Shown in pieces: positions 1 to 64,000 of a DNA stretch of 64,000 nucleotides. The stretch covers positions 101,990,991-102,054,990 of the forward strand of contig NC_080423.1 in assembly GCF_029873635.1 (NCBI RefSeq), in the 5' to 3' direction. The notes beneath the pieces were generated by a model. It saw nothing but the letters and a program-made list of their open reading frames with translations, was not told the DNA's origin and did no database searches. Made by a program: the position numbers and the translations under genes. The stretch is from Malania oleifera. Its lineage: Eukaryota > Streptophyta > Magnoliopsida > Santalales > Ximeniaceae. The first letter of the stretch is position 1, and every line of letters begins with the position of its first letter.

Positions 1-289
1 TATAATCCCAGACTCGTCGACGAGAGGGATTCGTTGACGAGACATGTCATCTCGTCGATGAGTCCATGAAGAAAGTTCGTCGATGAACTTGAAGCCCTCG
101 TTGACGAATTTCAGACTGCCAAAAGCCCCCTCTCGGTATCTTCTCGTCAATGAGACACAACCTCGTCGACGAGACCTTCATGTATTCTTGTCGACGAATC
201 TCATGTGTTCGTCGATGAGACCCTGCTTAATTTTCTTCTTTTCTTTCCTCCTCCTATTTTAAATTATGAAAATTATCTGGGTCTCTACA
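1..289 (-). mobile_element. Partial LTR of gypsy element A (3' LTR, minus strand)
   Basis: Read on the minus strand, this LTR begins with TGTAGAGACCC at 289 and runs out of the window at position 1. It is preceded, at about 290-301, by a purine-rich tract (minus-strand GGAAAGGGGAA) typical of a polypurine tract. It carries many CTCGTCGACGAG-type motifs. The family matches LTR B at 12244. Only part of the LTR is in the window, so length and age cannot be given. Confidence 0.75.
10..240 (-). promoter_or_regulatory. TCGTCGACGA motif array in LTR A
   Basis: About nine exact or near copies of CTCGTCGACGAG (variants with CGTTGACG, CGTCGATG, CGTCAATG) lie about 20-30 bp apart. They sit in the promoter-proximal half of the LTR. 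Equivalent arrays occur in LTRs B, C, D, E and G. A regulatory role is inferred from position and repetition only. Confidence 0.45.
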
Positions 290-1638
290 TTCCCCTTTCC
301 TTATAAAATTTCGTCCTCGAAATTTACTATTTGTGTTGAACACCATTCATATAATTTACCATCCTTTAGAGATAAACGGTCTACTTATTTTATTACTTAC
401 CCTTACTTATGGCGGAGGAATACCGTGGTTACATTCAAAGTCCTGGGAGATTACAAATATACCTAAAAAGAAAATTCTCCCAAAACCGAAACACTACCTA
501 TCCTATAATCTAAAGTACAATATAATTATCGCTCTACACTGAACAAACTTTATCTTTATCTAATCATACTAATTAATACTACAATTCATTAAATAAATGT
601 GGGTATTTCTATTTAATTTCTTCTTCAAGCTCCCACGAAACTTCTTCTATAGCATGGTTTCTCCATAAGACTTTTACCACTTGAATTTCTTTAGTGCGCA
701 ATTCTTGTATCTTTTTGTCCAAGATCTGTACTGGTGCTTCTTCATAAGCTAATGAATCTTTAAACTCTATTTATGCATAACTGATTATGTGGGATGGATC
801 TGGGACGTATTTCCTAAGCATAGCTACATGAAATACGTCGTGTATTCTAGACAAAGTTGGTGGTAAAGCTAGCCTTTAAGCAACTGACCCCACTCTCTCT
901 AATATCTTAAAAGGGCCAATATACTTAGGGCTCAGCTTGCCCTTCTTCCCAAACCTCATAACCCTTCTCAGAGGAGTTACCTTAAGGAATACTCGATCTC
1001 CCATGTCAAATTCTGACTCTCGGTTGCATGTGTCTGCGTAGCTTTTCTACCGACTCTGAGTTGTGCTTATTCTTTCTTTAATTAGTCGTATCTTACCATA
1101 CGCCTTCTGTACTATCTCTGGACCCAAAACTCGCCTCTCGCCTACCTCATCCCAGAAAAGAGGAGAACGACATCTCCTACTATATAATGTCTTGTAAGGT
1201 GTCATGCCGATACTAGCCTGATAGTTATTATTATAAGAAAACTCAACTAGCGGCATAAATTAGGTCCAACTACCCCTAAAATCTAGCACCCACCCATGAA
1301 GCATATCTTCTAATGTCTGGATCGTCTTCTCAGTTTGACCATCCATCTAGGGGTGAAAAGCTGTGCTGAATGCTAAATGTGTACCCATAGCCTCTTCAAA
1401 ACTTTTCCCAAATCGTGAGGTAAACCGAGGATCTCGATCTGAGACTATGGATACCAATACTCTATGGACGCGTACTATTTCCTAAAACATATATTTCTGC
1501 CAATCTGTCCATGGAATAGTCGACTTTAATAGGGATGAAATGAGTGGTCTTCGTCAGACGATCAACAATCACCCAAATTGCATTCAATCCATGTCGCACT
1601 AGTGGTAACCCAATAACAAAAATCCATAGAGACATAAC
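290..1638 (-). pseudogene. Fossil 3' pol of gypsy element A: integrase and chromodomain-type C terminus
   Basis: The minus strand encodes recognisable Ty3/gypsy integrase core, integrase C-terminal sequence (phrases such as PLVEFSYNNNYQ and the following PYKTLY region) and a terminal chromodomain-like block (KVLWRNHAIEE) near 600-760, followed by the polypurine tract and LTR A. This order identifies the 3' third of a Tekay/Del-type chromovirus. The element is broken, with several breaks and no gag, protease or RT in the window. At about 1.62-1.64 kb it meets an integrase fragment in the opposite orientation. Confidence 0.75.
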
Positions 1639-2082
1639 AGAATGCTATCTGGGTAGTCGTTGATTGACTGACAAAGACAGCTCACTTCCTACCTATTAAA
1701 GTTAGCTACCCTATAAACAGATTAGTAGATATCTACATTCAAAAGATTTTTCGACCCCATTGAGTGCCAGTATCTATAGTCTCGAACCGTGACCCACGTT
1801 TTACGTCACTATTTTGGAAGAGCTTGTAGGAGGCTTTCGGGTCTCAATTAGCATTCAGCACCACTTTCCATCCTCAGACAGAGAGAATAATCTAGGTACT
1901 TGAGGATATGTTGCAAGCGTGTGTATTCGATTTCAAGGGTAACTTGACCCAGTATTTGTCATTGGTTGAATTTTCCTACAATAACAGCTATCAGGCCATC
2001 ATTTAGGAGGTTTCGTTCTCCTCTATACTGGGATGAGCCAGGTAAGAGGCGAGTTTTGGGGTCAGAAATAGTGCAGTAGGCG
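1639..2082 (+). pseudogene. Fossil integrase fragment of gypsy element B (left part)
   Basis: Plus-strand sequence encodes a degraded Ty3/gypsy integrase core (phrases NAIWVVVD, LTKTAHFLPIK, LVEFSYNN). It stops where the LTR of element C begins at 2083. The same reading continues beyond C at 11445, so C inserted into B. Same chromovirus family as A and C. Broken. Confidence 0.7.
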
Positions 2083-2154
2083 TGTAAAGACCCAAACCCG
2101 TAAATAAGAAAATAAATAAGAAAACAGACAAAAGGGAGTATTCCTACAGGGTTC

Positions 2155-2370
2155 GTCAATGAGAGCAGCACATTCGTCGACGAAGTCCCTTTAGTGCCTC
2201 ATCGAAGAAATTCAGAGCGTTGTCGATGAGGGAATACCGAGCGAGCCAAGGAAATATTCGGATAGGGTTCAGCGATGAAGGTATGGCTTTGTTGACGAAC
2301 TATGTGGCTGGCTCGTCGACAAAGACGCCGCCTCGTCCACGAGTTTGACTCTGTCAAAAGCCCTATAAAT
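2155..2370 (+). promoter_or_regulatory. LTR C promoter: TCGTCGACGA array plus TATA box
   Basis: Six to eight motifs related to TCGTCGACGA, several decayed to CGTTGACG, CGTCAATG or CGTCGATG, are followed by TATAAAT at 2364 and, about 40 bp further, by a CT-rich tract. This is a plausible retroelement promoter; the start site itself is not visible. Confidence 0.5.
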
Positions 2371-2407
2371 ATCCATTTTGGTTGCTTAAGGGCTAAGGAA
2401 ACCCAAA

Positions 2408-2443
2408 AGCTCTCTCTCTCTCTCTCTAGAACCAGCAGGTTCC

Positions 2444-2485
<42 letters not shown>
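2408..2485 (+). repeat. CT-rich microsatellite in LTR C leader
   Basis: Two (CT)n tracts separated by a short unique stretch, just downstream of the LTR TATA box. The same arrangement recurs at about 9630-9692 in the 3' LTR. A (CT)n also follows the TATA box of LTR B. Confidence 0.85.
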
Positions 2486-3327
2486 ATGATCCTTCATCGT
2501 TTGTTGCTCGTTTCTGCAAACGGAGGTTCCTATGGTGATCAGGAGAGGAAACTCTACAATTATAGCGAATCAGAACATCGTTTTGAAGATTTCGAGATTT
2601 TTCCCAAAAATCGAGGTAAGGATTTGATTCCATTTTTTATTAGGTAGTTATATAGTAGTTTAGATTTCAGTGAAGTAATGTTCTGTGATATTTAGGTTTT
2701 GAGGATTCCGGGTCGTTGTTTTGGACCGATCTGTATGTATTTCTACTTCCGGGTTTAAAGTAAGGGGAACTTGTTTACAATAGTCTTTTTGTAAAGCTAA
2801 ACCACTAAAAAGATACTTTATGCTTATATGTATGATTTGACTACTTATTTACTGAATTTCACTCGGTAAAAATGTCGGTTTTCATGATTTTACGATTTTT
2901 TGGTAAAAATATGGATTCTGGCATATGATCTCCAAACTTTACAAAACTTCTTTATTTGCATTAATATTATGATAGGAGATGCTTGAAACCCTTATTTCTC
3001 ATTTAAAGGATGTTTATTGTATTATGTATTGTATAGCGGACTTTTGATCAAACTAGTGTGACACGTGTATCGAAATGGAATGTGAGAATCATTTATACTA
3101 CTTGTATGAACTATGGGAACTGGAGTTCTATTTTTGCTATACAGAAAATATGTGAAACAGGTGCCGGTTATATACCGAGCTATATGCGTAAAAAGGGTAA
3201 ATCGAGAGTGTGTGTCGGTTTATACCCGAAGTGATTGTATGAGTTTGTGAAAATACTGGAATTGCATAGGATAATACGTTTTCATTATAAATTGTATATA
3301 TGATAAATAGAACTACAACTTGCTACC

Positions 3328-3425
3328 AAAGGAATTGAAAGAAACTTTAGTAAAGGAGTTGAAACATACTTCAGTATAAAATTTCAAACATACTTCAGTA
3401 TAGAGGGGTTGAAAGATACTCCCAA
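3328..3425 (+). repeat. 24-bp minisatellite inside LTR C
   Basis: About four degenerate units around TTGAAACATACTTCAGTA lie in tandem. The same array is in the 3' LTR at about 10535-10630, so it predates the insertion of C. The third unit differs between the two LTRs. Confidence 0.75.
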
Positions 3426-4241
3426 AGGTTCGGTTTTGTAGTTAGTAAAGTACAGTGCAACCACACATGTGAATCAGTGTGGGTACAGAGATAGTCGGCT
3501 TGCAGGAGTAATGAAACCATTGGTGAAACAATGGACCAGGTGGGTGCAGTCGGACTGTATAATAGATACTTGACAGTGCCTACACGAACAAGGCATCGTT
3601 AGAGTTATCAGTGCACAAGCCGTGCCACAGGGTAAATAGGCGTAATATGTCATACCAAGTTGGTCGTCATTCTACATATTCATATACATGATTTAAAGCT
3701 TTTATAGAAAAAATTTATAGTATTTACATTGTTATACATGTTGCTTCATAGTATTGAAAATGTTCGTTGTATGTATCAGATTTAATTGAAATAAGCATAT
3801 GCAGTCACACACTGTTGCAATATTTTTCCGCCTTATTGAGAAGTGTCTCACCCCATTAAACAACCTTTTTTCAGGTTCTACTAGACGACAGTCCTAGTTG
3901 ATAGAGGGACCAGGGAGGTGATTTTTGAGTTTAGCTTACGTAAGTATTCGATGTGTGTAATAACCCTAGTTCAGAATATCTTTTTAGGAGATTGTAAGTA
4001 TTGGTTATGTTTTAGGTATGAATGTCTGTAGTTAAGAATACGACTTGTAAACTCTGGTATATGTCTAGTAGAAATCCCGATGAATGTTTATGTTTTTCGC
4101 TACAATTGCACTATAGTTGTGTATGATTTAGACCCATATGTCCCTGTTTAGGGCGGGTTGTTCATGTATGTTTTACAGGTACAGGTATTCTGTATTTGTG
4201 ATAACAGTACTGGTCCGTATAAAGGGTCGAGTTGTTATAGT

Positions 4242-4253
4242 TGGTATCAGAGC
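4242..4253 (+). other. Primer binding site of element C
   Basis: TGGTATCAGAGC, complementary to the 3' end of plant initiator tRNA-Met, lies two bases after the 5' LTR. This is the usual primer site of plant gypsy and copia elements and fixes the LTR end. Confidence 0.85.
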
Positions 4254-4649
4254 CCTTAACTAGTCTAAAGTGTGATTTGTTTCATGCTGCCTGGTTAGGG
4301 ATATGTGCAGAACAAAGGATTTTCTAGTTTTTGTAGTCTAGAATATACCATAGTATAGTACATGAATAAGACCTTGGGTTTTGCTTCGTATACTTGGGGA
4401 CAGAAATCCATTGATAGACTTCTGTGTTTTTCTAGGTCAATCGAACGGTTCAGAAAATCACGGCAATCCATTGACAGTGTTGTTTCCAAGTGGAAGGGTG
4501 GAACTTGAGTTAGAATGGGGATGTCAAACCAACGGGGTACATCAAAAATTAAGAATGTGAAGTCAAGGGACTAAATCTATAGTGTGATAGTAGTAGTTGA
4601 TGCTTAGGATATTATTCCTCTAATGGATTATCACTATTGCTTTTCAGGA

Positions 4650-7600
4650 TGGAATCCAAGGACATTATTGCTAACGTGGGAGGCAGTAGTAGTGAGGGTG
4701 CCGGCCATGAAGCTAGTAGTAACTCTACTAGTGTATTGCGGGATTTCGCACAATAGCTTAAGGCTGAGGTGGTGCGAATGAATAGAGGGCAGGACCATTC
4801 CACGACTGAGATGGGTTGCTCCATTGATCAGTTCACCAGGTTGAAGCCTTCAGTTTTCGTAGGAAGTGCAGATCTAGTTCGAGCTGAGAATTGGATCCAA
4901 GAGATCGAGAAGATCCTGGATGTTTTGAACTACAAGGAGAAACATAAGGTAATCTTTGCAACGTTCAAGTTGTCAGGGGAGCCAGACAGGTGGGGAGAGT
5001 ATGTAAAGAAGATGGAGGAGCACCGATCAATACCAGTAGTGATGACGTGGGCTCATTTGAAAGAGCTATTCTTTGAACGTTATTTTTCAGCCACGGTCAG
5101 AAATGCGAAAATGGAGGAATTCATGAACCTGACGCAGGAGTTGCTGACAGTGCAGTAGTACGCTGCCAAATTCCAAGAGCTATCCCGATTTGCTCCATTC
5201 ATGATACCAGATGAAGTGAAGAAGGCCTGGAAGTTTCAGAGGGGTTTGAGGAAGGAATTACAGAGATAGACAACGATTCTGCAGTTGCAGGACTTTTCTA
5301 CATTGGTTGATAAAAACACTGTGGCAAAGGAGAGTTTGTTGGAGGACGCGGAGGTTCAGGTCTTGAAGAAGAGGCCGATACCTCCCAATTCTTCGTCCGG
5401 GGCAAGGCAGGGTAACTGGAAGAAGAACAGTGGAGGTACGTCTCAGGGTACCACATTTTATCATGGTTGCTCTTTGTGTGGCAAGAAGCATGTGGGGCAT
5501 TGTTGGTTGACTACAGGGGCTTGTATACGGTGTGGTAAGCCAGGACATCTGGTGAGAGACTGTTGTATGCGGGGAAACAGTGGAACCTCGCAACAACCAT
5601 ATAGGGGAAATACTCAGGTACAGCATGGTGGTCAGCAAGGGGGTACGGCTCAGGCTAGGGTGTATTCTCTAACTCCCAGTGACGCAAAAAATGTTGGTGA
5701 TGTAGTCACAGGTATCATTTACATTCTTTCTCATAAAGCTGTTGCATTATTTGATTATGGGGCAACACATTCTTTTGTTTCCCATGGATTTGTTAAACTG
5801 TATGGATTAGGGGTGCAACTGTTAGATTATGAACTAGTAGTGGCTACGCCGTCTGGGTCTGCAGTCGGGTGTAGCAATGTAGTCTATGACTTCCCAGTAG
5901 AAATTCAGGGGAGGGTGCTACCAGTTGACGTTGTGGTGTATGACATGTATGACTTTGATATCATCTTAGGGATGGATTGGTTGTTGACTAGTTATGCTAG
6001 TATTGATTGCCATAGGAGGGAAGTGTTATTCAGACCGCCAGGGGAACAGGAATTTAAATTCCAAGGGTCGTGTGTGCGTTCCGCACCACGGATCCTTTCA
6101 GCTATGTAGGCTAAGAAGTTACTCATAAAGGGATGCCAAGGGTATTTGGCACTGGTAAAAGACGCGTCTGTCAAAGAAAGTAAACTGGAGATGATTGTGG
6201 TAGTACACGAGTTCCCTGACGTGTTTCCAGAGGACTTGCTAGGATTACCTCCAGATTGTGAAGTGGAATTCGCTATAGAGTTAGCTCTGGGTACAACACC
6301 AATATCGAAAGCTCCTTATCGTATGACTCTAACCGAATTGAAAGAGTTAAAAGTTTTACTTCAGGAGCTGCTTGACAAGGGGTACATTCAACCAAGTGTC
6401 TCTCCTTGGGAGCACCGGTATTATTTGTGAAGAAGAAGGATGGATTCTCATCGACTACAGAGAACTTAACAAGGTGATGATGAAGAACAAATACCCGCTA
6501 TCCAGGATTGATGATTTGTTTGACCAGTTTCAAGGCACACAGATCTTCTCTAAGATTGACCTACGATCTGGGTATCACCAAGTAAAGGTGAAAACGGAGG
6601 ACGTCCCAAAGACAGCATTTCGGACCCGGAATGGCCATTACGAATTTATGGTTATGCCTTTTGGTTTGACTAATGCACCTGCAGCATTTATGGATTTGAT
6701 GAACAGGGTCTTTCATGAATATTTAGACCAGTTCGTCGTGGTATTTATTGATGACATCCTAGTGTATTCTAGAAGCGCTGTAGAGCATGAAGTTCATTTA
6801 AGGCTAGTATTGCAAATGCTTAGGGATAAAAGGTTGTATGCAAAATTAAAGAAGTGCAAGTTATGGCTAGAACATATTGCATTTCTAGGGCACGTAGTGT
6901 CCATAGAAGGTGTGTCAGTGGACCCAGGTAAATAGAAGCAGTAGTGGACTGGGCGAGACCGAAGAATGTTCAGGAGGTCAGAAGTTTTCTGGGTCTTGCA
7001 GGTTACTACCGTCGATTCATAGAAGGGTTCTCCAATTTAGCAGGTCCTTTGACATGACTTACGAGGAAAAACGTGAGGTACGATTGGACTGATGAATGTG
7101 AGTTGAGTTTTCAGGAGCTGAAATGGCACTGGTTACTACTCTAGTCCTAACCATTCCATTTGGGGATGGCGGATTCGTTATCTACAGTGACGCCTCTAAA
7201 AAGGGTCTTGGTTGTGTTCTAATGCAACGGGGCAGAGTAGTTGCTTACGCTTCTCGTCAACTCAAGAAGTACGATAAAAACTACCCGACCCATGATATGG
7301 AATTAGCAGCGGTGGTGTTTGCATTGAAAATTTGGAGGCATTACCTATACGGTGAAAGGTGTGAAATTTTTACCAACCACAAAAGTCTTAAATACTTTTT
7401 CACTTAGAAAGAGCTGAACATAAGACAACACAAATGGTTTGAGTTGATAAAAGATTATGATTATACTATTAGCTATCACCCTGGAAAGGCTAATGTGGTA
7501 GCTAATGCTCTGAGTCAGAAGTCTGGTGATGCGTCAATCTCAGCAGTGAGAGTTCAGCATCAGATTTGTACGGACTTGGAAAGGTTGGGCTTGGAAGTGG

Positions 7601-9040
7601 TGGAAGGAAATCATCAGACTGTTCTCGCCAGCTTGGTGGTGCAGCCGACTTTGTAAGAAAGGATCCGAGTAGCGCAGAAGGGGGATCTAGAGTTGGTTGA
7701 GGTTATGGAAGGAGTTCAGAAAGGGTTGAAGCCGAATTTCAATATCTTTAGCATGGGATATTGAGATTTTGCAGTAGGGTTTGTGTATCGAATGATGCCG
7801 AGATTAAACGGGTTATTCTGGAAGAGGCAAACCGTTCACTCTACACCGTACATCCCGGTAGTACGAAGATGTACCAAAAATTGAGGGAATCTTTCTTGTG
7901 GTCCAGCATGAAGAGAGAGATTTCCTATTTTGTATAACAATGCCTGGTATGTCAGCGGATCAAAGCAGAACATCAAAGGCCAGCAGGACCACTTCAGCCA
8001 CTTGGTATTCCTGAGTGGAAGTGGGAATACATTTCAATGGATTTTGTGACAGGATTACCTGCGGCGGTGCATGAACAGAATGCTATATGGGTTATAGTGG
8101 ATCGGCTTACGAAGATTGCACATTTCATTCCAATCCGAATCAGCTACTCTCTAAATAGGCTGGCAGAGTTTTATGTACAGGAGGTGGTATGACTCCATGG
8201 TGTCCCTATTTCTATCGTTTCAGACCGAGATCCACGTTTTATATCTCGTTTCTTGAAGAATCTACAGGATGCCTTGGGATCATAACTAATGTTTAGTAAG
8301 TCTTTTCATCCGCAGACGGATGGATAGTCGGAGAGAACTATTCAGACGTTAGAGGATATGTTGCGGGCTTGTGTACTAGACTTTGGTGATAGTTGGATAC
8401 GATATCTACCGCTTGTGGAGTTTGCATATAACAACAGTTACTAGACTAGCATAGAGATGGAACCTTATGAAGCATTGTATGGTCGTCGGTGTCAATCTCT
8501 ATTATTCTGGGATCAAGTAGGTGAAAGGAAGAGGTCTCTGCAAAGGTCGAGTTGATTCGGGAGAGAATCAAGGCAGCTCAGAGTCGACAGAAAAGTTATG
8601 CTAATACTCGTTGATGAGAGTTGGAATTTGAGGTAGGAGACATGGTGTTCTTGAGGATTGCTCCGATGAAAGGGGTGATGAGGTTCGGAAAGAAAGGGAA
8701 GCTAAGTTCTCGATATATCAGGCCTTTAGAGATTCTGAAAAGGATAGGTTCGGTTGCTTATTGAGTGGCTTTACCCCCAGCACTATCTAGAGTCCATGAT
8801 GTATTCCATGTGTCAGTACTATGGAAGTATGTGCCAGATCCATCACACGTACTGTGTTACGAACCTTTAAAGATCAGTGATGCCTTATCATATGAGGAGG
8901 TACCAGTGCATGTATTAGATCGAAAGGTACAGCAACTACGGACTAAGGAGATACCGCTAGTAAAGGTATTATGGCGTAACCATGCGGTGGAAGAAACTTC
9001 ATGGGAATTAAAAAATGAGATATGTCAGAAATATCCTTAG
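4650..9040 (+). pseudogene. Fossil gag-pol region of element C
   Basis: Parts in order: gag at about 4650-5640 with CCHC zinc knuckle (CIRCGKPGHLVRDC near 5520-5570); aspartic protease near 5690-6000, where the DSGA-type site reads DYGATHSF; reverse transcriptase at about 6380-6940 with the [13 protein letters not shown] catalytic block near 6730-6770; RNase H at about 7120-7640 beginning [12 protein letters not shown]; integrase core at about 7750-8640; and a chromodomain-like terminus at 8765-9040 (KVLWRNHAVEETSWE). The order and the chromodomain-like end place it in the Tekay/Del chromoviruses. It is broken many times over and is not expected to be functional. Confidence 0.88.
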
Positions 9041-9285
9041 TTGTTCAGAGATGGTTGAGTTAGTCAGGTAAGAGAATGTATATATATGTTGATGTGTTTT
9101 GAATTTATATTATGCGTTCTTAAAGCGTTATATTGTAACCGCAGTATTCCTCTGCCATATGTGAGGGTATGTGATAAATTTAGGCCGCAGCCACTATGTG
9201 GGTGGCTGTCGACTCTTCAGCAGAATGAAATTATAAGATAAGATTATACTTAGCAGTTAATGAATTTCGAGGACAAAATTCTTAT

Positions 9286-9298
9286 AAGAAGGGGAGAT
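9286..9298 (+). other. Polypurine tract of element C
   Basis: AAGAAGGGGAGAT directly precedes the 3' LTR, as expected for the plus-strand primer. Confidence 0.75.
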
Positions 9299-11444
9299 TG
9301 TAAAGACCCGAACCCGTAAATAAGAAAATAAATAAGAAAATAGACAAAAGGGGGTATTTCTACAGGGTTCGTCGACGAGGGCAGCACGTTCGTCGATAAA
9401 ATCCTTTCAATGCCTCGTCGATGGAATTCAGAGCGTCGTTGACGAGGGAATATCGAGCGAGCCAAATAAATATCCGGATAGGGTTCGGTGATGAAGATAT
9501 GGCTTTATTGATGAACTATGTGGCTGGCTCCTCGACGAAGATGCCACCTCGTCGACGAGTTTGACTCGGTCAAAAGCCCCATAAATATCCATTTTGGTTG
9601 CTTAAGAGCTAAGGAAACCCAAAAGCTCTCTCACTCTCTCTCTCCTCTCTCTCTCTAGAACCAGCGGGTTCCCTCTCTCTCTCTCTCTCTCTACGATCCT
9701 TCGCCGTTTGTTGCCTGTTTCTGTAAACGGAGGTTCCTACAGGGATCAGGAGAGGAAACTCTACAATTATAGCGGATTGGATCATCGTTTTGAAGATTTC
9801 AGGATTTTTCCAAAAAATCGAGATAAGGATCTGATTCCGTTTTTTATTAGGTAGTTATATAGTAGTTTAGATTTCAGTGAAGTAATGTTCTGTGATATTT
9901 AGGTTTCGAGGATTCTAGGTCGTTGTTTTGGACCGATCCGAACGTATTGCTACTTTCGGGTTTAAGGTAAGGGGAACTTGTTTACAACGGTCTTTTTGTA
10001 AAGCTAAACCGCTAAAAGATAGTTTACGTTTATATGTATAATTAGACTACTTATTTACTGAATTTCATTGGGTAAAAATGCTGGTTTTCATGATTTTACG
10101 ATTTTTGATAAAAATATGAATTTTGGTGTATGATCTCCAAACTTTATAAAACTTCTTTATTTGCATTAATATTATGATAGGAGATGCTTGAAACCCTTAT
10201 TTCTCATTTAAAGGATGTTTATTGTATTATGTACTGTATAGCGGACTTTTAATCAAACTAGTGTGACATGTGTATCGAAATGGAATGTGAGAATCATATA
10301 TACTACTTGTATGAACTATGGGAGCTAGAGTTCTATTTTTGCTATAGAGAAAATATGTGAAACAGGTGCAGGTTATATACTGAGCTATATGCGTAAAAAG
10401 GGTAAACCGAGAGAGTGTGTGCCGATTTATACCCGAAGTGATTGTATGAGTTTGTGAAAATACTGGAATTGCACAAGGTAATATGTTTTCATTATAAATT
10501 GTATATATGATAAATGGAACCACAACTTTCTACCAAAGGAGTTGAAAGATACTTCAGTAAAGGAGTTGAAACATACTTTAGTAAAGAAGTTGAAACATAC
10601 TTCAGTATAGAGGGGTTGAAAGATACTCCCAAAGGCTCGGTTCCATTGCTAGTAAAGTATAGTGCAACCACACATGTGAATCAATGTGGGTATAGAGATA
10701 GTCGGCTTGCAAGAGTAATGAAATCATTGGTGAAACAATGGACCAGGTGGGGGCAGTTGGACTATGTAATAGATACTTGACAATGCTTGCACAAATAGGG
10801 TATTATTAGAGTTATCAGTGCACAACCCATGCCATAGGGTAAATAGGCGTAATATGTCATACCAAGCTGGTCGTCGTTCTACATATTCATATACATGATT
10901 TAAAAGCTTTTATGGATAAAATTTATAGTATTTAAGTTACTATACCTGTTGCTTCACAGTATTGAAAATATTCGTTGTATGTATCAGATTTAATTGAAAT
11001 AAGCATATGCAGTCACACACTGTTGTAATATTTTTCCGCCTTACTGAGAAGTGCCTCATCCCATTATACAACCTTTATTTCAGGTTCTACTGGACGTCAG
11101 TCCTAATTGATAGAGGGACCAGGGAGGTGGTTTTTGTGTTAACTTTACGTATTCGATGTGTGAAATAGCCCTAGTTCGGAATATCTTTTTGGGAGATTGT
11201 AATTATTGGTTATGTTTTAGGTATGAATGTCTATAGTTAAGAATACGACATGTAAACTCTGGTATATGTCTAGTAGAAATCCCGATGAATGTTTATGTTT
11301 TCCACTGCAATTGAACTATAGTTGTGTATGATTTACACCCGTATGTCCCTGTTTAGGGCGGGTTGTTCATGTATGTTTTACAGGTGCAGGTATTCTGTAT
11401 TTGTGATAACAGTACTGGTCCGTATAAAGGGTCGGGTTGTTACA
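9299..11444 (+). repeat. 3' LTR of element C
   Basis: Starts TGTAAAGACCCG and ends GGTTGTTACA; 2146 bp, homologous end to end with 2083-4239. Contains the same motif array (9365-9565), a degraded TATA (ATAAATAT near 9581), a CT tract (about 9630-9692) and the 24-bp minisatellite. Confidence 0.88.
9365..9565 (+). promoter_or_regulatory. TCGTCGACGA motif array in 3' LTR of C
   Basis: Copies include TTCGTCGACGAGG and CTCGTCGACGAGT. Several positions that read CGTCGACG here read CGTCAATG or CGTTGACG in the 5' LTR, and the reverse also occurs. Each copy has lost different CpG sites by transition. Confidence 0.45.
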
Positions 11445-12243
11445 AGCCGCATGATAAGGTCCAACTTATTCAAAATAGAATCAATGCAGCTCAGAGTCGG
11501 CAGAAAAGCTATGCAGATACCGAGAATTTGAATTTAAAGTGGGTGACCATGTTTTTTTGAAAATAGCACCACTGAAGGAAGTCATAAGGTTTGGGAAGAA
11601 GGGTAAGTTGAGCCCTAAGTTTATTGGCCCTTTTGAGATACTTGAGAAGATTGGGACAATTGTCTATCGGCTAGTTTTACCACCAGTTTTATTCATAATA
11701 CATGACGTATTTAATGTTTCTATGTTAAGGAAAGATGTCTCAGATCCTTCCCATGTTATCAATTATGTAGAATTAGAATTCAGTGATGCTCTAGCATATG
11801 AAGAAGCTCCAGTACAGATCTTAGACAGGAAAGAACGAGAATTGTGTAGTAAGAAAATACCACTAGTAAAAGTCTTGTGGAGGAATCATGCGGTGAAAGA
11901 AGATTTTTGGAAACTTGAGGAAGAAATCAGACAAAAATACTCACACCTATTTAGTGGGGTACAGTAGTGATTTGTAAGTTAAATAATAACGATTTTATTT
12001 TGTTTAGTACAAAGTAATGAATGTGTAACTGTAATTTAGAATATAGGATAGGTAGTGTTTTGGTTTTGGGAGAATTTTCTTTTATGAGTATATTTGTAAT
12101 CTCCCAGAACTGCTTATGTAACGACGGTATTCCTCTCCCATAAGTGAGGATTAGTAATAAAATAAGTAGTCCATTTTCTTTTAAAGATGGTGGCAATACA
12201 AATAGCAAGTTTTGAGGACGAAATTTTTATAAAGAGGGGAGAA
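11445..12243 (+). pseudogene. Fossil 3' pol of gypsy element B (right part)
   Basis: Integrase C-terminal and chromodomain-like coding sequence resumes right after the 3' LTR of C (phrases AAQSRQKSYADT, VTMFF region, KVLWRNHAVKE), continuing the left part at 1639-2082. It is followed by untranslated sequence and a purine tract just before LTR B. This piece is comparatively well preserved, but the element as a whole is broken. Confidence 0.8.
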
Positions 12244-12329
12244 TGTAGAGACCCGAAGAATTATAGTAGTTAAATAATAAAAGAAAAGAGCAAAATAGGG
12301 AAATATTTAAAGGGAATTTATAGGGTCTC

Positions 12330-12542
12330 ATTGACGAACATAGGGCGCTTGTCGACGAGCATCCTTCTTGGGTTTGTCGACGGGGACATTCATCTCGTCA
12401 ACAAGAAGTTACCGAGAGGGCCGTTTTCAGTGCCTGAATCTCGTCGACGAGGAGTAGGCGTTGTTGACGAGACTACACTTGGACTTGTCAACGAGGTGAC
12501 GTGGCTCGTTGACGAGGCCACGTGAACAGCATTTTATATATA
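12330..12542 (+). promoter_or_regulatory. LTR B promoter: motif array plus TATA box
   Basis: About eight copies of the motif in its variants (TTGTCGACGAG, CTCGTCAACAAG, CTCGTCGACGAGG, CGTTGACGAG) precede TATATATA at 12535. The last spacer also contains GGCCACGTGA, a perfect G-box core (CACGTG). Confidence 0.5.
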
Positions 12543-12579
12543 GCCCTAAAACGGATTTTTTTGATGGAAATTTCATTTT

Positions 12580-12619
<40 letters not shown>

Positions 12620-13966
12620 AAATGGTTTCTCTAACTTCTCTATAAGATTTTGACTCCGTCTCTCCCTGGTTTGACGATCAGAAGCTACCACCATGATCCT
12701 GGGGAGATTCTCTATAACATAATTGGAGCGAAATGTTGATTTGAGAAGTTCGGGAACCATCCCAAAACCAGGGCAAGTAGATTATTTGAGTATTTTCAAT
12801 ATTACCTAGTTTATTTGAGGTTAGATTCTGTATTATATGCAAATATACTAGAGCTTTGTGAAGTAAAATCAAGGTCTTATATTTTCAGGAATAGGGTGTT
12901 CCTGCAAGCAAGGGTTGAGGATCTCAGTGTGTGGTATTTCAGAAATGCAGGTAAAATGATATATGGATTATAGTCTAGGATTTGAGCATATGTGGATTTG
13001 AGAATAAATGTATGCGATAATTATTTAGGTGAAACCAGTTGTTTGATTGGGAGATTATGTGTGTATTATCTCAGGATGTTGAAGTTATAAATACCGCACG
13101 TGTGAGACTGTAAATAGTAGTTAGAGTTCAGATAGTCAGGTAAGGAAAATATGCTATGTTAGGAATTTTAGTATGATTATTAGTAAAAATTACATGTTTT
13201 ACCAGATTATTATTATTCAGATTATAAAATATTTTTTATAGCAAAAAATACAGATTTTAGAGCATGTGAATTTATTTATTTAAATCATGTGGCATGAGCT
13301 TATAGTAAATTAGCACAGTATTTATGCGGCAACAAATACCATGTTTTATAGTAAATTAGAAAAAAATATCATGGGATATATATATATATTTTATAGAATG
13401 ATGAATTTTCAATACATATACAGAGAGAAATTATACAATATATTTAGAAACATGATTTACAGTATACGTATAGAAACCTATATTTTTAGAAATTTCAAAT
13501 TTCCATGATTTCAGAACCATAACACCTAGTTTATCAGATACACAGATAGATACATAGATAAACAGACATTAAATATTCAGTCAGTTACTCAGATTTTCAT
13601 ATTAGTTTTGTAATGTTATGGTTATTTCAAAATCATGGTAAACCAGTAATATAAAATATATGTTACATATATATTATTAGACCCTAATGGACCAGATTCA
13701 GATAGCATAGCACGGTATCGTAGTTATATTCAGTTTTGAGTGCAACCACATAACTCAGATAGTATGTGGATTCAGCAGTCGATCGTGCCTATGTTGTGGA
13801 CAGGCTCCCTATCAGCCAGAGTTGAGGAAGCCGATCTGACTTTCGGAGTTCAGTTGACTAATCTTGGTCGGCTAGCCAGGATAAGTCCCACCTATAGGTC
13901 GCACAACCTTGTCATGAGGGGTTAAATCATGACTTTCAGTTAGCCATCTAGTGAAGTTTACTCAGT

Positions 13967-13971
<5 letters not shown>

Positions 13972-14008
<37 letters not shown>
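13972..14008. repeat. (AT)n microsatellite
   Basis: Nearly pure AT dinucleotide run inside LTR B. A homologous AT run sits at the matching place in LTR G (about 55518-55557). Confidence 0.85.
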
Positions 14009-14011
<3 letters not shown>

Positions 14012-15663
14012 TATTTACAGAAACTGTAGACATACCTATGAATATTAGAAGTATTATGAATAGAAAATTCAGAAAAACAGTTTATGTTGAATAACATAAG
14101 TATGAGTTATATTGCACATTATTTATACATGTTTTATCAGAATCAACTATTTATGGTATTTCTAAATCCGTTTTTACAAATATGCAAACTCACCTGCTAC
14201 ACACTAGTAATAGCATATCTTGTCTTACTGAGCGTGGTCTCATCCCAGTGATTTAACATTTTTCAAGTGATCCAGCTAGGCGAGCAGATCAGGCTCGCAA
14301 ATAGAGGGGACTACAATATTGCCCTGTCTGTGGGGTGAGTATTTTGAGAAGTCATTTTTGGAGTAGTCCCTAGGTTCAGTTGAGGGTATTTTTGGAAATG
14401 GCTGTATATGCATATTTTAGGAAACTTCTTATACTCTGGTATTGTATATATTGTTATGATTGTATGTATTTTGCTTCCCGCTGTTTAGGTAGTTTATTGG
14501 GTTCCAGTTTCCACGGTCCCTATTTGGCCGTGATGATGGTTTGGTTTATTAGAAGGTATCGGAGTAGGGGTGTCATGACCTGCTCATTTTACTCTTTTTT
14601 TTTTTTATATTATCAACATTATAAAATCAATACTACATATCCCACAATCCAACTCAGCAGGTTACCATCCACCTGGACCCGTGGGTACCAGGGATATAAC
14701 AAAACATACAGCAGAAGCCTACGCAGCAGAAAGTATAAAATTATATAAATCTCATCATAATGTGCCAAATACATACCAGAGTACTATAAACACTAACTCT
14801 CAATATATATACATCCCAAAAATGGAATCTAGGGACAATTCCCACAAAACCTTAACTGTCCCTACTAAAAACTTACCTTTCGCAGAGGGCAGATAAACAA
14901 CACTACTTTTGCGGGGCTTTTCCGCTTTCCTATCGGGGGCTCCTGAAAAGTTAATAAAATTTAGGGGTGAGACACCTTTCAGTAAGGGAAATAAACTAAT
15001 ACTAGTGTGTGGCAACATGAGAAATTTGTGTTCAACATGTATCATATATATAACACATTTAGTACTATTTCATCCAATCTGGGAAAACATATATATATAA
15101 ATCAACATGGCAGAACATACTGCATATTCATAACATATCTTAACTCATGTTATAAGAATAATAATAACATAAAACAATCCTGGTAGGTTAGCTGGCTGTT
15201 GTCATGTATTACCCCCACATGACTGGGTTGTGTGGCCTAAAGGCAGGACCTGACAATGGTTGGCCGACCACTGCCAAGTCGATAGTTTAGTCTGTAGGTT
15301 CGATGGGTCTACCCAGACTGGTCCGTACACCAGGGGCGATAACAGTACACTTCTCGAAAATAACCACATCGACCATCCAATCTCACACCACTCCGTACAG
15401 CGGCGTTAACACAGATATCATGATCACTGGGATCATGGACACATAGCAACGGTACCGTGCAAGTGCTAGCCTAAACCAAGCCAACCAGGTTCTGATATCA
15501 TATACATATACTGAAATCATGATACATAAATATCTCATTTCATTTATTTTCACATCAATCGTATCATTTCACATATATACATGTATCATAAAAATCATTG
15601 GCCTGTACACCGGTATTTCTCATTTTAACATAGCACGGCCCGTACGCCGGCAAACATATCCAC

Positions 15664-15664
<1 letters not shown>

Positions 15665-15690
<26 letters not shown>
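15665..15690. repeat. (AT)n microsatellite in LTR D
   Basis: A run of about 13 TA units in solo LTR D. Confidence 0.85.
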
Positions 15691-15694
<4 letters not shown>

Positions 15695-16410
15695 AAAACA
15701 TCTCGACCCGTACGCCGGTTTTCCCTCATAAAAATTCACATCATCCACATTCCCAGAAAACAACATTACACAATATTTTTACTCATGCCACACAGTAGAT
15801 TTTCCATATACTCAACATATGATCATTTTCACAGTATTTTGCAAATATAAAACATACATATATATAAACATATACATTTTCCATAAATCAAATGATAACT
15901 ATATATATTTATAAGCATTTTCCAAAACAATACTAGTTTAGCTTATCCCCTTACCTGATTTCTGGGAAGCCCCTAATAAAATTGCCCCGCACCCGCAGGG
16001 TTCCTAACTCAACACTCTGAATATGAAAAATCCTAGAATTAAAGTTCAATATTTCGAAGTATACAATATTTTCCTCAACTGCCAAAAACTCAAATATTTG
16101 GTAGAAAGTTTTCGCCCAAAAGCATTCAAGTTTAACACCTGAGGGGTTCCCTAACCAACACTCTGAAACTGAAAACCCCCAGTATTAAACTTTAGTATTT
16201 TCATGCGCACAACATTTCTTCTAATTAGCGCAAGACCAAATATGGCTTAAAAAACCTTACCTCAACTTTGGGATGATTTCCAACTAACTTTCTCCCACGA
16301 TCCGCTCCAGCAGATTTGGAGAGAACTCCGCCAGGAGCGTCGTGGTGACTTCGGATCGTCAATCTGACGACTGGTGGGGCCGAAAACGTAGAGAGAAGGG
16401 AGAGAGAACC

Positions 16411-16455
<45 letters not shown>

Positions 16456-16504
16456 GTTGCGTAAAAAAATAATATCTCTCCCAGGTTTTTCATTCTTATA
16501 AAAC

Positions 16505-16705
16505 AGGATTTCGTCGACGAGCCTGACCTTCGTCGACGAGTCCTTCACAAATTTCGTCAATGAGACCCTGTGTTCGTCGACGAAATTTAGGCTGCCTCAG
16601 AACCTCTCTCGGTATTTTCTCGTCGATGAATACAAGGGATTCGTCGACGAAGCCCTGAAACTCCCCCTTTTTGTTTTTCTCTTCCGAAATGCAATGTCGT
16701 CGACA
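16505..16705 (-). promoter_or_regulatory. TCGTCGACGA motif array in LTR D
   Basis: Seven to eight copies, several undecayed (TTCGTCGACGAG, TTCGTCGACGAA), in the promoter-proximal part of the solo LTR. It retains more intact CpGs than the arrays in C, consistent with a younger insertion. Confidence 0.45.
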
Positions 16706-17153
16706 AAGTCTACGGCTTCCTTTTGTTTCCGGTTTCCATTTCCCTTTCCTTATTATTTAAATTTCATTTTTAAATTCGGGTCGTTACAAGGGGGATTTCA
16801 CAATATATATATATAAGGGGAAAAATGGTATGAAAAATCAAGTCGCTACAAAAATGGCACTGAGAATAAGCTTATCTTGTCTGATCTAGTAGGTTCTTTG
16901 AAGGATAGAAGTGAAGATATTAGTGGAGTTGGGACATGGTTTATCACCAGTAACATACTCAAGTAGATAATACCCAGTGAGGAGGGCTTCAAACTGGGCA
17001 TGCCATTGAGGGAAGGTTGAAGGTTGAAGGTGTGAGGTTTTCATTTATTTGGGTAGTGATAATGAGAGCAATAAGAGGGATCTCTATTGGAGAGGGTGGA
17101 GTTGTGATCAGGTTCTCAGGGGAGGAAGGCTCTCATGATACCATGATATAGTT

Positions 17154-17645
17154 TGAAAATATTGACAACAAAATTCTTATTACTCTGAGGAAGAGTATTT
17201 CACCCTCCTAATACAAATGTTTGTATGGAAATATATACAAGTATACAAAATTTATTCTAAGAATGAAAGTTAAAAAATAAGTCTAGCTGTTACAAAGTTT
17301 TAACTCCTGATTTGCCTAACTGTTACAAAGTTTTAACTTGTGATTTGCCTAACTGTTACAAAGCTTTAACTCATGATTTGTGGCTGTTACAACCAAATTT
17401 ACATCCTAATAATCAGGTTATATGATCATGTGCTTGATTTGAGGAGTCCTCCTTTATACCGTTGACGATTTAATATCGAGAGCAAACAATCGAAGCAACA
17501 GCACCAAAACCGTTGACTGTTTCTTGCCATCCTGACAAAACCGTCGACGATTTCTCCTACAAACCTGCTGTAAACCACAACTTTTCTACCAAGTGTACTT
17601 ATTGTACATGCATTCCACTTAATATATGAGTGACATATCATAACA
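17154..17645 (-). mobile_element. Copia-like LTR with adjoining leader (minus strand)
   Basis: Read on the minus strand, it starts TGTTATGATATGTC at 17645 and ends near TATTTTCA at 17154. About 10 bases further lies TGGTATCATGAGAGCC, close to a tRNA-Met primer site. The length (492 bp), TG...CA ends and primer-like site fit a short copia-type 5' LTR plus leader (16851-17153). The element is cut by LTR B at 16850, so only this end is in the window. The superfamily is inferred, not proven by coding sequence. Three CGTCGACG-related motifs lie at 17455-17560. Confidence 0.5.
17287..17385. repeat. 33-bp tandem triplication
   Basis: Three successive units beginning CTGTTACAAAG at 17287, 17320 and 17353, with minor differences, within the copia-like LTR. 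Confidence 0.85.
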
Positions 17646-18780
17646 TATTTTTATTATTGGGTATTATATGATCATTTTTAAAAATAATTAAAATTAAAAA
17701 TATTGGTATTTCATTAACAATTATTTTAATTATTTATAATTAAACTTTAAATATTTTCTAGTAAAAAATAATATAAGATTATTATTTTAATTAATAATAA
17801 TATTTTTATTAATGTATATTTATAACATATTATTATCATATTAAATTATGATAAAAATAATATTATTAATTAACTTTAATATTTTAATTCATTTAATGTT
17901 ATTTTAAATTAATAAATAGTTCTAGAATTGAATTATAATAACTTATATGTATTTTCAATATATTTTAAATAAAAATGCTAATATTTTTATAATTAAAATT
18001 TTAAGTAATAATAAAATTAATTTTATAATTAAAGTTCAATATTTTGTACTAACTAAAATAATATAATATTACTTATTAATTAACAACAATCTTGTTTTTA
18101 ATGTATATTTATAACATATGATTATCACATCAATTTATATTAAAAATAGTATTAATAATTAAATTCAAATTTTTAGTTTATTTAATTTTAATTTTAATTT
18201 TAATTTGTTGATGATTTTTTTATTTATCCTAAAATTTAATTATACTTTATTAATAATTAATAGGTTATAATGCATAATAAAATAATGCATGTTTAATTTT
18301 CAAGAAACAAATCAATTAATAATTATGTTAACTGTTATTTTTTATTAGTATTTAAATATTTTTATTGACTAAAAATAATATAATATTATTTTTTGATTAA
18401 CTATAATCTTGTTCTTTTTTATATTTACATTTGATTATCATAAAATTTAAGTTAAAAATAATATTATTAATTAAATTAATATTTTAAATTTTTAATATTA
18501 ATTTAAATTAACAGATGGTTCTTCTTTTTCATTCTAAAATTGTATTATGCTTCATTAATAATTAACATATTATAATACATAATTATCTTCTAACATATTT
18601 TTAAAATTATAAAATAGTCACTAAATTTTCTAACATATTTTTAAAATTATAAAATAGTCACTAAATTTTCTTATATTTATAAAATTAACCACATCTATGA
18701 ACAATCTCACTTATGAGTGGCCAAATAGTTATTTTTGATTGTTTCTCAAAATTCACTAAAATAGTTATAAAAAAAAAAAA
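17646..18780. repeat. AT-rich region with diverged ~300-bp tandem units
   Basis: Almost pure A+T with no gene. Three blocks beginning near 17760, 18040 and 18365 share an order of sub-motifs (AAAATAATATAA, then ATTAATTAA, then a TATATTTA...GATTATCA stretch, then TTAATAATTAA), so this looks like an old degenerate tandem array of about 280-320 bp. It ends near a 20-bp A tract at about 18770-18789. It may be matrix-attachment-like DNA, but nothing shows that directly. Confidence 0.45.
18591..18670. repeat. Perfect 40-bp tandem duplication
   Basis: Units 18591-18630 and 18631-18670 are identical, beginning TAACATATTTTTAAAATT. The identity in otherwise decayed AT-rich DNA points to a recent replication slippage. 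Confidence 0.9.
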
Positions 18781-18789
18781 AAAAAAAAA

Positions 18790-19919
18790 GAAGTTATTCT
18801 GCAAAAGCACTTTTTATAAATAGTTTTCGTAGTATAAGTCAAACACAACTTTTTTTATAAAAGTATTTATTTTAAGTGATAAATACTATAAGCATTTCTT
18901 TCTAAGTGCTCCTAAACAGACCTAAGGACATGTTTGACTTGTGGAATGGAATGGAACAAAATAAGAAAGGAATATAATGATAATTTGAATGCAGAATAAG
19001 ATTTCTAGTCTCAATCCCAAGAATCCTTTCTATTTTTACGTACCAAACGTGTAGTAAAAATTCAATACATAGAAATCCTTTCTTGTATTATAATGCAATG
19101 TTTGGCACCTTAAGATATGGATAAGGAGTATAATAGATTACAAAGTAGTTGGATGACAAATATGTAGAAATATAATGACCAATTCCTCTTTATTTTTAAA
19201 TTGCATTAACATTTATTATTATTTTTTCATTTACATTAGCTTAGTCAATTTTTCATTTTTCTTTTTAGAAAAATTCAGATTAAATTATTTATTTTTTCAT
19301 TCAATCTTCCACTTAAGTAGGGTTCATACCTTATTAGTCATTTCCTCTCCATCAATTACCTCTCAAAAAAGGAAAATTTGAAGTATTTAATTTGGTCACA
19401 TTGTAATCAAGAGGTATTAGGCCAATTGTACACAATGAAAAGAGTTGATTTTGTGAATTTTTTTTTCAAAAAAAAAAAAAAACAAATAAATTTGGTGTAG
19501 TTCTGTTTTCTTTGCTTGAATTTCAATTAAAATGCAATTATTTTGTACACATGGATATGTAAAAATACCTGTTTCGATATCATAATAATTGAAAAAATAT
19601 TCACCATTCCAACCTCTCTTAAGAACAGAGAGGAGGAATTGAGGATATTCTATAGGGTAATTTTTTTTTAGTTATTTTTGAAATTTTAAATTCAAAACTC
19701 AGAAAAGGGGATCGATGCCTTCCCATAAAAACCTGCAATAATTGCTGAGGGAAAAACAAAACAATTAACTAATTCATATACACAAGGAACAAAAAGGTTC
19801 ACTTTGGGTGATGCAAGAAGTTAAAAGAAAAAAGGGATTATGGGAGAAAAGCGGCGTAACCCGTTTCAAGAGCAGATGGGTCAATGGATTTTCTTGAGAA
19901 AATGCAAGAAAAGTTGCAG
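18790..19919. other. Intergenic, 3' flank of RAF2
   Basis: No gene was found. Sequence at about 18910-19110, with GTTTGACTTGTGGAATGGAAT and inverted-looking GTTTGGCACCTT ends, resembles a small non-autonomous DNA element, but no target duplication is clear. The polyadenylation region of RAF2 should lie below 19920. Confidence 0.35.
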
Positions 19920-22900
19920 CTATGCCCATATTCTCTTCTTTGGGACAAGATCTGATGTTTCTACCTTATCGATTTTCGCAGCAACGATAAAATCATTCAT
20001 GCTCAAACCCCCTGCAATTTAAGTCAAAAAAAAAAATAAAAATTGAAGGTTAGGTATAATACATATGGATCTTTACTTCATCCAAATCATTAAAAACTCA
20101 AGAGATAAACTTGTGATCTGATGAGGTGCAAAACCAAATCATCTGATCCAAGTAAACTACATAAAAGTTAATTTTGGAAAAACAAAAATGTTCATATGTG
20201 CAAATCCAAATGTAAAAGAATTAAGAAGTAAGAACCCTGAATCATCAAATTCTTTTCAGCTTACATAGCACATGAAGGTTATGGCAAGTTGGCAATACTT
20301 AAGTATCAGTATTAGACAGCCCTATCCAAATTCAAGCTTTTTCTGTATACAGTGTCAAGATATAAGATTCAATTAGCTTGAACCATTAAGACTTGTTTGG
20401 AACTTGGAAAAAGTTAGAGAAAAGAAAAGCAAGATAGGAAGAAATCCATTTTTCATGTTTGGTTTATTAAGGAAAGTTATAAAATTAAAAATATACCAAA
20501 TCAATGAATAGAAGTTTGATTTTACATATCATTAACATATGATTTTTCTAAATTTTTTACTTAAATTAGAATAATTTTTATTTTAACAATATTTGATAAA
20601 GAGAGAAAATATAATAGAAAATGAATTTCCTTCACATTTTCATTTTTTTTTTTCCATCTCCCAAACAAAATCTTGATCAAACAAAGGGTAAGAATATGAG
20701 AATTGATAAACAATGAAAAATTTATTCTGTAAACTGTCATGATAGGGTTCAAAAGAAGGCCTGCTAAATTATTTGAAATCATGAAAAATCAATAATTTAA
20801 CCCACTGCTCGACTAAACTCAAAACATTGTAAAATTGCTACAATTAACAGCTTATTTCAATTAAAATTCCCAACTAGAAATCCAGTAATGCCATATCAAA
20901 ATGCTGGGAACAGAACATTTTAGTAATATTGAGGACAAACTATATATAACCCATGGGAAACTATTCATTTAAATCCGTAACTCTCTGTTTGGGTGAAGGA
21001 TTTTGCGACAGAAATGAAAAGAAAAAGAAAAGAAGACAGAAAAAAACTTTGCATTGCGTTTTCTATCTCAATTATTAATAAGAATTAAAGTCTATTCAAA
21101 TGTAATACAAAATTAAGAAAAATCAAAGATTAATGGCATGAAAAACTGAAAAATGATGTTCATTAATTTACTCTAAGTTTCATTCTTTCCTATTTTCTTA
21201 TGCAACCAAACAAGAAAAAAGTGGTTTCCTTTATATCTTTCTTTTTTTCCCTTTCATATTTTCCAAGTTCCAAACAGATCCTCGCTCAAACTGAAGCTTC
21301 AAAAGCAGCTTTTAACAGACCAAACAAGCATATTATCCTAGCTCAGAAATTTGCATAATTTATTTATATGTTTCCCATTTTCAGTTTATTTAGGTATGAA
21401 TGTGATTCTTCTATACCTCAGGTTCCTAGCAAAATCACATTAACAGAAGAAGCTGAGTGAAATAAACAGACAAACAGTTCTCATTAGAAATTTAGAATCA
21501 ACATTACCTATGGAAGCAGTCCAAAGTTCAGCTCTAACTTGATTGGGATGTTCCAAGTGAAGATTTGGGAAATGGCCTGCAGCTTCTGCAACCTTGTAAA
21601 TTCTATTCACAAGTTCAAGCCCACATCTGAAGTCCCTCAATTTCCAGAGACACTGTAATTTAAGTGCCCCCTCTTCATCCAAAATTCTCCACCCAACAAC
21701 CTAGAGTGAAAAAAATTACACTAACTATGAAAATAAGGAAGTGTTTTGAAGTACGGATTCTGGGGCTTTGGACCTTTAGTTCGGATTTGTATGGAATTGG
21801 GGGGAAAAATCAATACAAATTTACAGTTAGTTTCGGTCAAATCCACACAAATCTAAATTCAAGGCCCGAAGTTCATGCTCTTGAACTTAAGGGAATGTAA
21901 AAGAAATAAACAGCAATTATACTAGATTTCTGATAACTACATACAGGCTCTTGGGATTTTTTAAGATCTGTGAGCCTCTGATAAAGAAGAAAGTCAAGAT
22001 TAGCTGTCGATGCTTTGCTTTTTCTTTAGGTAATCAAGTGAAAATTTGAACAAACAAATTGGGTGGAGAAGTTTTACTAGCTAATTGCTTCACTTGAAGA
22101 GAGAAAAAAAAAAAGGAAAAGAAATACAAAAGTTAGGAAGTTATGACTTGTTTGGTAAGCAAGAAAAAAATAAGATGAAATGAAATTGATCTTTATAATT
22201 TTACACATGTGCAGTTTTACATTTCCACATACTTGCTAAATAACTTTTCATTCAATTCCACTTTCATTCCATTCTAAGTTACCAAATATTGGGTCATTAC
22301 CAATTTTGATTAAACTGGCAACTGAAATCGATCAAAGTCTCATCTAATTCAGCCAATTATGAGACTGTCAAAATGCAAAACTTCTCAATTTCGACATTCT
22401 CACAGCACCTCATATGAAATTCCAAAACAGAGAAGATAGAACTTCAGACTTCTGAACAACTGCTACTGCTATTCACGCGGCTACTGAAATGAAATTTAAG
22501 AACAGGAAACCAAAATATTCAACTTATTGGGACGAAACCAATTAGTTGATTTTTTGCCATTTCAGTAACTCACGAGACAAAATTCCAAACCACAGAACCT
22601 AAAATCAAGAACTTATACAAGAAAGACATTTTTGGATGCAGCAATTTTGCTGCTTCAAACATCATGCTGAAAGTTCTATTTTGCAGGATTTTGCTCAAAC
22701 AACTACTAGTCGAACTTCAAAGAAGTCTAATTCTGCCATTTCCGCGGCTACCAAATACAAAGCAGCTGTCCAAATCCCAAGATTTCCAAAAAGAAATTAT
22801 ATAAAAAAATGTAATTGGGTTTCTCAGTTTCGCCATTTCCAAAGCACCTCGGACGAAATTACAAACCAGAGATTTTATTAAAACAGCTTTTCGAAACAGA

Positions 22901-23447
22901 TTGTTATTGCTGTTCCCAAATTAAGCTGCTGGCATGAAGTAAAGGAGCAGGAATCCAAAAGCTTCACCTTCTTGAGAAGCCGTTTCAGAAGTTCACGAGA
23001 CAAAATTCCAAGCTCTAAGTCATGGAAGCTAAGATTATGAACAGATACTCAAAGGGGCGCGAAATAAAAACACAATCTAACCTTGTTTAAGAGCTTCTGA
23101 GCATCTTCCTCCGACATGGGAGGCTGCGAGGGGGGCACCGGAGAGCAGTGCTGTCGCGCGAGAGAGAGCGCGGAGAGATCGGGAATGAGGATTTTGTGCT
23201 CGGTGTCGACGTTGCCCAGCACCTTCTCCCCGAACCCACTCTCTATCTCCGCCGGGAACGGGTCTCGCGCCCCAAATTCCCCCAACATGTCGCCCCCCAG
23301 GGCCCGAGTTCGAACCCAACTTCGATTTTTCATGAGTCCCGGAAGGCGGTGGCGAGAGAGAGAGATTAGAGACTTTTGGATTGAGTGAGGACCGGGACAA
23401 CGCGGAGATACACAGGCGGAGAAGCAAAGGGGGGTGGTGGTGGCCAT
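19920..23447 (-). CDS. RAF2: Rubisco assembly factor 2 / SDIR1-interacting protein 1 (PCD-like, chloroplast)
   Basis: Three exons, 23082-23447, 21508-21700 and 19920-20011, joined at GT-AG sites in compatible phases (0, then 1), encode 216 residues, close to Arabidopsis At5g51110 (about 220). Residues 1 to about 50 are rich in Ser, Arg and Pro like a chloroplast transit peptide. The family block DPFPAEIESGFGEKVLGN (exon 1) leads into the pterin-4a-carbinolamine dehydratase-like domain (residues 123-216), with GHFPNLHLEHPNQV at 164-177 and the ending LSMNDFIVAAKID. Known role of the family: a stromal chaperone for assembly of Rubisco large and small subunits, also reported as an SDIR1 partner in ABA/salt signalling. 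The dehydratase HH pair is GHF here, as in the plant family, so enzyme activity is doubtful. The start is the first ATG of the exon. No breaks seen; it looks functional. Confidence 0.93.
20388..20676. mobile_element. MITE-like element in RAF2 intron 2
   Basis: The ends are imperfect inverted repeats: AAGACTTGTTTGGAACTTGG on the left, and on the right (minus strand) AAGATTTTGTTTGGGAGATGG. The interior is AT-rich without coding potential. A similar element follows at 20983. The superfamily is not resolved. Confidence 0.5.
20983..21287. mobile_element. Second MITE-like element in RAF2 intron 2
   Basis: Left end CTCTGTTTGGGTGAAGGAT; right end, on the minus strand, GGATCTGTTTGGAACTTGG. About 0.3 kb with no coding sequence. 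Related in its terminal GTTTGG-type sequence to the copy at 20388. Confidence 0.5.
22380..23010. repeat. Diverged internal repeats in RAF2 intron 1
   Basis: Phrases such as ACGAGACAAAATTCCAA and CGCGGCTACYRAA recur three to four times at spacings of roughly 150-200 bp. This suggests an old, strongly diverged tandem array within the 1.38-kb intron. No coding meaning was recognised. Confidence 0.35.
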
Positions 23448-24747
23448 GGAGGTTCTGGGGATTCTTCCACTCTGCCTCTACCCCTAGCAAGCCGCTTTGC
23501 AAGATTTTACTCTGTAAGAAAAATCTGTACAAGAATTACCTTGTCCAAAAAGAATCGCTATGTTTGTGATTATTCTAGTTTGAATTCCATACAACTCGAT
23601 TCAATTTTAAGAACTCAATTAAAACTCAATTTATTTTAAAATTAGTGAACTCAAATTTGATTTAATTGTAAATTCTTAAGTTTTATGTTCAACTCAATTA
23701 TATTTGATTACTAATTAATATTAAACATATGTGAAAAAAGATATATAATGCATATGTGCTACACAAAATATTTTATAACATATATATTATTTATCTCATG
23801 TATTATAAAATTAAAACTCAATTCATTAATTTGAGCTTAACTCAAACTTGAATAAACTCGATTCAAATCGAGTTAAATAGCGAGTTAAATCTAATTAGCT
23901 CCTGACTCGGTTACGCTCTTGGATAACTAGCATTGAAGATTTTAAAATTAATCTTTGTACATTCATCCCATTAAGCCCCACTAACTACAAGATAATAAAA
24001 ATAAAAAATAAAAATAGTATCTTAAAAAATATTAAATCGGCTATTAGAAGTAGCGATGCATCTATACAAGTTATTTTAAATGAGTTTGATAAGTGCAACC
24101 AATGGTTGGACATTATTTTCAAGACACGTTAAGTTATTAAAATTCTTTACTATTATATTAGAAATCTTACATTTAAATTTTGAGAAAGATGAAAAGGAAT
24201 ATGAGATGAAAGATCGGTTAATTCCTGTTATGTAAGTTCACACTTTAAAGCTCCAATCAATCAAAACAATACCTAAACATACATGTAGATGAGTTTCAAA
24301 TAATATTTTGAACCTCGAAATTCATGTCTTAAATTTAAACTTACAATTGATTTGAATAAAATATAATTTAAAGTTATATTAAGTTTTATTCATATTCACT
24401 TGAAATCCAAATGTTTTAGAGATGTAAAATTTTTTCACTTACAAGTTTATTGTTTTGTTTGATGGAGGGCCGTTCTACCAAAAGGGGAAAAGAAAAAGAT
24501 ATTGAAGGCTATTTTGAATTGAATTTCTCCCCAAAAGTTGAAACATGGTAATTATTAAATGAACAAAGGAGGCTAATAACACCTTCTCCCCAAAAGTTCA
24601 AACATAAATGTCATTCTGTTTATCTTCCTTTCTTTTTTTTTACCTTATTTACACTTTCCTAGCTTTCTAATAATCATAAAACCTCCAAAATATTTAAAAA
24701 TCTAACATTAATACCTCTTGAGATTTGTTTGTTACTCATTTACTCTT
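23448..24747. other. Intergenic region upstream of RAF2
   Basis: Holds the RAF2 promoter, presumably just above 23447. No clear TATA box was identified. Otherwise AT-rich with no gene recognised. Confidence 0.5.
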
Positions 24748-25193
24748 CATATTTGCTTATAATTTTTTTTTATTACATAGGAACTCTAACCACCAATGAG
24801 CCCTTCGGATCCCTTGGTGCGGTATCAAACCTACGGATCAACGTCCTCTGCTCCCAAATCTCGCTAATTAGGGCAAAGTTCGAAATGCAGACACAGCTTC
24901 TGCGCATCAATTAGATGTTCGACCAACTTGACCTCCGAGACATATCTCCATTACCATTTATGGCTCCCACCGGCTCACAAAGAACTCTCATTATCCACGC
25001 TCCTCGGTGACTCACAGAGCAAACTATCACCATCCACAGTTCCCACTGGTTCACAGAGTAAACTCTCACCATCTACAGGTACCGCAAGCTCCGTGGGTGT
25101 CCCTACCTAAAATTAAACCCCCGATACTCTTTCTTACTTACTGATATCTTTCCACCGTGTCATGCCCATGGAGGCATATTTGCTTATAATTTT
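24748..25193 (-). mobile_element. tRNA-derived SINE, copy 1, with 19-bp target duplication
   Basis: The body (24767-25174, minus strand) starts at the high end with a tRNA-like head (GGGCATGACACGGTGG resembling an A box; GGGTTTAATTTTAGG resembling a B box) and ends in TAATAAAAAAAA. It is flanked by identical 19-bp direct repeats CATATTTGCTTATAATTTT at 24748-24766 and 25175-25193. The same about 410-bp family recurs at 51864-52277 on the plus strand. No coding sequence. The perfect duplication suggests a fairly recent insertion. Confidence 0.85.
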
Positions 25194-26143
25194 ATTCTTA
25201 TAAATAACATTGCAAACCAAACATAGTCTTAGTAATTGACGCAAGTCACGCAATCATCCATTTTGAATCACTTTATATTTGCTAAATATTTATTAAAACT
25301 AAAACATTTAACTAATTTACAAGTTCGTCAATTAAATTCAACGGGTGGAATGCATTTACAAGTTTTTAATTGAGTTTTAATTTTGAGTACAAACTATAAA
25401 GGCATTGCAGACTCATTTGATTTAGCAAGTTTAGCTTTGAACAATACCCAGTACAAGACAAACTTGGGATGTATAGATTAAACAAAGACAATTAAGATCT
25501 AAACAGAAACTTTATTTTTTTTTAATAGCCTTCATTTTGCTCATTCATCATCAACTTCTACAATCTAGAATTTGTCCTTTTTCCATCTAAGCAAACAAAT
25601 ATATTTTTCTAATGACTGAATTCCAATATGGACAAATCCTTCAAACCTACCTACGCGACACTAAATCAAAAAGCCTATTGACGCATCTCTAGTAATTCAC
25701 CAGGCAAACCATAAGTGAGCAATCAAATCTAGAATATTGGAATCATCATAATCCAACTTCATCCTTACCACTTGAGCAAACCCAATTGGATCATCAACAC
25801 AAATATCTTAACCCTCAATTTTTGGAAATGTTTGCATCTTTGGAGGGGACGTAATCTCATGATCACATTCCTATAATGCCTAATCTCTCTCTCTCTCTCC
25901 ATCTGTCTCTGGGTGTGTGCACGCACATGTGTGGCTTTCTTATAGATGATTATCCCAAAATCACAAATAAATTTCCTGAACAAAATCAATCTTACATATC
26001 CATGTAAAAAACAATATGAAGACAGTGCCTGAGAAATTATGAACATACAAATACTCCTAAGAGCGAAGAGGTTCGCAATAGCAGCCGACATATTATACAC
26101 AAACGGTTAATAATCCACAAAATGAGAAGATGAACTTCCATGG
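25194..26143. other. Intergenic, 3' flank of AMC1
   Basis: No gene recognised. The minus-strand open frame at 25765-26100 overlaps a CT/GT microsatellite and has no family resemblance. The AMC1 3' UTR should occupy the part just below 26144. Confidence 0.5.
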
Positions 26144-28344
26144 TTACAGGGAGAATGGCTTTCTATACACATCGAATAGTTCATTCGCAGTTAACTGTGG
26201 CTCCTGCAGAGACAAAATACAAGCAATGTCCAAACATTAGCTGAATAATTTGCAATGGGGAAGGCAAAATAAGTTTTTCTGACATATATAGGGAGTAGCA
26301 ATATCCACAGAATCTTAGATTTACTGCACAACTTCCATTTTGTTGATGAGTTTTCACTTAATTCTCTTTAATGCGTGAAAAATAATTGTTTCACCATAGA
26401 AAATTTGTGACAAAATGCTTTTTTTTCCCCTCTTGAATACAAGTGAGAAACTTTTTGTTTTGTCATTGTATACATACTAGCCTAAGGGTTTGTTCGTATC
26501 AAAGATTTTGTTTGCGGAAAGGAAAGGAAAATAAGAAAGAAACTTATTTTCCATTATTTTTCTCTCAATATTTTTTTCTATTAAAAACAAAAAAATTATT
26601 CTATCATCATTAAAAATTAACAAAAATCAAATGCTAATGATGATTAGAATCAAAATTTTGTACATTAATTATCTATACATTTTTTTTTTCCTTTCTTACT
26701 TTCCTAAACCAATTGAATTCCTCAAATTTTCCTTGTCCCTAATATTTTCCAAGTTCCCGAGGGTGGAATATGGAATTTTTTCAAGGAAAGTGAGACAAGG
26801 AAGGGACCAAAAGGCTCTCCCTCTAAGTGTGTGTGTTTTAAATTCAATGTTTGGCTTGTAGATTCAATAGCTTTCAAAATTTTGGTATCATCTTTTTTTG
26901 TCTATGTCAGCATTCTAGACAATAACGGCAATGCACATAAGAACCTTTACAAGTTTATGTAATAGATATGCACAAATCAATGAGGAAAAGACACAAATGT
27001 ACCTGTCTTGACAAACCACCAAGGCTCCCTCCTGTCAAAAGCATTGTAAGAAGAGTCGTAACTCCTCCACCAGTATCTTTATCTGTATTACGAATGGTAG
27101 ACCGCATGGAATTCAGCATGTTACCATATGTAGTTACATGTCCACGCTCAATTGCTTGGATAAAAGCAAATGTCATTGCACCTGTCGAAGTAATCTTTGA
27201 TAGAGCCTGTGAAAAATAGAATACTAGATCAGATTTTGTGCTTCACTTGTGTGATGAAAGAAGGATGAAAAAAATAACCATATTTGATTTAACCAAATGG
27301 AGGAGGACAAAATTTAATCGAATGCCCAAGACTTTACCGATGTATCAGCAGAGGTTTGATCATCATCACAACCACTGAAGGATATGACTTCCCCACCACT
27401 AGTTCCTTTCCATACACCTGATCGAGGGCGGTGATCCTCCCATGAATAACGCCCACCTCTTTGCACAGAGAAAAAGAAAGATTTCTATAAGTAAGCCAAG
27501 CTTTGATTGTTATAAAAAGAAATGAAATTAAAACATGTTCATTTTTAATTATATTTTGGCTGAGGCCTGTTAAGTTCTTTTTACTATGAAAGGAAAATCA
27601 AATATTGAGTAGAACATATACCCCCCCGCCAAAAAAGGACAGACCTGTCCATCCTGCAGAGGAATGGTAAATCCAACACGGTGCCACTATGGCAAGCATC
27701 TATAATTGCATGAAGCTTAACCCCATTAGGAAGAGGCCTGACAATTGTTGCATTGATTTCATCATCCACAATCATTCCATTAGTTTCAAAGTCCAATGGA
27801 CAGAGTGTTTCATCATAACCATCTATCTCATCACCAGTGTAGTTTCTTTGCTGTGAACCATGACCAGAATAATGGAAAACCAGGGAATCTCCCGATTGAC
27901 AGCCTTGAACAAGCCAAAATAACGCCATTCTCATGTTGTGTTTCGTTGGACGCCTGTAAGGATCTATTTCTTCTTCTACAAATTAACTTCCAGAAAAGGA
28001 TGAAATTAGAAGTAACCAGAACCCATTAAGTAATATATATCAAATGACATTTTCTTTCACAAATTTTACTTTTGAGGAAGTGTCTTGCTTCAAATTAGTC
28101 ATTATGAAACAACATGATAAACAAAGTTTATCATACATATAAAAAATTGATCGAATGCAATTATTACTCATACGAGATTTAAACAAGGGGACCATAAAAA
28201 CAAACCAAAACAAAGACACTCCCCAATCCCACTCTTAACATAAGCAGTCACTGATACATAAAGAAAGTTGGATATGATTAGTACTTGCAAAACAACAAAG
28301 AAGTCAACTAATATTCATTCCTTAATTGGAACATAGACATAACC

Positions 28345-28388
<44 letters not shown>

Positions 28389-31300
28389 CACATGAGCATG
28401 CACACACACTAACAAACAAAAACATATGATGCAACGTATTATAGGTTCATTTTTATACCTGGTTGACTACTAAAAAGATTTTTGTCTTACAAAATTTATT
28501 TAAGCCCCACATGGGAAAAAAAGAAAGGAGGATGATGTAGAACGGGATGGGGTGACCTAGTCCTACCAATTTCAACCCTCACAAACAAGCATACACACTC
28601 AAGACACTTCAAATTAAGAATTCCGTTAATCAACATAAACACATTAATTCAGAGGGCATTTCACATGTTCTAGGATTTTTAAAAGGTGTATGATGCTATC
28701 CAAAAATAAGTCCCAATTGATTCTTTCAAAAAGATATTAAGTTAAATGTGGAAAGATGCAATTTCAATGTTTCAAGAATTAAATTCTAAGCTTAGCACAG
28801 CAATATTCCACAGTTGATTTCAAGCTCGCGAGCTGAAATATTGAAGTCTATGGATGCAAAGGCTTAACAAATATGAAATTTCATATTTCCAACAAAGGCT
28901 TCAATATAAAATGAGGGTTCAAATAAGTGCTGAATTTACCAATAATATAATGGATGACTCGACGATATTCTACACAAGTTAGTTCACGCCTTAAGTTCTT
29001 CGTACAAGCTTTGAAATACCAACGAATGCAGCAATGCAATAGAGTGATGGTGGCCGTGTGGGGATATGAAGGTGCTGGCCGTGTGGGTGTATTTGGGTGG
29101 AGATCGTGAGAGTGGGATAGGGATGGAGTCGCTGGATAGAATGGTGGTCTCTCACCACCTGATCTCCGAGGAGAACAATGCAGCCTCTCACTACACAATC
29201 ACAAGGATTGGACAAAGCTTAACAAGCTTCACAAAGGAAAAACCTTTTTAATTTACTAACAATACTTTTTTTTCTCTCTCTACATAGTTTTTACAATGAA
29301 GGGGTACATATATAGCTAGCATTGGGGGGGGGGGGGGAAGCACTAATAAGCTTAGCTAGCATAGGGGGACAAAGACATTAAACAACTAACAATTCCTATA
29401 CAAGCATGGGAGACACAAATAATGAAGACACCAACTTACTAGACACAATGAATACTCACAACAACTTACAACCCTCCAACTTACAAGACACATTAAATAC
29501 TAAGCACAATTTACTAACACACAACTTACTAAGGACAAGCACATGCAAGCAAGTTGTCTTACATGTTTATAAATTAAATACAAAATAAAAGTCAAAGGGA
29601 GGCCAAATTCCCTACTGGCGCAATGAAGCTGTGTGGGGCCAACATGGGTCTTGAGCTCAGACTTGTGTCGGCATAACAACTCAGGTCTTCTCATGCTGAA
29701 ATTTTTTAGAATACTCCATGTGTACCTTCAAGAATTATAAACCAATGTGGACATCGGGTGACTGACCATGTGTCACCATGTAGGCGAAGGATAAGGGTAA
29801 GGGCTGCTGATCCCCATCATCTCTCTCGGGCCCAAAAAAATTCTTCTCCGAAGAATGAAAAGTGAAGTACTAGGAGTACAATTCCTGGTTTAGATGAAGG
29901 AGGTCTTCTTTCAAAATCCAGCTACCCTCAGAAAGTGGTTTACCTCTCCACTTGACCAAGAACTTTCGATATGAACCTGCTCGTGTGAATGTTGTCTTGT
30001 AATCCAAGATTTCTTCAATTTCATCACCATTCTTGGGTATGGGTAAAGGTGGGGGCAAAGGCAATTTAGGGGTTTCAAGTTTATGAGGAGTGCAGAACGG
30101 GGTGGGATCACCTGCAAGGTTAGAACTAGAGGGCTCCACAAAAGAATATGCTTCAAGAAATGGGGTTAAATCCTCATCATTAAAAACATTACTGATGCCA
30201 AAATCAACAGGAATATCAAGCCCTTGCTAGGATCGAAAGGTTGGAAACTAATTTAGCTCCGGACCAACCTCCAGAAAATCCCAAACAGCCCCGTGAGATT
30301 GAACATGAACTTGCTTCTCACCACTCTAGGAAAACAAACAATCCTCCAAGAGAAAGGACACCACCCTTAGAGAGGCCTCCCATCCCTCCTCCAGCAAGAC
30401 CTCATGCTCCAAGAAGATTTCAGCGTCATGACCCTTATATCCCATATTGGAATGAAGAGGATTATTATGAAGAGGAATTCCAACGTAGGAGACCTTTTCG
30501 TAGGGATAATCATGACCCAGAAATGGATGTCATGAAGAGAGCAAAAATTGAAGCCCCTACCTTTGACGGTCAAATGGATCCAAAGATTTTTCAGGATTGG
30601 TTAGCTGAAATGGATTCATATTTTGACTGGTATAAGATGCATGATCCACACCGAGTAAGGTTTGCAAAAATGAGACTAACCGGGCAAGCTAAGCTTCATT
30701 GGGTAAATGTCGAAAGACAAGAAACTGGCCTAGGTCATAGACCCATATAACATTGGGACTTGATAAAAAATAGATTGACAGAAAAATATGTCCCAATTTC
30801 TTATAGGGAACGTCTCATGGATCAACTCTATAGCCTTAGACAAGGTAATATGAGTGTGACTGAGTACATGAGTAAATTTGATGAGCTATCCATTAGGTGT
30901 CGGGTAGACGAGCGTATTAGCCAACAGATTTCTAGGTTTAGAATTGGCCTAAAACCTGAACTCAGAAAAGAGTTGTTTCCCCACCACATTGAATCCCTTG
31001 AGCATGCTTTAATTTGGCACAAGATTATGAGCAGATGAGTAAAGCTCAATTGGGTAGAAAATTTGGAACCCCCTCCAATGACACCAACCAAAGGAAGGCC
31101 ACATCTTATGTAAGGACTGGACCTACCAACACTGGTCAAGTTACCTCAAGAGGAAGCAATCCCACAATCCAGCAGCCTTTGGACAAAGGGAAGACTCCTA
31201 TGAATGGGTCTTCCAAACAAATGTCTGGAAGTGATGTGTGCTATAAGTGTCATAAAAGAGGCCATTTTGCCAAGCAATGCCCCACTAGGAACCTAGCCAT

Positions 31301-33039
31301 TGAAAAGAGGAAGAAGAAGAAGAATCATGAGAAGAACACCCTTACATTCCTGAAGAAGTAACTAGTGAGGATGAATTATCCATAGAAGAAGAAGAAAATG
31401 CTATTGTGAATGTAATGCGATGTATCATGGTGACACCTTGAGAAAAAGAGGATTGGCGCTGAACTTCTATTTTTCATACTTATATCAAGTGTGGAAATAA
31501 GAGTTGCAAAATGATTATCGGTGGTGGAAGTTGCATGAATGTGATTTCCAAAGTAGCTTCAGAAAAATTATGATTGAAAGTTACACCCCAAGGCCACCAA
31601 TCCATCATTTCATTGGCTGCATACATATCCATATTTCAAAGTATGCACGAAGAACTTCAGACGAGTTCTAACTATCCTCCAACGCATCCACACGGCCACA
31701 CCAAAATACCCCCCACACGGCCACTTCCCCTTCATTACATTGTTGCGTTCGTCTTAGTGTTTCAAAGCTTGTTCCAAGGAATTTTCTAGCGTGGTCTAAG
31801 ACTTGTGTTGAACAACGTCAAGCATCCATAGATTTTTGTGGTAACTTCAATTTCTGTTTGAACCCCTGTTATCTCTTACAGCCCCTGCTATTACTAAACC
31901 TTAGTTGTAAATTCTGCACTTTCATATTTGATAAACCCTTTGCCTGAAATTCTGAATTCCAAAACTTGATTAGTACATCTAAATCCTTAGACTTTCAATA
32001 TTACTGCTTGCTAGTCTAAATCAATAGTGTGGAATATTGTTGTGCTAAACATAGAACTTTCATTCTTGAAATATTGAAATAGCATCTTTTCCACATTTAA
32101 CTTGATTCTTTTGTGAAATAACTCTTGGGACTTATTTCTAAACAGCATTATACACGGTTTAAAAATTCAACATGTGAAATGAAGTTTGATTATTGTGTTT
32201 ATTTTAGTTAATTGAGTTCTTAAATCAAAGTGTCTTGAGTGTTGAAATGGGCTTTTCGGGGGGTTGGGGAGGAGGATGAATTTGAAACAAGTTGACTTGA
32301 AGAGAATTCAGGAATCATATGCAATAAACCCAATGTCAAGGAATAATCTGAAAATTATTAAAGCAATGCAATACAGATTCGGGTTTTTTCCATCTAATGA
32401 AATAAACGAGATTAAATATGGGACTTCAAATAATCAACCAATACTCCCCAAAAATTTTATTCAAATAACGCGATCTAGTCTATAAATTTCAAACAATGAA
32501 CCAACAACCAAACAGGCATCCATCAGAAGTAACAACCAAAAAGGAACCGATTTAGAATTTCTCATTCAAAAATCAGCAAAAAATAATCAATTAAACGAAA
32601 AACAGAACAGATAAATTCTAAGATACGAAAACAAAAAGGCAAAAGGCGAAGTACCAGTGAGCATAAGAATGGAGGACTCAGGAAACTTGAACCGATTGAC
32701 CAGCAAATACTTCATGCACTTAGCGTCATTAATGCATCCCTTGAGCTCGTGCCGGGTGTTGCGATACGAGACGCCGCAGATCACGGCTCTTTTCCGGCCG
32801 TGGGCGGGGGGCGGGGGACCGGGCGGCGCGTGGTTGTAGGGAGACGGAGCCACGGCGGGGGGCGGCGGAGGCGGTGGGTGGTGGAAGGAGGAAGAAGAGG
32901 AGGAGTAAGGCGGCGGAGGGAGACTACGGGGATCGGCGATTTGGGTCACGGCGTGGCAGATGGCGCAGCGAATGGACTTTGCTTCCGGCGGCAGCTGCAG
33001 CGGCGTCCGGCAGTTTGAACAGTCCACCAACATCAACAT
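26144..33039 (-). CDS. AMC1: Type I metacaspase (AMC1-like cysteine protease)
   Basis: Five exons, 32655-33039, 27645-27975, 27338-27458, 27003-27206 and 26144-26203, join at GT-AG sites in phase to give 366 residues (Arabidopsis AMC1 has 367). The N-terminal prodomain has an LSD1-type zinc finger (Cys7, Cys10, Cys25, Cys28) and a Pro/Ser-rich linker at 40-80. The p20 caspase-like domain starts at GRKRAVICGVSY (81-92), with catalytic His167 in HYSGHG and Cys223 in DACHSG. The p10 part follows, ending PFSL. The family cleaves after Arg/Lys, not Asp, and AMC1 promotes hypersensitive cell death, under control of LSD1, and helps clear protein aggregates. The start is the first ATG after an in-frame stop. 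Catalytic residues are intact, so the gene looks functional despite a 4.7-kb first intron filled with retroelement fossils. Confidence 0.96.
28347..28385. repeat. (CT)n microsatellite in AMC1 intron 1
   Basis: About 19 CT units (GA on the gene strand), next to a short CA-rich stretch. Confidence 0.9.
28585..29105 (-). repeat. Inverted LTR arm 1 (minus orientation) in AMC1 intron 1
   Basis: Read on the minus strand, this matches 31675-32252 read on the plus strand. Shared landmarks include CACACGGCCA, GTGGAATATTGYTGTGCTAA, CCACATTTAACTT and AAGTGTCTTGAGTGT. It is the LTR of a gypsy chromovirus and adjoins the chromodomain piece above it. Confidence 0.75.
29106..30139 (-). pseudogene. Fossil chromovirus 3' end: chromodomain and 3' flank
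   Basis: The minus-strand segment 29870-30139 encodes a chromodomain (phrases EEILDYKTT, YRKFLVKWRGKPL, EGSWILKEDLL), the usual end of chromovirus pol. Below it lies a non-coding part leading to the LTR arm at 28585-29105. It also contains a 14-base G run (29324-29337). Incomplete and broken; it sits in reverse to the gag piece at 30241. Confidence 0.75.
29324..29337. repeat. Homopolymer run of 14 G
   Basis: ATT followed by 14 consecutive G, within the retroelement fossil. Such runs are rare in AT-rich plant DNA and prone to sequencing error; the true length may differ. Confidence 0.7.
30241..31600 (+). pseudogene. Fossil chromovirus gag and start of protease
   Basis: The plus strand encodes a gypsy gag (phrases APTFDGQMDPKIFQDWL, MRLTGQAKLHW, GNMSVTEYMSKFDEL) and a zinc knuckle CYKCHKRGHFAKQC near 31240-31280. 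The beginning of the protease (MIIGGGSCMNVIS) follows near 31500-31550. A homologous LTR arm comes next. Same chromovirus type as the chromodomain piece, but opposite in direction. Broken, with a few breaks in gag; pol beyond protease is not present here. Confidence 0.8.
31675..32252 (+). repeat. Inverted LTR arm 2 (plus orientation) in AMC1 intron 1
   Basis: The partner of 28585-29105. The two arms (about 0.55 kb, clearly diverged) are separated by about 2.57 kb and together could fold into a long hairpin in the AMC1 primary transcript. Confidence 0.75.
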
Positions 33040-34974
33040 GGCCCCTTTCTGCTCTGTTAGAAGAAATCAAAACTCGAAAAATTCCCAATCAATGAGAGAA
33101 AGAGAAAGATCAAAATCACTGTTGTCAGAAATCAAAACCAAAGTGGTGGAATGGTGAATGAATGAATGAGAGAGAGAGAGAGAGAGAGAGAGATAGATCG
33201 ATCAAAGGATTTAAGAAGAGAGAGAGGGTTGACTAATAAATTCGAAGAGAGAAATGAGTGGGAAAGAGGGACGGGGTGGGTCAGAAGCCACATGGGCATA
33301 GCGGCCGACCGGGGGTTTGGTGAATTAGGGGTTTTGCTACTCTACCGTCAGCTCTACCCATGTTCCTCCAACCCCGCCAATCACATCCATCCACCTCATG
33401 CAATTGAGATTTTGCAGTTTTCCTTTTACTCCTCTGGGCTTTTTATGAGAGAATAAATTAAACGAAACACACCCAAACGTGTCTCCTCACAAGCCTTTGT
33501 CTTAGACTTTTTAAATTTTGAAAAACCCTTTTCATTCAAAAAAGCTTAGAATTATTTGGTCGGACCAAAGAGAATAAATTTCAAATTTTGAACAGATTTG
33601 TAAGGAACTTTTATGTAATTTTTTATTATATTTTGTCTAAAAGCGTAAAAATTTAAATTCAAAATTTAAGTTCAATATACTCAAATATAGTATTAATATA
33701 ACTAAATTTTTGACTATAAATTATGGACCGGCAAACTTTAAACATGCAAAAAAAGATTATTATGATGTCTACTTTAGAAGTGAACATGATTCAATTAACT
33801 ATCAAATTCCTAAAATGGCTAAACTTGTGTTTATTAGAACACCAAATCAAAACTCAATTATCTTGATCAATTAATCAAGCCAATTATTTTGAAATTTGTC
33901 CTGCTCAGGCTAAAAATTAGATATATTTAAAAAATACTGTCTGCCAGCATGTAAAAAATTAATATTTCAGGATTTATAAATTTAGATTTAAATTGTTTAT
34001 AAGAAACCAATGGTCAACTACAATTTTGAAATTTTCAAACCAAAATCAAATCTATTATTAACAAAAGAAAATATATTATTCCTCAATGACTGATAAATTG
34101 ATTTTTCAAATTTATAGCTTGCAAGCAGGTTTAGCTCTTATGAACATGTTGAAGACTTTTAAAGCATGAAATACTCATCCTCTACTTGGTTTGAGAGACA
34201 TAAAGTAAGATTTTATTTTTTTTATTCTTTAAAAGGTTGTAAAATACGCATGATTCGAATTTTCCGAGTCTTTATTAATAGAAATGATGAAGAGAATAGT
34301 TCAAAAAATTTAAGTTTTATTTTCAAATTCTAGGAGTGCGAGGTTAGTATTTTCCTTTCTATTGTTTTTTTCTGACTATCTATTTTTTTTTCAACAAAAA
34401 ATATTTATTTTTAGTTTAGGGCACCCACCTTGACACACTTTTTTTACATGTTGTATTTTTGTGCAAATGCAAAGACCTACGGTCCATTCTCTGGCATGCA
34501 CTTAACCAATAACCTATTTGCTTTTTTTCTTTTTCTTTTTCTTTTTTCTTGCACTGTTTCTTTCGGACAATCTTTCTTGTCTTCATACACAATGATTAAA
34601 TATTTTTTAAAAGAAATGAAATGAAGGATACGCTACTTTAAAATTTGCAATCTTATTAATGTATATTTGATATTACAATCATCCACACCATAGGAATATG
34701 GAATAATAAATTTTTCTTTTTCATTTTTATAAAAATTTAAGAAGTTTTGTCATCTTTCTATAGTTTAAGTTTGAAAAGAAAATTCTATTTGCTTTCGAGG
34801 AAAATAGTCTTATAGCTAAGCTTGTTTTCATTTTTAAAGTGTTTGGGTCATCCAACAATTCTTGTGAGAGGAAAATAGCTTGTGGTCAACATAAAAGACC
34901 TAGCACAATCAAAAATAACTTCGCTTTCTCATGACAGAAGTCCTTTTCCCAACTCAATGGCGCCTGAATTTTCT
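33040..34974. other. Intergenic region upstream of AMC1
   Basis: Contains the AMC1 promoter and leader, including a GA tract (33167-33193; CT on the gene strand) about 130 bp upstream of the ATG, a common feature of plant 5' leaders. Beyond about 33450 the DNA is AT-rich with no recognisable gene. Confidence 0.5.
33167..33193. repeat. (GA)n tract in AMC1 leader/promoter
   Basis: Thirteen or so GA units, reading as CT on the AMC1 strand. Position suggests 5' UTR or core promoter. Confidence 0.85.
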
Positions 34975-35088
34975 CACGAAAATTACTAAAACCATTTTTT
35001 TATTAAAAAAAACAAAAAAACAGTATTCAGCCACGAAAATTACTAAAACCATTTTTTTATTAAAAAAAATAAAAAAACAGTATTCAGC
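34975..35088. repeat. 57-bp tandem duplication
   Basis: Units 34975-35031 and 35032-35088 both begin CACGAAAATTACTAAAACC and are nearly identical. Confidence 0.9.
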
Positions 35089-36093
35089 ATTTCCATGGGA
35101 AAAATAAAATCTATAAGCTTTGACTAGAGTTCAAAATTCTCGAGTTTGAACATGAGAATTAATTATAATAAAAATAGTTAATTTTTTCAGAACAAGTGTC
35201 CTCCAGCTTTGTCCCGAGAATACACAGGGTGGGCTCCATACCCAATGGGAAGTCCACCCGTGTGTGTACCCGGAACAAATCTAGATACAATGTCTCGAAT
35301 ACTTTACCAAACCCTAGGAGAGTATAACCATTCTTGGTGAATTCCTCCTTGCATCTTAAGGAACATCTCATTATGGAAAAAATTCATAGCACTATACGAC
35401 TCCAATAAGATTAAAATACATAAAAACATAAAATTAATAAATAACAAAACAAAAACTCTAGCATCCTCAAATGATCAAAGACGGCATAAAACACAAGATT
35501 TTTGCAAAATGGAATGGGAATGGAATGGTGGTGAAAGATGGAGTGATGAATACAATTGGGTTCCTAGGTATACCAATCGCTATGTACCAATCATGTAGTT
35601 ATTACTAACTAGTTGCAACAGGATATCACCCTACTGAAATCATTATAACAACTCTTCACCACGGAATTATGTCAGTCTGGATAAATGATTTCTCTTAATT
35701 CACAATTTGATGCCCACCAACAATAAATAAATATGAAAAAGTAACAATCACAATTGACTGTTGAGATTTTAGAGCTTAGCCCCAATCAAGTGAAAAGCTA
35801 GAATAACTTTTCAAGATAGAGAAATACAGTAGCAAGAAACACCATAAACATCTCTGCCCTCAACCAAGAGGCAATTCAAAAAAATAGCAAAAAGTACCCC
35901 ACTTGATCATTCATAAAAGCCTGAGTTGTATACAAGAATCTCTCAACAAGAAATTAAATATAATATATATATATATATAACCAGTTCAAAGAATTTGGGG
36001 GGCTTATAAAGATATATACAAAGTTAGAATTGAGCATTCTTGAGAGAGAGAGAGAGAGAGAGAGCTAGCTAAAAGCAGTTAAAACTTCTTACG
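35089..36093. other. Intergenic, 3' flank of CKB
   Basis: No gene recognised. A relatively GC-rich patch at about 35190-35370 (minus strand GGAGCCCACCCTGTG) stands out from the AT-rich surroundings and may be a dispersed repeat, but no second copy is in the window. A short GA tract lies near 36040-36063. Confidence 0.4.
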
Positions 36094-39000
36094 TTACTTG
36101 TGAATTTTGAAGCCATATATTCTGGGAATAAAGCTCTGCTGCACCTTCTGTGGCTTGAGGTGGCCGTGAGTCATCAGAAACAAATGAGGAAATGTTGTTC
36201 CAAAATAAGCCCCATCAACTTTGAGAATAGTCAAAGAAACTTCGAAATAATTACGAGCAATAATGCTTAAAGAGAGCAGTTTTGCATATACAAGTGGGAA
36301 AAAAAACACTAGATAATACTAATTCACTTTGAAATTTTAATTTGCCAAAAAGCACTGGATAACAGAGCCGTTGCAAGTAATCCATATGAAATTTAAATTT
36401 GCATACACAAACAAATGCTAAAAAACAACAATAGATGCCAGAGCAGTTGCAAGTAATCCATTTGAAACCTTAATTTGCATATACAAAAGAATGGAAGAAA
36501 TAAATACACACACAAACCAAAACAAACAAGGTAAAGAACGATAATCTGCAAAGAGATTTTCCCCCTAAACAACTCCCTCATTACCAGCCTAAGAAGATGA
36601 AAAACTTTGAGAAAAAGAACTCTTTCGATCTATTAAGTATACATGTTACCCCCATATGATTTTCTATCGCCATCATTTGAGTTTGTGAGACCTTTAATGC
36701 ACCTTTTCAATGCCCTTTGTTCACATTATCAATATTCCACCCTGTTTTCCTTAATACTTGACTTTAAAATATTAAACTAGGGAAAAGTAAAGAATTCAGT
36801 TTACATCGTAATTAGATAAAAGCAACAGAATGATAAAAAATAACCCAAAATAACTAAAGAGGGAGTTAATCAAACTTCAATTGCTACAATCTAGGAAATA
36901 AACTAGTCCCTCTAAATCATTATCAAAATAACTCCTTTGATTCGAGTATTTTCACTCAAAAGTGAACAAAATAAAAATCAAACAGATTTTTTCTTAACTA
37001 GGAGGGTAGATCGTTTATCATTTAAGACTTGTGAAGTTATCCCAGGTGAAAGCTTAACCACACAACATAGAGTTTTAGTGTTAGATATATGTATTAAAAA
37101 ATGGAAGAAAAATGATAAAATAAATCAATGTAAGAGAACTAGATGGTAGAACCTAAAGGGAGAAAATATAATAAAATTTAAAGATAAAATGATCAAAGAT
37201 GGTGAAAGGACTATAGAGGATGATGTAGACACAAACACTCTTTGGAGTAGGATAGCTAGTTCTATTAAAAAAAAAGTCAAAAGAGATTTTAGGTGAGTCA
37301 AGAGGAAAATTCTCGAATAGCAAAGAAAGTTGGTCGCGGGATCAAGATATTAAAAAAGCAGTAAAGACAAAAAGAATTTGGTATAAAGCATGACAAAATG
37401 TAGAAACATGGATGACTTTGAAAAGTATAAAGAGACAATAAATGATGCAAAAAAGATCGTTCGTGAGGCTAAACATAGATCATTTAATAATTTGTATGAT
37501 AGATTAGATACAAAAGAAGGGGAAAGAGGTATATTTAAACTTGCTAGAGTTAGAGAAAGAAAAAGTAAGGACTTAGGTAATGTAAAATGTATAAAAAGTG
37601 AGAATGATATTGTCTTTGTTAAGGAAGAAGACATAAAAGAAAGAAGGCGAAATTACTTTAGTAAACTATTTAATAAAAACCAAATAGAAGGCTTAAACTT
37701 GGAATTGACAAATGAGGAAAAAACTAAAAATATTATATTTATTCACAAGATTAGAGTCAACAAAGTTAAGTTTGCACTAAAGAAATATGGAAAATGAAAA
37801 AGCTATAGGACCGAATAACATTGCAATTGAAGTTTGGAAATGCTTAGGTGATAATGGAATTATAAGGTTAAGTAATTTATTTAACACAATTTAAAAACTA
37901 AGAAAATGTCAGATGAATGGAGGAAAAACACTTTAATACCTATATACAAAAATAAAGAAGATATTCAAAACTATAATAACTATAACGAAATTAAACTTAA
38001 GAGTCATACAATGAAACTATGGGAAAGGGTAGTCGAACAATGAATGTCCCAATGAATGTCTCAGAAAATCAATTTGGTTTCATGCCTGGGAGATCTACTA
38101 CAGAAGCTATATATCTTTTAAGAAAATTAATGGAAACGTTTAGGGAAAAGAAGAGGAATTTACATATGGAATTTATTGATTTAGAGAAAACATATGATAG
38201 GGTACTTACGGAAGTTCTATTATAGGTTTTAAAAAAAAAAAATAGTATGTAGTAGGTATACTAATGTCATTAAGGATATATACGATGGAGTAATGACTAG
38301 TGTGAGGACTATAGGTGGAGAGACTGGAGAATTTCCAATTATAATAGGTATATATCAAGGATCTGCTTTGATCAACTAACTGGGAGTATCCAAAATGAGG
38401 TTTCATGGTATATGTTGTTTGCAGATGATATTGTATTGATTGATGAAACTAGGGGTGGAGTAAAGGCTAAGTTAGAATTATAGAGAGAAGCTTTAGAGTC
38501 TAGAGGCTTTAGGATAAGTAGAAATAAGACTGAATATGTGAAATGTAATTTCAATAATAGTAAGAGGAATATTAGAGACAAAGTTAAACTTGATGATGTA
38601 GAAATAAATAGCACTCGTAGATTTCGATACCTTGAATCTATTATGCAAGTTGAAGAAGAAATTGAAGAAGATGTAATGCATAGAGTTAAAGCAAGTTAGG
38701 TAAAATAGAGAAGTGCTTCAAATGTGTTTTGTGGTCGTAGAACACCCTTAAAATTTAAAAAAATAAAAGTTTTATAGAATGACTCAAAGACCAGCTATGA
38801 TATATGGATCAGAATGTTGGGCAACTAAGAAACAACATATCCAAAAAGTGAAAGTTGTCGAAATGAGAATGCTTAAATGGATGAATGATATAACATTGAA
38901 AGAGAAATTAAAAAATGAACATATTTGTAGTAAGTTAGGCATAACTCCTATAGAAGATAAGATAAGGGTAGAGCAACTCAGATGGTTTGGGCACTTACAA

Positions 39001-42000
39001 AGTAGGCCACATAGTGCGCCAATGAGGAAGAGTAAGTTATTGTGAGGAGCAGTAGAAGGGATAGGGGTAGACCTAAAATAACTTGAAATAAAATAGTATG
39101 GATTTAATAGCCCTGAAGTTGTCAAAAGAAATTGTCCATGTTCGCATATATTGGTGGAAAAGGATTCATGTAACCGACTCCACCTAGTGCGATCTAAGGC
39201 TTAGTTTTGTTGTTGTTGTTGTATTCAAGCATTCTCAAAAAAGATTATAGCCTGTTTAAAAATTATTTTTTCATTTTCAATTTTTTAAAGAATTACAAAA
39301 AAATATGCAACTTTTTCCCAGTTCTCCAACATTTGCATAGAAAAGTAGGAAAACATTTTTTCCACCTTTCCCATAGAAATGTTGTAACACTAGAAAACAA
39401 GATGACATTTTTGTAATTATTTGGGAAACTAAATATTGAAAAATGGTTTTCCACAATTAAACAAACCCTTAATGTCATCGCCCATTCAAAGATGCAATAC
39501 TAAAAGTTCAGATACTAAGTTTTTCAAAAACTAGATAAGATCAAATAGGAGTAGTAGTGCAAAGGCTCTATTGACACATTAATATGGATGATTCTCAAAA
39601 CCCAAGAAGATAACTAATATCCCATGGATCCAGAAAAATGTGGAGATTGTCTCACTATGGTAAGTTTTGTTTAGAATGATAGTTCACAAGAAGACTTCCA
39701 ATAAGAGATTGGAAAAAACATTATCTATTTTGTTCCCCAGTCCACAACAAATACAAGCATCACAAATATGATTTAAAAAATCATGTCACGACAAATATCT
39801 TTCCATGTACCATCGACTCGACATGGCACCATGTGCACTACTCCAAGTTTTGGGACACAGGCTTGAAAGTGCAACAGTTACAGCTATCATGAGATTGTTT
39901 ATCCAGCCATCAAGAGTGAACTAATCCCATGCATCACCAAACTATGGTGAAGCATCCCAGAAAGTTCAGCTGGCAGATGCATGAAATGAATCACAAAACA
40001 AATCCAGGCACCCAGCCGCCAAATAACCTAAGCACAAGATAACTGTGGGTTTTCAATAACACTTAAAAGAAACATTGAGGGACCATTTAGTTGTGAAAAA
40101 CAATTTCCATGTTTCCTCTTAGTTTTCCAAAGAAGTACAAAAGCTGCCAATTTTTCAGTTTTACAACATTTGTACAAAATAAATTAACAATAATAAAAAA
40201 AATGTGTATTATTTTCTTGTGAAAATATTATCTTTTATTATTTAATTTTTCAAATAATTACAGAAATACCACTTTGTTTTCCAATTTTCCAAATTTATAT
40301 ATGAAATTTGAAGAAAATTTTTTATTATTTTCTAGATTTCTAACTTCTTTCCTTGCAATGGGAACATGGAACTTGGATCTTGGACTTCGATTCATGTGGA
40401 TTATGAATTGAGTTTCTTCCAAATCCGCATAAATCCAAACTCAAGCCCCAAAACTCATGATCTCAAATACTACCTTACATAATTTTTGGAAAATTAAAAA
40501 ACAAGTTGTCCTTTTCGTAATTATTTTCAAATCTACAAATAAAAAATGAAAATTTATTTTGCACAACTAAACAAAATCTTCATTTTCAACCCCTTTTAAT
40601 ACGAATCCTGGAATACTAAAAAAAAAAAGAGAGAAATTTTTATAATTATTTGGAAAACTAAAAAATGAAAAATGGAAAATGTTTTTCACAACTAAACAGG
40701 GCCTTATATTCTTCTCTTAGACTCTTATACTAGCTTAAGACTAGGGCATTTTGTGATTATAATGAATGACCCTATTTTGGCTGTAATTTTAACTGCAGGC
40801 AAAGCACCCTAGTGTATCACACTGTCATTGCCCTTGGGGCAACTAAAGCCAACTTGATTAACGCAAGTGTTGAAAGCAAACACAAATGCTAAGAAAAGCC
40901 TGCAATGCAGTAGTTATAAGGATACTTTCTTGGGATTTGGATCGAGGTTCATAAATATCTTCACATTTCGGACAGTATATTTTCACGCAACATGATCGGG
41001 GGACGTCGAAGAGACCAGCAGGAAGGCATCGTTGTCCACTGCACTGAACTTTTGGGCATGTCCCGAAATCATAGTTCCTGTACTTATCTAACTGAAAACA
41101 CAAGGATGCAGAATATTTGCCATGGTAAAGTTTTGAATTGTTAAACAAAGCCATAACAATCACTTAAAAGCTTGGAAAACATCTCACCATTGCAGACATT
41201 CCTTTGCCAGTTAATATGTATCGAGCATGAATTAGACCATACAGCATCTCTGCAGCTGACTCAACCAATTCATTCTGCTCCTCAGTAAGCATATCATCTA
41301 TAGATATCATGTGAGGGCAAAAAGGCAAACTAGTAAATTTTGGACAGAAACAAAGAGATGGATTAAGAACACGACTTTGGGCAATTAATGTGTCTAATCA
41401 ACATTTAGTCGATTGAACTATCTAGATGTATCAATTCCATGAAATGCCTGCACATAATTTCTGGGGCCAAATGATCAAAATTTCCCTTGGATGTGCCCCA
41501 AAAACTATAATGTACATCCAGATGCTTGAAGTTCATGTCAAGCACATACAATATGCACACCTAATTAACTAGTCTGAAATAACATATAATATAAGCAACA
41601 CAATACTACATGCAATTCATATCAACACACAGTCAGTTTTCCAAGAACCAGCTTTGAGCCATAAAATCCACACATCAATTTCATTGTGGACACTTAGAAA
41701 GGTGGATGTACAGCCCCCCATTGAGCATCCCCTGGCCCAATGAGCCTCCCCATGTACCCCCCGGAAAAAAATATGCCATACAAAAATAGCCTCAATAAGA
41801 GACAGCCAAGCTAATAAATTGGGCAAACCAACCCACGGATTAAGACTGATAAAGCCTGTAAACAAGCTCAAGCCCAGTTTTAAACCAAGTTTTTGGTCCC
41901 GCTATCACAATTGTCCAAACCAAATCGCCAACCCTTATGCACTTCTTAAGTAGGTAGGTAGTGATAGGGCTTTTCTTTCTGGTGTTAGGGGCGTAGGGGT

Positions 42001-45000
42001 TTGAAAAATGGGATTGAGCCAGACTCATGCAGTGCTCACCTAGCACAGAGCTTATAAAAGAACAAAGGAACCAAGGCACACTGCCATCCAATAAAGGAAT
42101 AAAAGGCAGCTAAGCACATGCCCTACAAGTTGTAAATTGTAAGCAAAAGAAGATACGAACAAGTTCTTTTTTCTAACATTTACGTAGTTATATATCAGGT
42201 AATGCAAAAGCAAATGCACATTCACAGAGAGTAGCACATGTTTGAGTCTAGGGTTTATCAGCCTCGCAAGAAATTTGGGGGAGGCAGGCAAAGCTGCCTA
42301 AAGCTATCTTACACAGAGCCAGCTATAAGTGGGAGTGTTGTTCACTAGGCCAAACTCTTTTTTATGTAATTAAATCTAACTTCAAAACTGCACTAAACAA
42401 ATAATGAGATGATCAATTCAAACAAAGTAATCTTGTCGGTTAAAGAATTAAACCTCACCATTAGATGTTTCAACATCCAAAATCAAATCAAGCGCATCAT
42501 CATAATAAGGAATTTGACTGCTCAACCCAAAAAGATTAAAATCATCTTGGATGTAGTCATCATCAACTTCACAGAAAAATTCATTTCCTTTCTGGTTGCA
42601 AAACCATGAGATCCAAGAAGTGTAATCCCCATCAGAGCCACTAACATCTGAATCTTCTCTGCTTGTCTCAGATTCATCTGCAATTAAAAAAATGTGAACA
42701 TCATCTATGAATTATTTATAATGAGGGCACAAGCTCCAGGTTATTATTCACCAAAAATTGATTAAAAAAAAATTAAATTAAATAGGGCCAAAAATACCGA
42801 CATCCCAGGTTTGACAAAAGTTACAGACATTCCCTCGCTTCTAAAAAAATTCCACTGACCTCCCCTAACACTAACCTTTTTTCATAAATGGCGCAGATAC
42901 AATTTTTTTTCTGAAATTTTGTCCTTGTGATCTCTGCACATCTCTGACTCATTAGTCGTTACTCGTTTTTTCAAGCAATTTCAAATGCTTCTCTCTCCCC
43001 AAAAACTACCTGTCAAATCCAATTCCTCCAAAGGGTCATTTAATTACTTTGATATTCCCATTCCAAATTGACCATCCTCATCAAAGAGCTTTATTTGCCA
43101 TATGCAGTGTGGGGGCCGCAGTGCCCCTGCCAAAGACACTGCTGACCATGTCACCATGGTAAGGGAGTCTTCCTATCAAATCCAATACCTCCAAAGGGTC
43201 ATTTAATTACTTTGATATTCCCATTCCAAATTGACGATTCTCATCCAGGAGCTTTATTTGCCATATGCAGTGTTGAGGATGCAGTGCCCCTGCCGAAGAC
43301 AGTGCTGACCATGTCACCATGGTAAGGGAGTCTAATGGCATATTCTCCAACCATGCTGAATGCCTCTATATTCAATTGTGCAATTCTAATGTACTATGGA
43401 TTGGAACAAAAAAAAAATTTGTAGCAAAAGAAGAAGTTCATTGATAGATCTGGTGACCAGGAGAATAGGACATCTCCTTAAAAACATCTTGGATAATCCA
43501 GATATAAAATTAAAAATACAAAAAAAATAAGAATCAAAAAAGAAAGGAGAACAAGAAAAAAAAACCAGCACACACTATCAATCCAACAAATATCAACAAT
43601 TGCACTAAATATTGGAAAACCTCACCACCTTAAAGTTCCCATGACCCACACAGTAAAGAGAAGCCATGTAATGAATCTTCTCGCAAACCAGCAGAGACAA
43701 CAACTTCTTCCCCGAGAAAATATATGCATTGCGTTCCAGCAACAGCCCCCAAATTACTGCAAAAAAGCACATCTCCAGAGCACTGCCCTGTCCTTTTTCC
43801 TACCAAAACCAACAAAAGGAATTGCCAAAATGGACAAACCAACCATTCTCCAAAAAAAACAAATAACTTATTCCTGTGTTGGAATAAAATTCGAGTACTG
43901 GCCCAGGGTAAAAAGTGCAAAAACCCCATTCAAATCATAGTTACCCAGGACGCTGTAAGTTCTAGTCATGGTACTGGTACAGGTATGGAGTATGTAACTT
44001 AGCACATGGTAGGTGAGGGGTAGGCTTCATAGTTTTAAATAGTGGTAGCAGGTAGCATGGTGTAATGGTGACGAGTGTAGTGAGAAGCAGGAGAAGCGAT
44101 TATTATATACTGGGAAACAAGTGCTACAGTCAACTTATCCATATTTATATTTTTGCATGTTTTAAGCTCTTAACTCTTATTTAAACGAAAAACTAATCCA
44201 TTTTGGATCATTTAGTTCAACTAGCCAACATTGTATAGACAACATTTAATTAAATTTCTTTTGACAGAAATTATATTTTTTTCTCTTTCATTAGCAATCA
44301 TGAATTTTCCTCAAGCACAGACAACCTGATCCAATTATAAAGTTGGACGTTTTAAGCTTCTAACTCTTATTTAAAAAATAATAATAATAATAATAATAAT
44401 AATGTATTTTGGATCATTTAACTCAACTTGCCAACATTGTTTAGTAGGATAATAAATTTTACACTGACTTTAAATTGCTATTGACAGAAAAATTATATTT
44501 TTCTACATTCCTTAATCATGTGTAAAAAATAGAATACATTAGCATATAATATGTATTCTCCATTAATCTATTAGACACATAAAGCATACAACAAATTAAA
44601 CATGTTCTTTCGTTTTATTAGTTAAAAGTAATAACAATCTAATAAATTTAGACAAGAAAGTTATATTGTATAACCTAAATTTTAAAAATATAATATTATA
44701 ATCATAAGATATATCATTAAAAAAATAAAGTATTAACAACAAGAACAAGACAAAAACTAGAAAATGAAAGAATGTGAAGTTGAACAGCATAGAAAATTAT
44801 CAAATTAATAATATTATCAAAATAAATAAGTTTTTTAAATACAGCATTTTTCATATAAAATTGTTAGTTAATGTGTATCTTGTGAATGTTACAAAAAAAA
44901 TAAATAAATAAATAAATAATTCTAGATCACTATCATCTTCATTATAACCTTAGCCCCCTCTATTAACATAGTTAATCAAGATTGACTTACGAAAGGAAAA

Positions 45001-48000
45001 ATGAGGGAAAATGAGAAGAAAAGTATAAAAGTAAAAGATTATTTTTTATGCAACAGTCCTGCAACAACCGTAATGGTCCCATGAGAGCACTTATATTACG
45101 GTACTGGTCCATAATAGATAGTACGGCTGCAATTTTTGTTCATGCCAATTTAGCAGTGTTAAACACTATCAAGATCTCAAAAATCCTCTATGCAACAGCA
45201 TTTCGTAATGGCCCCAGCTGCTAAAATAGGCTTAGTTGGTTTGCTATTTTGGATTAAAGGTATGCTTTAATGCATTTATATAGGCCATTCACTAAATACA
45301 TTAGGACGTTAACTCTTTTTTAGCCAAATATATCTTGATTAAGAGTTTATTTGTAGAAACAAAATAAGGTGAGGCATTAAGATCTAATAACATAGTTATT
45401 TTAACAATTTGACACGTACAAAAGATATTGAAATGATGGGATTGTGGCAAAAATATAAAAAGTTGAGGTTTACTTATTTAATAGGTTGGCATGTAACATG
45501 AATGTTGAGAGAAAGGTCTACTTTGTTCTTTTAAAAATATGTCTCTTACTGTTAATAGACGTACCTAAATTGTACTTTGTTTGATCATTCCAAAACAGAG
45601 AGGAGGTGAGAAAGAGGAAGAAGGAGAGGGAAATTGGAGCTGCCTTGACTGTGGTTTCAAGAGAAAGCAAGAACCACAAAGAAAAATTAGGCAGCTGCTT
45701 CCTCTCTTTCAGTTGAGGTGTCATATTGTAAAAGTAAATATTAAGCTCGGACCATCAATTCAAACTTCGAATTAGTGAATTGGAATCAGAGCCAATTCAA
45801 ACCACTAAAATCTGAATAGTTTGGGGGTTGCTCGGTTAAGGTGAGTTAAAACATCAAAATATGTGTATTTTTTCACTTTAACCCTATCACAAATTTATTT
45901 TAAAGATTAAAATTTTGATTACAATCAAAGAATATAAAATTTATTTTTATATTATTCTTTTCTTTCTCAACTTTTATTTTCCTCAAATTCTTTCCACATC
46001 TGAAAAGCATATTCCAATTGAAGAAAATTGAAGGAAAAAACAAAGAGGAAAGCTGTTTTTTTTTTTTTTTTTTCCTTTTCCTCAAGTCCCTTGCCAAGAA
46101 AATCTGGAGAAGAGACATGCTTCTTGAATAAAACTCAACCAAAGAAGGGTAAGCACATGAAATGCCACTGCCGTGCTGCCAGACATCACAAAAAATTGAT
46201 TCAAGTTCTCACTTTTTGATTTATTCAAGGTTTGCCATGAAGAAATCCCTTGTTCCTGGTTCTCTGCAGACAGAAATAGCTTTTAAAGAATTCATGGAGT
46301 TGAAGGTAGCACTCTAAATTAGGAAGGGTGTGACAAGGGAAGAGGGAGGATGGCAGCAGCAAGACCAGCCATCCCTGCCCCATTATCACAATTCTTGCCA
46401 TCTTAGCCACCATTGTTGCCAAAACACTAGCTTGTTGGTTCCATCAGCACAGAGAACAAGGAGAACAAGCGACAGACAGAAAACATAGCAAAGCTCAAAG
46501 TAAGCAAGTGTGAGGTGAGATTGAGTTACAGGTATGGAGCAAACTTCGAGGAGAGTGTATGGTGTTTGGACTCTTCAGCCACCAAATCCTTTCGCAGGGG
46601 ACAAAGTGGATGAATGATAGGGGAGACGGGAATAGAGTATATGGCTATGCATATCTCGTGCAGAGCTCAGGTCCATTTTAAGATTTTTTTTTTTTTTTTG
46701 ACTCACTAAATAAGAGAATTAGAAGGGAAGTAACTGAGGAAGAGATCCACATCGTTCTTCTTCTTCTTCTTCTTGAAATTTTCTTTTCATTTTTCATTTT
46801 TTAATTGAATAGGATTAGGGTTTCTTAGGATTGCAGTGAATCTTTTACATCATGATTGGGTCACTAATTTTAGCTATTTGGATTGCGTGCTGTCACTGGT
46901 ACGCAAAGGAACCGTAACATAACAACTTATCAGGAAAATCATCAGCCAATCATGGCCACACAATGCTCATCAGTTACAAAACTGCTATCACTAGCTGAAA
47001 ATCCTGCCCAATTTTAAAACAATGATCCGAGCCCAATTTTTTTTTTTTTTTTTTAAAACCCAAGCCCAATTTTAAAACCCATTTTTACTCATAAGTAATA
47101 GTTTGGCCACATATACTTATACCGTTATGTGGCTAAAATGACAGAATTTGACATAATGAAGAAAGGGATTAAATTAAGCACTCTGTGTTAGCTCGAAAAG
47201 GGTGAAGGCTCTTCTGATAAAATACAGAATGTGTGTTGGTATGGTGGGGAGGTAGTTGAGAGTAACCGAGAGTGCTTGATGGAAATGGAGGTCTTGAGCC
47301 AGATGCTAATTCATCATAATTTCCATTTGCTCCTCCACCAGCATCATCTAATGATTGAAAAACAGTTTGAATATATATGGCCATTACATAAAATAGATTG
47401 AGCACAGAGAGACAGATTTTCTTTAAAACATATTGTAATTAATTATGAGAAAGGGGCCAGGACGTGGGGATTGGATTGAATAGTATTGAAGAATTGATAG
47501 AAAACTAGACAAAAGTAAATTCAACAGGCTAGGAAGTGTATTGATTACTACTAGAAAAAACTACGAATTGCTACAAACACTGTTAGCTCAAAAAAAACTT
47601 AAAACTGATCTCAATCCATCAATTTCATAATGGATCTAATTTTATTCAATAGACCATTCTAAATAATTGATTTGTTACCTTCAAATGCCCGGCAAGACAG
47701 AAATGGATCCATTAGAACCCCACAATTGACAACCGCAGTGCTCTAAGTAGATCTCACAAATTTCCAAAAGCAAACAACCCACAACAATTTTTTTTATAGC
47801 ACAAGAAAATTATATTAACGGGAAAAAAGTTTACAAGAGGGAGAATGAGAAATCTCCCAAAGAAAATCTGGAAAAAATCAGAAAAAACAACTTAAACCTA
47901 CAGGAAAAAAAAAAAAAAAAAAACCCTCAACAAAGCAGCATGTCGTCCAGTCTCTTTAAATCCCTTGGAAACTATTTGCTCTGAAAAAACCAAAACTAAC

Positions 48001-49460
48001 ACACCATAGAGATGCTAAAAACTGGATCTTATCCCAGACCAACTCCCAAATTAATTTTTTCCAGGAGAATATCCATGCATTGCATACAATCCATATCCCC
48101 CATAAAATTGCAAATATACCACACCTCCACAAGGCTGCCCAATCCTTCCTTCTGTCAAAACCTGTGAAAGAAATGGCTCGTAAATCTTCCACCGATACAG
48201 GGCATACCCAACTCTCCAGCACGATACCAAACAACTTATTCCAAATCCTCCAAGCAAAGTCAGTGTAAAAGGAGATGAGAAGCTGTCTGAGAGTCATTGA
48301 AACATAGCACACAGACATCAGGAGAAAGAGCTTTCAAAGGTCTTCTGATTTGCGACAAGTTGTTCTTATTTATTTTATTAAGCACAACCAACAAAGTGAA
48401 AGCCTTAACCTTTGAGGGATCCTTAAGCATAACTTTTGAGGGATCCTTAAGCAACTAAATTAAACCATTAGACATTCTTTAAGCACTTCAAAATCTAACC
48501 TGAAGCATCATACTCCCTAAGAAGCTACTCCCTCAATTATGTGCTTCTGTCATGGAACCTACGAGCTACTGCTATTAGAAAAATCTACAAACAGCAACAA
48601 ATGCTGTTAGCCCCAGAAAAACCTAAATTTATTCCCAATCCATCAATTTCATAATGGTTCTGATTATTTTGGATGCACTTTCCAGATAACCAATTCGTTA
48701 ACTTCAAATGCCTGAAAGACAGAAATGGAACCATTCTAACCCCCACAACCCCGAGTGGATCTCTCAAATTTTTAAAAGCAAACAACTGAACAAGTCAACC
48801 AAACTAAACCATTAGGCATTCTGTGAGCACTTTAAAAATCTAATTCCCAATCTTCATACTCCCCAAGAAGCTCCTTCTCCCTCAATTATGTGATTTTTCC
48901 AAGGAACCTGGGAATTTTTCAAGATAACCGCTTAGTCACCTTCAAATGCCCTTGAAGACAGAAAGGAACCATTCGAACCCCACAATCGACACCCAAAACG
49001 CCAAGTAATCTCAAAATTTTCCAAAAGCAAACAACCAACAGCCAAATTTTAATCATTAAGGCATTCCTTAAGCACTTTAAAACCTACTCATACACCCTGA
49101 GAATTTACTCCCTCAATTATGTGATTTTGCCATGGAACCAATCAAATAAAGATGATCTTTGAGCAGTTCAAGAAACATAATCATACCCCCAAAAAGCTAC
49201 ACTTTCAGATTGTGTAATTTTTGTACGAAATTCTTAAAATATTAATAGTATCTATGCAAACGTATTTAAAAAACACAAAAGGGAATAAAGGACTTACCAT
49301 TGTCGTCCCTGTTGCAGACCATGGAGGGCACCGACACGGTGTACCTGTCCTTTCCTCTTGATTCGTTGACAGCCGTCGATTTCCCGAGATCTTTGATCGG
49401 ACGGGCGGCACCGGAGGCTGATTTCGATCTAACCACGGCGCTGCCCCGTTCTCTATGCAT
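36094..49460 (-). CDS. CKB: Protein kinase CK2 regulatory subunit beta
   Basis: Five exons, 49298-49460, 42459-42677, 41188-41297, 40926-41091 and 36094-36218, splice at GT-AG sites in phase to 260 residues (plant CKBs are usually about 275-290). The variable, basic N terminus (1-54) is short. Next come the acidic stretch and family core ([29 protein letters not shown]). The zinc finger is intact: Cys176, Cys181, Cys204, Cys207, with the canonical spacing x4/x22/x2. The C terminus reads [14 protein letters not shown] to GFKIHK. The protein dimerises through the zinc finger and docks two CK2 alpha subunits, setting substrate choice in clock, light and stress pathways. Oddities: [19 protein letters not shown] differs from the usual CCGQPCLPVGQSDIPRSS, and QEID replaces QGNID at the last junction. 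It reads as intact but somewhat diverged. Confidence 0.93.
36940..39237 (+). mobile_element. 5'-truncated RTE-clade LINE in CKB intron 4
   Basis: The body 36955-39222 is flanked by imperfect 15-bp direct repeats (ATTCGAGTATTTTCA and ATTCAAGCATTCTCA, three transitions apart). The 3' end reads TTAGTTTTGTTGTTGTTGTTGTA, the simple tail typical of plant RTE elements. ORF2 begins in the endonuclease-RT linker ([19 protein letters not shown]), so the endonuclease is missing. RT motifs follow: [15 protein letters not shown] (about 38060-38110), [10 protein letters not shown] (about 38170-38205) and [10 protein letters not shown] (about 38408-38440). The C-terminal block is [14 protein letters not shown] (about 38800-38840). 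Several frameshifts and stops split it (for example breaks near 37150, 37800, 38225 and 38700), so it is dead. It lies antisense to CKB. Confidence 0.9.
39246..39474. mobile_element. MITE (Tourist-like?) in CKB intron 4
   Basis: About 230 bp with imperfect terminal inverted repeats (left GCCTGTTTAAAAATTATTTT, right on the minus strand AAGGGTTTGTTTAATTGTGG). Both ends abut TTA/TA-like sequence. It lies just downstream of the LINE. The terminal sequence resembles that of the element at 40077. Assignment to PIF/Harbinger is tentative. Confidence 0.5.
40077..40704. mobile_element. Larger MITE-like element in CKB intron 4
   Basis: Terminal inverted repeats about 30 bp long: left AGGGACCATTTAGTTGTGAA, right (minus strand) AGGCCCTGTTTAGTTGTGAA. 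Flanked by TTG/TTA-like bases, consistent with a 3-bp target. About 630 bp with an internal AT-rich part and no transposase. Confidence 0.55.
41298..42458. other. CKB intron 2
   Basis: A 1.16-kb intron. Nothing recognisable besides open frames without homology. The sequence around 41690-42060 is less AT-rich than its surroundings, but no family was recognised. Confidence 0.5.
43011..43333. repeat. 163-bp tandem duplication in CKB intron 1
   Basis: Units starting at 43011 and 43174 share landmarks CAAAGGGTCATTTAATTAC and GACCATGTCACCATGGTAAG. They differ by scattered substitutions, so the duplication is old. Confidence 0.9.
43640..43930 (-). mobile_element. Decayed LINE fragment (reverse-transcriptase zinc-binding region)
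   Basis: The minus strand encodes [20 protein letters not shown], which resembles the [14 protein letters not shown] block of the LINE piece at 47790-48450. After about 30 residues the resemblance is lost through frame changes. A short remnant of the same L1-type LINE family. Confidence 0.5.
43931..47168. other. Central part of CKB intron 1
   Basis: AT-rich intron sequence with the TAA microsatellite, T-rich runs near 46060-46075, 46688 and 47038-47054, and no recognisable gene or intact element. Confidence 0.45.
44374..44403. repeat. (TAA)n microsatellite
   Basis: About nine AAT units in CKB intron 1. Confidence 0.9.
47176..47355 (-). other. Possible alternative exon in CKB intron 1
   Basis: A minus-strand open stretch reads [18 protein letters not shown] then [17 protein letters not shown]. 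It is preceded by ...CATTAG then ATGATG, an acceptor in exactly the phase that CKB exon 1 needs, and has a possible donor (CTCG followed by GTTACT near 47257) that would keep phase with exon 2. No family was recognised and the known CKB proteins lack it, so it may be chance or a captured fragment. Confidence 0.2.
47540..49180. repeat. Diverged tandem array in CKB intron 1
   Basis: Three to four units of about 250-350 bp share ATCCATCAATTTCATAATGG, CTTCAAATGCC...GACAGAAA, CCCACAAYCSAC and CTCCCTCAATTATGTG. They begin near 47540, 48480, 48830 and 49080. The first unit is split by the LINE fragment at 47790-48450, and two copies of GAGGGATCCTTAAGC lie in tandem near 48413-48452. Confidence 0.7.
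47790..48450 (-). mobile_element. LINE 3' fragment with reverse-transcriptase zinc-binding (zf-RVT) domain
   Basis: The minus strand encodes [17 protein letters not shown] followed, after frame changes near 48290, by [20 protein letters not shown] and [18 protein letters not shown]. This is the C-terminal zf-RVT block common in plant L1-like elements. The low-coordinate end carries a short A-rich tail on the element strand (near 47788-47799). Strongly truncated at the 5' side and frame-disrupted; nested in the tandem array around it. Confidence 0.75.
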
Positions 49461-49593
49461 CTTCTTCTCGCCCAGTCCCACCTTCACTCTCTGCACATTA
49501 TCAGCGTCATGAAAGCTCTATATACTGGCTGGCAAACGTTGTCCGACAATACAAAACCGATAGGATTCAGATCAACGAGAAGAACTGACGCAT

Positions 49594-49595
49594 CG

Positions 49596-49659
<64 letters not shown>

Positions 49660-49668
49660 CAGAGAGAA
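49594..49668. repeat. (GT)n(GA)n compound microsatellite in CKB promoter/leader
   Basis: GT units (49594-49617) pass directly into GA units (to about 49650, then interrupted), 130-210 bp upstream of the CKB ATG; on the gene strand it reads (TC)n then (AC)n. Probably within the 5' UTR or core promoter. Confidence 0.85.
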
Positions 49669-51851
49669 GAGACTGTGGGAAATTAAACCTGGACGGCGCC
49701 GGTTACCGGCAAGCTTTAAGGCTCCGTTTGGGCGTAAAATTTTGTGGAAGGCAAAAGATATTTTTAGGGCGGATCGAATTAAAAAGCAACAAAGTTTACT
49801 TAGGGAAGTAATCTCATATTGCCAAAAAAGGAAAGACAAATTAAGGGTAAAATTTTGTAAAACGATCTTACTGCCATTTAAGGTAGTTCTTACTCTTATT
49901 GGATTTTGTACAAAATTCTATCTACAAATAGAAATAATGGTAAAGCTTATATTAAAATAAAAAAAAGGCAATGGAAGAAAATATTATAGTTTTTCATTTG
50001 TAATAAAATAGAGCAATCTTGTACATTTCACGTGGACAAATTGACCTACTTTAAGCATGTCAATAACGTGCAAAGTATAAGTAAAAGCAAATTTGTTCGA
50101 TGAGCTTACTTGTCCTGGGCAGGTCAGCCACATGCTTAACACATGGAGAGTCGACTTACTCGAATGCCTAACACATAGACGAGTTGACCTGCACACCTGA
50201 GGAAGATAATCTTACATCTAACAAGACAGTTATTGACAAACTAAGATTAGTAAAAATTACCCATTAAATAATCACCAAGATGATTATACACGTTCATACC
50301 CACATGACCTTGCATTGAGGAAATTATACAAAGGATCTCTCTTTTTACATTTACATGTCTATGTGCTTATATTTTAGATGTTGAAAATATGACAAATTGA
50401 TCATATATACATATAAATATCAAAATCTAAAGAAGGGCACTCATTTCCAACATGTTAAGAATTTAGATAACAAATAAAGAGTCAAAACCACATTAAGGGG
50501 AAGATCCCATTATATAATTTCCTCTATAGGAATTACCCATTATATAATTGGAAGGTCCACGTAAAGATCAAAATATGAAAAGGGAAGAATCATCTCTTAG
50601 AATGTAAATACATACAATCAAATTGAAAAATCGCTCTCTCTTTCTCTCTCTCTCTCTTAGACCCCTACTCTTTTACATTTTTTTCAAACCTAATCACTAA
50701 TTAACTTAGACATCAAAAATATTCCAAGAGGTCGTCAGAACTAATATTTAAACTTTTGAGTTTGTGACTTGAGTTGATTTTATAGTTCTACATGATTTCA
50801 CAAATTTTAATTCTTATCTCTATATATTTTTCCTAAGCTTTTAACTGACAGAATCATTTAATCAAATTTTTTCTTATTTTTCAAATTTATAACTTTTTAG
50901 GGGAAAGTAATAAGATTTGTTTAAATTTAAAAATCAAAATAATTTATTAAATTACTTATATACACATCATTTGAAAACATTAATTTTTTAAGTGTCCATT
51001 AATTGTGGAAATATTTTTATTTTATTTTTTAATTTTCTAAAATATTAGAAAATTTTACACTTATTTTTAGTTTTTCAAAAAATTAATTAAAAAGATAAAA
51101 ATAAAAAGTTTGTAACTGCACGAATAGTTTTATTTTTTTATTTCTAAATTTTAAAATAAATATTACAAAGAGAGACAGTTTATTTTTTAAAGTTTTCAAA
51201 AAATATATAATGTGATATTTGAGATCATGAATTAAATTAGGGGTTTGTACTTAGATTTTTGTAATTTTTTTAAAAAAAAAAAAACCAATGCATAACCCAC
51301 ACGAAATTTTTTTATATAAATTTAAAAAATTAGAGGACAAGGTATTATTTTTTTAATTAAACAAAAAATTTAAAATGAAAAATTAACTTTTTTCATAGAC
51401 AAACAGAGGCAAAAATTTTTATTATTGTTAATTTATTTTACAGATATTTAGAACAAAAAATTAGTTAACTTTTTTTGTAATTGTCTCAAAAATTAAAATA
51501 AAAAATAAAAATTATTTCACTCTCTACACATGTTTGGATATGTGCATAAATAATTGAGTCATAAATAATCAAAATTAGTTGGGTATGTCAGGTTTTTGAA
51601 AATAAAAGTCTAACATTATGTTTGGAAATGTCTTGATTTTAGAGTTGTATTAGATTTGAATAAAATATAATATAAAATTGTATTGAAAATTATTCAATTC
51701 TTATGTTTGAAATAAATACTCCAAATGCAGTATGAGAATTATAGTTATTAGGCAAAATGTGCATGAAAAAAGGAGTAATATTATATAATATATTTTCATT
51801 TTTTATTTCTTATTTTTTTTGGTTGTCAATCAATTTCATTATGCCTCAATC
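49669..51851. other. Intergenic, upstream of CKB
   Basis: No gene recognised. A patch at about 50030-50200 has repeated GACCTACTTTAAGCATG-like and CATGCTTAACACATGGAGAG-like phrases. A CT tract lies near 50637-50660. The remainder is AT-rich with frequent A and T runs. Confidence 0.45.
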
Positions 51852-52289
51852 AGTATTTATGTTGCCCCCGCGAGCATGACGTAATGGAAAGGTATCAAAA
51901 CGTAAGAAAAAGCATTAAGAGTTCAATTCTAGGTAAATACACTCACGGAACCAGCGGTACCTGTGGATTGTGAGAATTTACTTTATAAGCCAACGATGAC
52001 TAAGGATGGTGAGAGTTTACTCTATAAGCCAGCGAGACCCGTAGATGGTAAGAGTTCTCTGTGAGCCATTGGGGATCGTAGATGGTAATGGAAATGTGTC
52101 ACAGGGGTCGAGTTGGCCGAATGTCAAACTGATGCATGAAAGTCGTATCGTATTTCGGACTTTACCCTGATCAACGAGACTTGGGGGTGAAGGACACTGA
52201 TCCGTAGGTTTGGTGCCGCATCAGAGGGTCCGAAGAGTTTGTTGGTGGCTGAAAATCCTATATAATAAAAAAAAATTAGTATTTATGTT
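51852..52289 (+). mobile_element. tRNA-derived SINE, copy 2, with 12-bp target duplication
   Basis: The body 51864-52277 starts with a tRNA-like head (GCGAGCATGACGTAATGG, and B-box-like GAGTTCAATTCTAGG) and ends in TATAATAAAAAAAAATT. It is flanked by AGTATTTATGTT at 51852-51863 and 52278-52289. Homologous over its whole length to the copy at 24767-25174. It contains internal short repeats around GATGGTRAGAGTTTACTCT. Confidence 0.85.
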
Positions 52290-53150
52290 AATCAAATCAA
52301 AACTGTCGTGGTGCTTAATTGGAATAATTAGCTATTATAGAATCAATTAATTGGATTTTCATGGAATCAAATTTCTATTATTAATCGACAAGGCTTTATT
52401 TTATGAATGGCTATGGTGATTTTGCACTAAAAAAAAATCATAGCTTTTGAATGAATGTTATTTGTTCTAAATGTGATTATGAGTTTAATGCAGGTTTATG
52501 AATTCCCCATTACTCAACTTTACTATTCAAAAAAGTAAATGCGTTTAAAAATATAATTTCGATATAAATAAAATAACAAATTTTGTTAAAAAAAAAAAAG
52601 GAAATTACACTCTTCTCGCATGTGATATATAATTTTTAAGTTAATTGACAAAATATATCATATCAATTTATCCCTTTTTTTATTAGAAAAGTTCATTGAA
52701 ACCCTTCCTTGCCACCACTTGGGCTCCTAACTCTTGAAATTTCAGCCCAATCTTCTTCCATGAAAGCCCAAACATTCACAAAAATGGACTAACCTTCGAT
52801 TTCATTTTGCCTATAAATAGGAATTTCATAATCTAAAAATGCATTCTCAAGTTAAGAAAATTTATGAATATTTATTTTATTTTTTACGAAAGACAAGGCC
52901 AGGTAAGTTTATATTTGTATGCATTCAATATTCAATTTTTTTATTTTCAAATTTATTATAACTTAAATTTCATATGCGCATGTAATTTAAAGAAATTTAT
53001 GCTAGTAGTCACGTTTTAATTTTTTTTTTTATATACCCACTTAACTTTCTACATTTATGTTTGCGGGATAATATTTGATTTAATTTTATATCAGTTTAAA
53101 CGTTTTTTTCATTTGGCATAGCAAAATACATTAATCAATATAAATGGGTA
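52290..53150. other. Intergenic AT-rich stretch
   Basis: Between the SINE and LTR E. Runs of T and A and no recognisable feature. Confidence 0.5.
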
Positions 53151-53176
53151 TGTAATGACCCGAAAATTTTAATGAT

Positions 53177-53424
53177 AAAATAATTGGAAAAAATAATAGA
53201 TGAAAAAGATAAACAAGGAATAAAGGAAAAGAATGGAAAAGAAAAGTTTAGAAGAAAAAGGGAAAAGAAATTGTAAAAGGGAACAAATAGATGCTCGTAT
53301 AAAATAATTGGAAAAAATAATAGATGAAAAAGATAAACAAAGAATAAAGGAAAAGAACAGAAAAGAAAAGTTTAGAAGAAAAAGGGAAAAGAAATTGTAA
53401 AAGGGAACAAACAGGTGCTCGTCG
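53177..53424. repeat. 124-bp tandem duplication in LTR E
   Basis: Units 53177-53300 and 53301-53424 begin AAAATAATTGGAAAAAATAA and differ at only a few bases, so the duplication is much younger than the nest. Confidence 0.9.
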
Positions 53425-53550
53425 ATGAGCATGATTTTCTCGTCGACGAGAGATCTTTGGAAACTCGTCGACGAGTTTACGGCCTTGTCAACGAGTGTTC
53501 TTCAGTGGTTCGTCGACGAGTCCTATCTTCTCATCGATGAGTCCACGTGG
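53415..53550 (+). promoter_or_regulatory. TCGTCGACGA motif array in LTR E
   Basis: About seven copies, including TCTCGTCGACGAGAG, ACTCGTCGACGAGTTT and GTTCGTCGACGAGTCC, end at CCACGTGG and TATAAGAAGG (near 53554). The related LTR F lacks any such array. Confidence 0.5.
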
Positions 53551-54083
53551 CAAAGTCGAGTATAAGAAGGTTTGGGGAAGCTCGGATTCAGCTCGAATCA
53601 ACGATCGAAAGTCGCTACGGTGTTCTAGGGAAGATTCTCTACACATCTTGCAGATTAGTTTCTTAAATTGGGCTTTTCGGGAAACGCTTCTAAGTTTAAG
53701 TAAGGGTTTGGATTCTTAGTTTTGGGTTTTAAAAAGATTATTTAAGGTTATTAAGTTGAGAAAATGTATAAATAATAGTTTATTTAATTAAATTAGGGTT
53801 TTTAAACCAGAGACTAGGTGAGCATCATAGGCATAAGATTGGGATACCTGTTGGTGTAGTTCAAGGATTCAGGTAAGGGGGAAATTTATATATTAAATTA
53901 GGTTTTTATGAATTAAATGGAAATGGATTATGTTTTATTTATGTATATATGTTTTCATGTGGGTATAAAATGTCAATCATGTAAATTACGTTTTCTGAGC
54001 TTAGGTGTAACGCCCTGAACCCTTAAACCAAGGTTCAGTGCGTTATACCTGATAAAATTCATAATAATCCATAATTCACGATT

Positions 54084-55509
54084 TAACGACCCGAAGAATA
54101 ACGATATTTAAATAATAAAGAAGAAAGAAATGGAAATAGTAACAGAAAGAGGCAACCGACTTCATCTTTGGAGGTGATAATTCCAAGAAAATTTCCCAGA
54201 CCTCGTCGACAAACACAGGGGTTTCTTCAACGAGGGTACTTCAGGATCTCGTCGACGAGGTCCCGTCTCGTCAACGAGAAGATATCGAGAAGGATTTTTG
54301 GAAGTCTGAAATTCATCAACGAGGGAGCAGGTTCGTCAATGAACTTTCTACAGGACTTGTCGACGAGGTGACGTAGCTCATCGACGAATCCCGCAATATA
54401 AATAGTGCTTAAACTCAGTTTTTGCGCAGAATCTGACCAAAGACCCCCTTCTCTCTCTCCTCTACAGCCCTTCCCCTTTCTCTCTTTGATTTCGGCCCCG
54501 TCAGTCGCCGAATCATCGATCTGAGGCCACCACGACACTCGTGGTGGAGTTCTCTTCAAGTCTGCTGGGGCGGATCGTCGGTGGGATCAAGTCGAATTTC
54601 TTCCTAGAATCAGGGTAAGGTCTTTCAATCAATTTTTAGCCTTCTGTCAGTTGTAGGAAATGATGTAGGCAAAGAAATATTGATATTCTGTTATGGAGAA
54701 TGTTGTATTCAGGGTGTTGAGTGGAGAGCCCTGCAGGTATAGGACCAATATACGATAAGGGCTTTTAATAGTTAGGTAAGGGAAATATGCTATGTTAGAC
54801 TAATTTAGTATGATTTTCAGTATAGTATAAATATTTATACCAGATTATTATTCACAGTATGAATTAATATAGTTTTACAGTTTATCCATTGTGTATAATA
54901 TGTTTTAAATTACTATGTGGCTTGAGAATATAAATATAGTACAAAGACATGCTTTATAGTATTTTCAGAGCTATGTTTTACAGAAAATATTTATAGTAAT
55001 TACAGAATACCATGATTGTTATAGTTGATACAGATACAGTTTATAGTACCATGACATACAGTTTTACAGCTTATTTCTGAAATGCAGTTGATACAGATAT
55101 AGTTTATCACAGCATCATGATTTATACAATTATTATAGAATCATGGTAAAACAGATAGTGGTATATAGAGATATATTATATAGTATCATGCCCTATTGGA
55201 CCGTTATAGATTACAGAGCACGGTACCATTGCTATATACAGTATATAGAGCGCAACCACCTATTCAAATAATACGTGGTATAAAGGTCGATCGTATAAAG
55301 CCCACGAGTGGACAAGCTCCCTATCAGATATGGGTTGAGGAGGACTGATCAGACTGATGGAGTTTAGTGATTTATTCTTGGTTGGCCAACTAGGGTAAAT
55401 CCTGCCTACGGGCCGCACAACCTTGTCATGAGGGGTTAAATCATGACACACAATTATCCATAGGGAAGTTTTCAGTTATTACTATGTTTATACAGATTTA
55501 CAAAGACAG

Positions 55510-55561
<52 letters not shown>

Positions 55562-56094
55562 GTATTTTGAGTAGAAACCTAAAGTACAGAAATGTTAAGT
55601 AACAGGAGAAAGGTGATAGTTATATTACTGGTATTGTATTTTACAGTTTCAGTGATACATGATTATATAGTAATAGATTTTTATAGTATTGTAACTCATT
55701 TGCCACACACTAGCAATAGCATATTTCGTCTTACTGAGTGTTGACTCATCCCAATTACTTTAACATTTTTCAGGTGATCCAAGTAGGCGAGCAGATCAAG
55801 CTCACAGATAGAGGGGTGTTAGTATTGCCCTGACAGTAGTGTGAGTATTTTTTGGGAGTATGTTTGTATAGTCCTAGCCAGTTGAGGGATTCTGAAAAAC
55901 AAACATATATGTATATTTTGGGAAATACGTTAGCACTCTGATGTTGTATATAATTATATATGGTTATGTTCATTTGATTTCCGTTTCTCGCTGTTTAGGT
56001 TGATGGTTGGGTTTAATTCAGTTTGGCATTAAAGCATTATAAATGTTATAGAATATATATATATATAAAACCCAAGTTAAATAGCAGGTCGTTA
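54084..56094 (+). mobile_element. LTR G (B-like gypsy LTR) inserted in F
   Basis: Its ends are an 8-bp inverted pair, TAACGACC at the left and GGTCGTTA at the right; the flanks CGATT and CAATT fit a 5-bp target duplication with one transition. The body is homologous to LTR B, including the block with CTCCCTATCAG and CATGAGGGGTTAAATCATGA and an AT microsatellite (55518-55557). It has a motif array (54195-54395) followed by TATAAATA (54397-54404) and a CT-rich leader. No coding part; solo LTR. Confidence 0.7.
54195..54404 (+). promoter_or_regulatory. LTR G promoter: motif array plus TATA box
   Basis: Eight or so motif copies (CTCGTCGACAAAC, CTCGTCGACGAGG, TTGTCGACGAGG and decayed forms) lie at 20-30 bp intervals, then TATAAATA at 54397. 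Same order as in LTRs B and C. Confidence 0.5.
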
Positions 56095-56505
56095 CAATTA
56101 TATGCATCGGAAAACATAAACATATTCTCTATATAATATAAAAACATAATCAATAATACCAGAGTTTACTACCCCTATATAACATCCCTACTATCCATCC
56201 AACACCTGCATTACCATAAATACATACCTCTCCAAACATTCCAGTATTTTCACAATCATTCATTTCATAACTGACTTAAAACATAAAGATATAAAACATA
56301 AACATTTACATTCCCCAAAGTATTATCATTATATACCCTTTTTCTTTTATGATTCTCAAAAAGGCTAAAACTCTCAAGCTTCCTAAGCTCGATCTCGAGG
56401 AAATCCTGAAAAAAGATACATTTATATTCGGGTGAGACACATCTCAGTAAAGGAAGAAACAATATAATAAACACAGGGTATGGCTAACATGAGCTATATA
56501 AGTAT

Positions 56506-58780
56506 TGTTAGCTTTATCGTAATCCCAAGAGGGGGGGTGAATTGGTATTTTTAAAATTTAACTCTTAGGTGTTCCTCCTATGTTCACAACCCTATGGTCA
56601 ATCTAATGCGAATAATGTAAATATATCAGAAATTAAAAGAAGCAGTTTAATTAATTGCACAAGCACCAGAAAGCAGTAAATAAAGGGTGACACGCAGATA
56701 TGTTATCGAGGTTCGGTCAACTGCCTACGTCCCCACCTTGGCTAACCAGCACAAGGATTATCACACTAACTTGCTCACTTTAATGGGTGGAGCGGCACCT
56801 ATACAAACCAGGTCAAATTATCACAGGGCTGACCTCAACCTTTACACCAATCCTTACCGAACTGGATTACCGCCCCCTCAGGCCACGCCTGGAATCTCTC
56901 AGATATACAATTAAACGGTACAATATATGGGTGCTTTCATGTAAAGAAGATTTGTACCACAAATGCGCACAAACACAAACACCACAGATGATTTAAAATG
57001 TAAGCTCTGTGTGGTCTAGATATTTCAACTCTCAAATATGTTTTCTATCAGTGTAGTAAGTACGTGAGAGTGTCAAACAAGCAATCTGTGTATCTCAAAG
57101 TATTTCAATCAAATGTGTTCACACAGAATATCAAATAAGCCTCAAGAATATCAATCAATAGAATATCTCAATCATGGAAGTATGTATATGCTTGGATTGC
57201 AAAATATATTGGATCTTTGTTTTAGCAAAAATATTTGAGTGAATAAATATTGCAACAAAGATGTTTCACCTCAAATACAAATATTGCCTCAAATGGTTTT
57301 CAAAATAAAGAGCAATAGATATTTGTAAATGGTTTTGAAAATATTTCGCAACCAAAAGCAAAAATGAGCTTCTTAAGATATTGCAACAAATATACAATCT
57401 CAGAAGATCTAGTAAAGTCTTCTCGGGATGAACTTATTGGCTACGCCCCCTAAGAATCCTTTTGGTTCAGCTCTTAATAAAAATAGATCAATCTTACAAC
57501 CAAGAGAGAGCAAACCTTCCTATCTAAACACTCAAGAATACTTACAAATGATTTTACAAGTATTGAATGTAAGCTAGAGTGTATTTGGAAGAGTATGAGT
57601 AAATGGGAATCAAAAGAGAGTGTTTTTGCTTGAGAGAGATTTTCTTAATCTTTTTGCTAATCGATGCTTAATCCACCAAATGAAAGAGTATATATAGACA
57701 TACTAAAAATTTTGACCGTTGGGGACCTATTAGGGATTGTTAGAAAAGATTAATGATATTTAAATCAATTTAACCCTAATTAAAAATATTTAACCTGCGG
57801 TAAAAATGATGACAACCCGAGAGGTCCGGTCAACCAAAAATGTTTCGGTCGACCAAGTCTCAAATGGTTCGGTCGATTAGGAAACATTGAACTAAGGGCA
57901 CGGTCGACCAGGAGAAGGCGATTTCCCAATTTTCTGAGTTTCGATCGACCAGGGCATTTTGAACTGCCTGGTTCGGTCGACTAGACCGCTGGGAATTCTC
58001 CCGAGAACCCTTCGGTTGACCAGGTAGTTGGAGAACAAATGTTCTCGGTCGACCAAATGATCAACTGTTGACCTAGGAGGGTTTCGGTTGACCAGGGCCT
58101 TTTGAACTACCAGTTTCGGTCGACCAGTTCAAACTTTTGACCCTAGGGAGTTTCGCTTGACCAGAGCCTTTTGAACTATCTTTGCTGGTCGACCGGGTGG
58201 TCAAACTTTGACCCAAGGGAGTTTCAGTCGACCAGGGCCTTCTGAACTACCTTTGCTGGTCGACCGAGTGGTCAAACTTTGACCTAGGGTATCTCAGTTG
58301 ACCAGGCCAAAATGAACTAGCTTGGCTGGTCGACCGAAAGTGCATCGTGTGTGCATTTCAGTCCTGTATTGAAGCAAACAAGCCCTATTCAAGTGCCTAA
58401 CAAATATATGTGAAAGTGTGAGTGTCCTAGGGGCACTTAGGGTCCAATTTGAAGACATCGAAAAAGTCTGGTGTCGGTCGACTGAAAGGAAAACCCTAAG
58501 GTCTTTTTATGGTTATTTTTGGTTTGTATCTGGTTTGAGCTTACAAAATAAACCATGCATGTGATGTGTGTGCTTATTACAAACCGAATACCCTAATTAC
58601 TATTACAGACAAATTTCACTAAAAATTATTACAATTAAGAGCATGAGTTTATCTTCAAGCTTTGAGCTTTCACGTGCCATTGATGATATGCTAATATGAA
58701 CCTGCACATGAACTAGATATTTATTAAATACAAAAGTATTTGTCATTATCAAAACCAGGGTGTGACCTATAAGGTCAACA
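56506..58780 (+). mobile_element. LTR-like element H inserted in F
   Basis: Starts TGTTAGCTTTATCGTAATCC and ends AAGGTCAACA (TG...CA), 2275 bp. Flanked by AGTAT and AATAT, a 5-bp duplication with one mismatch, and it interrupts LTR F exactly there. It has no coding sequence. The near-terminal CCAAGAGGGGGGGTGAATTGG resembles the starts of LTRs common in plant genomes, possibly copia, but the superfamily is not proven. Orientation is assigned from TG...CA only. Solo LTR or non-autonomous element. Confidence 0.6.
57810..58350. repeat. GGTCGACC/TTGACC array with ~71-bp tandem units in H
   Basis: About fifteen copies of TCGGTCGACCAG-like words. From about 58064 they fall into four tandem units of about 71 bp, each with TTGACCYAGGGAGTTTC and CTGGTCGACCG. 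TTGACC matches the W-box core bound by WRKY factors. Function is not shown. Confidence 0.7.
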
Positions 58781-61700
58781 AATATCATTTTAAATACATT
58801 TACAAATCATTATCATAACATTAAAACCATTTTCTGAACCTAAACAATCACATGCAGAGATTTACCCACGAGATTACCCAAGGATAGGGGTGATTACCCG
58901 CCCATACAAGTAGCACCCCTCTACTCTAATACTTAGGTAACCTTAAGGTCACAATTGAAACATACCAAAGCACTCACCTTACTCAGTAAGTCTTCAAGTG
59001 TAAGATTAATCTCGTACTCACACAGTTCAACAATAGTTTATCGGCAAAGGCCCTAAGGATAGGGAAAATTACCCGCCCATACAAGTAGGTTCCCTCTGCC
59101 CTAATACGTTATGCGGCTACTGCCACATTTGTAACTACTAGTGCACTCGCCTTACTAAGCAAGCCCTCAGGAAAAAGGTATGTCTCGCCCAATTGTAACA
59201 TGTTCTACGTACATACATACTTCTAATATCATAATACATCATTCTTTCTATCATTATTCAATCATACACATCTGTTCATATTCATAGCTTAGCATTGCAT
59301 TGCATTGCATTTCACTTTAAGTGACTTTTTCCCATTTGTATCATTCACGTTTCACATTTCATTTCATTGCATTGTCATTCCATTGTCATTTTATTGCATA
59401 ACGTTTTCATTTCATTCATTCGTACTACAACTGGTCTTTAGCCATCATCAGTTAGTCCACATAGAAATGCGCTAGAATCTGCTAACACGGCTCCTTTTAG
59501 TTGTCATCAGTTAGTCCACATAGAAATGAACTAGATCTGCTAACATGATTGTCTTTCAGCTGTTTTACATTTACATGGTTGCATTTAACATACACAGGCA
59601 ACATTATCCATATCACATATTATTCATAATGTCTTACTTACTTAGCCTGCATCTCATACATTTAACATATATTTGCACAGAATCTCATGCCACACAATTT
59701 AATAGTAAAATTCATATATATTTCTATAAAATAGGCCAACCCACATTTAGCATTTAATTACTGAAAATACAATTTCCATTTCTTACATAATTATCTAGAA
59801 AATTTCTTCCATTTTCTTCAGTTCATTTCCACAAATACATAACTAAATAAGTGGTCCTAGGCTTAGAAATCATAGTCTTACATGATTGGCATTTTAATAA
59901 TTCACACCAAAACATACATATAATATAACACAAATTATTACCTTTAATTTCATAAAATCTGATTTAATATATAATTTCCCCTTACCTGGTTTCTTGAACT
60001 ACACCAACTGGGACCCCAAAAAAAACCTGCGGCGCTCACCCGAACCCTAAATAAAAAATCTTAATTCCATTAAATCAACCCTAAATAAAATATTATTTTA
60101 ATATTTCCTAAGCCTTTAAATATCAAATAAATAGTTATACCCTCAAATATAACCAATTTTTCAAATCTCACTCTCGTTTTGGAGTAGGGCTTAGAAAACC
60201 CCAATTGAAAATTTACTTATGTCAAAATGACGACGATCACGACTAGGACCCCATGGTGGTGCCTGATTGTCGATTTAACAACATATTTAACTAGAAATTG
60301 AGAAATTAGGGGAAATATACCTTTTACCAGGAGTGGTGCCTACGCCGCTCCCACCATAAATCCGCTCTAATAGAAATGTTAGTGACGGAAATAGAAATCC
60401 AATGGCACTTTCCATTTTCTGATTGATGCTCGTTAAGCCAACGAAATTGAGGAGAGAGAGGAGAATGACAAAGAGAGTGACGGAGACAGTGAGAGAAGAG
60501 AGAGACGAATCGCTTTTAATTTACAATCTTCTTGAAGCAGAGCTTAAAGAAGTAATCTTATATATATATATAAGATATCTTCTTGAAGCAGAATATATAT
60601 AATCTTATATTATAATATAATATAATATATTATTTAATTAATAATAATTATAATAATTTAATTATTTTAATTTTAATTTTAAATTTTATTTATTTATTTA
60701 TTTATTTCAATAATAATTAATTAATTAATTAATAATTAGTGTTTTTTTTCTTACTATTTATTTATTTTTATTTAATACATTAATTTAATAATGTTTAACT
60801 AATTAATTGATTAATAATTTTAATTATTTATTTTTTTAATAATTTTTTTTCGGGTTATTACATTAAGGCTGCTTATTTAGCTATGTATATGTGAAAACGA
60901 ACTGATGAAAGTGGAAAATATTTCCAGGATAATTATGTAAGAAATGAAAGGTATTTTCAATATATAAACATTAAACATTGGTTGGCTTATTTTACATGCA
61001 ATATATGAATTTTACTACCAAAATGTGTGGCATGAGTGGATAGTAATGCTATTTGAACGTATGTTATATGTATAAGATGTAGGCTATGTAAGAAATGCAA
61101 TGATAATGAAATGTATAAGGACTATGTGCATGATAATACAACCATGTATGCAATGACGGCTAAAAGGAGTTGTAGACTAATTGATGACAGTTAAAAGGAG
61201 TTGTGTTAGCATATTCTAACGCATATCTATGTGAACTAACTAATGTACAACTAAAAGGAGTTGTAGTACGAATAAGTGAAATGAAAATGAATGAAATGGA
61301 AATGTGAATGAAATGGATATGAAATATGAAATGTGAACAATGTAAAATATTAAAGGTTACGTAAAGTGAAATGCCAAGAAATGCTAAAGTTTTGAACATG
61401 AATAGATACAGATGGTTGAATAACGTCAGACAAAATAATGTATTATAGTATAATCAAGTATTTATACTAGTAGAAGATGTTACTTTAGGGCGAGGCAAAC
61501 TCTTCGTTTGAGGGCTTGCTGAGAAAGGTGAGTGCACTAATAGTATCAGATGTAGCAGTAGGCTGCATAACGCACTAAGGCAGAGGGAAACTACTTGTAT
61601 GGGCGGGTAGATTTCTTTATTCTTGGGGGCCTTTGCTAGTAAACTTTTATAAGAACTGTGTGAGTATTAGATTAATTTATCACTTAAGAGCTTACTGATT

Positions 61701-62197
61701 AAGGTGAGTGCCCTAGTATGCTTCAGTTGTGACCTTTGGGTTGCCTAATGTATCAGGGCAAACGGGTGCTACTTGTGTGGGCGGGTAATCACCCATATCC
61801 TTGGGTAGTCTCGTGGGTGAATGTTTTGCATGTGTTTGATAGGGTTCAGAAAATGATTTCAGAATATATATTATTGGTTTTGCAAATGATATTAAAATGT
61901 TGATTATAATCTCATGTTGACCACACGTTGTTTTTAAGATATATTGTCTCTTCCCCTTACTAAGATGTGTCTCACCGGATTACAAATTTATCTTTTTAGG
62001 ACCACCACGTAAAAGCTCGAGGTTGATAGCATTTTTGGGTTCTAAATAGGGAAAAGGGTACAAAAATTTTGATGATATTTTGGGAAGTAAATAAGTTATG
62101 TTTTATGTTTTAAGTCTTCTGGATTTTATGGATGATTGTGGAACATACTGATGTTGTGAATACTGAATGTTTTTGGAGATGTGTGTATATATGGAAA

Positions 62198-64000
62198 TGT
62201 AATGACCCCGACCCGCCACGTGTCCCTGGAGTGCTACTTTAGTGATGTTAGTGTACCTGATATCTGATTACGCACCGAAACTGCGTAATTGGACGTTTAA
62301 CCCGAGCTTTACGGTTTATATTTTTAATTAAATATCCAAAATTATCCAATATTTTAAAAAAATACCAAAATCATCATTCTTGAACTTTATTGCACTATTT
62401 ATGAAGTTTTGGTAATTTTTTGTAGCAGGAAAATTCCCGGGAATCAAAACCGACACCTATTCGTATTTCGTGCATAACTTTTCCGTCCGATCTCCGATCG
62501 AGACGATTCAAATTTTTGGAGAAATAGGAAAGGATTATCTACAACTTTTGTGTTTTGAGTTTTGTGAGATACGGGCTCCAGAAGAGCATAATTTACAATG
62601 AACAGAGAACAAAAAAAATATAATAATTCGGGTCCTCTAAATGGGTCGGGTCTCCTATCCGAGTCTAGGGCTTTCTTCCCCAATCTCTATTTATTCTTCT
62701 CTTCTCCTCTTTCCCAGCTGTGCCCTGACCACCAAGCTCTCCTCTAATCTTCCTCTTCTTCTTCTTCTTCTTCTTCTTCTTCCTTAGTTGGCTTTGTTTT
62801 TTTTCATCTTGCTCTCTTCTCTTCCTTTTACTTTCTCTCCCTCAAACTCTCATTCTCTTCCCCTGTTTTTTCTTTCTCTCTTACAGCTCTCTGTATTTTC
62901 TATTCTATATCTTCCCTCTGCAACTCCCTTCGGCTAGCACACCAGCAGCCCCTCTGCTGCAACCCGTGACACACCCACGCAGCAAGCCTCCTCCTCAGCC
63001 CTCTGCACAGCCAGCAACTCCACCGCACAGCAGCCTCGGCCTCCTTGTTCCTGCTACTATACCAGCAGCACAGCAGCTCCCCTGCTGCTATACCAACAAC
63101 ACAGCAGCCCTCAAGGTCCCTGCAGGAGCCAACACCAGCTCTGCAGCATTCTCCACCAGTCCACGGCACAGCAGAGTTCTCCATCCTCAGAGCTATCTCT
63201 CTCTCACTCTCATCTTTTCTTTTCTTTGCTGTTTTTTTTTTTAAGTTGCAATGAATGATGTGTTTTTTTTTTTTTATTTGTTTAAGTTTATTTGAGACTT
63301 GGGATTTGAGTGTTTGTTAAGGGACTTAATTTTTTTAGTGAAGTGTAATTTTTTGTTTACTCTAATTGTTCTTAATTAAAGTTAGTATTAGATCTAAGGC
63401 ATTTAAATTAGTCCTGTTTTATTTATCTTTGCTTACTTTAGATTTTGATTTTGTTTCTTAAAAAAAAATAATAAAATAATAAAATACGAAAAGAAAAAAA
63501 AAGGAAGTGTTTTGTTTTTAACGAAATTAGAATAGTCATCTTTTCAAGACTTAATTTTTATTTTTCGAAACTTGATTTAGTTTAGGGTCGGTTTTTATTA
63601 AAGTCTGTGTTTTTATCGTGTCTTGTTTTCGTTTAATTCATTAATAATTTAGTTTTAATTCAAGTTTCTTCTTGTTAAAGGTTCGTTTTTTTTTTTGTGT
63701 GTATTCATATCTAGTTAAGTTTCCTTTGCGTGTTTTAAATTTATATTCAAAGTTTCCTTCTTTAATTGACACGTGCTTTAATGTTTCCTTAGGTAGATTA
63801 GAGTTTATATTCTAGCGTGTTTTAATTCCTTATTTGTAGTTTCTATTTTTAATTAGTGCGTGTCCCAATGTTTCCTTAAGTAGACGTAGAGTTTCTATGC
63901 TTGTTTTCTTTTATTTAGTGCATGTTAGTTTTAGGGTTTTTAAATTACGTGTCATTTAATTCGGCAAACGTAAAATTAAACAACTCTTGAAAAACCCGAA
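62198..64000 (+). mobile_element. LTR J, 5' part (runs out of the window)
   Basis: Starts TGTAATGACCCCGACCCGCC at 62198 and interrupts LTR E. A CT- and CTT-rich stretch (about 62670-62900) and a GC-richer part rich in CAGCAGC (about 62940-63190) follow, then T-rich DNA. Open frames over the CAGCAGC part (62966-63244) are low-complexity Pro/Ala/Ser/Gln and are not taken as genes. It differs from LTRs A-G and has no GTCGAC array. Confidence 0.55.

Follow-up and report, generated by a model that had tools for sequence, protein, structure and literature searches.

GTCGAC-centred palindrome arrays in Gypsy and copia LTRs of Malania oleifera as putative promoter sites for a host factor

Several differently built LTRs in one stretch of the Malania oleifera genome (the window, 64,000 bp) contain rows of short palindromes with the core GTCGAC, which raises the question whether these rows are binding sites recruited repeatedly, the legacy of one ancestral LTR, or repeats of another kind. 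The first-pass annotation described rows of six to nine palindromes followed by a TATA-like box, a copia-like LTR with three related words, and a separate array in element H. All of these were recovered (Table 1): there are 6–9 sites per array, a TATA-like box lies 8–9 or 18–21 bp beyond the last site in seven out of seven arrays, the copia-like LTR, with its left boundary placed at 17144 instead of 17154, has three words of what we call type III, and the words of element H (type II) are recognized at three or fewer mismatches. LTR ends were determined for the elements of the window. Element C contains the RVP_2, RVT_1, and RT_RNaseH domains (protease, RT, RNase H), and its RT matches Ty3-G Gag-Pol (7q5b, E 3.3e-38); a chromodomain match is weak (E 0.043, below the cut-off). 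The tRNA gene search detected no tRNA gene.

Table 1. LTRs of the window and their palindrome arrays
Feature	Coordinates	Strand	Palindromes	TATA box and other features
LTR A, Gypsy type, 5' part, extends left beyond window	1..289	-	9 type I at 13-219	
LTR A TATA box TATAAATAG	8 bp past last palindrome, just outside window	-		
Element C 5' LTR, Gypsy	2083..4239	+	7 type I, array 2152-2343	TATA 20 bp past array; CT repeats downstream
Element C 3' LTR	9299..11444	+	6 type I, array 9368-9559	ATAAATA 21 bp past array; 90% identical to 5' LTR
LTR B, Gypsy type, first part	12244..14570	+	8 type I at 12327-12516	TATA 18 bp on, G-box CACGTG between
LTR B remainder	16794-16850			beyond inserted LTR D
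Solo LTR D inside B	14571..16788	-	7 type I at 16510-16707	TATA 9 bp past array; target duplication AGGGG (14566-14570 / 16789-16793)
Copia-like LTR	17144..17645	-	three type III (AAACCGTCGACGGTTT kind) at 17457-17554	last word abuts TATAAAG; adjoining primer site presumably of tRNA-Met type
LTR E, start of Gypsy type; end uncertain	53151..54008	+	6 type I at 53418-53541	array preceded by 124-bp duplication; TATA 19 bp past array, G-box CACGTG between
LTR F, Gypsy type	54082..56096	+	8 type I at 54202-54388	TATAAATAG 8 bp past array
Element H, Sirevirus-like copia, LTR only	56506..58780	-	14 TCGGTCGACCAG-like type II at 57826-58305	71-bp tandem unit; words resembling CTGGTCGACCGA continue to 58337; 129 bp past array, CTATATATAC box; polyC-rich block (read in sequence) ~20 bp from LTR 3' end

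The enrichment over dinucleotide-matched controls, proposed as the check, was confirmed in the window, where GTCGAC occurs 37 times against 2.75 expected, a number attained in none of 100 dinucleotide shuffles, and CTCGTCGACGAG (type I) at two or fewer mismatches occurs 37 times against 0.14 expected. Genome-wide, there is an excess over control words: the 1.49 Gb assembly contains 29,470 exact copies of CTCGTCGACGAG, 36 of the reversed word, and 7 of a composition- and CpG-matched palindrome, while type II, TCGGTCGACCGA, has 17,197 copies vs. 47 for its control word, and type III, AAACCGTCGACGGTTT, 2,219 vs. 1. Palindrome clusters were found in 16 out of 20 stretches, one of these (L060) being weak, with 0–2 clusters for each control word and zero in 10 dinucleotide shuffles. 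The three types have GTCGAC in common and differ in the flanks, so that the core does prove common to arrays of differently built LTRs, as had been claimed. All copies that could be placed lie inside LTRs, those of type I belonging to Ty3/Gypsy and those of type II to Sirevirus-like copia (H); type III is found in Gypsy and copia LTRs alike. The dyad symmetry extends beyond the core, complementarity being 0.62 vs. 0.31 expected at ±1 and persisting to ±4 (0.36 vs. 0.23); among seven other palindromic hexamers, only CACGTG has a comparable, weaker run (0.40 vs. 0.28 at ±1). In a scan of viral contigs, type I words turned up as pairs at 41 loci and as triples at 8, presumed to be phage contigs and chance.

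We consider it fairly probable that the arrays are proximal-promoter enhancers of the U3 region, in which rows of dyad-symmetric GTCGAC sites would bind a dimeric host factor, activating rather than silencing the element. The arrangement of the type I sites is consistent with this. Out of 22 type I arrays found, 20 were analyzed (L052b and L058 were dropped as short or weak). They have a common dyad grid, and the spacing is tighter than the claimed 20–30 bp, the steps being mostly 20–21 and 24–25 bp. In the window, A, B, D, and F each contain a single gap of about 45 bp, C has two decayed central sites, and E has no gap. The TATA box lies 8–9 bp past the last site in 11 out of 20 arrays and 18–21 bp past it in eight, the two classes differing by about one helical turn; the 20th array, L050, has TACAAATA at this place. 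Relative to TATA, most arrays of the class with 8 bp place their dyad centres at recurring positions close to -14, -35, -59, -79, -124, -144, -169, and -189, the exceptions being A and L056. The distance of the type I sites to TATA is fixed, and so, probably, is their helical phase.

The same grid bears on the origin of the arrays. LTRs A, B, D, and F can also be aligned outside the array, C has the same grid and aligns only in short stretches, and E, with six evenly gridded sites, aligns least; hence, the type I arrays most likely have one descent, their grid presumably inherited from one ancestral LTR. Repeated recruitment, as initially proposed, is therefore not borne out for type I, and the tracing of arrays to one ancestral LTR family, named at the outset as evidence against it, is what these arrays most likely exhibit. 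Clustering of array flanks chained 41 out of 43 loci into one group through repeats, so families were not defined from it.

The sites are retained while the spacers diverge. The mean pairwise identity over the 20 type I arrays, which share ancestry and are not independent, is 72% for sites vs. 44% for spacers, this difference being inflated as sites were chosen by motif likeness and the alignment leans on them; in an ungapped comparison, identity is 98.7% at the four T/A positions within the site and 41.6% in the 5-bp flanks. We consider it very unlikely that the sites are functionless remnants of a minisatellite grown by slippage. Such an origin would agree with the 71-bp tandem repeat of H and with the alternating short and long spacing, suggestive of two-site units; however, Tandem Repeats Finder has no row over the type I arrays of the window, when different sites of an array are compared, their flanks have an identity of 29.5%, about that of unrelated positions (28.5%), yet the sites stay alike, and the TATA distance of type I is fixed.

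The type I sites decay mostly by C to T changes at CpG (letter counts, 143 sites). The decayed sites have no more dyad symmetry than re-paired halves (647 out of 858 vs. 649.7), which suggests that decay is neutral once an element has inserted. The central CpG is not retained more strongly: genome-wide, it decays somewhat more than the counted outer CpG. These counts also bear on WRKY factors. TTGACC is the W-box, and the true sites could be TTGAC words, with GTCGAC a by-form, given that TTGAC is contained in the GTTGAC/GTCAAC forms and TTGACC in the TpG forms of type II. For type I, however, the central TpG/CpA forms (7,415 + 7,565) amount to about half of the 29,470 intact words and, per cytosine, exceed one kind of outer CpG decay (6,134 + 5,995) only by about a quarter, so that they look like plain deamination. 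On these type I counts, the W-box reading is disfavoured, and we regard it as hardly probable at all.

C to T decay at CpG is also expected of methylated DNA, and the arrays might instead be bound or transcribed to recruit repression, via hairpin small RNAs and CpG methylation of the sites, persisting since their loss would cost promoter function. By analogy, a silencing role is possible because palindrome-rich regions of maize Sirevirus LTRs attract small RNAs, being described as their hotspots (PMC5311732, PMC10760457), and the RNA folding of the arrays exceeds that of shuffles in E (z -6.3) and H (z -7.8). Nevertheless, the advantage of F over shuffles is weak (z -1.9), neighbouring sites have no extra mutual complementarity compared with re-paired ones (887 vs. 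879.9 ± 9.3 out of 1164), and hairpins do not need a fixed TATA distance. We thus consider a silencing platform unlikely, and retain promoter sites as the preferred reading.

The sharing between superfamilies, regarded as the weaker half of the initial claim, came out stronger, as LTRs of Gypsy as well as of copia type contain type III words. They lie upstream of TATA in the Gypsy LTRs L073 and L057, both adjoined by integrase ends, and in the copia LTRs L074, L077 (with only one word intact), and that of the window. Ty1/copia coding sequence in the same orientation was found beside the type III LTR L077: RVT_2 (E 5.5e-8, above the cut-off) lies about 2.5 kb from the palindrome in the locus L083, with 726 unseen bases between the loci. 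The gag pieces of L077 (E 6e-4) and L074 (E 0.013) are weak and below the cut-off, and L074 alone is insufficient for assignment to Ty1/copia. Among eight type III LTRs of Gypsy-like form, the last centre is at -25 to -27 from TATA in L073, L057, L068, and L080, TATA is 62 bp away in L072, and the TATA pattern found none in L053b, L076, and L079; in the copia LTRs with type III, TATA is -2 to 115 bp from the last site. The tight TATA distance is thus a feature of type I.

Recombination or template switching could have carried an array from one superfamily to another, the shared core then reflecting common ancestry; the same 16-bp type III palindrome is indeed present in Gypsy and copia LTRs, and Gypsy elements with type I and type III can be aligned outside the array, so that arrays can change within one LTR frame. 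However, BLAST of L074, L077, and the copia LTR of the window against type III loci had no hits within Gypsy arrays or LTRs, and the spacings are unlike: 20–21/24–25 bp in type I, 30–31 and 41–42 or 72–74 bp in Gypsy-like type III, 20–22 and 72 bp in L074, and 32/39–41 bp in H and L062. Such an exchange seems improbable, and the superfamilies appear to have acquired their common core by convergence.

Element H connects the arrays to a described class of motifs. The first-pass annotation knew of no named element of this kind, and one does exist: the RM boxes of Sireviruses, high-copy, CpG-rich palindromic motifs with divergent flanks, clustered upstream of TATA in LTRs, and reported as Sirevirus-specific and based on CGG-CCG, except in Tnd-1 (Bousios et al., 2010, PMC2829016, as far as the accessible text goes). 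The type II word of H is built around the Vitis RM, CGGTCGACCG: TCGGTCGACCGA is this RM extended by one base pair, includes CGG..CCG, and is a palindrome of the RM kind. Its 14 copies in H exceed the number expected of RM boxes (at least 8, most of them in the upper LTR half) and lie at about 450–950 bp of the 2,275-bp LTR (minus-strand reading), with one further GTCGAC at about 300 bp. H consists of an LTR only and may derive from a Sirevirus; it has a polyC-rich block near the LTR end. The TATA distance of type II is 129 bp in H, L062 (CTATATATAC in both), and L071 (CTATATATAG), 127 bp in L059, and 95 bp in L063 (TATAAAA). In contrast to the RM boxes described in that text, CTCGTCGACGAG has no CGG-CCG core (143 sites), its host element C is Ty3/Gypsy rather than Ty1/copia, types I and III reside in Ty3/Gypsy LTRs (III also in copia), all types have GTCGAC, and type I has a fixed TATA grid. 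A Gypsy counterpart, a shared core, and a fixed grid were not found in the published literature, and among the matches listed by a search on motif letters, all look unrelated by title and the start of the abstract.

Since the same core with other flanks occurs in Sirevirus-like and other copia LTRs, recruitment probably happened repeatedly and involved either the same factor or members of one family that differ slightly in the flanks they prefer. More specifically, Ty3/Gypsy elements, Sirevirus-like elements, and other copia elements could each have captured, independently, one dimeric host factor or family recognizing GTCGAC, each evolving its own flank and array; we propose this tentatively. 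One protein might serve all three palindromes, and the three flank types may correspond to three factors. If it is true, tens of thousands of LTR sites in at least three lineages form a single shared regulon, and the host is unable to silence or lose the factor without affecting all these lineages. Palindromic LTR boxes would then no longer be a Sirevirus feature but a promoter layout used more widely among plant LTR retrotransposons, their core spanning superfamilies; what switches such elements on becomes a testable question, and, should one factor prove to bind, much of the 1.5 Gb genome would have its activity tied to one host regulator.

Repeated or symmetric boxes in the LTRs of Tnt1 and ONSEN likewise serve control by host factors, with different motifs, and to our knowledge such boxes have no core common to superfamilies. 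The symmetric Tnt1 box is also named in PMC2829016, and PMC6911290 is, in its accessible part, about insertion targets rather than LTR palindromes. As a lead only, the binder might be an AP2/ERF factor of the CBF/DREB kind, because GTCGAC is listed as CRTDREHVCBF2, a low-temperature responsive element (PMC4553201); the match is of the hexamer only, listed there, in the part available, as a site of plant gene promoters without array or dyad context. Finally, the VANC target arrays of VANDAL transposons are likewise composed of short repeated noncoding motifs co-varying between related elements; however, they bind an element-coded protein, do not belong to LTR retrotransposons, and the VANDAL21 motif YAGTATTAY differs from the GTCGAC words (Hosaka et al., 2017, PMC5735166, accessible part).

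The GTCGAC palindrome arrays that the first-pass annotation had described in the window are confirmed and extend genome-wide. The window contains 37 GTCGAC hexamers, against 2.75 in dinucleotide shuffles, and 37 copies of the type I palindrome, CTCGTCGACGAG, at two mismatches or fewer, against 0.14 expected. In the assembly (1,494,336,490 bases, 510 contigs; the window is C7:101990991-102054990), CTCGTCGACGAG occurs exactly 29,470 times, compared with 36 for the reversed control word and seven for CTCGACGTCGAG, a control palindrome with the same letters and three CpGs; two other palindromes with the same core, type II (TCGGTCGACCGA) and type III (AAACCGTCGACGGTTT), occur 17,197 and 2,219 times (control words, 47 and one, respectively). 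The enrichment over dinucleotide-matched controls also holds in a systematic sample of C7 (20 stretches of 10 kb, one every 5 Mb): 63 GTCGAC were observed against 9.2 expected, and this ratio of 6.8 is exceeded, among 64 six-base palindromes, only by that of the rare CGCGCG (10 against 0.9). Clusters of at least three words number 10 for type I (two control words: two, two), five for type II (zero, two), and five for type III (zero, one), with none in ten dinucleotide shuffles of the sample; 16 of the 20 stretches contain at least one cluster, that of L060 being weak.

In the window, type I arrays reside in Gypsy-type LTRs, A to F. Element C, whose 5' and 3' LTRs (C5 and C3) are 90% alike, contains protease, reverse transcriptase, and RNase H pieces of the Gypsy kind; its LTR start, TGTA..GACCC, recurs in A, B, D, and E, while the first bases of F are altered. 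D is a solo LTR inside B, with target duplication AGGGG. That the core is common to differing superfamilies, as had also been proposed, is borne out by type III words, found both in Gypsy LTRs behind integrase ends with SH3_Tf2-1 matches (loci L072, L073, L057) and in copia LTRs. Of the latter, L077, with a single intact word, is followed ~2.5 kb on by RVT_2, the copia reverse transcriptase (E 5.5e-8), and L074 has a parallel second LTR copy ~5 kb away (88% over 1,210 bp) and a weak copia gag match. The copia-like LTR of the window adjoins a primer site that we take to be of the tRNA-Met type; the 52-aa gag-like piece beside it has no Pfam match. No clear LTR was seen around the type III words of L081 and L075, LTR ends being defined for a minority of the sampled arrays.

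The type I arrays follow a tight grid. In the geometry set (20 of 22 arrays; L052b and L058 dropped), TATA starts 8-9 bp past the last palindrome in 11 arrays and 18-21 bp past it in eight, an offset of about one helical turn, and the TATA place of L050 reads TACAAATA. Most arrays of the shorter class have dyad centres near -14, -35, -59, -79, and then -124, -144, -169, -189 (exceptions are A, with one extra site, and L056); the commonest type I spacings, 21 (38 cases), 20 (19), 25 (18), and 24 (14), form pairs about two turns apart. In the longer class, the gap between array and TATA holds the G-box CACGTG in B, E, and L054, a TTTGACTC.GTCAAA word (TTTGAC..GTCAAA) in C5, C3, and L048, and altered words in L052 and L064; two different fillings each push TATA about one helical turn outward. 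CT-rich tracts lie 3' of TATA, in the presumed transcribed leader, in LTRs B, C, D, and F. Gypsy-like type III arrays are spaced by 30-31 and 41-42 or 72-74; relative to TATA, L073, L057, and the putative Gypsy loci L068 and L080 have the last centre between -25 and -27, TATA is 62 bp away in L072, and a TATA pattern search found none in L053b, L076, and L079. At copia type III loci, TATA ranges from abutting (window LTR) to 77-115 bp away (L074, L077, and L078, the last of putative superfamily), and at type II arrays it is 95-129 bp away, with spacing 32/39-41 in L062 and in H, the Sirevirus-like copia LTR of the window. Tight gridding thus belongs to the type I arrays.

Identity between arrays is 72% in site columns and 44% in spacer columns (composition expectation, 26%), in an alignment that leans on the sites. 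Ungapped comparison of homologous type I sites, C5/C3 pair excluded, gives agreement of 98.7% at the four T/A letters, 71% at CpG letters, 62% at the outermost letters, and 41.6% in the 5-bp flanks. Flanks of different sites within one array agree at 29.5%, against 28.5% at unrelated positions, so outside their sites the type I arrays have lost any tandem-repeat character. In 143 type I sites, selected by a filter that required two T/A letters and a match at 8 or more of 12 positions, the inner ten letters carry 138 CpG transitions and 17 other changes, and the outermost two differ in 137 of 286 cases; mean CpG o/e is 1.68 in arrays and 0.54 in the C7 sample. Genome-wide, type I words with one C->T change number 14,980 when the change falls in the central CpG, on either strand, and 12,129 when it falls in an outer CpG, of which one cytosine each was counted. 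These counts give no strong sign of favoured TTGAC forms and look like plain deamination. Dyad symmetry extends outside the hexamer, complementarity around 100 GTCGAC sites (C7 sample and window) being 62% at +-1 (31% expected) and 36% at +-4 (23% expected); among seven other palindromic hexamers, CACGTG has a weaker symmetric run (40% against 28% at +-1) and the remaining six no consistent one. In a type II-like array (L063:2673-2936), the right end is TGA in the majority of words (TCGGTCGACTGA), which gives the impression that the entire array changed as one.

Judging from sequence, the type I arrays most likely go back to one descent, given the common grid and the alignable LTR parts in A, B, D, and F, which argue against the repeated recruitment suggested initially; the case is weaker for C and E, which align with other type I LTRs in short stretches only, E also being without the gap of the grid. 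Array E retains six evenly gridded sites without a central gap, and a tandem duplication directly precedes it. Gypsy elements with type I and type III arrays have alignable coding ends and, in some pairs, alignable LTR bodies (L070/L076, 1,122 bp at 68%; L064/L072, 214 bp at 72%), so one LTR frame has borne two palindromes with the same core. In copia the core looks independent in origin, since no Gypsy array or LTR was hit when the window copia LTR, L074, and L077 were compared by BLAST with the type III loci; an old exchange of arrays between copia and Gypsy is a less likely alternative.

Position, geometry, and conservation fit U3 promoter arrays for a dimeric DNA-binding factor, probably a host protein, which would bind the palindromes and could activate transcription. 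GTCGAC is a listed low-temperature responsive element, CRTDREHVCBF2, in the available part of PMC4553201. Action of the arrays through RNA is the second choice, because array F folds little above shuffles and neighbouring sites do not co-vary; it may still contribute, as RNA folding of arrays E and H is stronger than in shuffles and, according to excerpts of PMC5311732 and PMC10760457, maize Sirevirus palindromes are small-RNA hotspots.

Palindrome arrays as such are already known in Sireviruses. The available sections of Bousios et al. (2010; PMC2829016) describe palindromic RM boxes in 13 Sireviruses, term them Sirevirus-specific and missing from classic retrotransposons, and report no common binder. 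H (minus strand) has a repeated palindrome, then TATA and a polyC-rich block near the LTR end, all shared with the Sirevirus LTRs of those sections; as H is an LTR only, its putative membership rests on these features. The Vitis RM box given there, CGGTCGACCG, is the core of the H motif, and H thus fits the known kind. Among the open-literature matches listed, covering few subscription journals, there is no report of palindrome arrays in Gypsy LTRs. PMC11656987, in the portion available, ties a DREB1D site to plant LTRs generally, and its main text there has no match for GTCGAC or "palindrom". What seems new, as far as the listed matches go, is the Gypsy form, the shared core, and the type I grid.

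Apart from the arrays, LSD1 zinc finger and caspase domain matches indicate a metacaspase-like host gene in the window, which together with the retrotransposons present suggests a plant source.

Coordinates of individual window features
Feature	Position	Strand	Remark
Copia-like LTR	17144-17645		type III words
Metacaspase-like host gene	27587-33066	minus	
Reading frame	27587-27982		by eye, looks like a further piece of the metacaspase-like gene
Gypsy gag piece	30751-31035	plus	between two metacaspase-like pieces
LSD1 zinc finger + caspase domain	32590-33066	minus	domain match
Reverse transcriptase fragment, RVT_1	38001-38222	plus	E 7e-7; perhaps LINE-derived
163-bp tandem duplication	43006-43333		92%
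124-bp tandem duplication before array E	53175-53422		96% identical
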